Origin: Mya arenaria
Taxonomy: Eukaryota > Mollusca > Bivalvia > Myida > Myidae
Assembly (NCBI RefSeq): GCF_026914265.1
Contig: NC_069133.1
Location: forward strand, 4,895,985-4,959,984
DNA length: 64,000 nucleotides
Reading direction: 5' to 3'
Part shown: positions 1-64,000 of the stretch, in pieces
How the letters are laid out: the number at the start of each line of letters is the position of its first letter
Numbering within the stretch: the first letter of the stretch is position 1
Translations under genes and position numbers: made by a program
Notes under the pieces: model-generated
The model's database searches: none
What the model was told of the DNA's origin: nothing
What the model saw: only the letters and a program-made list of their open reading frames with translations

Positions 1-337
1 TATATCAATAGCCAGAATTTGTATAGAAGATGAACGATAGTTTAACAGGAGATGAAATTAAAGACACATCAAGACATGCTCCAACTGTCATTTTCGTCTT
101 TAGTATAGTATCTCTATCTTATGTTTGTGACGTTCGCTTGTAATCTGTATGTAAATGTTCACCCTACGTCATGTAAATCAAATTATGTTTCTCTTCTACT
201 CTATTTCCAGCGTTACATGGTTATTTGTCTGTATATTTGTCATCCCCTTATTCTTTCTTCATTGTGTATAATTCCCTTCTTCCATAAGTAATTTTTTTTT
301 AAATCCTTGCATGGATTCACAAGCTGAATGTATTTGT

Positions 338-484
338 ATAAGGAATGAATTTTCGAGGTTGATGTCATTATCGGGGTATGAACGCAATTGGGCCGGTCAA
401 ATTTTTTGGGGTCCACGCGTTCTTTGACCAGCCCAATTGCGTTCATATCCCCGATTATGACATCAACCCCGATTCATTCCTTAT
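338..484. repeat. Long imperfect inverted repeat (hairpin)
   Basis: The left arm at about 338-401 is nearly the reverse complement of the right arm at about 423-484, with a spacer of about 21 bases holding a CCACGCG core. Arms are about 62 bases with a few mismatches. Both strands therefore carry a short open frame starting with the same residues (MNAIG), which is a by-product of the palindrome and not a gene pair. It could be a small foldback element or a palindromic MITE. No clear target duplication was seen. Confidence 0.85.
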
Positions 485-1852
485 TTATTCACCAATAGTT
501 CATTATTTTATTCAAGAAATGTTAAAAAATATTTTATTTCATTTAAGAAAACCTTTCAGTATTCTTTTCTTAGCCATTCTATAAGTAGAACGACCCGACT
601 GTAACCGGAAACATTTTTTCAAATGACGTCACAATAACGTGGGAAAAGATCAACGACTTGAAATCACTTTTAAACGTCATATTGAAACACTTATGGCAAC
701 AATACATTAAAAATATAATAAATTTACACTTTCTAAAATGTTGATTTTTATTTTACGGGATCTGCTGACACAATACAAACAATAACAAGATCAATAGTTT
801 TCATGTATATCGTTATGCAATGCATTGCGATCCGAACATATCCCAAGATGTTGCGTTCGTAAGTTCCTAAGTATAAAATATACTATTTGTCTTTAAACGC
901 ATGCCTGTTATTTTATTACTATATCTCGTTTGAATTATAAAATTGAGACTTCAGGAACAGTTCCAGTCCTTAATGATTGAAAACTAAACCCTGTTTAGAG
1001 GCACACACATTAAACTAGAGACAAAACGTATAAACATCGCATAAGCGATATGTTGATTTTAAACTTGTTGAATATCGCCGTTCAGAGCACTCTCATACAA
1101 ATATCGCGACTCAAGCGTGTGATGTTCGTCTAATACCATACGTCTTTGCGTGATTAGGCAGCTCAAACGACACTGCCGAGCATTCGTCATAAAATTATTT
1201 TACCATATTGTTCTGCAAAATTGTCTAAGTCATTTCTTGATTATTTGTCTTTATCTGTACGATACTTTGTGAATGTTCAATGCAAATAAAAGGCTTTCAG
1301 ATGCAATGGTCATATACTATTCTTTAGCGGAGTTGCATCGATTATGGAAAGTTGAAACAAATGCCACTCTATATTTGAGATTTAGAATGCTACCTCAAAC
1401 TGATATTTTGTTGAATACAGACTAAATTACATATTAACTTAAAGTTGATATGAAACCAGTAAAATATATGCAATCAGATAGCAAAATTTCATTAATATTT
1501 CAGAGATAAGATATGTTCTGCTGGACTAGAATGTTTCTTACTTCCGGCCTGGTGCAGCTAGGCTTCCTTGAAAAATAACGGTGCTTTGTATTTATCTAAG
1601 TGAATTTGAATAGGGGAGTCGTGATTTACTTTTGCAACATTTTATTTTCAATCGATTGATGTTTATTTAAATGTTAAGGTAATAAACAGCAATATACATT
1701 GAACGCTGGACTTTTTTGCCAATCTTGAGTTTGTCCTTTTACATGTAAATGTTTAGGGAAACTAGTTAGTGTGTGTATAAACTTATGACACAGGTCTCTT
1801 TTAGGACAGAATAACAAACCTTTGTGCCCATATTAGAGAAATCCTCCAAAAA
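485..1852. other. Intergenic stretch, nothing recognised
   Basis: This AT-rich stretch contains no open frame with recognisable protein similarity, no tandem repeat and no RNA gene that I can identify. Confidence 0.5.
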
Positions 1853-1952
1853 NNNNNNNNNNNNNNNNNNNNNNNNNNNNNNNNNNNNNNNNNNNNNNNN
1901 NNNNNNNNNNNNNNNNNNNNNNNNNNNNNNNNNNNNNNNNNNNNNNNNNNNN
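1853..1952. other. Assembly gap (100 N)
   Basis: Exactly 100 N bases, the conventional length for a gap of unknown size. It lies about 500 bases beyond the 3' (low-coordinate) side of the BEL/Pao element, so the element's 3' terminal repeat may be partly lost in it. Confidence 0.99.
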
Positions 1953-2459
1953 AAAAATGATTACACGCGAAATAAAACTGATTACGAATTACTCAGCTCT
2001 TACTCAACAATAAATTTCTTAATTAAGTCGGTCACGACTGCTATCAAAGATAAACAATTTACTACTCTTAATTGTTTAACCCAAAATTTAAGTATTCCAA
2101 AAACAATTCACAAATATGTTATTACACAAATTAACCATCAAGTTCAACAACCTTGCTTGATTGTAACAATACATACTTCAGTATGCAAAATGTATGTATC
2201 TAAAACAAATGCAACAATACAAATAATGTAATCAACACATTACTTAGTTCCACACAATCTTTGTTAAAAAGGCTTAACCATGTTCCTTTATGTAATATTA
2301 AAGGTAATATGACACCATATGCTGCATAATGCATGTAAATGATCAAATAGACTAGTAAATGATAATATCATGATGGTAACGTTTGTCATTTCTAAATGAA
2401 CACAACACTATACAAGTATATGTTGTAGGTGTAGCCATGGATCACCAGTCTCTTAGTCT

Positions 2460-3800
2460 CTAAGATGGAACAAGCAGCACCATCTCATTAACTGGGCGTA
2501 CATATGTAGTCGGTTTCCCATTTTTGCCAACAGTCCGCACTTCCGCAGTCCTGACAAGTCCATCGTTACTGGGTTCTGCCCGCACCACTAGACCCATAGG
2601 CCAATAATTTCTGTGTTCTTGCTTGTCTCTCAACAACACTACATCACCACACTGAAGATCTCTCTGCTCTGCTGTCCATTTTCTGCGCACTTGCAATGTT
2701 TGAAGGAACTCAGACCTCCACCGCTTCCAGAACTGTTCTGCCAGGATTTGAACCCGCTTCCACTGTGCCCGATACATGTCTTTAATATCAGTTGTTATAA
2801 CTACGTCCACAATACACTCACTTTTTTGTGTAAGGATCAGTGCTGGATTTAATGGAGTAGGGCAAGAAGAATCTGCACACACTGGCACTAATGGTCTTGA
2901 ATTAATAATGGCACTCACTTCCGCCAAGAACGTAGTTAAAACCTCATGTGTAAGGCTGTTTCCAGGTAGATCCAACAACATCGAATCAAGAATTCTTCGC
3001 GTGACGCCGATTATTCGTTCCCATACGCCTCCACGGTGTGATGAATGAGGAGGATTCAAAATCCACACTGCACCTTCCTGGTCCATATATCTTCTAACAC
3101 TGTCATTGACGTTGACGCCTAAAACGTCTAACGCTCCCATGAAGTTGGTCCCGTTGTCTGAACGATATACCTTGACCTTGCCACGGATACTGGTGAATCT
3201 ACGTAAAGCATTGATGAAAGAAGAACTGCTCAATTCCTCAATTACCTCGATATGGACTGCTCTTGATGTAAGGCAGGTAAACAGAACAGCCCAACGTTTG
3301 TTTGCAGCTTGACCGCCCCTCGTACGTCTGCTCACGACATGCCATGGACCGAAACAGTCAAGCCCAACTGACGTGAAAGGAGGACCTGGCCTCAAACGAT
3401 CTGTTGGCAGATCAGCCATCTTCTGACATCCCAATCCTCCACGAAGTCGTTGGCATTTCACACAATGATGGATGACAGACATAACAAGCCGCTTGGCTCC
3501 TGTTATCCAGAACCCTGCTTCTCTAATGGCACCTTCTGTAAAGTGTCGACCCTGGTGTTTGACCCTCTCATGGTAATGTTGTACTACCAATCTAGAAGTA
3601 TGGTGTTTACCCGGAAGGATAATGGGATACTTTTCGACAACTCCCAAGTCTGAATTTCGAAGACGCCCTCCGACCCTCAACGTCCCTTCTTCGTCTATAA
3701 CTGGATTTAAGCTTACAATTGAACTGTCTTTTGGTATTCGACTGTTATTCTGTATAGAGTCAATTTCTTTGAAATACACCTCTCTCTGGACTGACTGAAT
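2460..3800 (-). pseudogene. BEL/Pao part: integrase and C-terminal DUF5641-type tail
   Basis: An HHCC-type zinc-binding region (HHCVKCQRLRG) leads into an rve-type integrase core (VGLDCFGPW, then RSDNGTNF) and GGVWERIIG, typical of BEL/Pao integrases. A DUF5641-like tail with GDVVLLRD follows. In relatives this enzyme inserts the DNA copy into the genome. It is part of the fossil element. Confidence 0.88.
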
Positions 3801-3809
3801 CACAATTTT

Positions 3810-6200
3810 CTCGCAAATGTTTTCAGCTCATGATTTTCAACGTGCTCATTGTCAATGGAGTCACTGGCGCCATGTAGCTTCCTATAAACACGTCGCACAA
3901 ATCTTTTCAAGACCACCAGTGCATTCACCAATCTACTCCACTGAGAGAAAGTTTCAAAGCCTCTTGTGTTTAGATATGTCTTAGACACAATATTTGTTTT
4001 TATGCACTGTATGACTGGACGTATCTCTGGGTCGTCTGCTGGAGAGTGAAGCTGGTACATGTCTTCTGTGTCGCGTGTCTCGGTGAGAAGAAAACTTGGT
4101 CCGCAAAGCCAAATGCTGTCTTGAAGAGTTTCTGCCGGTGTGGGTCTCGTACCCAGGTCCGCCGGGTTTTCTTTAGTAGGCACAAAACACCACTGATCAG
4201 GTCTCGAGAGTTTTAGAATTCTACTGACACGGTTTTCTACGTACACATAGAACCGTCTCACACGGTTATGGAGGTATCCGAGTACCACTCTACTGTCTGT
4301 GTAAAATCTCATTTGTCCAACTGGCATGTGTAAGTGTTCACAAATGATGTCCGCTAATTCTACAGCTAATACCGCTGCACACAACTCTAACCTTGGAATT
4401 GTATGTCCGTGTTTGGGTGAAACCTTAGATTTTCCTATGATGAAGCCAACACTCGTGTCTCCATTTGCATCTATTGTCTTAAGGTAGGCGACAGCAGCTA
4501 TTGCTTTCTCGGATGCATCCGAAAATATGTGAATCTGTTGGTCAACTGTAGCACTAAGTGACCCTTCAAGGTAAGTTCGTGGGACTTTCAAGTCCTCAAG
4601 ATGTTTTAATGATTCGCACCATTTTACCCATTGATCCCTAGTGTCGACTGGCAATGGCTCATCCCAGTCTGGAGATTTCGACATCAGGTCCCTCATGATG
4701 ATCCGTCCATGGACTACGACAGGGGAGATAAATCCCAGAGGGTCAAAAAGACTGTTCAGTGTAGACAAAATACCGCGTCTTGTGCATGGCTTGATTTCTT
4801 CAGAAATTGTGAACGTGAAATAATCAGAATCTAGGTTCCAGTTCATTCCAAGACTTCTCTGTACAGGGAGATTCTCATGTCCCAAGTCTAGATCTTTTAG
4901 ATCTTTCGCCAGATCTTCTTTCGGGAAAGCCTTCATGACCTCTCTGCTGTTTGATGATATCTTGTGTAGCTTCAACTTTCCACCAGTATCCAGTGCCTGT
5001 TGAGTCCGTTTCATCAAGTCTATCGCCTCTTGTGGAGTCTGCAGTGAAACAAGACCGTCATCAACGTAGAAATCTTGTAGTACAAAATTAGCCACATCTG
5101 ACCCGTATGTGTCTTCCACCATCAGTACACTCTTGTGAAGCCCGTAAGTAGCTATTGCAGGAGACGGGCTGTTCCCGAACACGTGCACACACATTCTGTA
5201 TTCTACTAGTGGCAACTCAGGGTTGTTGTCCTTGAACCAAAAAACCTCAGGTAGTTACGGTCCTTCTCTTCAACATGGAATTGGTAGAACATCTGTTGGA
5301 TGTCGGCAGAAACTGCAACGGGCTCTCTTCTAAATCTCATAAGGACACCAAGCAAGCTATTATGTAAGTCTGGTCCAGTCATTAGCACTCTGTTCAGTGA
5401 TAGACCCATATATGTGGCTGAAGAGTCAAAGACCACTCGAATCTGATCAACTTTCTTAGGGTGGTATATACCAAATATAGGTAGATACCAGCATTCAGTG
5501 TCCGACATTACTGGAGCTGCTACTTCAGCATGGCCATTGTCTATCATTCCCTGCATAAACTGCATAAAATGACGTTGCTTTGTTTCATTCTTTCTCAAAT
5601 TGTCAACCAAGCGGTTCATTCTGTTCAGCACCATGTTCCTATTGTTTGGCAACCTTGGTCTAGAAGATTTGAATGGCAAAGGTGCAGTCCAACTGCCTTT
5701 ACTGTTTTTCTTGAACCCACTGTCCATGATTCCTAGAAATTCCTTATCTTCGATAGACGTGCCTATTTTCTCATCTCTATCAGTCACTAGGAATACTTGT
5801 GATTCCTCATCGCTGTCCAAGTTGTCATTCAAATGTCTACCAACGTCTTTGACTATCAGCTTATTTTGGCACTCTGGAAACACAGAACTTCTCCCGTCTA
5901 CGTGTACGAATGTCTTCTTCACAGTGATGGTCGGCTGGTGAACCTTGCCTAGACATGTCTCGCCAATCACAACCCAGCCTAGACTTAACTTCTGTGCATA
6001 CGGTGAACCTCTTGGACCAGTCCTCTGTTCAAGTACGTGGTGGGCCTCTGGCAAGTCCCTCCCCAATAGAAGCAAAATCTCTGCTGATGGATCGACTTCG
6101 GGTATATGAGCCGAAATGTCTTCTAGATGTGAATGGTAAAGTGCGCTGTCTGGCGTTGGGATCTCATCTCTCATATCTGGGATCTGATTGCATTCAGTCA
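3810..6200 (-). pseudogene. BEL/Pao part: reverse transcriptase and RNase H
   Basis: Visible blocks include the Pao reverse transcriptase palm with YVDDGL, the A17-associated block (FDPLGFISPVVVHGRI) and an RNase H-like domain beginning IFSDASEKAIAAVAYLK. In living relatives this enzyme copies element RNA into DNA and removes the RNA strand. Here it is a fossil and part of the same element. Confidence 0.85.
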
Positions 6201-6249
6201 GGGATGGCAGATTCAGTGAGGATGAACCATCAAAACTACTGATGACAAA

Positions 6250-6700
6250 ACATATCAGAGTCAGCCCTACGACCTGTCGTGTTTGTGACGCCAGCACACG
6301 ATGACAACCTGTATGGCACTTCAGTGTATCCTTCTTCAAATAAGTTGAAGAACTCGGGCCGAGCTAGCGACCTATTGCTTTGGTCGTCTATGAGGGCATA
6401 CATCTTTTTCTCTTTGACTGGATTGTTTATGCTATGTACTGTCACTAGAACTACCTTAGCACATGATTTTCCCATGGAGATGTTGCGACCACAGATCTTT
6501 GTGCATGCAGAGCGAATGTCGCCACTCCCACTGTCGGCTGAACGAGCCTCCCCGCCATGCGCATGTAGGGCTGTTGGATGGCTGTTTAAGTTACACACAG
6601 TGCATATCACTCGTTCCTGGCATGAATTTGCCCTGTGATTGGTTGACAACCCACATTTGAAACATAATTTATTGTCTCTAAAGTACTTTTTTCTGACTCC
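6250..6700 (-). pseudogene. BEL/Pao part: zinc knuckle and aspartic protease region
   Basis: A CCHC-type knuckle (CFKCGLSTNHRANSC) and a second Cys pair (CTVC) are followed by a DUF1758-like retropepsin segment whose active-site region reads ALIDDQSNRS. In this family the knuckle binds RNA and the protease cuts the polyprotein. This is a fossil fragment and part of the same element. Confidence 0.8.
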
Positions 6701-8276
6701 AAAGGGCTTGTTAATGAAAAAACCTACATCCATTTAGGTTGTGGCCAACCACATTGTGGTAACTGCAAGTATTCATGTCAGTAGGTGCCACTGCCACTTC
6801 TGTTTTATAACTTCGGATTCTTTGTCCTTCGTTGACACTATCTCTAGAGTTCTTGACCTTTTTCCCAATACTGTCTTTTTGTGTGTTTTGCTCGTAAACA
6901 AAGCTTGGATTGTTCAACATTGAACTCATGTCACAAACAAACATTGCAAACTCTGAGAATGGTGGATACACAACGTCATTTCTCTTCATGTACTTGATTG
7001 CTCTATGTGTCCATTTTGACTGAATGTGGTATGGCAGCTTCTGGACAATGGGGTTAACGCCTGTAGATGAGTCGAAGTACGCCAACACAGAACTATACGT
7101 GGGGCTCTGCTTGGTAGCCTGTATCTCCGCCAAAAGGTCACTGAGATCATATAATCTGTGCTGATCTTTAGTTGTGATTCTCGGGAACTCTGACAGTTTA
7201 CGTTTAAGGGTCATTTCAATAACTTCCGGAGCACCATATCGCTCGTCAAGTCTCTTCCAGACCTTAACAAGGGCTTGCTGAGGGTCGCTTATATAGGCCG
7301 TTTTGATGCTGATAGCATGTTTCTTTGATTGAGGGCCAAGCCACTTCACTAATAAATCTAGTTCCTCTACACATGTGACATTCAACTCACTCACTACATT
7401 GCTGAAGCCCTCTTTCCACATCAAGTATTTGTCTGCAGCATCATTAAAGGTATACAGTCTATTAAACAGTAGGTCTTTCTTTATCAGAAATTTTGACAGT
7501 TCGGTTGCAAGCGACGGGATTTGTTCATCGGACTCACGGTGAGACACTGACCCAGCAACACTTTCGACATAGATTCTCGTTCTTTCCTCGGGTCGAACCT
7601 CAGCGATTTCATGGACACTTATAGACCCCGGATTTGTTTCAGTCTCTTCTTCTTCACAGGCCCTTTGTTCCTTCAACGTATTCAATTCTGCCTGAATCTC
7701 CGACATCTCCCTCTCTATCTTAGCTGCGGCCATGGCCTCCTGCTCTCTAAGTGCTGCTTCCTTCTTTCTTAACAGTAACTCTTTCTCTGCATAAGCAACA
7801 CGTCTCTTCGCTCCTTCTGCCTTTATCATTGCCTTTGATGCGTTTGAAGTATTTGATCTATTTGATCTCACTGACTTGACCTCAGCTTCTAACATTGTCT
7901 TTGCATGTTCAATGTCCTTTAGCACTTTCTCGACATGTCTATTATACTGACTGTCTATCTCGTTATATTCACTAATAAGTCTCTGACCTTCGTACGAACG
8001 TGATTGTTCCAGAAATGTCACATAGTCTCTAACCATCAGTTTGTACTGAGCGTAGCTCAAACATAATGTGGAATGTATGTCCTTCAATAGGTCTCTATTT
8101 TCACAATTTGTATCTACCTTTGCAATGATATTGTCAACTGTATGCCGTTCTGCTGACAGCTGGCTTTTGTATCGTTCCACTTTCTCTGTGAAATTATCTA
8201 ATGCTTTCTCCGTGAGCCGTATCAGGCGTCTTTCTTCAAGGTCGACCCCAGGGTCCTCTGTGTCTTTACTGGCCAT
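6700..8276 (-). pseudogene. BEL/Pao part: gag region
   Basis: The N-terminal half is charged and predicted coiled coil, with long runs of Glu, Lys and Arg (roughly residues 120-215 of the region). The C-terminal half matches the DUF1759-type gag domain of BEL/Pao elements, visible in segments such as VWKRLDERYGAPEVIE and LSEFPRI. In living relatives this region builds the cytoplasmic particle that packages element RNA. It is part of the broken element described above. Confidence 0.85.
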
Positions 8277-10680
8277 CTTGCTGTTCGTAGGTTATTCACT
8301 GTACTGTGGCACGAGAAACAACTAGAGTGCGGCAGCTATCTTTTATTCTACTCATTCGTTCGATCGTGAATAACTGAAAATAGAACCAAACCAATGTTCA
8401 AGATTCAGTTAACACAACATTTCACATAAGCAATTTCCTAAACAAATAACAAACAATAATCAAAATATGAGACAAGAGTGAGTAACAGAGCTTACTTAAG
8501 CTATACATCAAGAAGGTACGTGCCAAAAACTGCAAAAGTAGCTTGCAAAACAGGTTTCACGAAAACTACTTACAAAGTGGTTCGACTCGCAAAATACAAA
8601 GAAATGCATGGTATTATCGCAAAACCGTAAAAGGTGCTTAATATATATATCAAAAGGTATTATGTGATGGACAAAACCTACCCTATGGGCCACAAATGAC
8701 CAAGTAAAAAGCCAAAGCTCAAAACAATTTTGTTTGCATGTTTTCTTCACGCGGTAAATATGGACGACAAATTTACCTCCTCAAGAAAGAGCTCCCAAAT
8801 ACAGAACAAGCAGAGTAAATCATGGCACGAACGAAGCGACAGTCAATACAGAGTTGTTCCCCTTATTAAACTGCAGCACAAACTTGGAACTGTAACTATC
8901 TGTTACAGAACAATATGCATGGGGAATTCAAAAAGGTATTTGGCAACATAGCTCGAAAACTGTCCCTGGTCTGATTTGCAGTCCTTTACAAATAGCAGAT
9001 TTAGCAATGCATCTTTATACTGTAATAAGTCAGGTGAGGAACAAGACGGAAAGGGAGAAGAAGAGATCGGAAACGTGTTCAACGCCTTAAAACGTTAAAC
9101 AAAAGTAACGTTGACCATGTGAAAGGTGGCTGAAAACCAGAAAAATGTGTTTGTGTCACACTATTTATACGTCTTTTGCGGTATCAGCCCTGTGAGAACT
9201 GTTACCATTTTGTTCAAATATGCCCATAAGCAAGAGAACATACTTCAACGTTGATAAAAATTGGCATTGTAAATTGACCAATAATCCATTACCAAATGTT
9301 TGTTGTGCTGTGGCAGCTTAGTTTCTGTCTTATATTAAATCCTTATTTACTTCAGTGATTTGGAATCACTTCAGCTCAGTATGTGTGTATATCATAAGGG
9401 ACTCTAATGGGGGGTGATTATAAGCTGATTATATAATTGCATAATGCTTTATATTATTATTATGTTTCCTATTGTTGTAAGGCGACGGTTTACTATCTAG
9501 TAAGCTTCATATGCATTTTCTTTTATTGTTCTATTCAACAATTGTTCAAATTCAAGCATTACTGAGTAATCCCCAGTTGATGGTATATTGAGAAACTAAT
9601 AAAATAACTGTTTACATTTCAGTAACAAATAGATAAAATGCATTCAATCCGCCTTTTTTACCGAAATAAATCACGCCATGATCAATATCGTGACGGTAAT
9701 AAAAAAAACAAAGTCACGAAACAATAATGTAAACGTTTCATAAATATGACTGATGAAACTTGACAACCTTCAAATAAAACATTTACCTTTCCCTACTGAA
9801 TATAAAGCCACGAGGCAAAAAGGAACGTATGTTTCAATGAAACATTCTATAACTTTCTAGTTAGTAACTTTGCTTTGGCATCAAACTCTTATATGTGCAT
9901 CAAAATAACACATATAAACTGTAAATTATTGTGACGATTTTCTACACATTACTTTGACAATCGTAAAACATTTACAGTGATAACAGTTAAAAATGTTAAA
10001 CAGTTACTAGCTTGAAACGCCTTACATGTACGTAACATTGTCACTTTCTAAACATTTTTACAAGTATAATTTGAAATCATTGGGCTCGGAATAACGTCGG
10101 CCATGTTTCCTTTGAAAAAAAATCCTTTAGTATCATTATCGACAGATACATGTACAAAAGGCAGGGCACGCAGACACTGGTTGAGTTCGATGCCCGGCGG
10201 CCGTCCGCATTGTTCTGGCGACATATTTCTTTCATATTAATTGATCTGATATGGCGGATTCCGGTCCTTAATTTTTGACATCATTTTGAATTTGAATCAA
10301 TTAACGACATACCATGAAATCAATGAAACATCGAAACCAACCTTATTACGAAGTGTAAACAGTAAGCTGTTTGCTTGACAGATGGTGTTTGGATAATCTG
10401 TCCTCACGGGCAAACTGCACTGCGTGCACACAAAGTCAACAAAACGCATCTTTCTGCAGGAGATATATCGTGGTAACATCAGTACTGGATGGCCAAAGCC
10501 TTCTTAAAGGCCTAGTTTAAGAAATGTTTGGCATGATAATCCCTAAGGGCCATTTAGGTTCCATTTTTATAATAAAACATCCCAAACTGCACAGCAGGAT
10601 ACTCAGATTGGAAATCGGATAAGACAATTAGGCAGTAAGATTAAGATTAATTAACAGAGGTTGTACAAATACACGTTTTT
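8277..10680. other. Intergenic stretch, nothing recognised
   Basis: This AT-rich stretch lies upstream (5' side) of the BEL/Pao element. It may include that element's leader or 5' terminal repeat, but I cannot define one. No coding region with recognisable similarity, RNA gene or tandem array was seen. Confidence 0.45.
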
Positions 10681-10689
10681 TTTTGTTTG

Positions 10690-10722
10690 TTTTTTTTTGG
10701 GGGGGGGGAGGGGGGGGGGTCA
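10690..10722. repeat. Poly-T/poly-G low-complexity tract
   Basis: A T run is followed by two runs of about ten G bases separated by a single A. It is simple-sequence DNA that could form a G-quadruplex on the plus strand. It also produces a spurious short frame. Confidence 0.8.
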
Positions 10723-10804
10723 CTTATAGAGGGTTTAAACCAGGCCTTTAAGCTAGTTATTAACGAAATAACGATCAAAGATTTTAAGCTAATCGCCATC
10801 GCGC

Positions 10805-11402
10805 CAAATGAGCCAGTGCAATGCAAGGCTCCACCGCCAAAAAAGTACTTTTTTAAGAGAAAGGGTACCCTTTCATCCTGTCAGAATACGACATATGTGT
10901 TGATATGTTGCGTCAGACGATTGGAAAGACTCCATTTCACGGAACAGTACAAGTGCTGCCAATATGCTTGCAATTAACATCGCGGAAGTTTCAATCAACT
11001 CGAATCGAATAGTGAGAACTTAAGATATTGATATAATTATAACAACAATGGATCATAACTTTAAGGGCCTGCAGCGATGCAAAAGTGGGTGGGGAAGGTA
11101 AAAAACCATGCTTGTTAAAGCTAGTGATGAATGAAGAACAGTTTGAGGTAAATCGAAATCACACCATATCAGCCTGTGCTGCCACAAATGTACTTTATTA
11201 AGTGGAAGTGTAGATGTTCACCCTGCCCAGATACAACAGAAATAATATTATGTTGTGGCAGACGGTTGGAAATTCTCCATCCCTTGGTAAGTACAAGTGC
11301 CACCAATATGATATCAATGAACATCGCGAACGTTTCATTGCTATATAGATTCGACTCGAATAGTAAGAACGAACGATTTTGCGATAATTAAAACAACAAT
11401 AA
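10805..11402. repeat. Diverged direct duplication (two units of about 240 bp)
   Basis: The segment at about 10805-11048 recurs in diverged form at about 11165-11402. Shared landmarks, in order, are GTACTTTWTTAAG, CAGACGRTTGGAA, CAGTACAAGTGC or AAGTACAAGTGC, ACATCGCG and AACAACAAT. The units are in the same orientation and about 360 bp apart. No protein similarity was recognised. It is probably an old repeat or a local duplication. Confidence 0.65.
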
Positions 11403-12654
11403 AAAATTACTTGAATCGGACGTGTTAAATTTATACACCCACAGAAAATGTTACAAATTTTCAAAAAACGTTTATCCGATAATAAATTAAAAAGTAAAAG
11501 TCTACTACGCTATCTAAACGTAACAAATTTAGACGTTAAAGAGCGATTAAAGCACTGACATGCATATAGCCTTTATAGTTTATTAATTATAGTAAGATGT
11601 TGCGCCTCCTCTTGTGGGCCTGCCATAATTGCGAGGAATATTAACTTTTTAATTCAAATTTTGTCTTCCTCTGTCGTTACAAAGCAAGATTCTAAATACA
11701 AGATCCGGGTTGTTATTTAATCGGAAGAAATGTATTTAAATGACATACAACAAGTATTGTTTTAATACTATTTTGCTGTAATTGTACTTTGGTATCAAAG
11801 TAAACTGAAAAAATGTATATGCCCAACCGTAGTTTACTTTTAACTACATATTAAACAACCCAATATTAGCTACATTAGGCCACATGACGCTGCATCTACC
11901 CTGCCCTCATATTGCCTTCACTTTGGGAGAAATCCTGGTCTCAAATACAGAAATAGGGGCCATTTTATCAACCATCTCGTCGTACGATCGATTTTTCGAA
12001 AAATTTCGGGATGTCAAGACTATTTTCATCAAACGAAAAGCCAGGCTGGAAATATCACTCCATGCATATTTAGATTTACAAGTTATTTTTTCTGATGTTC
12101 GCTTAATATTGAGTTAAAAATCGTGATCTTACGATATTTTGTCAAACATTCCTCGATAAGATGGCCGTAACATACTTATTAGTCTATTCAATAAAAAGGG
12201 ACGGGTCGATAATTCTCTTTTAACTAGCAAAGATATCAAGAAGACTTGTCACAGAAACGTGACATAACAGAAAACATCAAGAACGTAACACATTCCATTT
12301 CTTACAAAACAAAGTAACATATGACCACAAAGTACTATTGAGTAGATGCCAATTAATTTCTTGTGTTCTTTTAAATCATATTGTTTGGCATATATGAAGA
12401 TGTATGTATGTAAAAACGTAAATAACGTTACAGATATTTTTACCAGGATTCACTTTTTAAAGGGTATAGTAATTATTTTTTATGTTAAAGAATCAAAGTT
12501 ACAATCGATGTATAACGTATAACGTTTAAGTAAATGTTAAAGGTAAATGGCTTGATCGTGATTACCGTATTGGAAGCCTGGTATCAATTATTCACTGTCT
12601 GTTATTACTGTTGTGATAATTGAAGTATGGTCAGTGTAATAGCAGTCAGCGGTT

Positions 12655-13020
12655 CTGCAAAACACATTGAAGGCCCAAGCCCAATCTTTCACCTACTGAC
12701 CTCAGAATCAATCGGGGTCATCCGCTGGTAGTGTTCAAACTGCCTACCAGGAATTAAGTTTCTAGGCCAAATGTTTATCAGTTATTTACCTTGACCTTTG
12801 ATCCACTTATCGCAAAATTAATAGGATTCATCCACTGGCCATGATCAACCTGCCAAAACTAAGTTTTCAGCTCAAGGTTACCAGCACATTTGCCTTAAAA
12901 CACTGATCGCAAAGTCAATAGAGTTCATCTACTTGCCATGACCGACCTGCCTTCCTACTTTGAGGTTCTTCTGCATCAGCGTTCTTCAGATACTGAACGG
13001 AAACGGATTTGCCGCTTAGA
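12655..13020. repeat. Dispersed molluscan-type repeat with internal subrepeats of about 120 bp
   Basis: Three diverged subunits each carry a block like 'TCAATNGGGTTCATCNACTGNCCATGANCNACCTGCC'-type wording, split by short spacers (near 12710, 12815 and 12920). I recognise the style from widespread bivalve repeats, but the family name is not established here. A related tail (TTCTCAAGTTATAGATCGG) lies at about 13818-13840. Confidence 0.65.
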
Positions 13021-13940
13021 GTCACCGCATCCTTGATCATTTTCTAAGTTATATAATAACCAATATAGTTCATATGCTCGTCCTTATCAAACTGCGTTAC
13101 GATTTATTCTAGAATAATGGACGTGTTATACGGGGTTCGTTCAATCCCTAACGTCTAAACGGGTTTTTGCAAAAACAGGGTGCAAAAAGAGGGGTGTGAA
13201 AAATATTGAAATTGTATTTAGAGAAGTATTTTATGTTTGAAATTGATGATAAAGGTTTATATACATATTTTATCATATAAGTGCAAAGATGTTTTGCACA
13301 AAAACAAGCATTGAATGTTTTGAAACACAGGATTTACCTTTTCAATAAAACGAAACTTGACAGACACAGACAACAATTATGCCAATCATAACAACTCGAC
13401 CATCTCCGGCAAGCTTCGATATAGACCTCGTAAATACAATCTCGGCAATGGCCGAGGTGTTCTCATTGTTGTCAAACTATAAACCGCAGCCTTGCAGGAG
13501 CCCTTCAAGTATATATCATTATGTTTTGACAGTATGGAATGAAGGAAAACACAAACTCATACTAATTCGTTGGATATTTTTTTTGAGAACGGAACTAAAA
13601 TTAAATAGCATTATCTGGTAATATTTCTTGTTTTTATGATATTTTAGAGATGCAATATGCTTTTACCCGGAATCCCGATCGGAATAACTACCCACGTTTG
13701 GTACAAAACAATTTGTACGTGAAGGATTTGCCATATCAAAAATCGTAATAAAACATCCGTCAACGTACAGTTATTTTGACAACGTTCCGATTTTAAAGTC
13801 ACTTGGCATTTAAATCGTTCTCAAGTTATAGATCGGAAACATATTGGGCGGACGCACAGATGAATGGAGGGACGGGCGGCATGATTATAATATGCACACC
13901 TTTTTGGAATAAATGATTTACTCTTATATATAATTAGTCG
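13021..13940. other. Intergenic stretch upstream of RLR gene 1
   Basis: It contains a further fragment of the dispersed repeat (about 13790-13900, with GGGCGGACGCACAGATG) but no recognised gene. Confidence 0.45.
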
Positions 13941-13944
13941 TAAT

Positions 13945-14035
13945 GCATAAACTCTAGTTGGGTTACCCTAAAACATAATGCAAAAATGACGTGGCCTACA
14001 AACATTTCTATTTACATCGAAGTGAAATCGAAAGT
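13945..14035 (+). promoter_or_regulatory. Putative promoter module of RLR gene 1 (CRE/ATF-like site plus ISRE)
   Basis: An ATGACGTGGCCT block (the CRE/ATF-like core TGACGTGG at 13987-13994) is followed by GAAATCGAAAGT at 14024-14035, which fits the interferon-stimulated response element pattern GAAANNGAAA(C/G)T bound by IRF proteins. The same two elements in the same order and strand, with flanking similarity (GTAATGCATAAA upstream, TTTTAGAAAA and GATCAATAT downstream), occur upstream of RLR gene 2. Conservation between the paralogues is seen directly. IRF/ATF control is inferred from motif knowledge. No TATA box is evident. Confidence 0.6.
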
Positions 14036-14039
14036 ACAG

Positions 14040-14283
14040 TTTTAGAAAACAGATTGTGAGTATTTTTAGAAACTTACGAGGAAGAGGATCAATATGTTAC
14101 CTTCTGTTCGTCGGTATTCTTGTTATCTTCATTTGTGACATTGTTATTTTCTAAAATTCCTTCGACTTATATGATGGTAATATGTAATTTGACAAAAATG
14201 ATAACATAATGATTTCAAGCTGCATCATTGGACAGGACAACACATTTTCACTGTGACATTGGAGATGATAACACAATAGCAAG
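14040..14283 (+). other. Probable 5' untranslated exon of RLR gene 1
   Basis: Downstream of the ISRE there is a splice donor AAG|GTACGTGAG at 14283/14284, and the ATG exon is preceded by an acceptor ending at 14693 (TTTTCAG). This predicts a noncoding first exon, as in gene 2. The transcription start is not visible and the exon start is approximate. Confidence 0.4.
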
Positions 14284-14695
14284 GTACGTGAGTTTTCTCA
14301 TGTTCTATTTTATTTATACTAGGACATTCTTTAAGTCATTTAATTTCCTAGGCAAATGATGAAGCTATCGAGAGTGAAATGCTTGTTTACCAGGATCGGA
14401 TGATTTAAAACTTGTCAAAACCTGTCGTGCAAAATAACGGGGATATATCGTTGAGTTCAGCACTGCTCCCTAAAGAAAATGAAGCTGGTAAATATTATAC
14501 ATATTTTTGTTTATATAAATGACTAACCAAAAAAAGAACCGGGAATAATTAATATAATTAAATTGATATATTTTCTCCTTTTTTTATATTTTTTTAGACA
14601 ATTACTCATGTATTCATTTTGATGTCTAGTTATTTGAGTTATTTCCCTTTGATTGAATTAATCTAGTCTCAATAGTCCAGAAATCGTTTTCAGAA

Positions 14696-17600
14696 ATGTC
14701 TGCAGACATATACCCTAAAGTGTCACTTCTAGAGGAGAGATTGAAATTTTGGAGGATTGAAATTGTACGATGTTTGGACAAGCCAACATTTTTATCACAA
14801 TTGGCTGCTAAGGATGTTTTCAACGAAGGTACATGCATATTTTTTTTACAGGATATGGAGTATGTCTCTGATTTTAAAGGTGTCTTATTATCGATTCTTA
14901 TTTTGGTTAATTGATATGGTAGCTAAGGCTCCTTCGTTTACACGTGTAAACGGCGTTGTGTCGTTTTTCGCCCGTACACGTTCACAAAACCTCAGACCGT
15001 TTAACCGAAACGGTCACACTATTTATAAGCGTACGGAAATATTCTCTGTATTCTCCGTGTCGTGTGCAGTTAACGAGGTTGGTTTCGTCAGTCTTAAGTG
15101 TGGCAACATTTCACTAAATTTGAAAAAGATTGTCGTATGAAGGTTAAGTGCAACTTCTGTGGAACGGAATTATCGTATTCGGGAGGAAATACAGGAAAAA
15201 TGACGAATCATTTGAAGCACGCCTATAAATCTATTAAACAAGACCGCAGTATTTGTTAATATACACATTCACTCATCTACAAATCTCGTAAACCAAAAAC
15301 CTGTAGTACGTGCTAAGATGCTGATTAACGGGAATTTACTTTATTCCCGAAGATAAATAGTGAATTTCTAAATAAATATGTTTAGTATTGTTTAACAATA
15401 ATCCCCATTGAGAGGACAATCTGATAAAAATAGAAAATCATGACATTACAACATGTGTTAATACAGCGTGGATATGAATGAAAGATCGGGAATTTGAAAA
15501 AGAAATATTGGATTAATTTCCTCTAAGATTTAAATAAACAGGTAAACAGAAAGTTGAAATTGGATACTGTAATCCATGCCTACTAGAATACAAGCGGTGA
15601 TTATTCATCTTGATCAATGAAACATGAAGATATCTATTGTATATGTACGTACAGGCAGTATTTATTTACTACGACCTTTCCTCAACGGCATCGGTTCGTT
15701 TTCATGTACCGTGTACAAGTTTACAAAAATATGTAAACGTGGGAGCCTTAATGGTAGCTTTAGCTGTTTTTCAATACTGTATAATGACTTAAATTAACTT
15801 TACACGAGAAAGGATCGCATCGGTTTTAAAGGCGATAAAAAAGTAACATTTAAATTTAAGGTCGAAAAACGTTTTGCATTCAAACGCCAAATAGTTGCAA
15901 TATAGGAACACATGTAAATAAATATGCGAAAGTACCAGTTCATGAAACTATCTTTCAACATTGTTTTTAGCGCCTAAACACTATCCACATAACTTGGTAT
16001 TGTGCCCCGGATAGTGCATGTATATCGTACACTATACAATATTGTAGTTTCTTTTTAATGCGGCACAGAACAATGTTGTGTGGATAGTTTTATATATTAG
16101 GGAGCGATTCAATGTTGTACGGATTGATTAATATATTGGGACACTATCAAATGCTGTGTGGATAGTTCCATATGTAGGGGCACGAAACAATATCATGTGG
16201 GTAGTGTCATATATTGGGGAACAATACAATGCTGTATGGATAATTTCACATAAAGGGTAACAATGCAACATTGTGTGGATAGTTTCAATTATAACTGGGC
16301 GATACAATAATGTGTCATGGTTTTTATACATTTGGGGCACTATTCAATTATGAGTGGATATATGAGCCTTAGTATATATATATATATATATACATATATA
16401 TATAATTATCCACACAACATTGAAAAGTGCTTCAGTATATAAACTATTGTGCCTTAATATGTATCAAACTATCCACAGAACTACATAGTGCCCAAATATA
16501 TGAAACTATTCACACAACACTGCATAGTGTCCCCCAATATATGAAACTATCCACACAACATTGCATAGTGTGCCCCAATATATAAAACTATCCACACAAC
16601 ACTGCATAGTGCCTAAATATATGAAATTATCAACACCACACTGCAAAGTGCTCAATATATGAAAATATCCACACAACACTGCAAAGTGCTCAATATATGA
16701 AACTATCCACACAACACTGCATAGTGCTCAATATATGAAAATATCCACACAACACTGTATAGTGCCCCAATATATGAAACTATCCATCCAACACTGCAAA
16801 GTGCCCCAGTATATGAAACAATCCACACAACACTGTATGGTGCCCCAATATATGAATTTATCCACACAACACCGTACGGTGCTCAAATATATGAAGCTAT
16901 CCACACAACACCGTTCCCTTAATATAATAACTTTCAAAACAACAAATTGTAGTGTTCCATTTTAAAGATCACTTGTAGTCCAATACAGATCAGTTTGCAT
17001 TTTCATTTTTAATATATATTCAAATGACCAATTAATAATATTCGAAAGCAGTTCGACACAAAAAAGCTTAATAACAAAAGTGTAGACAAAGTACTTTTCC
17101 GTGTGATGTTAACGGATTTTGAACGAAATTCCAGAACCTTCTGCGTGCATATGCTATTGCTAAATTCCCCTTCTAACCAAAGAAATTATGTTTTAAAAAT
17201 TCAAACGAATACACGTAAAGCATTTTACAATATTGAAATATTTTGCTTTCCCAACCCCCTTTTCAATTGATGAGCCTAAATTCATTGCACTTGCAGATGA
17301 AAAGTCGAGGTTATATGATATATATCAGAATCGAACAGCAACAGAAGCCGGAGAGGCTGTTCTGGACTCCTTTGGTAGAAGCTCTGCTCCAAATAAGTGG
17401 ATGTCCTTCCTAAATGCACTTGAACAAGAAGGTTCGTTAGTTTTATTTAATAATATATAAGCTTTTCACACATACTTACAGTTATGAACTTCTTATACAC
17501 TAATATTTTCTTCTACGGGTTCAGGAATTTTGTAAATAAGCATTCATTGACTAGCATACTGACATATTTCTTGGACCAGCTGAATACAGTTGTGTATTAA

Positions 17601-20600
17601 ATAAAGACGAATGTCAAATTCTTTTATTTACATGCATTCCCCGGTAAAAAGCGCCTACCTGCGCTGATGATAAACGAAAACCGCAAGGAAATATGTATAT
17701 CCGATCGTTTTAATTCCGTTTAGACGTAGAATACATACTGGTAATCCAATAAGAATCACAACATAACATTATAATTTTAATGAAATTTGCTTTCTTACAT
17801 TGTGACGTTATATCCGGTTAGAGGACGTCATGATTGGTACTAATTTCATGACGTCAATCCCGGTTTAAATACTGAAAGCAAAACGTCTTTCAGATATTTT
17901 CACTGAAATCAATTATACAAAATATTCTTACATTGTGACGTTATATCCGGTTAGAGGACGTCATAATTGGTACTTTTTTCATGACGTCAATCCCGGTTTA
18001 AATACTGAAAGCAAAACGTCTTTCAGATATTTTCACTGAAATCAATTATACAAAATAATCGAGGGGTGAAAGCGAAAAGGCTTTATCTTCTTCTTCATCT
18101 AATGACACTTAGAACCTTTTCGCATTCACCCCTCGATGTATCCTCTCAAGATTTAGATAAAATCATAATAAATAACTTTATTAAGATAAATCTGTATCAT
18201 AAAACAACACAAAGAAAATCAACTGTTTGACTTGCTAAAATATTACCAAATAAGAAAGTCATTCTTTCCAAAAAGTTATTTACAAACACGCGGGGTAATA
18301 TATTTTCTGAACAATAGAAATTTATCAATGTTATATTACAAATGTGTTATTCTAAAATATGTGTAATGGTCAATGTTCTTCTTTAACAAATGTTCTTGTT
18401 GTTAATTCTTATGCGCCCATATTACACTGATCCATTAGGCCACACCAAATTGATAACTTGTTCATCGGATTTTTTTCCAAAAAATAATGCGAGCGAAATA
18501 ATAAAAAAAAATATTTGTTTTGCATTTAGCAAATAAGAGGAGCGAGCGAAGAGCGAACAATTATATATAGTGATTTAACTCACCTTTGCTCACATTTTAT
18601 TCACTTATTAACTAAACAATGATATTGTAAACATTACAAGGATAACATCCAGTGAAAGAATGATAACACTAAAAGATAATTCTATACAGATATTAGATTT
18701 GAGATCAAACAAATGCTATTTGAGATCAAGCAAATGCATTTCTTTAAACTATTTCATAAATGAGAGAACTCAAAACCACAGTTTTCCAGTTTTTTAAACC
18801 TTTTTGAAAAGTGTTTTCAAAATACCCTATTTGACACAAGCGCCAATGGTTACAGCCACCTACCTGCACATGGCATATCCAAATCTATTAACTAGGTTAA
18901 CTAGGTTTTCCACTTTTCCAGAGTAAAACTTGGATAAAAATAATTATCTATTAAAATACATTGTCATATCTCATGCCATGGAAATGACTAGACAAGGTGA
19001 CTTGAAAAATAACTCACAAAATGAATATAGGCATTTGCAGTCAAATATAAACTACAGCTACATGTATCACTCTTGCTTTGTCTACATGATTGGCCTTGGT
19101 AGGCATCTAAGTTAAAAATGATACAGAAATACAGAAAATTCCAGCCAGCGCCAGTTTGATTTTAGGCTTTCTCAGAATTTAAATTCTTTTTTAAATTTGC
19201 AGACTTTCCTTATTTTTTTAGATATCTTATTCAAATTTAGACAAGTAATATAAAACATAAACATAAATACAAGACACTTTTACTTCTCTTGTACTGCAAG
19301 TACTGATTGTGTTAGTTTTCATATATGGCAAAAAAATATTTCAAGAAAATACAAGAATATGCAATATTTTTTCATAGACAAAAACCAATCAGCATACATA
19401 TTTAACACTTGAATGTTTTCATATAAATATAGTTTAAATATACACATGAACATCTAAAAAAATCTACAAACATTTATTCGCAACACAAAGCGTGATTAAT
19501 ACCTTTTTCCAATCACACAGTCAGGCACCATTTTTTTATCCTTTTTGACTAATATTTACAAAATATACACAATCCGGCTTGTTTGATGTTTTTGTGTTAA
19601 TGGTAAAAGCACATATAAATGTCAGTCAGGTTAATTTTTAGCGTCATCCTACTGTCCATGAACATTGACTCATCGGGGACAAAGGCCTCCACCACAAGCA
19701 TGCCCTTGTTGCCTCATCGGGACAGGAATTTCATGATCCGCTGCGTCGGAGGAATCTGAAATTATGATGAGCAATTTATACATAAATGTTCATTGTAGTA
19801 TAATAGTATGCATTACTAAAACAGTTTGATGATGACACAAGAAAGGTGGTGTTCGTTTCTTGTCCAAACTTTATTTTTCTATTACTGTACATGCATTGCA
19901 TATGAATTAAATAAACACTATACTCTGATATGTAGCAAAATAAAAACAAACATGCATAAATCATTAAATGCACTGTATAATTATTTTTGAAGGAAACAAA
20001 TAATACAAAAAATACATCATATTTGCTATATATACAGCAAAACAACAAAGAAGTTAAAATACACACCTGAAGTTTTTACCTGGACAGGTGTAGTAGGTAT
20101 AGATGAACGGTTGGAAACTGTCTTTTCACTGTAACGGTCATCCGAATTCCCGTCAAACGTGTCCGAACCAAATTCAAACTTTGGATAATCACTGTCATTC
20201 ACGATAAAATTCAGCACTTCTTGCCCAGTATATATACGTTTACTTTTAGCGTGAGCCAAATTTAAACAAACACATTTGTCCAAAATTTAATCAAACTTTA
20301 ATTGGTTGTAGAATTGTCATTTGTTGACGTAATTTTCAAGCATCTGGAAGTGAAATGCCAATTTAGTCTCGATCATCTAGGCGCTTGTATCCGGGTATAT
20401 ATTTCATTGACTCTTCTTAGAGCGGCTGCATGATTGAGCCGGTGTTTTGATAATTGTTACGATCGAAAAACGCGGTTATAAGGGAAAAGGCTACATTCTA
20501 CTAAACAAATAAGCGCTCGTAAAAAAATAACTATTTTTTTAGATGGTGCGGGCGCAAGTGATAAAACAATAATTTTTTTTTTGCTTTTCTGAAGAAATAG

Positions 20601-23600
20601 GTGCGGAAAATCCGATGAACAAGTTATTAATTTGGTGTGGCCTTAGGCACGTTTCATAATTACTTTTTCACATTTAATACTTTTCACTTTATATAAAAAA
20701 CAAGAAAGGATCTTTACAATTATATAAATTCTAAATGTCGTTTTATATTTTCGAGTATACCATACATTTTTATTCATTTACGAGAACCGATCCGGTAATG
20801 TTTTAATTGTGTCTACGAGTTGTCTAATTGTCGATGACAAGCCGGTAAAAGCATATCAATTGTTAAATTCTCAACCTTGTTTGTCACATTTTCAGAGCTG
20901 GTATACGTCAAGTCATTACTGGAAGAAGATAATGTAGGTTCGGAAAAGGACAGGTTAAGAGGTCGAAAACTGATACGACTCTTTGGTCCGGAACTAGAGA
21001 AAACTATTAATCCAATAGACATAATAAGCAGCCTTGTTTCGAAGAAGGCTATAACAGAAGTGGACCGCGATGAAGTGCTAAATCTATGTCATACCAAAAG
21101 CAGGTTGTATGGTATAATGTGTCTTTTGCGCAGAATGCAGTCTCAATTACGACCAAGGGAATGGTATTACGAGTTCCTTCGCGCGCTTCGGGATAACGAC
21201 TACACCTCGGAGTGTGAACTTTTAGAGCCGGATTTCTTGGAATGCCCTCATATGTTTGATCCTGAAAACGTTTGTAAGTATTCCATCATTTTAATAATAG
21301 TATTCATATTTTAGATGTAGTTGTATGTCGAGATCTGTTTAAAACAACTGCGAACAATTAAAAGGGCAATGCCTTAATACATTTATAAATGGGCCCAGTT
21401 AATCATGAAATAATGAGCATTTGTTTGATGAAATAACATTTTTGAAGTACACATGCTTTGCAAAAATGAATATTACGTAAAATCGTGTTCTTTAAAGGTG
21501 AAACACCAACTGATGGGGTTAAAGAACAGCAAACTGGTAAACAGATTCTTCGTTTTATTAATATTCATGTACAGCGTATGAAATAACATTTAAAGTTATC
21601 GGTTATTTAAGATCATCTTATTAACAAAAAGCTTTGATGTAACTTCTTTTTTTAAAGCTTGTGGCGCGTCCGAAAAAAGATCACAGTGCGATCAATCTTT
21701 GGAAGGAACAGACAAGGCGAAAGTATTTTCATCTAGTAGTACGGACTGCAAGAAAGCACTCAGTCTAAAAGGTCAAGTGAACTTTTATAACATTTTTAAG
21801 GACCATGATAGTCAATCAAACATTTGACGAAACAAACATAATATCGTGCTCGATACAAATACAAAAGTGGAAGGATGTGCTTTAACTGATTTGTGTTCCT
21901 TTCTTGATTTCATATGGTTACTTAAGTACCAATTTTAACTTGTTCAGATCTGTTCATAATACATATAACTTTTGGGTGTATGGATTTCAACCATCTCATT
22001 AGACCTCGCCATCTAAAAATGAGAACTGTTTATAATAATTACTGACCTGGCCTAGAAATCAGAACGGATTGTAATTACTCCAGGCCTCGCACTTTAGAAA
22101 TGAAAACTTTAATACTTACTACATATCTCGCACTTTAGAAATTTTGAGCTGTATATAACTACTACAGATCTCGGACTATAGAAATGATATTTTTTACTAC
22201 AATCGTTTGATACGGCGAACACATTCATGTACTATTTGCTTTAATTTTAGATCCAGACCCCGTACATGAAGACGATGCTGTACAGTCGGACGAAGATGAA
22301 CTTGATTCTGATTCAGAATACAAAGACGATTTTCAAAGTTTGTGTATTATATATCAGTTAAAGAATAATTAAAAAAATGAGGAATGTTAGTTAGTACGTT
22401 CTAAAGGCATTTGATAATTTAGATAGAAAATAACCAATATCTATAGTCGTTACAAAAATTAAAGTTAAATGACGGATATTTCTGTTGAATAATAAGGCTT
22501 AGATATTATATAATGTGTGTGTAATTTAGCAATGACGGGTATGAATGGTCTAGTATCATATGTGTCAGACCATAACCCAAGAGGGTATGGGTTCAATTCA
22601 AGCTAGGTCGAGAGTTCTCTTGTTGTATTGGTGACTGCAACTCACCTAAGATCCCCACCAGGGTTTCCTTCTCGTGGCTTCTCAAACTGGACACCACTAC
22701 TGGTTTATATCCAGGAACTGGGATCGAGAGTAATTCATCAGCATTTGTCATTGCCGAGGTTACTGAAACTACTATAAGGATCTTAAATATTGCAGATCCA
22801 AAACTTTGTCTGAGGGATTACCAGTATGAACTAGCTGAGCGAGCGATTAAGGGAGAAAACACCATCATAAGCGCTGAGACGGGGACTGGCAAAACTTGGG
22901 TTGCCTTGCATATCGTCTCAGAGCATCTTAATAAAGGGACGAAAGGTATAGACTCTCGCTTTTGTTAAACATTCAGCCAACGTAGCATCTGCTATTTAAT
23001 ACATTCCATATTTGCTGTTAGTTCATGAATATATCTACAGTCATCTCTTATAAACGTGGTTAGCATATGGCACCATACTGTTGAAATATTAGTAAATTAT
23101 AAGTGCTCGGTATATTTAAGGAGCCCGGAAAGTTGTAGTCATGGCTCGAACAGGAATTTTAATTCGCCAGCAAGCAGATAGATTTAAGCAGATTCTTCCA
23201 AATTATAACGTAAGTATCTCGTCATTCCGATTTTCTTCAAATTAAATTATTTAAGTTTGTTAATCGTTTGACTGATGAACATATGTTTTATCCAGAGTTA
23301 TTTCTCTCTCTATACATTTACAACCTTTATGTAAAATGAAATGGTGACCAAATTATATAATATACAATTTTAGACCAAGTTTATATCTGGAGGAGAAGAT
23401 GAATCAACGATGCTTCATGTCTTCGTGAAAGATGCGGATATCCTCTGTTTCACGCCAAAGATACTTGTCAACAATTTAGAGAACGGGAACATACCAAGTC
23501 TTGCTGTATTTTCCTTGTTGATATTCGACGAATGCCACCATACAAAGGGATCGGGAGCGTATGGAGAGCTTGCAAGGTTGTACCTTACAGAGAAATTTGA

Positions 23601-26600
23601 CAGAGTTGCTGGACTTCCACAGGTAATATTTGATTTTCATACGGTATAATATTTTAAATGCCTTACAAAGATTTCAGAACGAAATGGCATTTTTTATTCT
23701 ATTTGACAGCAAATTGTCATGGACATCATGTGTAATATATTGGCATTTGAGACATAATTGCGAAAGACAAAGTTTTTTTTGTCACTTGGAACTCATATTA
23801 CGAGTACAGTCTTAAACTAAGCTAAATACTTGCCATCTATGTTTGCTATGCTATGTACATTCTATGAATTACAATTCAGTTTCTCTGTTATCAGATTGTT
23901 GGTCTCACTGCGTCTATTGGTGTAGGCAATGCAAAGAATGAGGAAGATGCTGTTGAGTATATAACCAAAGTTTGTGCAACACTCGACGTCAAACGGCTGT
24001 CAACTGTTGAAAGATGCAGAACTAGTTTTGAAAAGCACGTGAATACACCGAAAGAAGGTCTGTTGTGATGATATCTACTTCGTATTGTAAAAAATATATA
24101 CGAACAATAGCCGTAGCATTAAAACAGCAATAATTTAATGTGCCAAGTTGTAGGTGTCAACATTCTAGTTTATGAATTTCGGTGGTGTATTAATACATAT
24201 AGATTGAAACAGTGAATTTAATGAAATACAATTTACCGTTTTACTCATTTTAACCGGATAGGGGAAATTGCATAAAGTATTCAAGAATAAAATTACAACA
24301 TATTTCACCGAGTGAGCACAAACAAAATTTATTTCACGACTTTCTTCTTACTGAAACAAATAGTTCACTGTAGAAAATAAATGTTCGCACATACTTTCGA
24401 TGTATATATTTGTTTGACTGTGTAACTATGAAATACAAACTTCCCGGTAAATTCACACAACACTTATCTGATAAATAAACTGAACAAATCCAATAACACA
24501 TCAACTGTCGCGTTGTATTTACTCTGCATCTGCAAAACGATAAACAAGCGAACCAGACTGAACTCTGATATTGAGAGTGATAAAATATCAATGTTTCAGA
24601 AATCAAACTCTTAAAACTTTCTCAAAACTTTGTTATTTGCAATGTTTAGCTTACAATTTCTATCGACCTTTCAAATATGCATTCATATAATGGCGACCAG
24701 TGTAAGTTGGTCAATGTATTACCTGTAATTATTTAGGATATACATGAATTAATATTTTTTTATTGATAAACGTTTATGAAATGCTTGCATGGAAACACAG
24801 TACATAGAGCTAATTTATAACAAAACGACAGTCTACATCATCGGCGATCAAAACATTGCGTTCAACGAGTAGCGGGGTAGAAAAGGCTTTATTTATTAAA
24901 GTGACACTCTTATTCAAAATCAAAAAATACACATGTATAACAAAAATAAATTTTGATTGTTAACCTTTAACTACTTACTGAATGATGGATGTATAGAAAA
25001 TATCAATCACTAATAACAAGATTGTAACCATGTATTTAATAGCTGAAAACGCAAAAATATTAAATGATTCGTGAATGCTAAAATATTTACTGTGATCTAC
25101 TTTAGTCTCATGAGGTTGAAATGCCGTGTTTTATGCATATTTCTTTCAAATTAACTCGATATCCTTCATAAGAACCACTGTTTTTGACATTTATTTATCC
25201 TTTTGGGATTACTAAACAATAGTATTAATTGTGGTAATTCGTATGTGGGAGTAAGAGTAAAACTTTAATAAATATGAAAACACCCATACATGACCAAAAT
25301 TGAATTTAAAAGTAACATTAACTTCATGTAAGATCGTTTTTATCACTCCTGGTCGTATGAAAACACCATTTTGTACAAATAATACGTTATTAAGAATATG
25401 TTTTTTTTATGACATTGAAATAAATCTGATCTAACACTAAACTCCACAAATATCCTCTATATAATAGATCATGTAAGTTAATTTCAAAGAACGAAATGAT
25501 GATGTTTTCTGTATTGTGAAGCGTGTTTTTCATTTAATTTGATTTTGGTCATTATGACAGAGGGTGCTAGTGTTCGGTTCCAAATTGAAATGTCTCATAA
25601 AATGATAGCGATTACCAATATTCGCAAGATCGAGGGATCATAAATACTCATCTGATTTCAGACACAATCAAAATGACAGTTCGGGTCAAAGATCCATGCA
25701 GAAATGTGCTGATTCAAAATATGATCAAGACAGAAGATATACTGAACGGTAAGTAATTATTTTGTATCATCTGTATAAGGGTTGTCGCGTTTGGAGCGCA
25801 AATTATTATGGTGGGATCTCGTTCTTTACCCGTATACTACAAAGCCTATGTTTATGTTTCTAGTAAATGTAAAGTGAAGTGTAATAAATGAAAACAAAGA
25901 GCTCAGATTTTTGTTTGTAATCGTCTTTTAAAGGCCTTCCATAAGTCAAAAATGGATAGGGAAGGTCAAAAATTAAAACGTTTCAAAAGTTCATGTTTTA
26001 ATAAGTTTTGAGGAACGATCTTTTTGGGGAGTAAAACATTTATTTTAGGTGACATGCTTTGGGGTAGAACAAATTTTTCAGAAGAAGATTTTATCAGATT
26101 TTGGATAAAATAGATTCATATTCTTTCGAGAAAGTCTATCGACATTGTTACTTTTTTGTGTCAAAATGTCCCAGACTACCTAATCAACAATGTCTTTAGA
26201 GTTCTTGATGATATCTTTTCAAATAAAAAAGTTATTAAAAAATGGAAAATAGTGGATGAAATTCATTTCCTGGTTACAAAAATGCAAATATTTTTTTTGT
26301 TAAATAGCTGCAATTACCACAAAGCCTCGAGACATTGTTGATTGGGTAATCCCGATAATTTTGACTCATAAACATATTCATTTTATATAAAGACATTTCC
26401 GAGAAAACGTAAATGCTTTTTAATTAAAAATCTGATAAAATCTTCGTTCGTTAAAATTGCTCAACTCCTTATTGCAGCTTTTTATGTTGCAATGGATATA
26501 TGAATTATGCTTGCTTAATATTGAAACTCAAAACTAAATAAAAATTGATTTTTTTTCAATATTTTCAATTTTGGTCTCTCAAACAACGTTTGCATTGTGG

Positions 26601-29600
26601 TCGGCCAAGGTCCCGGTTTTTTTGGGTGTAATTGAAAATTGCATTTGTTTATCCTTTGATTGCTTTATCACAGGAACGGCATGTGTTTGTTCAAAATATA
26701 TCGACTGTGATTACGGATCAATGAAAATTGCATTTGTATTTTTGCTATTATTGCTATAATTTTCACGTAAAAAAGTATACCCAAGCATAGTTTACGTAAA
26801 AAGCAGCTACTTAAAATTGATCGGATTTTGGCGATCGTTTGCGTTTACCTTTCTTTAAGAAGTACTTTGTTTTAAAAATATCGATATCTGAAAATTGCTT
26901 TTTATCATCGACACATTCTACTTGTTATAACTGGACTTCTTCCAGTAGTCTACATGCATTATTCTATTTTTCAGACATCTGTTTCTCAGTGTGTGAACCA
27001 GATATCATCGATGTACTTGATAAAAGGCCACGGGAAAGGGGAACTATCGCATATTACGGCTGGACAATACAAATAGACAAAACAGCAAAACGATTTGTTC
27101 ACGATCCCGAAAGTCTTCGCAATATTACAACGTGTGCAACGTATTTAAATGTACGCAATTTTATTATTCAATACTTCTCGGGAACATTTTTTGAAGAATC
27201 CTAGCAGCAATTTCGTTCCTAGGATATATTTCATATGTGCACTAATTCCATTGGAAATTTGTTTTTTTAATAGTTATTGTTTGCATTTGCGCACCTTCAA
27301 TCTTACCCAGTATTATTTAATGGTGTGGATGGTGCTACAGGAGGCTTTCTGGATGTATTGATATCGATGAATGTATGTAACATAGTGCTTTTATCCAGGT
27401 CTACTGTTCTGCGTTTGAGGTGAATACACTTTTGCAAATTCGAGATGTTATGAAATACTTAGCAAATGAGACAAAAGAAGAAGCTGAGAGGAGATCAAAA
27501 TTTACTGACCAAGAAAAGGAACTATTTGAAAACTTCAAGGGTATGGCGTTTTTTTGTTGTATTTTATATGTAAATGTTTAGATTTTCCCTTTTCACTTAC
27601 TGATACTCTCATAACGTGTGAACTGTTTATAGAATTACAGAAAGATTTAACTAAGAAAAGCAGAGATGTTGACGCAGCCAATCCAAACGTCGAGATAATT
27701 TGCGACCAGCTAACAAAAATGTTCCAGGAAAAGGGTCCAGAGTCAAGAGCTATGGTCTTTGTTAAGGCAAGAGCAACATGCTTAGCACTTGGAGATCTTT
27801 TGGACAAACGATTAGTGTATAAAGCTCGATGTCTGTATGGACAAAAGAAAATAGGATCAATGAATGGTAAGATGTTTAATAAAAAGAAATTCTCATATAA
27901 GCAGCCGTTTGATGAAACATACATATTAATTTGGAAACTAATTAGAATGGGTCGATATATATTATATGTTTTTCTACTGATTTACCAATAAAATTCAAAC
28001 AGAGCTGTATAACAGTTGAAATTGCTGAATTAAAACTTTTCTGCAGTGTATTTCTTATCTTATAAATGGAGATGTGATGTTTTTCCAGGTATGAGTCAAG
28101 AAGAGCAGACAGAAGTATTGGAGAGGTTCAAGGAGGGCCGCTTTAAGATAATTGTATGCACGTCTGTTGCAATTGAAGGGATAGATGTTCCAGATTGCAA
28201 TATTGTCATCAATTACAACTACTCTGGTGATGAAATCACAAAGATACAAATGAGAGGTATCCCGTTATTGACATCGTTCTGAACAATTGGCTTAAACCGA
28301 AAATGTATTTTTCAGACATAATCCATCCAGTTTTGGAATACATATGAAACAATTAAATATTTTTTTATAATTAATAATGGTAAACAAACCCATCCTAATA
28401 GGCCTGCAAACGGCACACCGTTCTTTTACAAGGAAAGCATTCACTGTCAATCTTTAAATATCTACATGAAAAACTACAGAAACAAGCTCAGTAGCCAAAT
28501 GTTTAAACATAAACCCCGTTTAATGACACAGGGTAAACGCCAAACACATGAAACACAAAAACAAAAATAATCACAAACAAGATACACTGAACGACATCAC
28601 GAAGCTACACAAAAAATACAGTGCATATATTCTATATAACAAAAGTTATGTATGTTTATCAAGGATTGTCAGGTACCGCCTTGGAACGGTCAGTAAAATG
28701 TAAATTTACTGGGGGGTTTAACTAGCTTGTGTGCACCACCTCAGTCTTATCCCAACAATCCGATTAAGGTAAAAGCGTATAAGGTAAACCTTATCAAACT
28801 ATGCATTAATTTGATGAAACCTAAACGAAAAATGAATAATAATGAACTAATAGGTAACCCCCATGCTTAAATATAGGGATCCCGACTCTATCTATAGATA
28901 ATGTAACACAATTCAGAGTACCAAATACAAGCTGCAAGTTTTAAGGTTAAGTGAAACATAATCACCTCTTTTCTGGCCCTCAAAAAACCTGCTAAAATAA
29001 TGCACTTCATGTTTTAATTTTACATCTGATATCACCATGGCTCTTCATGTTTCTACTTACTCCTATATACATTGCCAATATGGGCATTGTGTACATGCTG
29101 ATGTTGTAAGACATTGAAACCTACATAATGAAATAAGTTACGAAAGCTGAACTTATCATAAATATTTTGGTTGGTATCGTTGTAGGAAGAAGCCGAACAC
29201 ATGATGCATCCACAGTCACACTTGGAAATGAAAAGTTAGTTGAAAAAGACATGGTGAATGTCTACAAAGCCAACTTGATGTACAAGGCAATGGACACCTT
29301 TAAGAAGATGGACGCCCATGAATTGGAACACAAACTATACTTGTACCAGAAAGAGGAAGTACGGAAGCAAATAAACAAAACAGATTTGTTAGAAGCAATG
29401 AGAAACCGTCAGTCCTCCGATGATATGGAAATTCTGTGTGTCAAGTGCATGAAATACATTTGTCACGTGTCTAGCATGCGTGTACTATCCGGAAGTCAAC
29501 ATTTTGTCATCACTGAAGAGTTTCCGGAAAAGGCTGATAGGAAGCCTCATAAAAGACCAGAACGCTATTTTGGGCTCGATAAGAAAGAGAAAATGTCATG

Positions 29601-29805
29601 TAAACGGTGCGGCCAAGACTGGGGTATCGTTGCGCAAGGACTTGGTTATGACATATTCGTGTTTAAAATAGGAGGAATTTTGTTCCGACAAGAAGATATA
29701 GACAAAATCCAAGACTTTCAAAAGTGGGGTCTGGCTCCGAAAATGATTGACTGCACTTTGGACGAAATTCCAAAACTTTTAGCATACCAAAACCGACAGA
29801 AATGA
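14696..29805 (+). CDS. RIG-I-like receptor gene 1 (CARD-CARD-DECH helicase-RD), 16 coding exons
   Basis: Cytosolic RNA sensor of the RIG-I/MDA5 family. It should bind viral-type double-stranded or 5'-triphosphate RNA, hydrolyse ATP and signal through CARDs to a MAVS-like adaptor. Exons: 14696-14828, 17297-17431, 20896-21273, 21498-21536, 21658-21771, 22251-22337, 22796-22945, 23121-23209, 23374-23622, 23895-24057, 25662-25748, 26975-27150, 27399-27540, 27633-27866, 28089-28256, 29186-29805. All junctions are GT-AG and keep phase, giving 987 codons (RIG-I 925, MDA5 1025). CARD1 spans residues 1-89 and CARD2 90-215. An acidic Ser-rich linker runs to about 295. Motif I AETGTGKT is at 322-329, Ia MARTG, motif II DECH at 427-430, [26 protein letters not shown] and VI QMRGRSR. 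The regulatory domain has zinc ligands CVKC (866-869) and CKRC (920-923). The start lies 2 bases after an acceptor. Assignment to RIG-I versus MDA5 is not settled. Confidence 0.95.
14924..15750. mobile_element. Non-autonomous hAT DNA transposon in intron 1 of RLR gene 1
   Basis: The terminal inverted repeats TAAGGCTCC...GGAGCCTTA extend imperfectly over about 20 bases (CGTTTACA follows on both sides). They are flanked by an exact 8-bp target duplication ATGGTAGC at 14916-14923 and 15751-15758. An 8-bp duplication and ends of this type define the hAT superfamily. The element is 827 bp, too short for a transposase, and keeps one BED-finger open frame. The intact duplication suggests a fairly recent insertion. 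Confidence 0.9.
15137..15259 (+). CDS. BED-type zinc-finger ORF inside the hAT element (40 aa)
   Basis: An ATG-to-TAA frame of 40 codons carries the BED finger pattern: VKCNFCG (the Cys pair), about 17 residues, then HLKHAY (the His pair is NHLKH). BED fingers are the N-terminal DNA-binding domain of hAT transposases and of ZBED proteins derived from them. The catalytic domain is missing, so this is an internally deleted transposase remnant that might still bind element ends. Expression is unknown. Confidence 0.7.
   Translation: MKVKCNFCGTELSYSGGNTGKMTNHLKHAYKSIKQDRSIC
16036..16925. repeat. Inverted array of a 39-bp satellite in intron 1 of RLR gene 1
   Basis: About 16036-16370 carries diverged copies on the minus strand, and about 16408-16925 carries about 13 copies on the plus strand, of a 39-bp unit containing ACTATCCACACAACACTG and CAATATATGAAA. 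The two arms meet at an AT-dinucleotide tract (about 16370-16404), so the array could fold on itself. Because 39 is divisible by three, several frames stay open across it. These are repeat artefacts and not genes. The same unit forms the array at 63262-64000. Confidence 0.92.
17792..18057. repeat. Tandem duplication, two near-identical 133-bp units
   Basis: Units 17792-17924 and 17925-18057 differ at only a few bases. Each unit contains a short inverted pair around CATGACGTCAATC and GAGGACGTCATGA, so TGACGTC CRE-like half-sites face each other. It lies in intron 2 of RLR gene 1. The near-identity shows a recent duplication. Confidence 0.9.
18059..18137. repeat. Hairpin with 23-bp arms
   Basis: The arm at 18059-18081 (TCGAGGGGTGAAAGCGAAAA...) is nearly the reverse complement of 18114-18136 (...TTTTCGCATTCACCCCTCGA), with one mismatch and a spacer of about 32 bases. 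It directly follows the 133-bp tandem duplication. It could be the end of a small foldback element. Confidence 0.8.
18438..20642. mobile_element. 2.2-kb TIR DNA element in intron 2 of RLR gene 1
   Basis: Terminal inverted repeats of about 38 bp (left starting GGCCACACCAAATTGATAAC, right the reverse complement with a few mismatches) are flanked by TTA on both sides (18435-18437 and 20643-20645). A 3-bp TTA duplication fits PIF/Harbinger-type integration. The only coding content seen is a short, acidic, spliced frame on the minus strand that is not clearly Harbinger. It is a non-autonomous element of uncertain superfamily. Confidence 0.75.
19670..20283 (-). CDS. Small two-exon ORF inside the 2.2-kb TIR element (about 100 aa)
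   Basis: The first exon starts with ATG at 20283 and runs to 20067 (donor CAG|GTGTGT). The second runs 19755 to 19670 after an acceptor TTTCAG, and frame is kept across the junction. The protein has a middle part rich in Asp, Ser and Phe ([20 protein letters not shown]) and a Cys-rich end. The acidic N-terminus with a 'VL-F---DSD' start loosely resembles piggyBac transposase N-termini, but piggyBac uses TTAA sites, which are not seen here. No catalytic domain is present. Function unknown. It could be a truncated transposase. Confidence 0.35.
22000..22192. repeat. Degenerate tandem repeat, about 45-55 bp unit, four to five copies
   Basis: Copies share CTCGCACTTTAGAAAT or variants (CTCGCCATCTAAAAAT, CTCGGACTATAGAAAT), each followed by an AACT...TAATTACT-type segment. 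It lies in intron 5 of RLR gene 1. Confidence 0.7.
22530..22750 (+). mobile_element. tRNA-derived SINE fragment in intron 6 of RLR gene 1
   Basis: A tRNA-like head contains an A-box-like GGTCTAGTA and a B-box-like GGGTTCAATTC spaced as in a tRNA. A non-tRNA body with CCCACCAGGGTTTCCTTCTCG follows. This is the layout of RNA polymerase III SINEs. A related body (CCCTGGTTTCCCC on the minus strand) appears near 58210-58320. Confidence 0.65.
24058..25661. other. Intron 10 of RLR gene 1
   Basis: A 1.6-kb intron, AT-rich, with no recognised gene. Parts of it are matched in order in the decayed copy (for example around 24650 versus 32460), showing that the copy arose by DNA duplication. Confidence 0.7.
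28440..28745 (+). repeat. Dispersed repeat R1, copy 1
   Basis: An interspersed repeat of about 300 bp. Ordered landmarks are ACTACAGAAACAAGCTCAGT, TTTAAACATAAACCCCGTTT, GGTAAACGCCAA, AAACACAAAAACAAAAA, CAGTGCATATAT and GGTACCGCCTTGGAACGGTC. It lies in intron 15 of RLR gene 1. Other copies are at 39690-39960 (same strand), 30325-30545 (opposite strand) and a fragment at 35716-35795. No coding capacity is visible. It could be a SINE or a small DNA element. Confidence 0.8.
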
Positions 29806-30324
29806 CTTGCGCATGTAAACAATATCTGTTTTATGACATTAACATGTTAATACTATGGTCGTTGGAATTTGCTGTGTTTTTTGTATGCAAGATAAATTAT
29901 ATTTGGTATTGCTTCTATTCTTTTGTGGCTTTATAGGAACGTATTGTCTGATGATAACAAGTTATGTGTTTTATTTATATTCTTTAAAATAAATTAGGTT
30001 GAGTATAAACAAAGTATGTGTGTAAATATTAATCTGGTCATGAATCGTTTTTCAGTAGAGGTTTATCATTCTTGTAACATATATTCACAACATATTTGTG
30101 TGTATTGTCCAACTCTTCATTTAAATGCCATCGTTTTCACTTCATTAATTTGATTGTGTATTATTTAACGTTAAGCTTAAAATTAAAAAGGAACTCGTTG
30201 CCAGCTGATTTCATATGATATAGATTAAAAGGGATTTCATATACTCAAAATTTACATGATCTGCCAAGCAAAAAATGAAATGTTTTATTATCTCAGATCA
30301 TCTAGCATTACCCAAGGTCATCTT
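29806..30324 (+). other. RLR gene 1 3' untranslated region and flank
   Basis: Follows the stop codon. An AATAAA-type polyadenylation signal occurs near 29988 (AAAATAAATTAGG). The sequence stays alignable with 36400-36680 beyond the decayed copy, so the duplicated block extends past the gene end. Confidence 0.45.
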
Positions 30325-30545
30325 ACTGCATGCAAGACGGTACCCAAAAATCCTAGTTTTCGTTATAGTATATATGTACTGTGTTATTTGTAGAGTTTTG
30401 AGCTGTTATTCCATGTTTCTGGTTTGTGATTGTTTGTTTTTGTGTTCTTTGTCTTTGGCCTTTACCCTGTGCCATTAAACGGGGTTTATTTTTTATTTAA
30501 ACTTTAGGCTATTGAGCTTGTTTCTGTAGTTTTGCATTATTGATA
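30325..30545 (-). repeat. Dispersed repeat R1, copy 2 (opposite strand)
   Basis: On the minus strand it reads ACTACAGAAACAAGCTCAAT, then AAACCCCGTTTAATGGCACA, GGTAAAGGCCAAAGACAAAG and CAGTACATATATACTATA, matching copies 1 and 4 in order. It lies between RLR gene 1 and its decayed copy. Confidence 0.8.
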
Positions 30546-31293
30546 ATGAAGCCTTCATTATCGTGGTTTAAGTAATTGCAGATTTGGCATTACTAAATTC
30601 AGCATTTAAAGCACATAACCTAAATTTTAAAAAAAATGTGATTTTACGAAATTGATTAACATGTTCACGAAACGCTTTGTAAATCTGTTTGCTATGTATA
30701 TACTATTTGAATATGCATAGGACGCAATCATAAATATAAACACTCAGAAATAAAACAGTGTTTTTATAATGTGTATAATATATTTTATAGTTTTCCAATG
30801 ACCTTTATTCTGAGAGTATTGTGCCTGTATTTTTATACGGTGCTATTCATATTCAGCACAAACTTTTTCCGCGTTCTTAAAGTACCGTATTGATTTGTGT
30901 ATACGTTTTTTTTTCCGAAAAATGCATTTTTCCCAGAAAACCGGGATTTGCTTATTGGCTGTCGTTGAAAATGATAAATTTCGAAAGGAATGTAGCCTAC
31001 TAAAAAGGCAACTTAAAGCTTTTAAACAAACGAAAGCTTTTGAACAGAGGGCCCGATTTCTGACTTTTGACACTACCGGAATGTTCGGCTGGAAAATTGC
31101 ATTATTTCGCTCTTCTCCAATGATGTTCCAGGCGCGTTTGCAACAATAAAACAAAGTTTCAATGAGATAACTTTTTTAGGAAAATGGCAGGTCGATGATA
31201 ATGATGTCATCAAGAAAGACTGCATCTCACCAAGATGTTTAAGGTTTAAGGTTCGATCCCCACAAGGGTTACCTTCATTGCCTGTTTGCGTGT
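30546..31293. other. Intergenic stretch between RLR gene 1 and its decayed copy
   Basis: It holds an open frame of 84 codons at 30895-31149 (plus) with a basic middle part but no recognised family, and I do not call it a gene. At about 31240-31275 a B-box-like GGTTCGATCCCCACAAGG suggests a SINE remnant lying right at the start of the duplicated block. Confidence 0.4.
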
Positions 31294-34200
31294 TCAGAAC
31301 GAAATGGCATTTATGTCTACTGTTTGACGGCAATAAGTCATAAACAGGATGTGTAATATATTAGCATTTGGAACATATTTGCAAAAGTTTTTTGTCACTC
31401 GGAACTCGTCTTACAGTCTTAAACTGATCTGAACATTTACCGCCTATGTTTGCTACGCTAAGGACATTTAATGCAGTCTACGAATTACAATTCAGTTTCT
31501 TAGTTATCAGATTGTTGTTCTGACTGCGTCTATTGGAGTAGGAAATTCAAGGAATGAGGAAAATGCTGTAGAGTATATAACTTAATTTTTTGTAGCACTC
31601 GACGTCAAACGGCTAACAACTGTTAAAGTATGCAGAACTAGTTTTGAAAAGCACGTGAATACTCCGAAAGAAGGTCTGGTGTGAAGATATCTAATACTTG
31701 TTGTAAAATATCTACACGAATAGCCGTAGCCCTAATTTGAATTGATGTTGAAGGTTGATAATATCCTGATATTCACATTGATTGAAAAAAGTGACTTAAG
31801 CTCAACACACTGTTTCACTTATTTTAACTCGATAACAAAAATTTGCACACAGTTCTTAGAAGAAAACTCTATTTCTGGTGTGATATAATTTTGCTTATTT
31901 TTCTAATTCAATATATATTAGTATGCTTTTCATGAATAATATGCTTAAAATAAAATTAAAAAGTTTTTTAAGTGTAAAATTGCAACTTAGTTCACCGAGT
32001 GAGCACAAAAAGTATATTTCACGATTTACTACACTAAAACAAAAAGTTATCCGCTACTTCGTTCTTGCTTTTCGGTGAAATATGGCGTTTTATAAGTAAA
32101 ATAAAACAGTGAAAATAGTAATACTTCCACTGCAAACTAAGGAATAAATATCAAATTTGAAGACTAGTTTTGAAATCAATTGGAGTTACTATCCTTTGAA
32201 TAAAAAGGAATACCCCACTTTTGAAACATTTAATTATATAAAAAAATAGTTCGACAGAAATGCATATTTTCAAAGAAAAAAATGGAAAACAAAACATTAC
32301 TTACCGTTTATAAGGGTATGGGCATACTATTTTTCAAACGTTTTCTTGAAGATCAATGCCCGAACATTAACTTTCATACAACCTGCCTACAAGCGATTCA
32401 GACTGTTTTCTGACAATGAACGTGTTTGAATATCTATGTATCATGCAAAAAAGTTTTTTATTTTCAATGTTTATCACTTTCACTATCGACCTTTCAAATA
32501 TTTATTAAATAATGGTAACATCTGACCAGTGTAAGATGGTCAATGTATAAACTGGAATCATTTGAAGCATAAATGCATTAATAAAAGTTTATATATGAAC
32601 GTTTATGATATGCATGCACGGAAACACAGTACATTACCTAATATCACCATTTATTGGATGAGTGAAATCGTGATATACCTTGCCTTGTTGACTTTAAATA
32701 CGATGCTGGACCTAGTCGTATGCAATAGTATTCTAGCTCTGCTGACGGGATAGATGAGGCGTATCATTGATCTACTATCGTATTTGGAAACTATGTTTAT
32801 CACAACATGATTGTAATTTGATTTCACTAATAAGATGAACATCATCCATATTTATGTTAAACCTTCGCGTAAATTTGTCTTGTTTATTTAATGTCATGTA
32901 CATATCCGTCTTGTGGATGGCGATTGTTTCTTGTATTCATCCAAGTTTATGATGTGTGACATGTAGTCTATTTAAAGACTGGAAAGCTAGTTTTGAATGA
33001 TCAAATCGATGCTCTTACACGGACGAAAACTTAAAAAACAACAACAGAAAACAACACAAATATCTAATGAAAAGCAGTCTAGTTTCACACAAATTTAGGC
33101 AAAAATTGTGAGGTAACAATTTCTGGCTAAGCCCTAAAACACCTCTCGCGTTTTGAGCGCAACTCTTTGGAAGGATCTCGTTCTTTACCCGAAGTGTATA
33201 TCGCAAATGTTGATGCTAACAGTGCAAGTATAGTTATGTGTAGTGAATAACAACAAAGGGATCAGATTAATGTTTAAATTCTTTTATGTCCTGATTTTTT
33301 TAATTTAAATTTAAAATTGCATTTTTTATCCTTTGATTGCTTTATCACAGAAACGTCATATGGTTGTTCAAAATATATCAATTGTGATTACAGAACAATA
33401 AAAACTGCATTGGTACTGTTACAATTAGTCCTATACTTTTTCTTGTAAGAGTTTAAATAGCATAGTTTACGTAAAAAAACAACTACTTATAATTAATCGG
33501 ATTTTGGCGATCGTGTGCGCGTACCATTCTTGAGGAATTACAATGTTTTAACAATATTTAATTGATGTCTGGAAATAGCTTTTTATCATTGACGCATTCT
33601 ACTTGTTATCACTAAATTTCTTCCAGTAGTTGACATGCACTATTTTTTTTGGCATTTGTTTGTCAGTGTGTGAACCAGAAATTATCGAATTCTTGATAAA
33701 AGGCCACGGGAAAATGGAACTCTGGCATATTACGGCTGGACAACACAAATAGACGAAAAAGCAGAACGATTTGTTAACAATCTCTACAGCCTTCGCGAAA
33801 TTACAACGTGTGCAACATTTTTGCCTGAATCCTAGGAGTATCGTACTTAGGAGATATATTCAGAAGTGCACTAAGTTTATTCGATTTTTTTTCGAGGTAC
33901 TAAGTAATTCCTAGGATTTTCAATGAACACACTGGTTGGCTATGGCATTGTTGTACTTGCCGATGAAAAATCTCGAGATTTATATTTTCTTTCCGAATTG
34001 TACTGCAATCAAACTATCCCTGATATTATGTTTTTATTTAGGGTTTCTATTCTGCCATTGAGCACCCTCAATCTTACCAAGGTTTCTGATTTCATGGTGC
34101 GGATGGTGCTACTTGGAATTCTTTCGAATGTACTGATATCAATAAATATCTCTAACATTGTGTTATTTATCTAGGTCTTCTGTTCGGCGTTTTGGGTAAA

Positions 34201-35905
34201 TACGCTTTTGCAAATTCGAGATGTTATGAAATACTTAGCAAATGAAACAAAAAAGAAGCTGAGAGAAGATAAAAATTTACTGACCAAGAAAAGGAACTGT
34301 TTGAAAACTTTAAAGGTATAGCATGTTCTGTTGCATTTTGCATGTAAACTGTTGATATTAAGATTTCCCCTTTTTGACTGATACTCTCATAACTTGTGCA
34401 CTGTTTTTAGAATTGCAGAAAGATTTAACTAGGAAAACCTGAGAGGTTGAAGCAGCAATTCTAACGTTGAGATAATTTGTAACCGGCTAATGAAAATGTT
34501 CCAGGAAAAGGGTCAAGAGTAATGGTCTTTGCAAGAGGAACATGCGTAACACTTGGGGATCGTGGGGACAAAAAATACTCTATAAATCTCGATGTCTGTA
34601 TGGACTAAAAAATAGAGACAGTGAAAGGAAAAGCGTATATTATTATTATCATTTTGATTTAATTCGCGTATTGACAGCTGCTTGGTGAAACATATACTAG
34701 TAAGTATTAGGAAACTAATTAGCATTTCAGGGTTGAAAAAAGTTCATAAGAAATGTAACGATAGGTTTAATACTAATTTAACAATATAAATCAAATTGAG
34801 TTATATTACTGTATACTATAATTAAAATCAAACGAAACACTTTAAAATTGTTGATATGTTACAGCTGAATCGGAATATTTTAATATTAGGTTGGATTTCG
34901 TACCGTTTAAAGAAATATGATGTTTTGCTAGATATGAATCATGAATAGCAGACAGAAGTTTTGTTCAGGTTCAAAAAGGGCAGCTTTAATATAATTTTAT
35001 CCACGTCTATTGCAATTGAAGGGATATATGTATTTAGATTGCAATATTGTCACGAATTACAACTTCTCCGATGACGAAATGATAAATATACAAATGAGAG
35101 TTATCCCGTTAGAGATATCGTGCTGAGCAATTGGCTTAAACGAGGAACGTCGGTTTTAAATTTGAACTTTCCAGATTTTAAAAACGATAGATCTATCAAA
35201 TGTATTATATATTGTGAAGTAATTATTAAACACATGCCTGTAGGGCCACACACGATACGTCGTTCAATAAGCAGAAAGAAGCCGAAGGTATAATGCCCCC
35301 CACAGCCACAATTGAAAATGAAGGTTAGTTGAACAAGATAAAGTGAATGTCTACAAAGCCAATTTGATGTAAAAGGCTAGGGATACCTTTAAGAAGATTG
35401 AATTGGAACACAAGCGAGATATTTACCAGAAAGAGGAAGTACGGAAGCAGGTTAACAAAATTGATTTGTTTGAAGCAAGGAAAAACCATTAGTTCAAAGA
35501 TGATATGGACGTTATGTGTGTATAGTGCATGAAATAGATTTATCACGTGTCTTACATGAGTGTATTAACTGGAAGTCAACAATTTGTCATCATCCAAGCA
35601 TTTCCGGATAAGATTGGTAGGAAGCTTCACAGAATACCAGATCCTGCTCGATTCGAATAAAAGTATAAAAAGTCTTGTAAACGTAACATCCAAGACTTGG
35701 GTAACGTTGTAGATAGATAGATAGATAGTTTATGTTTAAACTTGTCGCTACTGAGCTTGTTTCTGTAGTTTTTCACATAATTTGGACACGACATATTCGT
35801 CTTTAAACTGAAAGCTTTCTGTTCCGACAGGACGATATAGACAAAATCAAGGCTTTCAAAAGCGGGGTCTGGCTCCGAAATTGGAAATTATGATATTGGA
35901 TGTTA
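31294..35905 (+). pseudogene. Decayed RLR copy: 3' half of gene 1, introns retained
   Basis: Similarity to gene 1 begins abruptly at 31294 (equivalent to 23677, inside intron 9) and continues in order. Exon-10-like sequence is at about 31510-31673, exon 12 at 33665-33830, exon 13 at 34174-34315, exon 14 at 34410-34640, exon 15 at 34925-35100 and exon 16 at 35270-35900. Introns are also alignable, so this is a genomic duplication and not a retrocopy. There are many stops and frame changes, for example TAA within exon 10 (ATAACTTAATTT), TGA in exon 14 and TAA after AATTTGATG in exon 16. CARDs, motif I and the DECH box are absent. A fragment of repeat R1 with (GATA)n interrupts exon 16 at 35716-35795. 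Confidence 0.93.
35716..35795 (-). repeat. (GATA)n tract and fragment of dispersed repeat R1
   Basis: A run of TAGA units is followed by GTTTAAACTTGTCGCTACTG and AGCTTGTTTCTGTAGTTTTT, the R1 5' end in reverse. It sits inside the exon-16-like part of the decayed RLR copy, so R1 inserted after the duplication. Confidence 0.75.
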
Positions 35906-36831
35906 CTACAATGTAGGGGCGGATCGGCGTATCAAGGATCTGGTGTAAGAGGAGGCGTAACATTAGGGCGTAACCTTTTGACTTGCAGACCGCCCCCAAA
36001 CCCAAGATTAATATGGTTTAAAGTGTTGAGAGGGGGGGGGGGGACCTCCCCCAAGACAATTTTAACAATTATTAGTCCGAAATGGTTCATATTTGGCGGA
36101 TTTCTTTAATCTCTTTTCCCCTGTATTGATTTTAAAAGTAAACTTAGGCGAGTATAGTGGTATGGGCGCGCGCCGGGTCCATCCCTCCTGGAACCGCTAG
36201 TGCAATGTACTGTGTTGTTTGCATACAAGATACTAGCCCAATTCTATTAGACATTATCATCATTATTGATGCTATTTTACAAACATGTGTTTTGAAACTG
36301 GATCGTCATTTATGTTCGTTCCTTAAATGTTCGCTTGTTTAAAGAAGACATGTTGAAAATACATTTCAATTTTGAATGTGAATTTGTAAATGAAGTTTAT
36401 AATTATTACGTGTATACTGTTATTCTGGTCGTGTATCTTTTTGCAGAATAACTAAATCATTCTTGGTGCATAAATATATTAAGAATTATAAATATTTGAC
36501 CGTACCGTCAAATTCGTCGTTGAAACTTTGTTTAGTCTTGAATGATAAACTTTTTTTCAATGTTTCTTGTAATTTCAAAAAGAAACATACCAACAACTTA
36601 AATCATTTGATATAATTGACTCGAAGCATTTACGCGATCTGCCAGACAATCTTACATTATTTAAACAAATGGCATCTTATATCATCTTCAGTTTTCAATA
36701 CATCAAGATTTGGACAAAAATGATTATTCTATGATGATTGAATTTAACGTTTTTATTTAATTAAATACACATTTTCATGAAAAAGGGTGTTTACGAATTA
36801 CAGACATAAAATAAAAAACATCCGTTTTCAT
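35906..36831. other. Flank of the decayed RLR copy
   Basis: Includes a G12 run near 36027-36042 and sequence near 36420-36680 still alignable to the gene 1 3' flank (around 30030-30290). No gene was recognised. Confidence 0.45.
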
Positions 36832-37283
36832 TGTAACTTGCGAAACTAAAGAGGCAACAGATCCTTTCAGAGAAAAGAATGCTCATCCCTAAAGGGGTCA
36901 ACTGGTCTTATATACAGTATTTTCTCCGTCCACACGGAGAACTGGTTATGCCAATTTGCATATAACCAAGTACATCAACGTACTATAAACGTACTTCCGC
37001 CTAGAGCGGAACGTTAGATTACTTATTCCTCCGAGAAGATTCGCCCCGAGGTTTAGCCTGAGAAACTCGTTGGTACGGCAATTCCGATCCGGCAGTTGTC
37101 TTCACCGCTTCCAACATTTGTAACGTGCGAGTCTAAAGACGCAACAGATCCCTTTAGAGAAAAGCATGCTCAACCCTACTGGTTTTATATACAGTATTTT
37201 TACATGGATAACTTGTTAGGCATATTACCAAGTACATCAACGTACTATGAACGCACTTCCGCCTACAGCGGAACGTTACATTA
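36832..37283. repeat. Direct duplication, two units of about 165-185 bp
   Basis: Units at about 36832-37018 and 37119-37283 share GTAACTTGCG or GTAACGTGCG, GCAACAGATCC, TTATATACAGTATTTT, AAGTACATCAACGTACTAT and CTTCCGCCTAGAGCGGAACG. Each keeps a small hairpin TTCCGC-CTAGA/CTACA-GCGGAA whose stem is preserved while the loop differs. A G/C-rich spacer separates them. Function unknown. Confidence 0.75.
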
Positions 37284-39038
37284 TCAATGGTAAGAACCGC
37301 TTTTACAATGAGTTCAATAAAAAACACGTACCTAACATTTCGGGCGTTATACTAGTCTTTGCTTTCGTTTGTCGTTCGGTTTTGAGTTAAATGAACTATC
37401 GCACTGTTTCAGTGTCCAACCCTAGGTGAATGACCTATCTTATATTTTGAACTTCAGCTTCCGTCCTCATTAAAAAAAAATGTTGTACATATGAACGACA
37501 TGGAATCGATAAGGGTTCATTCAGTGGCATCACCAAGTGTGTGGATGCGATGCACTGATGGATCAAGGCGCATCCCCACCCACACCCAAAACAAAATCTT
37601 CCGAAATTATTTTTAAATTTCAATATAGGAGAGAATAAAGGGAAAAAATAAGCCCAAAAATGCACCATTTCAGACAATAAATTGTTTAAATTTTCTTAGA
37701 ACTGAACCTCAAAACTCCCTTACCAACCCTTTAAACCAAAAAATCGGTTCTGATGGAGGGGCGCAATTCAAAAGGTAACGCCCCTAAGTTAAGCCGTCTA
37801 TAAATTTGAATCCTGGATTCACCCCTGCGATACATCTGCTCCGGATGCGTGTCGGTGAGTTCATCGGCTGCTCGTTGTTTCCGTTTGCTTTTCAAGACGT
37901 TTTATCATTTTAAATAATCATTTCTTCAAATTCTGAGTTTAAGAACAGTTCTTTATAAAACAAATCATCGAAATCTTAAAAAACCCGCCTTATATTGCTG
38001 CGGTGCAGACTACAACAAACATGTGTACTCTACACGTATCATAAATGTACTTTTTCAAGTCATGGGAAGCAAATGAAAAAGTAGTCCCGAGTAGTCTGCG
38101 GTAAAATGATGAAATGTTATTATTTCGCTGGAGCCAAATAATCGTTAACCTATTTTCCACATTTTCTCCGATGAGCATGGAATACTACTTGCATAATTAT
38201 ATTTTTTCAAATAAAAACATATTTGATTTTGAAATGTCGTAATTTAAATTTCATACTTTACAATTTACTATTCTAATATATCATTTTAGCGAGTGACTCA
38301 TCCGACCGTAAACGCAGTTTGATGCTTATGTAACCTGTATTGCATGCAGGACTTTGCATATATATATTTTTTTTTATAAAGTTTTAAAGTTGAAGCCCAT
38401 TTCCATGAAATCAATATGAATTTCACCAAAATTAAATATTTTCTTTGCAGTGTTTCTGTATAACATCGGGACTATTCAAAACTGTACACTTTCTTTTGTC
38501 AATTCAGTTCAGTTTAATGCATTTATTAGCTTTAAACCTTCAAAAACGAATATCATTAGCGGAACTGGCTTACAAAAAAAACAACATTTATTAGTACTAC
38601 GTTATTGTAAAAAGAAGGATTGTTAATGACTGAATGAACATAAAAGGAAAATCAGTGGAAACGATTGGTAATGATATGAGAATGAATGCAAATTACTCCA
38701 TATCAATGTAAATAAACAACGATTTGCATTTGAATAGCAATTGCGTACATAGATAAAGTCAAGAGTTTTTCTCAACTATCGAAGACATGTTCATAGCAAA
38801 CTTATCAATATACAGGTCGCATATATTTACTTGGGATATATTTTACCCAAATCTTGTAATTTGGACACTTCATTTTCGCTCATTCCCGGCCTGTTATTGC
38901 GTAAACATATTCACATAATATTAACATATTCATAATTAAGTTCATTTAGTGTATATTATAATAAATAAAATATCAACTTGAAGGGGCATTGTAGCTGACA
39001 ATTATTAATAATAAATATAAAGAAGCAAACTAGTAGTT
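37284..39038. other. Intergenic stretch between the decayed copy and RLR gene 2
   Basis: No recognised gene, array or transposon was found in this AT-rich stretch. Confidence 0.45.
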
Positions 39039-39046
39039 CTAACCAA

Positions 39047-39130
39047 TACGTAATGCATTAAAGCGAACACAGAATGACGTGGCCTTTCGTGGCCCTTCGT
39101 GGCCTATGAAATGAATTCGAAAGCGAAAGT
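39047..39130 (+). promoter_or_regulatory. Putative promoter module of RLR gene 2 (CRE/ATF-like site plus ISRE)
   Basis: GTAATGCATTAAA is followed by AATGACGTGGCCT (TGACGTGG at 39075-39082) and by GAAAGCGAAAGT at 39119-39130, a strong match to the IRF-binding ISRE pattern. Downstream TTTTAGAAAAT and GATCAATAT are also shared with gene 1. Between the two sites GTGGCC[CT]TTC is repeated (39079-39103). Order, strand and approximate spacing are as in gene 1, whereas the wider flanks are diverged. This suggests selection on the module or recent common descent. Confidence 0.62.
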
Positions 39131-39139
39131 AGAATTTTA

Positions 39140-39314
39140 GAAAATAGCGCGGGGGGATTTTAAGAAAATATCGGGAAGATCGCAGATCAATATAATGGAG
39201 TGTTTGGATATGTTCACTTTGTTTGTCAATAATATACCATTTAAAAGGCTTTGTTAATCCAAACAGATGACATTTCTCTACCTTGGAAACCATACGAATT
39301 GTATAATTTAAGAG
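39140..39314 (+). other. Probable 5' untranslated exon of RLR gene 2
   Basis: A good donor AGAG|GTAAGA lies at 39314/39315, and the ATG exon has an acceptor TACATTCAG ending at 41733. This would leave a 2.4-kb intron in the 5' untranslated region. The exon start is approximate. Confidence 0.4.
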
Positions 39315-39689
39315 GTAAGATTTGGATTTAAAATTGTTTGCATATAATGAATTAAAACTGCTTGACTAGAAATGACACAGTATAGCAGACAACCAACATA
39401 AATATGGGGCACTCGAATAGATATATGTCTCGATAATACTCAACAGAATTTGTTCGATAGATGGAACAATAACGTTTTAATTGTCTTCATTTATTTCTTT
39501 TTTAAATCATTGAATCAGGAAATGAAGGTTGACGTACGTACAATGTATGTTAACATTGCAAATTAATTAAAGTAATTACGTATGGTATAGTTTATAACCC
39601 TTAGCTCAGTGCTGGTATGTTTTGTTCGACACGGTTGACCGATACCTTTTGATAAATGCATTGAAATCATGAAACAAAGACACAGTGAG

Positions 39690-39960
39690 TTTAATATTTA
39701 TATGAAAAACTACATAAACAAGCTCTGAAGCCAAAGGTTTAAACATAAACCCCGTTTTATGGCACATGGTAAACGCCAAAGACAAAGAACACAAAAACAA
39801 AAAATCACAAACAAGAATTATGAAACATGGAACAACAGCAAAAAACTCTACAAACAACACAGTGCATATATACTATATAAAAAATTAGGTGTGTTTATCA
39901 AGGATTGTTAGGTACCGCTTTGGAACGGTCAGTAAAATGCAAATTTACTGGGGGTTTAAA
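39690..39960 (+). repeat. Dispersed repeat R1, copy 4
   Basis: It matches copy 1 in order (AAACAAGCTCTGAAGCC, AAACATAAACCCCGTTTTAT, GGTACCGCTTTGGAACGGTC, ATTTACTGGGGGTTT). It lies in the 5' untranslated intron of RLR gene 2. Confidence 0.8.
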
Positions 39961-39964
39961 TTCT

Positions 39965-39991
39965 ATCCCCTAACCCCTAACCCTAACCCTT
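39965..39991. repeat. Short telomere-like CCCTAA tract
   Basis: About four units of CCCTAA or CCCCTAA directly abut the end of repeat R1 copy 4. CCCTAA/TTAGGG is the usual animal telomere repeat. Such short interstitial tracts can arise by end repair or be part of a repeat tail. Confidence 0.7.
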
Positions 39992-41732
39992 AAAACAAAT
40001 GTCCTAGATTTTAACTTAAACTGATTTTAATCATAAATTCGATTTCCCCGGATTTCCCAGGCCAAGGCAAAAGCTGGTTTTCCAGGTACAGAGATTTTAA
40101 AACTACGGGCAATCTCATGAATTGCTATCTGCACTGAACTCTTAAGGGAAAATAAAGCTGTCATTTATCTTATAAATGTATAATAAATTATGTTTAAGTT
40201 TTAACAGTTTTGTTGTATCATCACAGACGCAGCTATATCTATATATAGAATACTGCTCTTTATATTATATTGATATGCACTGTAATCAATACTGAATGCC
40301 AGGATTGTAATGAGATCGATTTGCACAAGAAGCCTAGCGAGGTTGTTTATATCGAGTGAGTGCAAAACTATTGCAGTTCAATTGGGCCAGTTTTAATGAT
40401 AAACCCTAAAAGGAGAAAAAATCGAATTGATTTCATTTAGATTAGCAATTTATCAGTTATACCATATAGTTTATGACGTATACAAACTAATCATGACAGC
40501 CAAAAATAGATTGATATTTATTATACACACGTTATGTTTAATATGTGTAGTATGCTGAGGCCTGAGTTACATTTAGGCCAGGATTAAAATAATGTTTTTT
40601 ATGCCATTAAATGTTAACAGAATATTCGACAAAATGTTACTCTTTAAATGACCTTATTATAAGAATTGTAATTAAATCCTCGCTTTACAAACTGAAGTGA
40701 GAGCTATATAGGAATCACGCGCGTTGTCCCGTCCGTCCGCCCGTCCCTCCGTCCGTCCCGCCTTCATGTCCGGTCCATAACTTTGCAATTCATGATAAGA
40801 CTGGGATAGAAATTCATTCATCGGCTTCTATCTAATCAAATATAAACATTTATTTAACCTTTAACATCGCTCGAATAGCATGATCTTGCTTTTTGTTGTC
40901 CCCGATGAGGACGTGTAAATCCATGTTTTGCTGCCTCGATTACCTGTATAACTCTCACCTTTTTATCACTCAACTTATTCAGTAAACCAACTCTATCGCG
41001 AAAATTGCGCGGCAGACGACATACGTCGGGGATTTCTCCCGTAGGCCATTTGTTATTACGTTATTTGAACAACAAACTTACGGATGCTGTTTCACGTTGT
41101 TCTGCGCTCATTTTTACGTTCTTACGTACTTAGGAACTATCTAATACAACGCAGTTACATTAAATCTAAATACATACGCAAAAATTATGAAGTATAAGAG
41201 TTGCACATACGTTAGTCCGTAAGTAAAACGGACCCTGGTACCTACCTTTATCGCCATGGAAGTGTTACTGAAGATAGTGATTATTAACATACATTGTTAA
41301 TTTTGGAAATACCTTTGCAAAATTGACGTCGATAAGACGACAAAACACGGATTAATAATGTTCAAATTCACTGTCACTTATATAACTGGGCCAAACACTC
41401 TGCCCATGTCTTAGTATTGTGCCTATTAGCATTAGTTTAATATTTTAACTACATTAGATTAAATTGATTAAGGTATTGTTTACACACACATTTTTATGAT
41501 TTATTTTATGAATTGCGCGAGTCGAGCAATATCATCCTATGTCAAAGTGGTATTCTGGGGATGTCATCAATTATGTGATAGCTCTTGTTAAATTAACGTT
41601 ATGCCTCCATTCACAAATAATGAATTAGTGACTTGCCTTGAGTATATCTTGCAATAAATTTCAAGTATTGCGGGATATTCTTATGCAGCTAAAGGTCCTG
41701 CTTGTCTATTTAACATGGTATTTGTTACATTC
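39992..41732. other. Rest of the predicted 5' untranslated intron of RLR gene 2
   Basis: Contains a CCGTCCGTCC-rich dispersed repeat fragment at about 40725-40800 (ending TCCGGTCCATAACTTTG), a repeat style common in bivalves. No gene was recognised. Confidence 0.45.
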
Positions 41733-41742
41733 AGGCTAAGGG

Positions 41743-44700
41743 ATGGCTTCGTTTGAAGAAGACATGGAATCGCTGGTTGAACTGCGGGTCAGACACTGGA
41801 GACCAGCTATTGTCCAATGCATCCAGACACATCAGTTATGTACCAGACTAGCTTCTAAAGGGATTATAACGGATGGTAGGTCCTGGTGCCCCAATTGCTT
41901 GACACGTCACAGAATTAAGCTAAGATTCCTATTTCTTTTTGGTATATATGTTAATCATGATAAACTACTTGCTATTATGTAAAATAAAATAAAAGCATGT
42001 CATTTTCTAAATGTAATAAGGACTTAAACCTGTTCGGTTTCATATTTTTGTAGGATTTGTGTCTACATGAAATGTTTACAAATATTAGAGTACTAAGCTG
42101 GTTGTCTCATACTAGTGTTTAGGTTGTTATGTAGCATCGATATGGCCTATTTAGTATAAAGATATTGTAATCCCATCACATGATTTAAAGAAAATATTCG
42201 CTAATAATTGCATTCCTCATAATGCACAATTTCCATATTCATAATTACGGCATACTTGGTGAGGACCTAATTAAATATTTATGTTCATTAACTTGTTTAA
42301 AAGACAGGAGTTGAATAGAATCTGATCTGGATAAATGTAAAACAAGGGCCTCAAACTTTGGTATCAGTGATGGGTGGATTACAGCCAATGTATTTTTAAA
42401 CCAAGAGAATATTGTTTCTTGTGACGTCACGTCATAACAAGTATCTTTGCGCGATGTTAAAATGACGTCATAAAACAAAATAGTGCGTCGTTAAAATGAC
42501 ATTCATTATGAAAACATGTGGCTTTACAGTGATCTAACCAGTAATGTATATACTAAAAGGGTTATGAGTACTTCGTTTTGATCCGGAATGCCGTATTAGA
42601 CACTCGTGGATTTTTGCAGATTTTGATTTATCTCGGCATGCGCCTTGTAAAATCCGAATCTGCAAAAATCCACTCGATTCTAATACAACCTCCCGGATCA
42701 AAACGCAGTACTAATTACCCTTTTGTATATGGTATTACTTGTACTTAAAACTATATAATTATACTGTTCAAAGCATTTTATGATAATGATATACATATAC
42801 AAATACTGAACATGCGAAAACACTACTGTTACTTATATATAATAATACTGTTATATGCATAAAATACAACTGTTTAATGTATATAATAATATTCTTTTAT
42901 ACAGATATATTGTTACATGCTTATACAAATCATGCATATTATAATACTGATATATGCATGTTTATATTATAATACTGATATATTCATATATTATCTTTGT
43001 TTAATACATATAATCAGCTGTAAACTTGAACCTTTTCAGTTGAAAAAAACCGGATATGTGACCTTTATCGGAATAAAACATGTCTTGATGCAAGTAACGA
43101 ACTGTTAAACCTTGTGATCAGTAAAAAACAAGCACAAAAGTGGGCTCTTTTTTTGGAGGCACTCGATGACGAAGGTATTTTAAGATTTTTATTTCAGTTG
43201 TTACATATATATTAAACCAGAATTAAACGTTGGTGCATTAATTGATTTTATTAAACTGAAACATTTTATACTTTCTGTTTACTTTTTGTAAGAAACGTTT
43301 TACTAGTAAACAGATATATTCATATTTCCTTGCGATAGGTCTGGAATATGTGAAGTCACGTTTAATAGCGTCAGATATAGAGTTACCAGAAGAGAGAGAG
43401 CACGGAAAGACGATGCTTCAGTTTTTCGGCCCTGACCTAGAAAAGGAAATTAATGAGCCTCTTCAAATAGCAAGATTATTAAAAAATAAAAAGGTTATAA
43501 CTGATGTTGACTTGCAAGAAATAACGAATTCGACTCTGCAACGGTCAACAAATCTTGCTGTGCATATTCTTTTAACAAGAATGCAATGCCATAAGAGGTA
43601 TGAGCGTTTTCTTATTTGAATAAGCTAATAGATGGATAAACATAACTTGTATTTGATTGCTTGGAAAGCTTTACACATTTGGCTATGCTTAGTTCTTGAG
43701 CTCGAACGCGACGAAAGCCATAACACAGTAAGCTAATACAATGCAGAAGACTCTACTGAGAGCACATTGTATTATTAAACCTCCACACATCGGTTACTGC
43801 CGTACAATAACTACTGCCACCACGCATGTCATGTGGTGATAATCAACATCACGTAACGTCATTCAAAAAGATAAACGAAAACTCATTTAAAACACCTTTA
43901 CTTTTTTAACTTTGAAAACAACGTATCTGGATGGAACATTAATAACTTATTGCATACAAACTTGTGACAAAAATTCGAAGTTTTTAAAAAAGGTTATTTA
44001 CTTGAAATCCAGATATGTTCTTACTTGGTGATAAAGATCTTCTCTGCTTATCAAGTGAGATCACTACGTAGGAGTTTGTGCAAATTAATGCAGTGAGCGA
44101 CCAGTCACTATCATTCATCGAACAGGCTGAAACACTGATATGCGTTAAAAATGTAGTTATGTAATGTATTATATTAACTTATTTAATTACATTTGAGTCT
44201 GCTTCCTGGGTTAAGGCCAATAAAAGTTATCATTTTGAGATGTCTTGCCCGGTGTCTGCTTAATTGAGAGTTTCAAATTTAAGACCAGCAGAGTGGTACT
44301 ATGAGTTCCTGTGTTCACTCCGCGACGAAGGGTACCAACATCTTGCAAACAAATTGGAACCAGATTTCCTTAAAAATCCATCTGCGTATATGCCTAAGCT
44401 TGGTAAGATTTTATGCATTGAATTGAACAGACACAAGTAGTGTGGTATTCCAAGAATAACAAAGTTATGTCTTCTATGGTTCTAAGTTAAACAGTTTTAT
44501 AGTCGCACCATCAAAATTCACATGTTTCTTTATACGTTGTTAAACTCAAACCTCTTAATTCAGGTCCCATTCAACCATCAAACAATGAGAAAGAGCACGT
44601 GCTTGAAGGTAATCTCAAGTATTTATCTTTTAGCAACAATACCAGTTCTATTCCGTTTAAGAATACTTATGCATGCATATATTTCTACTGATACTACTGC

Positions 44701-47700
44701 ATAATTAACTTAATTTAAGTTTTGTTCATTTGTCTTGTTTTTGTTTATATTAGCAGAAGAACGAAAAACATAATTATAGAAAATAAATCTCTTCTGCATT
44801 TCTGAACACCAGTTATCTAAGTTTATCGTTCAGTAATTACATATGATAGTTCTGACATATATTTACCTTAAATACTTTAGATAAAATGAAGTTCGAACCA
44901 AGCAATGACCTTAACGCACAGGCCCCATCTACAAGCGAGACATTTGAATCGAAGTCGGAGTCTGAAGTGCAAGAACAAATACTTAAAAGGGGAACCAATA
45001 GTGGAAATCGAAATGATAGTAGGACGGATATTGAAAACTTAAAGGACCTGAATATTAAGCCGGTTGAGGAATTTACAGGTATTTAAAAGAGCCTGTGTGT
45101 ATTATGTAGTGAACCGATATTTTTGCAATAAAATAATGAAGTTTACTTTACCTGGCTAATCGCTTTCTTTTTCAATATGACTTAGAAATGTATGAAAATT
45201 GTAGACTACCTAATGGTTACCCTGTGTTCATGGTAAGTTTCTGCATTTCATCAACCAGTGTTGTAAATGAACAGTCTCAATAAAACAGAGAATGTTTTTT
45301 CTAAAGTTTAAATTTGCGTAAAGTGCGTAAAAAAACATCTGTTGTAATGCGTTTTGCTTGGATTGCACTTGTGTGCACTTTTGTACGTCACTTACTTCAT
45401 AATAATTATGATTTCAGACAAAACAAATGAATCCGACGCGGAAAGTGAAGAAGAAAATACGCTTGCTTCTGATTACGAAAGTTCAGATGCTGAGGAAGAA
45501 GAACGTATGCACTGAATATTAAATAAAATTGTATAAGTATAGACACATATACATTTAAAAGACCATGTTATTGCATTTCATTTTTAAAAAGTCAGATGAA
45601 TGACTGGCTATTTTCCATTCTGTACTGTTTATCTTTTAGCAAAACCTCATTCATTAGAGTTCCGGGATTATCAAATAGAGCTTGCAGAGGAAGCTATAAA
45701 GGGAAAGAACACGATTATATGCTCTGAAACCGGAACCGGAAAAACTTGGGTTGCTCTACATATCGTTGCAAGCCATCTTGCAAAAGCTAGCAATTGTAAG
45801 CGTTTTTATGCTCAGTAGTTTTAGTAATTCAATTACTGAGACAAGCCCCGCAGTCAAAGGCTTATAATTCATAGTGTTTAGGCGCTGCTGCTGGTTTCCA
45901 TTGTTCTTTAAATGCATAATTATAAAGGCGTTGTTCCTCTACAGTTTTTTTTTTCAATTTGTACATCAGCTAGCTACTATAAAAAAGATATATGCTAGAA
46001 TTGTTGAATACTAGATTATACAAATGTTCATTTGACATATTCTAAGAAGACAATGACCTTATGTTTGAAAAACATATACTTTATTAAAGTTTTAAGGATA
46101 CAAGTGTTCAATAGCACTATCCATCGGGTGACTGGAAAATAATACGTTATGCATTTAAATCGTTTGTATTTTCTTGTCTTTTTAAACACCGAAGAAGGTA
46201 GTGTTTATGGCCAGAACAGGCGTTCTAATCAAGCAACAGGCAAACAGGTTCAAACGCTATCTGCCACAATACCAGGTTTGTCTTTACGTGTTTGAGCGTT
46301 ATTTGTACTTCCTATTTGTATTGTATTTTATACTAAGCCTGTGTACGCTAAACCACACAGTGACAAGCCTAACATTAATAAGGGTAAACAGGTTACAAAA
46401 GTATAATCGATAAATACATCCTTGTTTTGCTAAACACATAGCATTAGTTAATGAGACAAAATCGTTACATAATAGGAGAAGCAGTATTAACCATTAACCA
46501 TAGTATATGCATTGAAACCTTGCAATTTATGTTTAAGTTTAATACATATACGCGTACAACATGTGCTTTTCTTCATTTTTAGACCAAGCTAATCACCGGT
46601 GAAGAAGAAGAGTCCCGAATGATTGACGCCTTTGTCCCCAACTATGACATCATGTGTTTCACACCGCAAATACTGCTGAACAATCTTGACAGTAAAAACA
46701 TTGAAACCCTCAGCAAATTTTCGCTATTGGTTTTCGACGAGTGTCACCACACAAAGGGAGATGAGCCCTACGCAAGACTTGCTCGAAGGTATCTCATAGA
46801 AAAGGAAATTCAAACAACAAAAATGCCACAGGTAATACGCTTGAAAAAGTCACTTGTTCATTACAAGCCCGATAGTAATTAAATCAATACAAACACTGTT
46901 TAGAGGCATAAGGTAACAGCCAAAACTGACACTAAACGGAAAACGTAGGCATACAATCACCACATACACAAGTACAAACATCACAAACAGCATCAAACTA
47001 GCATACCGATAAGAGGTCGGATATCCGCCTGGAAATGATTAGTGACACTCGAATTTCGTAACCGCTAATAATCGAATCTGTCAATTTTACATTTTTTTAT
47101 TTATACAGATGATTGGTCTAACAGCATCAGTCGGTATTGGTCCGGCGAGAACCGTCGAGGACGCTGTTGATTATATTCTGCACCTTTGTGCGAAGCTTGA
47201 CACAACACTCTTATCAACTGTTGAACGGTGCAAGGAAAGCCTTCTGAAATGGACCAATATACCGAAAGAAGGTTAGTCCACCTCTGTTGATAATATAACA
47301 TGTTAAACGTTGTCCTGCATTATATCATTATTGATAGCCGTGTAAGCCCTTACCGAATTCGCTTCCTTCATTTCTTTGAAATATGCCTAGAACAACATTA
47401 AAATTCAGATATATTCTGTGCTAAGTTTATTTGAACAAGTCATCATACCAATTCTTGTTAAAAGGTTCAACTAAATTAAAGGTATACATTTTGATTTGCA
47501 GAAGTTATGAAGATGGTTAAACGGGAACCTGACCCTGGTAAGGACATCATGTTTAATGCAATGGATGACACAGAATCTTTACTAGAAGGTGAGCTTACAA
47601 TAGTTTTGTTTTATAGGTGATTCTGAATAGAAATATTGTTTGTAAATCAGTTCAATACATTTTTCATATGATGTCATGACAGTTTTAGTGTTCGAGCGTC

Positions 47701-50700
47701 AGACCTTAAAGGTAATTGATAATCAAATGGAATCGTATGTAGTGCTTCGATTACTATATAATATGTAGTTCATACATGACCATGTTTGCGTTCATGAGTA
47801 TGATGACTATCAACTATGAATGGCATGATTTTGATACTTATTGCCTTTGTTCAACGACTTAAACTTACATTGTTAAGATTTTTTTGAAATCTTCAAATAT
47901 TTAACTGACCTGCTTACATTATGTATTGACAAAATGTACTCAGCTGTACAGGACGGTGAACAAGATGGCTAGTACAAGGAAGGAATGGTTCAGTGGTCAA
48001 TACAATGAATTTGCTTGTAAATTACTTTTGACAATTGTGTATCGACATTGATTATAAAACAAAAGCATTGTCGTCGGCGTGCCACTATCAGCGACGATAA
48101 CATTCGATAAATGATACACCACTAGATGAAATTCATATCCATTTGGTTATCCTGGTCCTTTGGAATGTGTACATAGTTCCGCGTTAACCGTTTCATGGGA
48201 TGTTGAATGCGTTGCATTTACAATTCATGCCGATGAACAATCTCATTCAAACCGAGACTGCTGTTTTAATAAACGGTATGCAGTTTGTGCTTCTCAAATA
48301 TTTTCAGTAAAACCAAAGATATGATATCAATTACAGATATGGCGTTTTTACAGCCTGATCTTACTGATTTAATGATAGAGAAAAAGCCAGCAGAAAAAGA
48401 GTCGCAAGCTTACAACAAGTGGACTGTTGATATTGAAAGAGCGGCGCAACTAAACGTAACAGATCACGAAGCGGCTCGAGACATCAGCTCTTGTGCACGA
48501 TATTTAAATGTACAGCAATGTTTTGTCATTTTTTAATGTTTTTCATAAACGTCACTCAAAAAGCAGTTTATGTTGTAAGTTAAATTAGTAGTTAAGTGTT
48601 TTTGATGTAACAACATGTATTTTGGTTATGAGCAATATTCTTCATGTATGCTTTGGTTTAGTTCGATATTTAGGCAAACTATTTCGTATACACGCGTTTG
48701 TTTTAGGTGTACAATTCCGCCCTAGAAGTCAACAACCTTTTACAACTGAAACACGTCATTAAGTACCTGGCAGATAAACATACCATCGAAAGTCAGGGGA
48801 GAGGAAAGCACACAGGTCAAGAAAAAAAAACTGTTTCAAAAGTTGTTGGGTAAGTGTAACAAAAATTTATATAGTAAATTTGTCAAACTAACTTTTGAAG
48901 GATTTAGAATGTGTATTTCTTAAAAAGTTAAAATTATGTACGGTCTAAACGTCATTTATATAAAGTAATTATGTTTGATAGATGTCCAAAAAAGTTTGTC
49001 TGCAAGCGCAAGGGAAAGAGACAATGAAAACCCGAATGTGAAAATAGTCAGCGGTCAATTGCGCCAGATGATTCGGGAAAAGGGAGATGACTCACGAGCA
49101 ATTGTATTTGTGAAGGCACGGGCTACTTGCAGAGCACTGGCGGAGTATATCGATAATGATCTGCGAGAAATTGGTGTCCGAGCACATCCGCTATATGGCC
49201 AACAAACTCGCGGACTAGACGAAGGTAATAACTAAATAAAACAGTTTGTCTGTTTTCAAACAAAATTCGATGCGTTGTGACGGCATTAATGATGGCGTTG
49301 GTGTTTTCGTCGTCGAGCTCGTGCAAACACCTGAAACTAATTCCTTTTTTAAAACGCGCACAATATTCACATGAATATTTAAACACCTGGTACCAGTGTC
49401 ATTAAGTCAAAGCTTGTTATTGTGACTCAAGAAACTTCCGGGTATTTAACCTTAATGAAATGACCATTTGCAACCGCTTTCGGTACTTTTGTTGAAATAA
49501 TGTCGGAATGTTAGTTTAAACATATTTATTTTACAACGATTGTGAAACAAGTTATTACAACATTATATTAATCACTCTCGTTGGCACGATTTTACGCGAG
49601 AGTGTGGTCTTGTGTTGTGGGGGAATGTTTATGATTGTTTTTGTAATTTTATTGTTTATTACTAGCGAATAACGTTTATATTTTGTTGTATTAAAGAAGG
49701 ACAAAATACTAGGTCAGAACATTTATTGAAATTTTCATGGATGTGTACTCGGTCTGTTTTGTCTGTGCATTGGTTGTATCTCGTTCAGTGTCTGTTAGGC
49801 CTTAGCCTGGTACCATGTTAATACTATGTTATATAGTTGCCTACCTGTCTTGTTCCAGAACCTTTCATTGTTGTATTACTACAGCATTCATTCATCCTAG
49901 TTTATGAAACAATTAACCCTCGCACTATTGGCATTGTTATAAATCCTACAGGTATGACTGAGATCGTTCAGACTGAGACTGTTGAGAAGTTCAGGGAAGG
50001 ACATTACAAGGTGATGGTTTGCACCTCTGTCGGAACAGAGGGCATAGACGTCCCTGATTGCAACATCGTGGTCAACTATAACTACTCCGGGGATGAAATA
50101 ACAAAGATACAAATGAAAGGTAAACAGATGACTCGTATCGGTATAACTAAATTCGAACAATCTTCGATGGCTATTCTTTCGAACAGTCTCTCGTTCAGGA
50201 TCTAGACAAGCAGAACAAGGTATATGCATTTTGTGTTATACGAATAATTGCTATAAATAACACGCACAAGGCTGTTTTATAATTCACAGTAATAATATAT
50301 TATTTTAAATTAATTCTAAGGTCGAAGCAGAAAACAAGACGCCACTCATGTTCTTGTAGGAAGCGAAAAACAAGTGGAGCAGGAAATGGTGAACGCGTAC
50401 AAAGCAAATCTTATGTATAAGGCGATGGATGAATTTAAGCGGCTTAACCCCAAACACATTCGGTATAAAATTGCTATTTACCAGAAGGAGGAGATGCAAA
50501 AACATAGATATAAGATGGAATACGAAAAGGCTAAGAAAAGCAAAATGTCGGAAGATGATCTAGAAATACTTTGCAGGAGATGCAACACAAAAGCCTGTCA
50601 AGTCTCTGACATTCGAAAGCTTGGTAATGGTTATCTTGTCTTGGACAAGAGCTTTGCTAAAAGAATCAGCACGAAACCGCACAAAAGCCCCAAAAAGTAC

Positions 50701-50940
50701 AACGGAATTGAAAAGAAATCAAAAATGTTCTGCAAGAAATGCCCGTTGGACTGGGGCATAGTTGCAGAAAGGGATGGCATCGACCTTTGGATTTTAAAAA
50801 TAAAATGCTTCAAGTTTCGGAACCTGCGTTCTGCCGATGTTTCAGCTTACAAACATTGGATAGAAGTTCCATATGATGTCCCTGAGATGACCCTTGAAGA
50901 CATTCCAAAATTCTTTGGAACTGTAGACGAAATAGCCTGA
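41743..50940 (+). CDS. RIG-I-like receptor gene 2 (CARD-CARD-DECH helicase-RD), 17 coding exons, frame questions
   Basis: Paralogue of gene 1 with the same predicted role. Exons: 41743-41875, 43040-43174, 43339-43597, 44284-44402, 44564-44608, 44881-45078, 45418-45504, 45640-45795, 46195-46275, 46583-46831, 47109-47271, 47502-47588, 48337-48509, 48707-48849, 48982-49224, 49952-50119, 50321-50940. About 1,019 codons. Motifs: [51 protein letters not shown], and zinc pairs CRRC and CKKC in the regulatory domain. CARD2 is split by an intron absent from gene 1 (259+119 = 378, exactly gene 1's exon 3). Two oddities: exon 8 ends in phase 1, but the only nearby AG acceptor starts exon 9 in phase 0; and exon 14 has an A9 run one base too long, although an upstream donor at 48815 (ACAG|GTCAAG) would restore phase. 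Assembly error, allele or decay are all possible. Confidence 0.88.
42555..42724. repeat. Foldback element (inverted repeat with arms of about 68 bp)
   Basis: The left arm at 42555-42622 and right arm at 42656-42724 are mutually reverse complementary with a few mismatches (AGTACTTCGTTTTGATCCGG versus CCGGATCAAAACGCAGTACT; GGATTTTTGCAGATT versus AATCTGCAAAAATCC). It is about 170 bp in total, MITE-like, and sits in intron 1 of RLR gene 2. It could form a hairpin in the pre-mRNA. No target duplication was assigned. Confidence 0.85.
46890..47075. repeat. Possible dispersed repeat in intron 10 of RLR gene 2
   Basis: The style (CACTGTTTAGAGGCATAAGG, many CACAAAC words, then CCGATAAGAGGTCGGATATCCGCC) resembles the R1 group in base use, and GTTTAGAGGCA also occurs near 995. 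Membership in one family is uncertain. Confidence 0.35.
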
Positions 50941-52147
50941 ACTGTTTTTATTCAAATGGAATTCGATCAGCGTTTCTTCGACATAAGTACATACAATTAG
51001 AGATAACAACGCTTTATTTATATATCTCAATATGTGGACTTGGTATAATACAAATGTATATGACCTGATTATTAACTTTGTATTGTTATTATCTAAAGAT
51101 CAGCAGTTTGAATGCCCTTATTTTGCATGTTTGCTTTATGTTTTAGACGTAGATCAGTATTTTAGTGCAAACTATCAGTATTGTTTTGAAATTATATTTA
51201 TTAAGTTTAATCAAAGAAACGGATTTTAATACGAATAAGTGTATAATTTGAAATATTTTATATTTAACTTATTTGTCCGAAGGATTAAATACAGCCCAAA
51301 TGGTAATCCTTTAATTGAGTATAAACAAGGTGAGGAAAATAACATGTTTGTAGAACTATATTATTTAAAAGATGCTCCTTTTGCTGCGCTTTCTGATTGG
51401 AGGTATACCGTACGTTAAGTTAGGCAAAAGGGCTAAATTATTTTGTACGATGTTAATTTAACAGCAACACATATATTCATAAAATATTTTGACAGGTTTT
51501 ATGTAGTTTAAATTTTCCAATGTGACAAAGGATGTATTTAAATTTGATTGAATGTTCTTTTTTCAAATCAGATTGGGTATTGTTCATAATACAATAGAAG
51601 ACACATGGACAAGCTCAGTAACCAAACAATCACTTGGTTATTAAAGAGTCATGCCTGTGATGTACATTCTGTATATATTTTATTTTAAACCATATTTTAA
51701 TTGTTGCTGACATGCATTGTGTATTTTGGCTTAATGTCGCAATGTACAACACTTCCAATATTGCTTTGTATCTGTGAGACTGTTAATGTTAGAAGGGATT
51801 TATAAAAAAAAATGTATTCAGATTTTTGACCTGTGTGAATATGTTGTTTGTGAAGAAATGTTGATATATACAGTTAAATATAAGTTAAACAAATTATCAT
51901 TTAGGATATAAACTTTATTGAAACACGATATTTCAAAATGTTAATAGATAAAGAAAATATATCTCACCTCAAAGAAAATGACGCTTTTCGATTTTTTGAA
52001 GCCGGTAACATAATCAAGGTACATATTACCCGATTAAATTTAAATACCCCCATAAATTGTCCGGCACTCCAAATTCATAACGATATTAAAGGTAGTTAAA
52101 AAATAAGCGATTTTTAACGAATCACTTAAGTACTGCCGCGTCAAGCT
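50941..52147. other. RLR gene 2 3' flank
   Basis: Probable 3' untranslated region followed by AT-rich intergenic DNA. A short piece at about 51596-51640 (ACAAGCTCAGTAACCAAACA) resembles the R1 start. No other gene was recognised. Confidence 0.45.
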
Positions 52148-52201
52148 ACGCAGAAGAAGAAGAAGAAGAAGACGAAGAAGAAGAAAAAGAAGAAGAAGAA
52201 G
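52148..52201. repeat. (GAA)n microsatellite
   Basis: An almost pure run of GAA triplets with one GAC and one AAA interruption. Confidence 0.95.
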
Positions 52202-52427
52202 ATATACTGATTATTTGTTGGAATTAAAGTAAAAAAGCACGGTAGAAAATTTCAATTGAATATTCAATGCATAACTTTACAAAAAGAAACAAGTAAAACA
52301 TTATGTGATTACATGACAATATAATATGGAAGCCCGAGCAATAAATAATTCATATTTTATACTATAAAAATGTTCAGAAAATCAATCTGTATATGAAAGG
52401 CGAAAGAAATACTTTTGGCTTGTATAT

Positions 52428-52562
52428 TAATGAGGCTCCAGGAGGGGGTAAAGAGGCCCTCAGAGTAATTGAGGAGGTTCGAGGAGCGGGTCATTAGACA
52501 CTCGGAGTGATTGAGGAGGAAGCCAGGAGGCTGTCTAAGTGGTCGAGGAGCGCCTCATTTTT
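52428..52562. repeat. GAGG-rich repeat, matched by an inverted relative at 55985-56112
   Basis: A purine-rich block with GAGGCTCCAGGAGG, ATTGAGGAGG, TCGAGGAGCG and GAGGAGCGCCTCATT. On the other side of the Tc1 element a pyrimidine-rich relative (CTCGAGACTCC, GTCCTCGTCAATCCCTCC, TGCCTCCTG) lies in opposite orientation. Between them are the zinc-finger fragment and the Tc1 insertion. Unit structure is irregular. Function unknown. Confidence 0.55.
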
Positions 52563-53249
52563 TTAAAATTTCACAAATGTATACGTCATCAAAATCTTAA
52601 ATCGCGTAGCACACAGTGAGATCACGTCATGGTGAGTATGTAATGTTGTTCATCATGGTTTCTGCAGTTAGTAGGCATCCTGATTACTTAAACGACTGAT
52701 TTTAAGGAATGTAATAAGTATGTTATTAACTAGTATAAGCATATTTTTAAGTATATTGATATTATATAAGTAAGTATTAAATAAGCCTGTTTATACATAA
52801 AAGCGCAATAACTGCAATGGGATTCCCAACTATGCACTACGCTTTTAAATTGACACGCCCTAGCAGTCCTCAAAAATGATTCATTTTCAAAATGGTGGAT
52901 TAATAAAGGTAAAGAAGGGCTCAATAGAGCGCATTGTTCCTGTTGATGCATACCTGGCTTTAATAAACTAAAATGAACTACATCAAACGTGAAGCGTGTG
53001 GAAAACTTTTGTTTCCAATTGTCACACTAACGCCTTTCACGAAACATGGATTTAAGAACCCTAGACCTATCATTGACCCATATATTTAATTTTTAATACG
53101 TCAGTTAGGAAGACTAAGATTTTCTTAATTAATCATTGGAGCAGCCCTAGTATTTATATGGAAAATATGTGACATTTATGTCACATCAGAAGACATTTAG
53201 ACAACTTAAAACAAGCAACGTGTGGCAAAACTATCGGAGACAAATGTGT

Positions 53250-53990
53250 TATGGAATTAAGTGACGTCTGCATTCTGCATTGTGTAAGGTTCTAAACAAA
53301 TAAATCTCCGAAACACTCGACCCCGCTCCAAAGTATTTCTGAGTTTTGCTCTGCATCAAACTAAGGAACGTCGTTACTGTCCAAGATTTTATCGAACTGA
53401 AATCTCCGCTTAAGAGTGGCGTAATTAACGGATTCATGTTCTTCGTAGTTGTGTGGTTCTTTCAGATGATTAACTGTCTTCTTTATTGCTTTCTTTGACA
53501 GCTTCAAACCATGTCAGCTTGGCCCATCAAGAATGTTCATCAGGGTATTTCTGTAAGTACCCCGCATATCTTCCAAGACATCCTTCTTGGCTTCGCTTTC
53601 ACTAAGGTCGGTATATTCCTGCATAAGTTCATACTGAGATTGACACTCTTGAAAAGCCTCATCGGCAATCTCTTGTCAAGGATCAATATCCGAAGAGTTC
53701 TCCGAGGTTACAGACACGTCGTTCCTGTTATCAGACTCATTTCCAGGTCCAAAAATATCGTCTTGGTCAGTAACGTCAGACATCGCGTCTTCATCCGAAT
53801 CTTCGTTTGAATGCGCAGATATTTTATGTCGCAACAAATTATCGTTTCTTCCGAAACTTTTCAAAAAATGTCACACTGGTACATCGCAACGAAATCCTAT
53901 AGCGCTCATGAGGAGGAGTGAGTGAAACATTCAGCTTAAAACCTGCCATTTGGTAACGATGTTTACGGACTTTTCTGAAGTTTGTCTAGG
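53250..53990 (-). pseudogene. Broken C2H2 zinc-finger protein fragment
   Basis: On the minus strand, pieces in several frames read FGRNDNLLRHKISAH (second half of a C2H2 finger), a following Asp/Glu/Ser-rich acidic tract, and a tail with YATLKRRFQFDKIL. The order suggests a finger-plus-acidic-region protein seen in mollusc genomes, but the family is not identified. It is clearly broken, with several interruptions. Origin (host gene copy or part of some mobile element) is unknown. Confidence 0.45.
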
Positions 53991-54087
53991 CTTTTTCTGC
54001 CTAGACGGCTCCATCTTTCTTGACCGTCACGCATGTTTTTGGCGATAGATGTCGCCTGTTCAACCGGCAGAACCATCCGTACTTATA

Positions 54088-55583
54088 CCCCTCAAAATAA
54101 TTTAAGGACCACTATTGCATACCATTATTTTGAAACAGTACACATAATGATAATTTATCCATTGAAGTACCAGTATACATGTGTATAGTGTGCATGTAGA
54201 ACACAGTTAATCGTACCTAACTGCACGGGTAAATTGAGGATTTTGATTTTGTTTGGGTCACCCTGCGATATTAAGTGTTTCTTACCATTCTTTAAAAAAG
54301 TCAGTTTTGTAGTATTACTGATGAAACACAACACAAGTATGGATAGTTTTAGACTTGAAGAGTAATTATACAGCAATTATGGCTCTTAAGAGACATTTAC
54401 CGCTTGGTGATATAGAACAAATGGTTGGAATGCTGTTGGCCGGACAGACTCAACGTCACGTTGAACGTCAGTTTAACGTGAGCCATTTTGTGGTCGGCCG
54501 TGTGTGGCAGAGGTACCTGGATATTGGCTCTGTTGTTGAACTAGCAGGAAGAGGTCGTCCGAGGAAAACAACGGACCGTGATGACCGTTATATTGTTAAT
54601 ATGGCTAAACGTTGGAGGTTCGAATCCGCTAAAACGTTGAATGCAAACTTTCGTGTGGCATCTGGGATTCGAATCAGTGAACAAACTGTAAGAAACAGAC
54701 TTCACGCTGCCAATATTCGTACTCGGAGGCCAGCTGTCCGTCCTCCATTGAAACCAGGCCAAAGGAGGTTAAGGTGGGCTTTTTCTCAAGACCACCATAA
54801 CATTCCACTAGTTAGACTCCGGTCAGTCCTGTTTACTGATGAGTCGAAGTTTCGTGTTGCCTTCCATGACGGCAGGAGACGTGTGTGGCGGCAGAAAAAT
54901 GAGCGTTTCAAGGACTGTTGCATCCAGGAACACGATAGGTTCGGCTGCCCGTCAGAACTTGTTTGGGGTGGGGTCTCCTATGATGGTTCTACTGACTTGT
55001 ACGTCATCCAAAACGGTTCTTTGACCGGTGTTCGCTATCGAGATGAGATCCTTGATGCATGTGTGCGACCTTATGGAGGTGCCAGGACTTTGTGCTTATG
55101 GACGATAACGCCCGTCCGCACCGGACTCGTGTTGTCAATGACTACATTGAACGCGAAGGAATAGAGCGTATTGACTGGCCTGCCCGCTCTCCTGATCTTA
55201 ATCCAATAGAGCATGTATGGGACATACTTCAACGCCAGCTCAACCACAGACCCGGGAATTCAATTCCAGGTGTAGGCTGTGATTGACGCGTGAGTTGGTG
55301 ACACGCTATATTAACTTTACTTGGTGTGTGACTTTCAACATGTCACATTGCTGTTTGTAAAATTTCATGCCCCACCCACCGATATGCAAAACGTTCAAAT
55401 TTCAGTGGTGAGCACACCTTTTTAACTCACATGTGTTTACCATTGTTATTCGCTATTACGTACTTTTACAGTTGTTAACTACAGATATCATGTAGTTTAT
55501 ATTATAAACTGTTGTGTTTGTACTAATTAAATTGATGAAATTATAGCCCTTTAATTTTGTGGTCCTTAAATTATTTTGAGTAG
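54088..55583 (+). mobile_element. Tc1/mariner DNA transposon (Tc1 group)
   Basis: Terminal inverted repeats of 22 bp or more (left TCAAAATAATTTAAGGACCA within 54091-54112, right its exact reverse complement at 55559-55580) are flanked by TA at 54086-54087 and 55584-55585, the Tc1/mariner target. The element is about 1.5 kb and encodes one transposase, so it is near full length. Identical repeats suggest recent activity, but the transposase carries defects. Confidence 0.92.
54379..55286 (+). pseudogene. Tc1-type transposase (DD34E), defective
   Basis: The N-terminal paired helix-turn-helix region (LPLGDIEQMVGMLLAGQT to about residue 110) includes a GRPRK AT-hook-like motif (GRGRPRKTT). The catalytic domain has FTDESKF (first Asp), LMDDNARPH (second Asp) and PDLNPIEHVWD (Glu), with 34 residues between the last two, the Tc1 signature. 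The frame shifts by one base near 55080, just before the second Asp. After QLNHRPGN the C-terminus is also disrupted, with the usual terminal TRY found in another frame near 55300. It would cut and paste the element if intact. As read it is inactive. Confidence 0.9.
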
Positions 55584-56114
55584 TATTTTTCGTGTATCGA
55601 ATAGATCTATTTTTTACACTTAAGTACGACTTGACTACTTGTCATCCGAACACTCACTGAGGTTTAAAACTTCATGACACTTGATTTTAAAGTAGCATCA
55701 TTAACCGCGCAGGTTTGTGCCAAGGCTATTCCTCAAAAGAAACAAAAATGTTTTTCGATCCTTAAACGTTTGCTCACTACATTTTCATGTGTAGGAATAA
55801 TACGCGCAACATTTGCCGCACGAATATAGACGAATTTCGTTCTCGTTTCGTTTCATACTAATGCAGATCAGTCTAGGATATGTCGTCGGACACTGACTTT
55901 AATTCAACACAAGTATATTTGTCAAGGGATGCGCACAATGCAACCCTTTCGTTTTTCAAAGGCTTAGAAAACACTACTAGAAACGCATTTAAGCACCCTC
56001 GAGACTCCTTTTTGCCTCCTGTGTCCTCGTCAATCCCTCCTGCCTCCTGTTGAATTTGAGGTACATACTGAGGCACATATTGACATAAGGCTCTGAAAAA
56101 GAACGAGCCTCGGG
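55584..56114. other. Stretch between the Tc1 and Harbinger elements
   Basis: AT-rich DNA followed by the CTCC-rich block at 55985-56112 described with the GAGG-rich repeat. No gene was recognised. Confidence 0.45.
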
Positions 56115-56115
56115 T

Positions 56116-56464
56116 GGTATTCAATATAAACCTTAAGTCGATCTTAATCTAAGGATAATGTAAGATTTCCTTAAATGGCAAGATTTCCTTAACTTTTAAC
56201 TTAAGATGCAAGGAAATACTTAAGTCGTTCTTAAATACGGCCTTAACCTTAGATTCGTCCTTAGAAATTAAGGAAGCATGCAAGCTACCTTACAACAAAT
56301 CTTAACTTAAGAACGAGCACATTTTAATCAGTTTTGCTTGTTTTGTTACGCGTTGTATTCGACGCGTGTGGTACGGACCATTTAACTTCAACCTACAACG
56401 CTTCAGCCAGTACAGGTACGCTTAATTTACGGTATTTATTGATAAACTCCATATGGTTCGTACC
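56116..56464 (+). repeat. Left long inverted repeat of the Harbinger element
   Basis: 349 bp, nearly identical to the reverse complement of 61366-61714. The outer half has about a dozen subterminal CTTAAG, CCTTAA or TTAAGG words, plausible Myb/SANT or transposase binding sites. The inner half ends ATATGGTTCGTACC. Confidence 0.92.
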
Positions 56465-56936
56465 TCCAACGATCGTCCCCGTCAAAGGTTGTATTGCTGT
56501 TTGTATTGTTTCTTCTTCTAGGATCTGATTGCCCTATTAAATGTATCATTCAGTATATCTTTTAACAGTGATTCAAATATTTTGATCACTTATTGATATG
56601 TGACCTTTTGTTCAGATAAAACTGTAGAGTAACATGTTTTCGCGATCTATAAAAAAACGATTAAATACACTCATCCTTGAACATCTCTGATCATTTGTTT
56701 AGTACTAGCTATATAATCATACTTTATTGCAGATATTTTTCTATAATTTATTAGCTTTTTCTGAACTTGTAAAATATACAATGTACAGGCAATTAATTTA
56801 TAAACTACAGAGTAATTCAGTACAATAACATTGTTAATGCATTAAATGGTTTATTCCTAATCAAATTTTGGACCATTATTTAGTGATATCTATAAGCCAT
56901 CGCTGATGACAAGATGATTTATTTCTATTTCAGGCC

Positions 56937-58853
56937 ATGGATCGTGCTCCAAATTTGAATGATTTGACAGAAATGGAAATTATTCAGCGGTACAGATTTG
57001 ACATGAATGGCATCTTATATCTGGAACAGTTAATCGGGAATGGAATCACCCCAAAAGTGAATAGAAATAATGCCTTACGTGCCCGGCAGAAAATATTAAT
57101 CACATTAAGGTACTTAGCAACTGGGCCTATACAATTTAATGACAGTGACTAACACAAAGTAAGCCAACCTACTGTTTCTAGAGTTTTGACTAGAGTCTTT
57201 GATGTCTTAACAACGCCAGATATTGTGAGATAATTTATTAGATTCCCGACAATCGATGATCAGTTCAGGCGAAACTCATTACAGTTTCAGGGAATCGCCT
57301 GATTTCCGAATGTTATTGGAGTGATCGATGGGACCCATATTGGAATTAACGCTCCTTATGAACATGAAGAAGTGTTTGTGAACAGAAAGGGTGTTCATAG
57401 CATAATTGTTCAAGAAGTGTTCGATCCTTTACATAGAATTATAGATGTAGTTGTGAGATGGCCAGGATCCGTCCATGATAGCAGGGTGCTCCGTGAAAGC
57501 GGTTTATTTGACTTGTTTGAAGGGGGGCATGCAAATGGATACTACTTGTTGGGAGATAGTGGATATCCAGCTAAGAGATGGCTGCTAACCCCCTACCTGG
57601 CACCACAGAATGCAACAGTAGAAGGCTACAACCGGTATGATTTCTGGGTATTATTCCCAAAGTAAACTTTCATCCCTCTTGTGTAATATGTAACATGTGG
57701 GTTATAAATATGATTTTTAATGCTAATTTGCAATATATGCTTAGTAGCTAATCAATAGTGAATTCAGCCACATGTATGCATTTAATGTTAATTTAATTGT
57801 AGATACCATGTTCGAGTGATTTCTTTGTTTTAGTTTTAGTTTAGTTGATACATAAAGACAAGCATATAGAAACTTCCTTGGAATAAATGTATGTTTATAA
57901 ATATACATCATATCTTCAGTGTATTTCTTACTTTCAGTATACAGTATTTCCAATATATTGCATGCATGTGGTAACAGGATTGTATATGAAGATTTTGTGA
58001 GCTGAAATATTTCCGCAATTGATCAGTGTATGTAAAGAACAATGATACATAGATGCAACTTATGTCATAGATTTGATGTGTACATTTTTTATATTGCAGA
58101 AGTCACAAAATCACACGAGCTCTTGTTGAGAGATCTATTGGACAACTTAAGAAAAGGTTTGGTGTTCTCCATGGAGAAATAAATTTGGAGCCACACAAAG
58201 TTTGCAAGTAAGTTTCTAGGGGAAACCAGGGCATGGAGAAAACCTACTTGTCCTATTTGGTGACTACAAACCAAACTTGCATGTACCCAGGCTGGGAATC
58301 AAACCAGGGCTGTCTTGGCAGACATATAAAGAGATAGTTGTCAAAAAGTGCATGCCCTATTAAATGATAAGATGATAGCATAATGATGAAAAACAAGTTA
58401 CCTGAAGTACATTATATTTCATTAGACTAGAATATATGTAAGCATATGTCACTCTTTACCATAATATATTCATTATCATTTTATTGAGTTTCTTGTCATT
58501 ATCTTTTGTCAACTCTCCTTTTGTCAGTGGGAACACATTATAATGCATTCATTTTCATTGTAAAAATGTTAAACATATAAAACTATACTGCAGTAAGAAA
58601 CCTTATACAAGACTAGCTAATTGCAATATATTCTTTCAGGGTGATTGTAGCATGTTGTGTTCTGCACAACATCTGCAAAGAGAGAGCAATCCCTATTAAC
58701 GGCGATGATGATTCTGATGACGGGATGATAATGCAGATGATCAACTGGCACAGTGAGTGCGGCAACCTCCAAATGTGGCGGGAAATAAATTCAGGGATCA
58801 TGTTGCAGCAACATATTTCAGTCAGTAATGATTCTTGTTTTTGCTGTTGTTGA
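56937..58853 (+). pseudogene. Harbinger (HARBI1-like) DDE transposase, three exons, with stops
   Basis: Exons 56937-57634, 58100-58207 and 58640-58853 join in frame through GT-AG junctions. After an N-terminal helical part (residues 1-95) comes the DDE_Tnp_4 nuclease: VIDGTHIGI (first Asp), GSVHDSRVL, LLGDSGYPAKRWLLTPY (second Asp), VERSIGQLKKRFGVL (Glu) and CCVLHNIC, all typical of HARBI1-like transposases. Three in-frame stops occur (after FNDSD, after IVR near 57231, and TGA near 57300 in place of a residue before FPNVIG). Otherwise the frame is kept, so decay is mild. An acceptor just before the ATG suggests an upstream noncoding exon. Confidence 0.88.
58210..58325 (-). repeat. SINE-like fragment in the second intron of the Harbinger transposase
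   Basis: The minus strand reads CCCTGGTTTGATTCCCAGCC (B-box-like GGTTTGATTCC) followed by TGTAGTCACCAAATAGGACA and CCCTGGTTTCCCC. The body resembles the SINE at 22530-22750. It is a short fragment and its family is uncertain. Confidence 0.45.
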
Positions 58854-59605
58854 AAGAACCTAGTTATTTTAAAAGCCTTGCCTTGATTATGTCATAGGCT
58901 GTGTCATTGAAATGCAACACCTTGGTAATTTCTAACACCTTGTAAAATAAACTTCAATACAATTTGGTACACACTTTACACAGCAGATATTAATATCTAC
59001 TTAAAGGTTCATAACTCTTGCTCTTTTATTTCAAAATCATACTCGTGTCTTATTACACAAAACCAGGTATGTGTGTGTGATTTTTGTTTCCTCTGTGGCA
59101 CTCATGCATACCTTCTTTCGAAAGTTAAAATATGCATATATATGAATTTAATGTTTTAAATATTTAAATGTATACTACATTATCTAAAGACTTATATTTT
59201 AGCAAACATTCATGGTCAGTTTCTCATCTGTTTATATCCAATCAATGTTTAAACTACAAGAAGTATTGGTCAAAGTATAATGCATATATTTCATTTAAAT
59301 CCAGTAAGCTTAGTTTAGGAAAGTTGAACCATTATGAAGTCATTGTGTAAATCAGAAATGGTCAGAACTTGCTCAAAAAATTTAAGGCCAAGTTAAAAGT
59401 TTACTTAGACAATAAGTAGTACTAAGGGAGGCTTATTTAACACACATATTGACATCAAAATATTTTATTATGAAAACTTTAACAAAATTATACAAATATC
59501 ACCAACAAATGCCAATTTATTATGAAAATTTAAACAAAATTAAACACAATTTCACCAATAAATGCCACTATGTAGCTTCAGGAAAATAACATATTTTGAT
59601 TAACA

Positions 59606-61072
59606 TCAATGATCAGTTTTAAGTCTTTTTTCCAAAAGCTGGACTTCAAGCTGGAGTTTCCTCTTTTTCAGGGCCATGATTTCCATGCAGGTGCTGCAGT
59701 GACTGCAGCCGTTGTTGTTAGTGTTGTTGCTGCTACTACTTCCAGAACAGTTGACAATGTAACTTGTGGAAATATCCTGTACCAGCTGTAGTGGCTCCTC
59801 GTAGTCAGACATTAAGAAATAAGAAAATATTTACACTCAGAGAAAGCCTATGGTGTAATAATGTTTGACTTATGTTTGTTATTAAATAATGTATTTAATG
59901 AAATTCATATGTCAGAATTATGTATACAATTTGTTTTCTTACTCAATGGTATGCGAAGGCTGTGAAGGTGTCTCCACTGCACTGCAATTCGAATTGAAAG
60001 CAATTAAAAGCAATTTAAAAGTGATACAAGTGTTTTAAATACAATTCATTCAATTCAATTTTAAACAGTCTGTAGATAAAAGAATGGTTTACATTTAGTA
60101 AATTAAATACCTTTGCATTTGAAGTATTGTGCTGTCTAGCCCACTGCCTAATCCTACAATGTTGGGTGAATTTTCCCCAACAACTGCCATAACTCGTTCT
60201 GTCACCTCAGACAGTTTCACAGGATTTGTTCCAGAACCTGAATAATAATGGTGTAACAACTCCATTAAATTGATCATCTGCAATTATTTAGCTTGTAGCT
60301 ATATTTACATAATAATCGCTTGTACCAAAAGATTAATCTAATTTTGAATATTCACAGAAGTGTTGAGTTGTTAAAAACAATTGTTTGTTAAAACTGCACC
60401 TACATATATGTGTGTGATTATTGTGGTTATAAACTTTAAAAACATAATTGTTGCTTCACCTTTTTTAAAGCAAAAGCATTTGGCTAAAGATACATTTTAT
60501 ACCAATTAGAATCAGTATACTGTTATATTTTTATTTAAAGAATACATACCAGTTCTACCCAATTCTCTCTTATATTGGGAATACTTTGCCCTGTGGGTTT
60601 GAACAAGGTTGTCCCACTTCTTTGTTAGTTCAGCCGCTGTTCTGGGGTGCTGTGAATCCTAATTGAAGGCATCATTGATCTTGATCCACAAATCCTTCTT
60701 TGTTTCTGAGGTAATTCCTGGAAAAGTTCAAAACTACATAAACTTGCATGTACATGACGTTTATGTCAGCAGTGCTACATGTACACATATGTTTCATAAG
60801 TGTTTGTCTGAAATTTAAAACACCATGTTATCTAATTTTAAGCCAATGCTGCATGCACACGTGCACACACAAAGCACGTGTACGTTTTATATATGAACAC
60901 GTGCATTCTTAATATAAAATGCAAAGGTTTTCTTACTTGAAGTGTACTTGTGCTTCTGAAAATCGTGGTTTGTTTTGCCTGGGTCAAAAGCTGACACTTC
61001 CCCCATAACTCTAGCTAATAAAATGCAATCTTGCTGCGTAAAATTAGGACTTCTTGTTTTATTTTCCGCCAT
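59606..61072 (-). pseudogene. Harbinger Myb/SANT-like DNA-binding protein, about five exons
   Basis: Starts at the ATG at 61072. Predicted exons are 61072-60937, 60717-60550, 60237-60111, about 59981-59943 and 59812-59606. The first two encode a Myb_DNA-bind_5/MSANTD-like domain (RSPNFTQQDCILLARVM, then KKDLWIKINDAFN and ELTKKWDNLVQTHRAKYSQY). The last ends in a Lys/Leu coiled-coil tail (KKRKLQLEVQLLEKRL), the usual layout of the second Harbinger protein, which brings the transposase to the element ends and the nucleus. One in-frame TAG lies in the second exon (after NDAFN), and a clear acceptor for the last exon was not seen. Confidence 0.75.
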
Positions 61073-61365
61073 GATGTATGCTGTCTATAACGTTCGCGCA
61101 CTCGACTTCCGTTACTATATTAAGAACTTGGAAACTACCGAACGTTCCATAAATAGAAATATTCAGCCAGCTGTGCTTGATAACCGATTTAAGGTCAACC
61201 TTATAATAAATCTTAAGGATAAGTTATTCTTACGAAAGGTAAGGATAAGGAACATCTTAAGTTTACTTCAACCTTAAGATTTAACCTTAAGATTTGATCT
61301 TAAATTCGCCATTTAAGGATAAGGCCAATTTTAAGTTTAATCTTAAGATTTTTATTGAATACCAC

Positions 61366-61714
61366 GGTACGAACCATATGGAGTTTATCAATAAATACCG
61401 TAAATTAAGCGTACCTGTACTGGCTGAAGCGTTGTAGGTTAAAGTTAAATGGTCCGTACCGCACGCGTCGAATACAACGCGTAACAAAACAAGCAAAACT
61501 GATTAAAATGTGCTCGTTCTTAAGTTAAGATTTGTTGTAAGGTAGCTTGCATGCTTCCTTAATTTCTAAGGACGAATCTAAGGTTAAGGCCGTATTTAAG
61601 AACGACTTAAGTATTTCCTTGCATATTAAGTTAAAAGTTAAGGAAATCTTGCCATTTAAGGAAATCTTACATTATCCTTAGATTAAGATCGACTTAAGGT
61701 TTATATTGAATACC
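61366..61714 (-). repeat. Right long inverted repeat of the Harbinger element (extra left-end copy)
   Basis: Near-identical reverse complement of 56116-56464. Immediately inside it, 61354-61364 is a second terminus (ATTGAATACCA) preceded by 180 bp rich in CTTAAG words that is not a copy of the left arm, which looks like the native right end. Confidence 0.9.
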
Positions 61715-61984
61715 AATTATTAAAACATCGGTCATAATTTTGTAGACCCTTCCGCGTGTCACATGATAATAATCAGGCGACGGCTTTGAAAAAAGTTAAA
61801 ATTTTCTTTTACATATTTTGTTTCATTAACGTTCTTTCATGAAACTTGAATACTTTATTACATAAATACGCGCAAATATTTATTTATCAAAAATGAAAAA
61901 AAGATAATAACCTTAAATCAAGTTAGTTGTCTTAGGCGGTGGCACGGACTTTCTCTGCTGAAGAAGGAATATCATTCAGTAGGA

Positions 61985-62620
61985 AGAAGACAGAAAGAAA
62001 GTTTTATTAGTCAAGGCTCATTTTGAGCATCTGACATAACAATGCAATAAACAATATAAACATTAAAACATATTTAAAACAAAATAATAATGATAATGCG
62101 TTAAGTGGAATTTACAATATTTGTTTTTAAATAAATCACAGATGGAGAATGAGACATATTATTATGATTATAAAAATATATAATTTTATTTTGTAAAGAA
62201 AGGCCTCCGGCCCATAAAACAACACATACAATACAAAACATAAAGGTTTTAGATTTGTGATTTCTTAATGACAGTCATTTTTTCTTACCTTTTTGTTTCA
62301 TAGTTACATTTACGAAGAATGCTATTTTTTTATTCGATCATCGTTTAGACTTTGCATAAGATTTATGAAGTTTTTGAAGTCTTGCCTACCCGTGTACCAT
62401 TTATAGATATAAAATTGACTTTCTTGCCTGAATCTGTTACATTGAAAGAATAAATGAAATTCATCTTCTACACAACTGATATCAAAATTAATTAAGCAAT
62501 ATCTACACACTCTATTTTCCCTTTTGATACCCAAATGTCGACCAGTCTCAATAAACAATTTATAGCTAGAACATCGAAATCTCGCTAACGATTTCCTCAC
62601 ATAAAATGGTAGATTAATAC
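61985..62620 (-). mobile_element. 5'-truncated LINE (non-LTR retrotransposon) 3' end
   Basis: A minus-strand frame of about 92 codons (62600-62322) shows the C-terminal Cys/His region of LINE ORF2 proteins: RVCRYC, then DEFHLFFQC and RFRQ. A 3' tail with GGGCCGGAGGCCTTTCTTT follows, typical of the 3' end of many mollusc LINEs. The 5' part is absent from about 62620, as expected of truncated insertions. The clade (Jockey/CR1/RTE-like) is not resolved. Confidence 0.75.
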
Positions 62621-62700
62621 ATAAATATTTTTTTTGGATTTAACAAAGTTTTAAAATGCTTACATGTGTCACATCGTGTTGAGTCTCCCACATGTTCCGA

Positions 62701-62895
62701 CTGACGTAAATCCATCAAATCTGGTCTTGTTAAACGTTTCTGAACGACGTACATCCATCGTATAATTAGAATGTTAAACCAGCGACGTACATCTATCGCG
62801 TAGTCAACTTTAAGTGACTTCCAACCCGTGATCAAAAACACACGCGACATATATCCATCGCGTGATCAGAACATTAGCGACGTACATCTATCGCT
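62701..62895. repeat. Five irregularly spaced copies of a CGACGTACATCTATCGC motif
   Basis: Copies at 62701-62716 (CTGACGTAAATCCATC), 62742-62760, 62781-62800, 62843-62862 and 62875-62895, with 20-45 bp of unrelated-looking spacer between them. Several are flanked by CG or GCG on both sides (GCGAC...ATCGCG), so the ends pair with each other. They lie directly upstream of the LINE truncation point. Function unknown. Confidence 0.75.
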
Positions 62896-63241
62896 CAAAA
62901 TGTCTGATGATTGTTCTGATCATAATGGTTATCATTGTGAAAACAGAAATTGAAATGTGTCATCCATTTCAACTTACATACAGATAAATAAATAATTAAA
63001 AATCAATTCATATTATTTTGGTCATTAATCATGTAAATTGACATACCTCTTCGTTTTCTTTCATTACCAATGTATCCTTCCTTTTCATACACTTTTCGTT
63101 AAAACTGCATATAAATATTTACTATACTTGTTTTGTTAAAACTTTACGTCTGTACCCTTTTCGCTTAAACCTCGTTATGAATGTACTGGATTCGCTGAAT
63201 ACTGCGTCCGGAATCTGTTGGGCCCATGACGGGAGTTTATG
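62896..63241. other. Stretch before the terminal satellite
   Basis: AT-rich, with no recognised gene or repeat. Confidence 0.45.
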
Positions 63242-63267
63242 TGTTGGATGAAATTAGTCATCCAACA
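63242..63267. repeat. Small perfect hairpin at the satellite boundary
   Basis: TGTTGGATGA (63242-63251) and TCATCCAACA (63258-63267) are perfect reverse complements around a 6-base loop. The hairpin directly adjoins the start of the 39/78-bp array. Confidence 0.8.
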
Positions 63268-64000
63268 TTGCATTGTTCCACGATATATGACACTGTCTAC
63301 ACAACATTGTATCGTGCCCCTACATATGGAACTATCTACACAGCATTTGATAGTGTCCCAATATATAACACTGTCTACACAACATTGTATCGTGCCCCTA
63401 CATATGGAACCATCTACACAGCATTTGATAGTGTCCCAATATATGACACTGTCTACACAACATTGTATCGTGCCCCTACATATGGAACTATCTACACAGC
63501 ATTTGATAGTGTCCCAATATATGACACTGTCTACACAACATTGTATCGTGCCCCTACATATGGAACTATCTACACAGCATTTGATAGTGTGCCAATATAT
63601 GACACTGTCTACACAACATTGTATCGTGCCCCTACATATGGAACTATCTACACAGCATTTGATAGTGTCCCAATATATGACACTGTCTACACAGCATTGT
63701 ATCGTGCCCCTACATATGGAACTATCTACACAGCATTTGATAGTGTCCCAATATATGACACTGTCTACACAACATTGTATCGTGCCCCTACATATGGAAC
63801 TATCTACACAGCATTTGATAGTGTCCCAATATATAACACTGTCTACACAACATTGTATCGTGCCCCTACATATGGAACCATCTACACAGCATTTGATAGT
63901 GTCCCAATATATGACACTGTCTACACAACATTGTATCGTGCCCCTACATATGGAACTATCTACACAGCATTTGATAGTGTCCCAATATATAACACTGTCT
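63262..64000. repeat. 78-bp satellite array (dimer of 39-bp units), continuing past the window
   Basis: About 9.5 nearly identical 78-bp copies, each made of two diverged 39-bp halves: one with GTCTACACAACATTGTATCG and CCCCTACATAT, the other with ATCTACACAGCATTTGATAG and CCCAATATAT. Copies differ by single bases (for example TATAACACT versus TATGACACT, and GGAACCATC versus GGAACTATC). It is homologous to the array at 16036-16925, whose minus-strand part contains an almost matching dimer. Confidence 0.96.

Follow-up and report, generated by a model that had tools for sequence, protein, structure and literature searches.

The two RIG-I-like receptor (RLR) genes in the window, the whole 64-kb stretch of Mya arenaria DNA analysed here, appear to be old duplicates whose upstream likeness has nearly gone, save for one short two-site island. 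This island, in which a bZIP-type site is followed by an IRF-type array (ISRE), suggests that these sensors may be under a switch of the interferon type, old and still needed. In both genes the shared element is closely followed by a predicted non-coding first exon (Table 1). The reading that we favour, with a probability of roughly 0.6, is that of a conserved proximal promoter that would predate the split of gene 1 and gene 2, and that would serve IRF-responsive, virus-inducible amplification of the RLRs.

Table 1. Features of gene 1 and gene 2, in window coordinates
Feature	Position	Strand	Basis
Gene 1 bZIP-type site ATGACGTGGCCT (CRE/UPRE-like)	13986..13997	+	Exact match; within 13-base word common to both genes
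Gene 1 IRF element GAAATCGAAAGT	14024..14035	+	One GAAANN unit fewer than the 6.29 Mb copy
Gene 1 conserved core 3' of ISRE (ACAGTTTTAGAAAACAG onward)	14036..14095	+	Genome match search, shuffles
Gene 1 non-coding exon 1, predicted 5' splice site GT	14177..14178	+	Read from sequence; aligns with that of gene 2
Gene 1 first coding exon (MSADIYPKV...)	14696..14830	+	N-terminal, presumed CARD region
Gene 1 ORF with CARD_2 match	20838..21314	+	PF16739 38 bits, cut-off 28.2
Gene 1 last exon ORF, RIG-I C-terminal regulatory domain	29137..29805	+	PF11648 73.1 bits; PDB 4a2w (RIG-I) E 6.8e-24
Gene 2 bZIP-type site ATGACGTGGCCT	39074..39085	+	Exact match
Gene 2 IRF array GAATTCGAAAGCGAAAGT	39113..39130	+	Includes strict ISRE 39119-39130
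Gene 2 conserved core 3' of ISRE (AGAATTTTAGAAAATAG onward)	39131..39193	+	Alignment, shuffles
Gene 2 non-coding exon 1, predicted 5' splice site GT	39315..39316	+	Sequence AAGAG|GTAAG
Gene 2 first coding exon (MASFEEDME...)	41743..41877	+	
Gene 2 last exon ORF, RIG-I C-terminal regulatory domain	50320..50940	+	PF11648 88.4 bits; PDB 4a2w (RIG-I) E 2e-23

The identification of both genes as RIG-I-like, made in the first-pass annotation, is borne out by Pfam matches to the regulatory domain (RD; PF11648 cut-off 25.6 bits) and the helicase, and by PDB matches of the RD ORFs, which are headed by RIG-I-type chains and also include MDA5. The SF2 helicase core is found in one exon ORF per gene (ResIII, 25.7 and 28.8 bits, cut-off 22.5), and the same ORFs score 25.5 (just under the cut-off of 26) and 28.3 bits with the DEAD profile. 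At the N-terminal end, Pfam gives no match for the first coding exon of gene 1, alone or fused to the next exon, and no CARD match for the gene 2 ORF at 43260-43619; the first two coding exons of gene 2, when joined, score 16.2 bits for a CARD, which is under the cut-off. In gene 1, an alternative and stronger-looking GT lies at 14284.

An identical ATGACGTGGCCT had been described upstream of both genes, and the two exact copies are the only ones in the window. The IRF-type matches to GAAANNGAAASY also lie where they had been placed, with GAAATCGAAAGT in gene 1 and GAAAGCGAAAGT in gene 2, and both consist of two GAAA half-sites 2 bp apart, which is the ISRE/IRF-E consensus G(A)AAAXXGAAAXX as given in PMC5035021. 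The start-to-start spacing of 37 and 44 bp is correct when counted from TGACG (38 and 45 if the count starts one base earlier, at the A of ATGACG), and the difference between the genes is mostly one GAAANN repeat absent from gene 1. Counted across the whole window, the single motifs are not rare. For instance, TGACGTGG occurs twice against 0.84 expected, with as many in 19 of 100 shuffles, and GAAANNGAAASY three times against 0.88 expected, a number reached by 4 of 100 shuffles; the third match is on the minus strand at 45162-45173, inside the gene 2 body.

The conserved block is longer than previously described, as it includes about 60 bp 3' of the ISRE, with the core CGAAAGTANANTTTTAGAAAANAG. 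When the two 5' flanks are aligned locally, the highest score, 52 against a maximum of 37 in 300 shuffles, belongs to an alignment that starts at the ISREs (14024-14095 and 39119-39193). The block of bZIP site, IRF array and core (13985-14052 versus 39073-39147) aligns with z = 10.9, and the gene 1 core at 14053-14095 aligns to gene 2 with z = 6.2, neither being equalled in 500 shuffles. Each part also aligns by itself, with z = 7.3 for the ISRE plus core and z = 6.7 for the bZIP site plus its 60 bp upstream (0/1000 shuffles for both). Between gene 1 and gene 2 no alignment is found for the spacer within the island (z = -0.4), the 200 bp upstream (z = 1.3), the far upstream sequence (z = 0.3) or the intron (z = -0.4). 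In the 100 bp that immediately precede each ISRE, the longest word common to the two genes is 13 bases, a length matched by none of 2000 shuffles and none of 4936 random window stretches. Over the whole flanks, counts of common 10- to 13-mers are near chance and uninformative (one 13-mer versus 0.44 in shuffles for the 2-kb and 4-kb 5' flanks), and the shared word is therefore notable only for its position. A coding explanation of the island was rejected, the conserved blocks lying in differing reading frames in the two genes, with stops.

The RD exons of gene 1 and gene 2 are 42% identical (86/205 aa), and only 6 of 28 fourfold sites are identical, which is to say that they are saturated. Since neutral sites are saturated and the flanks unalignable, a block free of constraint would be expected to have decayed as well. 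This tells against the motifs being a relic of tandem duplication, alike by shared promoter ancestry and with no present function. The promoters are indeed homologous, being colinear in a MAFFT alignment and present as four distinct copies, which fall into two related clusters, but with fourfold sites at saturation and with spacer, far-upstream and intron sequence beyond alignment, such a relic seems quite unlikely. The conservation of the element, which has outlasted the saturation of neutral sites, would accordingly appear to be more than an echo of the duplication. Close pairs are uninformative in this respect, the sites being not clearly better preserved than their surroundings; the intron of gene 1 matches that of the 6.29 Mb copy at 185 of 190 positions, and the bZIP site of gene 2 matches that of the 4.995 Mb copy at 10 of 13.

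The near-uniqueness of the extended block is apparent from the 1.2-Gb genome. The strict pair TGACGTGGCCT-N20-40-GAAANNGAAAGT has four matches, all on C12 and each with the first coding exon of an RLR downstream of it, as against none for a reversed-pattern control. The match at 6.2158 Mb is not independent, because the gene 1 region is repeated there in inverted orientation with 100% identity across 3,049 bp. A fifth place bears a variant of the pair, and the module totals four distinct promoters at five places. The exact core CGAAAGTANANTTTTAGAAAANAG was likewise found at five places, every one an RLR promoter of this set. The looser pair TGACGTGG-N18-46-GAAANNGAAA is at chance genome-wide, with 22 rows versus 25 in the control; six of these rows (five places) are RLR promoters, and three further rows, at 62.4-62.9 Mb, fall about 0.45 kb 3' of RD exons and do not represent promoters. 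The loose module was thus rejected as the mark of a genome-wide regulon, and the core with up to three mismatches gives 175 matches versus 248 in the control. A repeat origin of the RLR promoters was also rejected: promoter queries of 301 and 331 bp each match only three genome places, so that these promoters are not a dispersed repeat, and in the two promoters compared only 19-28 bp around the array are common with repeat R2.

The claim that both paralogues share the module is true of gene 1 and gene 2, although the sharing is partly common descent and two close paralogues lack the module. Among the 34 RD-bearing copies in the genome, 5' ends were compared in a minority. The paralogues at 6.341 and 6.370 Mb have first coding exons 87% identical to that of gene 1, and the module is missing within 5.5 kb upstream of them; it is also missing within 1.5 kb of the 21.47 Mb exon array, where the upstream sequence is different. 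Lone GAAANNGAAA matches with no bZIP site occur upstream of the 6.370 Mb paralogue and in L071 and L072, one in each. The 6.341 and 6.370 Mb paralogues and the 21.47 Mb array have an alternative upstream sequence in common, and 5' ends have therefore been exchanged in this family. Such exchange is what promoter capture or gene conversion would entail, whereby one lineage took the promoter of the other after coding divergence, and the likeness would reflect later transfer instead of long constraint. The nearest relative of gene 1 also varies by region, being the 21.45 Mb copy for the RD exon (71% identity, versus 65% to 6.26 and 62% to 6.32) and the 6.29 Mb copy for the first coding exon (96%), with the identical 6.2 Mb copy set aside and the 6.353 RD left out. 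However, a recent transfer would have brought spacer and flanks along, yet these are unalignable, and the promoters group by gene type (gene 1/6.29, 92% identity; gene 2/4.995, 86%). We regard capture as improbable.

In-phase GAAANN half-sites number two in gene 1 and gene 2 and three in the 6.29 and 4.995 Mb copies. A reading in which the array serves chiefly as a repressor or basal element for an IRF2-like or PRDM1/Blimp-1-like factor, while stress or tissue expression depends on the bZIP site and there is no virus-inducible IRF switch, is very unlikely; PRDM1 also reads GAAAG cores, and Blimp1 reportedly opposes Irf1 according to one paper, but two or three half-sites in phase fit an IRF dimer better than a single GAAAG core. 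A bZIP site equal to the UPRE consensus (PMC8301375) and the binding of ATF4 at the human RIG-I promoter (PMC12509678) would also suit such a reading.

For the upstream site, the initial label of CRE/ATF-like is too specific, because TGACGTGG is the consensus of the unfolded-protein-response element (UPRE) favoured by XBP1s (PMC8301375), and is thus of the XBP1 class; both promoters carry a putative UPRE of the form TGACGTGG/A. The aligned distance between bZIP and IRF sites in the four promoters is 38, 38, 39 and 30 bp. The proposed likeness to interferon-beta control is weak. The interferon-beta enhanceosome combines a kappaB site with IRF and ATF/Jun sites, at a fixed and close ATF-IRF spacing, and resembles the clam promoters in joining ATF and IRF sites within a single control region. 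The clam modules, in contrast, have a bZIP site of another class and a long spacer that is unconserved between the genes, and the kappaB consensus GGGRNWYYCC has a single match in the 64 kb, at 32207, and none near either module. A kappaB partner of the interferon-beta kind was rejected, and the close fixed ATF-IRF spacing is likewise missing.

IRF-controlled RIG-I promoters are already known, and the clam case would add to them. Human RIG-I (DDX58) is driven directly by IRF-3 via a proximal IRF-E at -17/-5 (PMC5035021). What it has in common with the clam RIG-I-like genes is an GAAANNGAAA-type element near the transcription start, which in the clam is a presumed one. The human gene combines IRF control with feedback, of which a clam counterpart is proposed from sequence. 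The human IRF-E has an ISRE and GAS nearby, with an IFN response through STAT1 as well (PMC5035021), whereas the clam promoters differ in their conserved upstream site of putative bZIP type and in belonging to a bivalve, a group in which classical interferon is not known. The binding of ATF4 to the human RIG-I promoter (PMC12509678) likewise places a bZIP factor, putative in the clam, on an RLR promoter. The human ATF4 sites, however, are 1.1-1.7 kb upstream, whereas the clam site is of UPRE type and 30-39 bp from the IRF array. In oyster, also a bivalve, IRF sites have been proposed in RLR 5' flanks, and predicted IRF and NF-kappaB sites are stated for RLR and immune promoters (PMC6685332); these are motif predictions over 2 kb, in contrast to the specific block that outlasts neutral saturation in the clam.

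If the favoured reading of a conserved, IRF-responsive promoter is correct, the ancestral promoter would have comprised a bZIP site (TGACGTGG, UPRE/CRE class), a tandem GAAANN array 30-39 bp downstream that an IRF dimer could read, and about 60 bp of conserved core extending into the predicted non-coding first exon. A virus-activated clam IRF would bind the array, possibly aided by a stress-activated bZIP factor, and would raise RLR transcription, such that sensing of viral RNA would induce more sensor in a self-reinforcing feedback loop. Were the array such a switch, RNA-virus sensors would be under direct IRF control in molluscs and vertebrates alike, and this control could have been a feedback step without secreted interferon. 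Because the promoter block is short and varies naturally (GAAANN units numbering two or three; promoters that have or lack the module), a direct test within a single species is possible. A wider version seems doubtful, in which a composite ER-stress and IRF promoter would drive an RLR amplification loop without classical interferon, within a network of ISRE-controlled IRF genes and hundreds of IRF arrays spread by transposon-like repeats; this would parallel, independently, the way in which endogenous retroviruses wired interferon responses in mammals.

The genome contains IRF genes, with 10 exon matches that pair into five DNA-binding domains. According to PMC5557890, mammalian ISRE and IFN-beta reporters respond to oyster IRF2 and IRF8, and oyster MAVS alone gives no ISRE activation in HEK cells; the paper also states for oyster that classical interferon is not known. 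A literature search on Mya arenaria, RIG-I and promoter returned no paper, and no report of ISREs in bivalve transposons was found among the top-ranked literature, which does not imply absence from print. In the 1.2-kb piece between two R1 copies (C3:6.734/6.739 Mb), Pfam was applied to two of the four ORFs and gave no match. Tandem ISREs are present upstream of two of the five IRF genes. In addition, at least two dispersed repeat families contain perfect IRF arrays, in 221 and 20 exact copies. With ISRE arrays dispersed by repeats in this way, an ISRE match by itself says little in this genome. Such repeat-borne arrays would raise the question of a rewiring of antiviral networks in a group without known interferon.

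The two RIG-I-like receptor (RLR) genes of the window, gene 1 and gene 2, each carry, ahead of a first exon predicted to be non-coding, an island composed of a bZIP-type (CRE/UPRE-like) site, an ISRE or IRF array of GAAANN units, and a conserved core of ~60 bp. The first-pass annotation had placed both sites upstream of both genes and had called the genes RLRs, and this is borne out: each promoter has the two sites, the bZIP-type site in exact form, and the genes are recognized by C-terminal domain and helicase exon matches and by solved-structure relatives, with RIG-I-type chains at the top and MDA5 also among them. The difference between the 37- and 44-bp spacings that it gave is mostly gone once distance is measured to the homologous array start, being 38 bp in gene 1, 38 in the RLR copy at 6.29 Mb, 39 in gene 2 and 30 in the copy at 4.995 Mb (Mb values refer to contig C12, which holds the window at 4895985-4959984, unless another contig is named). 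The array of the 6.29 and 4.995 Mb copies is GAAATCGAAAGCGAAAGT, with three GAAANN units; that of gene 2 differs by one substitution (GAATTC...), and that of gene 1 has one hexamer fewer.

Positions of promoter, gene and repeat features (window positions unless a contig is given)
Feature	Position	Remark
Gene 1 bZIP-type site	13986-13997	ATGACGTGGCCT
Gene 1 ISRE	14024-14035	GAAATCGAAAGT
Gene 1 non-coding first exon, donor GT	14177 or 14284	predicted
Gene 1 coding start	14696	
Gene 2 bZIP-type site	39074-39085	ATGACGTGGCCT
Gene 2 ISRE	39119-39130	GAAAGCGAAAGT
Gene 2 non-coding first exon, donor GT	39315	predicted
Gene 2 coding start	41743	
Exact motif pair	gene 1; gene 2; C12:6.2158 Mb; C12:6.2905 Mb	four places
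Pair from looser search	C12:4.9954 Mb	first coding exon 4.9990 Mb, RD 5.0087 Mb
R1 copies	C3:6734209 and 6738959	same strand
GAAAGCGAAAATGAAAGT pairs	C1:43935762/43943336; C2:1329569/1337315; C2:15956105/15963314	same strand
Partial RLR copy	31293-35883	between gene 1 and gene 2
Mobile elements	2460-8291 (-); 54325-55164; 57303-57665; 56115-56464/61366-61715	
Minisatellite	16396-16910	intron after gene 1 first coding exon
Minisatellite	63283-64000	window end, 78-bp period

Taken singly, the motifs are ordinary in the window, TGACGTGG occurring twice against 0.84 expected (reached by 19/100 shuffles) and the ISRE pattern three times against 0.88 (4/100). In the assembly of 1.216 Gb in 18 contigs, the exact pair separated by 20-40 bp is found at four places, versus none for the reversed pattern used as control, and an RLR first coding exon lies downstream in all four. 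Over 3,049 bp, the 6.2158 Mb place matches the region of gene 1 with 100% identity, the two copies representing either one event or an assembly duplicate. A looser search adds the 4.995 Mb copy, where a gene-2-like first coding exon follows 3.6 kb downstream and the C-terminal regulatory domain (RD) ~13 kb downstream; genome-wide, this looser pattern is at chance (22 matches versus 25 in the control). The extended core CGAAAGTANANTTTTAGAAAANAG is exact at five places in the genome, all of them these RLR promoters, and at up to three mismatches gives 175 matches versus 248 in the control. Since one of the five is an identical copy, they amount to four distinct promoters, those of gene 1, of gene 2 and of the 6.29 and 4.995 Mb copies.

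Dispersed repeats are one source of IRF arrays. Three-unit arrays are 2.4 times commoner than in the reversed control (904 versus 371), and much of this excess is due to repeats. The perfect IRF array of one family, R1 (GAAAGTGAAACTGAAAGT), has 221 exact copies versus none in the control, and all eight stretches compared are homologous (L089-L096, 418 bp). Two R1 copies on C3 lie 4,750 bp apart with 98.3% identity over 418 bp, like paired LTRs, and a second site upstream in R1, GAAAGTGAAAGG, is exact in 5/7 aligned stretches, with GAAANNGAAA kept in 6/7. GAAATCGAAAGCGAAAGT itself is exact 22 times in the genome (99 places versus 52 in the control at up to one mismatch), two of these being RLR promoters; among the other 20, all 17 stretches compared (L098-L114) belong to a second family, R2, which the RLR promoters resemble only in 19-28 bp surrounding the array. 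Pairs of GAAAGCGAAAATGAAAGT separated by 7.2-7.7 kb also look like paired LTRs. Because repeats spread IRF arrays, a bare ISRE proves little in this genome, and the case for these promoters depends on the conserved block.

The RLR promoters can be aligned colinearly, and common descent is therefore part of the answer. The divergence of gene 1 and gene 2 is old, however: their RD exons are identical at 86/205 residues, and fourfold sites at 6/28, near the level of unrelated third positions, so that unconstrained sequence should have vanished, and mostly has. In shuffle tests between the two genes, z is 0.3 far upstream, 1.3 for 200 bp upstream and 3.1 for the nearest 60 bp (2/500 shuffles), rises to 10.9 for the bZIP-ISRE-core block (0/500), is 6.2 for the 43 bp after it (0/500), and falls to 1.3 and 1.6 beyond those and -0.4 in the intron. 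The spacer by itself gives -0.4. The ISRE and core without the bZIP site give 7.3, and the bZIP site together with its upstream 60 bp gives 6.7 (0/1000 each). A 13-base word common to the 100-bp stretches upstream of both ISREs is matched by 0/2000 shuffles and 0/4936 random window stretches; over whole flanks one common 13-mer, versus 0.44 expected, is near chance, and the weight is thus carried by position. A spacer that has decayed between two preserved ends would be expected of two binding sites and a core promoter, and is not the expected trace of a recent conversion tract. Within-pair comparisons of close promoter copies were weak. Coding sequence is ruled out, as the reading frames of the island contain stops and differ between the genes.

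The module is not universal in the family. The paralogues at 6.341 and 6.370 Mb have a first coding exon identical to that of gene 1 at 39/45 residues, and neither has the module within the preceding 5.5 kb; the 6.370 Mb stretch has one GAAACTGAAATT at its far end, on the opposite strand. Both share with an exon array at 21.47 Mb an upstream sequence unlike that of gene 1, which argues that promoters have been swapped among RLRs. In this gene-1-like class (L066-L072, L085, L086), homology to gene 1 begins just before the first coding exon, which at 21.47 Mb occurs five times within 10 kb, mostly ~2.27 kb apart. The genome has 34 RD matches, a minority of which had their 5' ends inspected, and seven pairs among 30 compared are at least 99% identical. 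Near-perfect inverted RLR duplicates lie at 4.9 versus 6.2 Mb, 33.65 versus 34.22 Mb and 62.3-63.0 Mb; apart from the 4.9/6.2 Mb pair, six pairs share 99.25-99.97% identity over 3.3 kb; such duplicates reflect recent segmental duplication or an assembly artefact.

Candidates for binding the bZIP site are XBP1, ATF6, CREB3-class and ATF factors. TGACGTGG is reported as the UPRE consensus of XBP1s (PMC8301375). Ten IRF-domain exon matches make up five DNA-binding domains (DBDs) in the genome. The IRF gene at C5:10.892 Mb (L087) has three ISREs in the 1,410 bp examined upstream of its DBD exon, versus 0.06 expected in the locus (three reached by 0/200 shuffles), one being GAAAGCGAAAGT as in gene 2; that at C5:10.783 Mb (L115), probably its duplicate, has two in identical arrangement in 500 bp. 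These are two of five genes, and the two are not independent; GAAANNGAAASY was not found in 500, 500 and 1,500 bp upstream of the remaining three. Judged from sequence, such tandem ISREs suggest IRF self-regulation.

Human RIG-I is described as driven directly by IRF-3 via a proximal IRF-E (PMC5035021) and as also acted on by ATF4 (PMC12509678). Oyster IRFs, and not oyster MAVS alone, are reported to activate ISRE reporters in human cells (PMC5557890), many predicted IRF and NF-kappaB sites are stated for oyster RLR flanks (PMC6685332), and bivalve RLRs are described as tandemly expanded (PMC8998645). The clam promoters thus fit an already known type. Their proposed IRF-type control, the mechanism of which we infer, has better support than motif scans provide.

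The third RLR copy in the window, partial and probably a pseudogene without its 5' end, consists of eight segments that match portions of gene 1 between 23673 and 29745 at 73-84% identity. Surrounding mobile elements include retroelement-like ORFs (one with DUF5641), a Tc-type transposase, and a DDE_Tnp_4 transposase flanked by 350-bp inverted repeats that are 99% identical. The two minisatellites of the window are related, and repeats like them also come after the first coding exon of the RLR copies at 6.29, 6.34 and 6.37 Mb.
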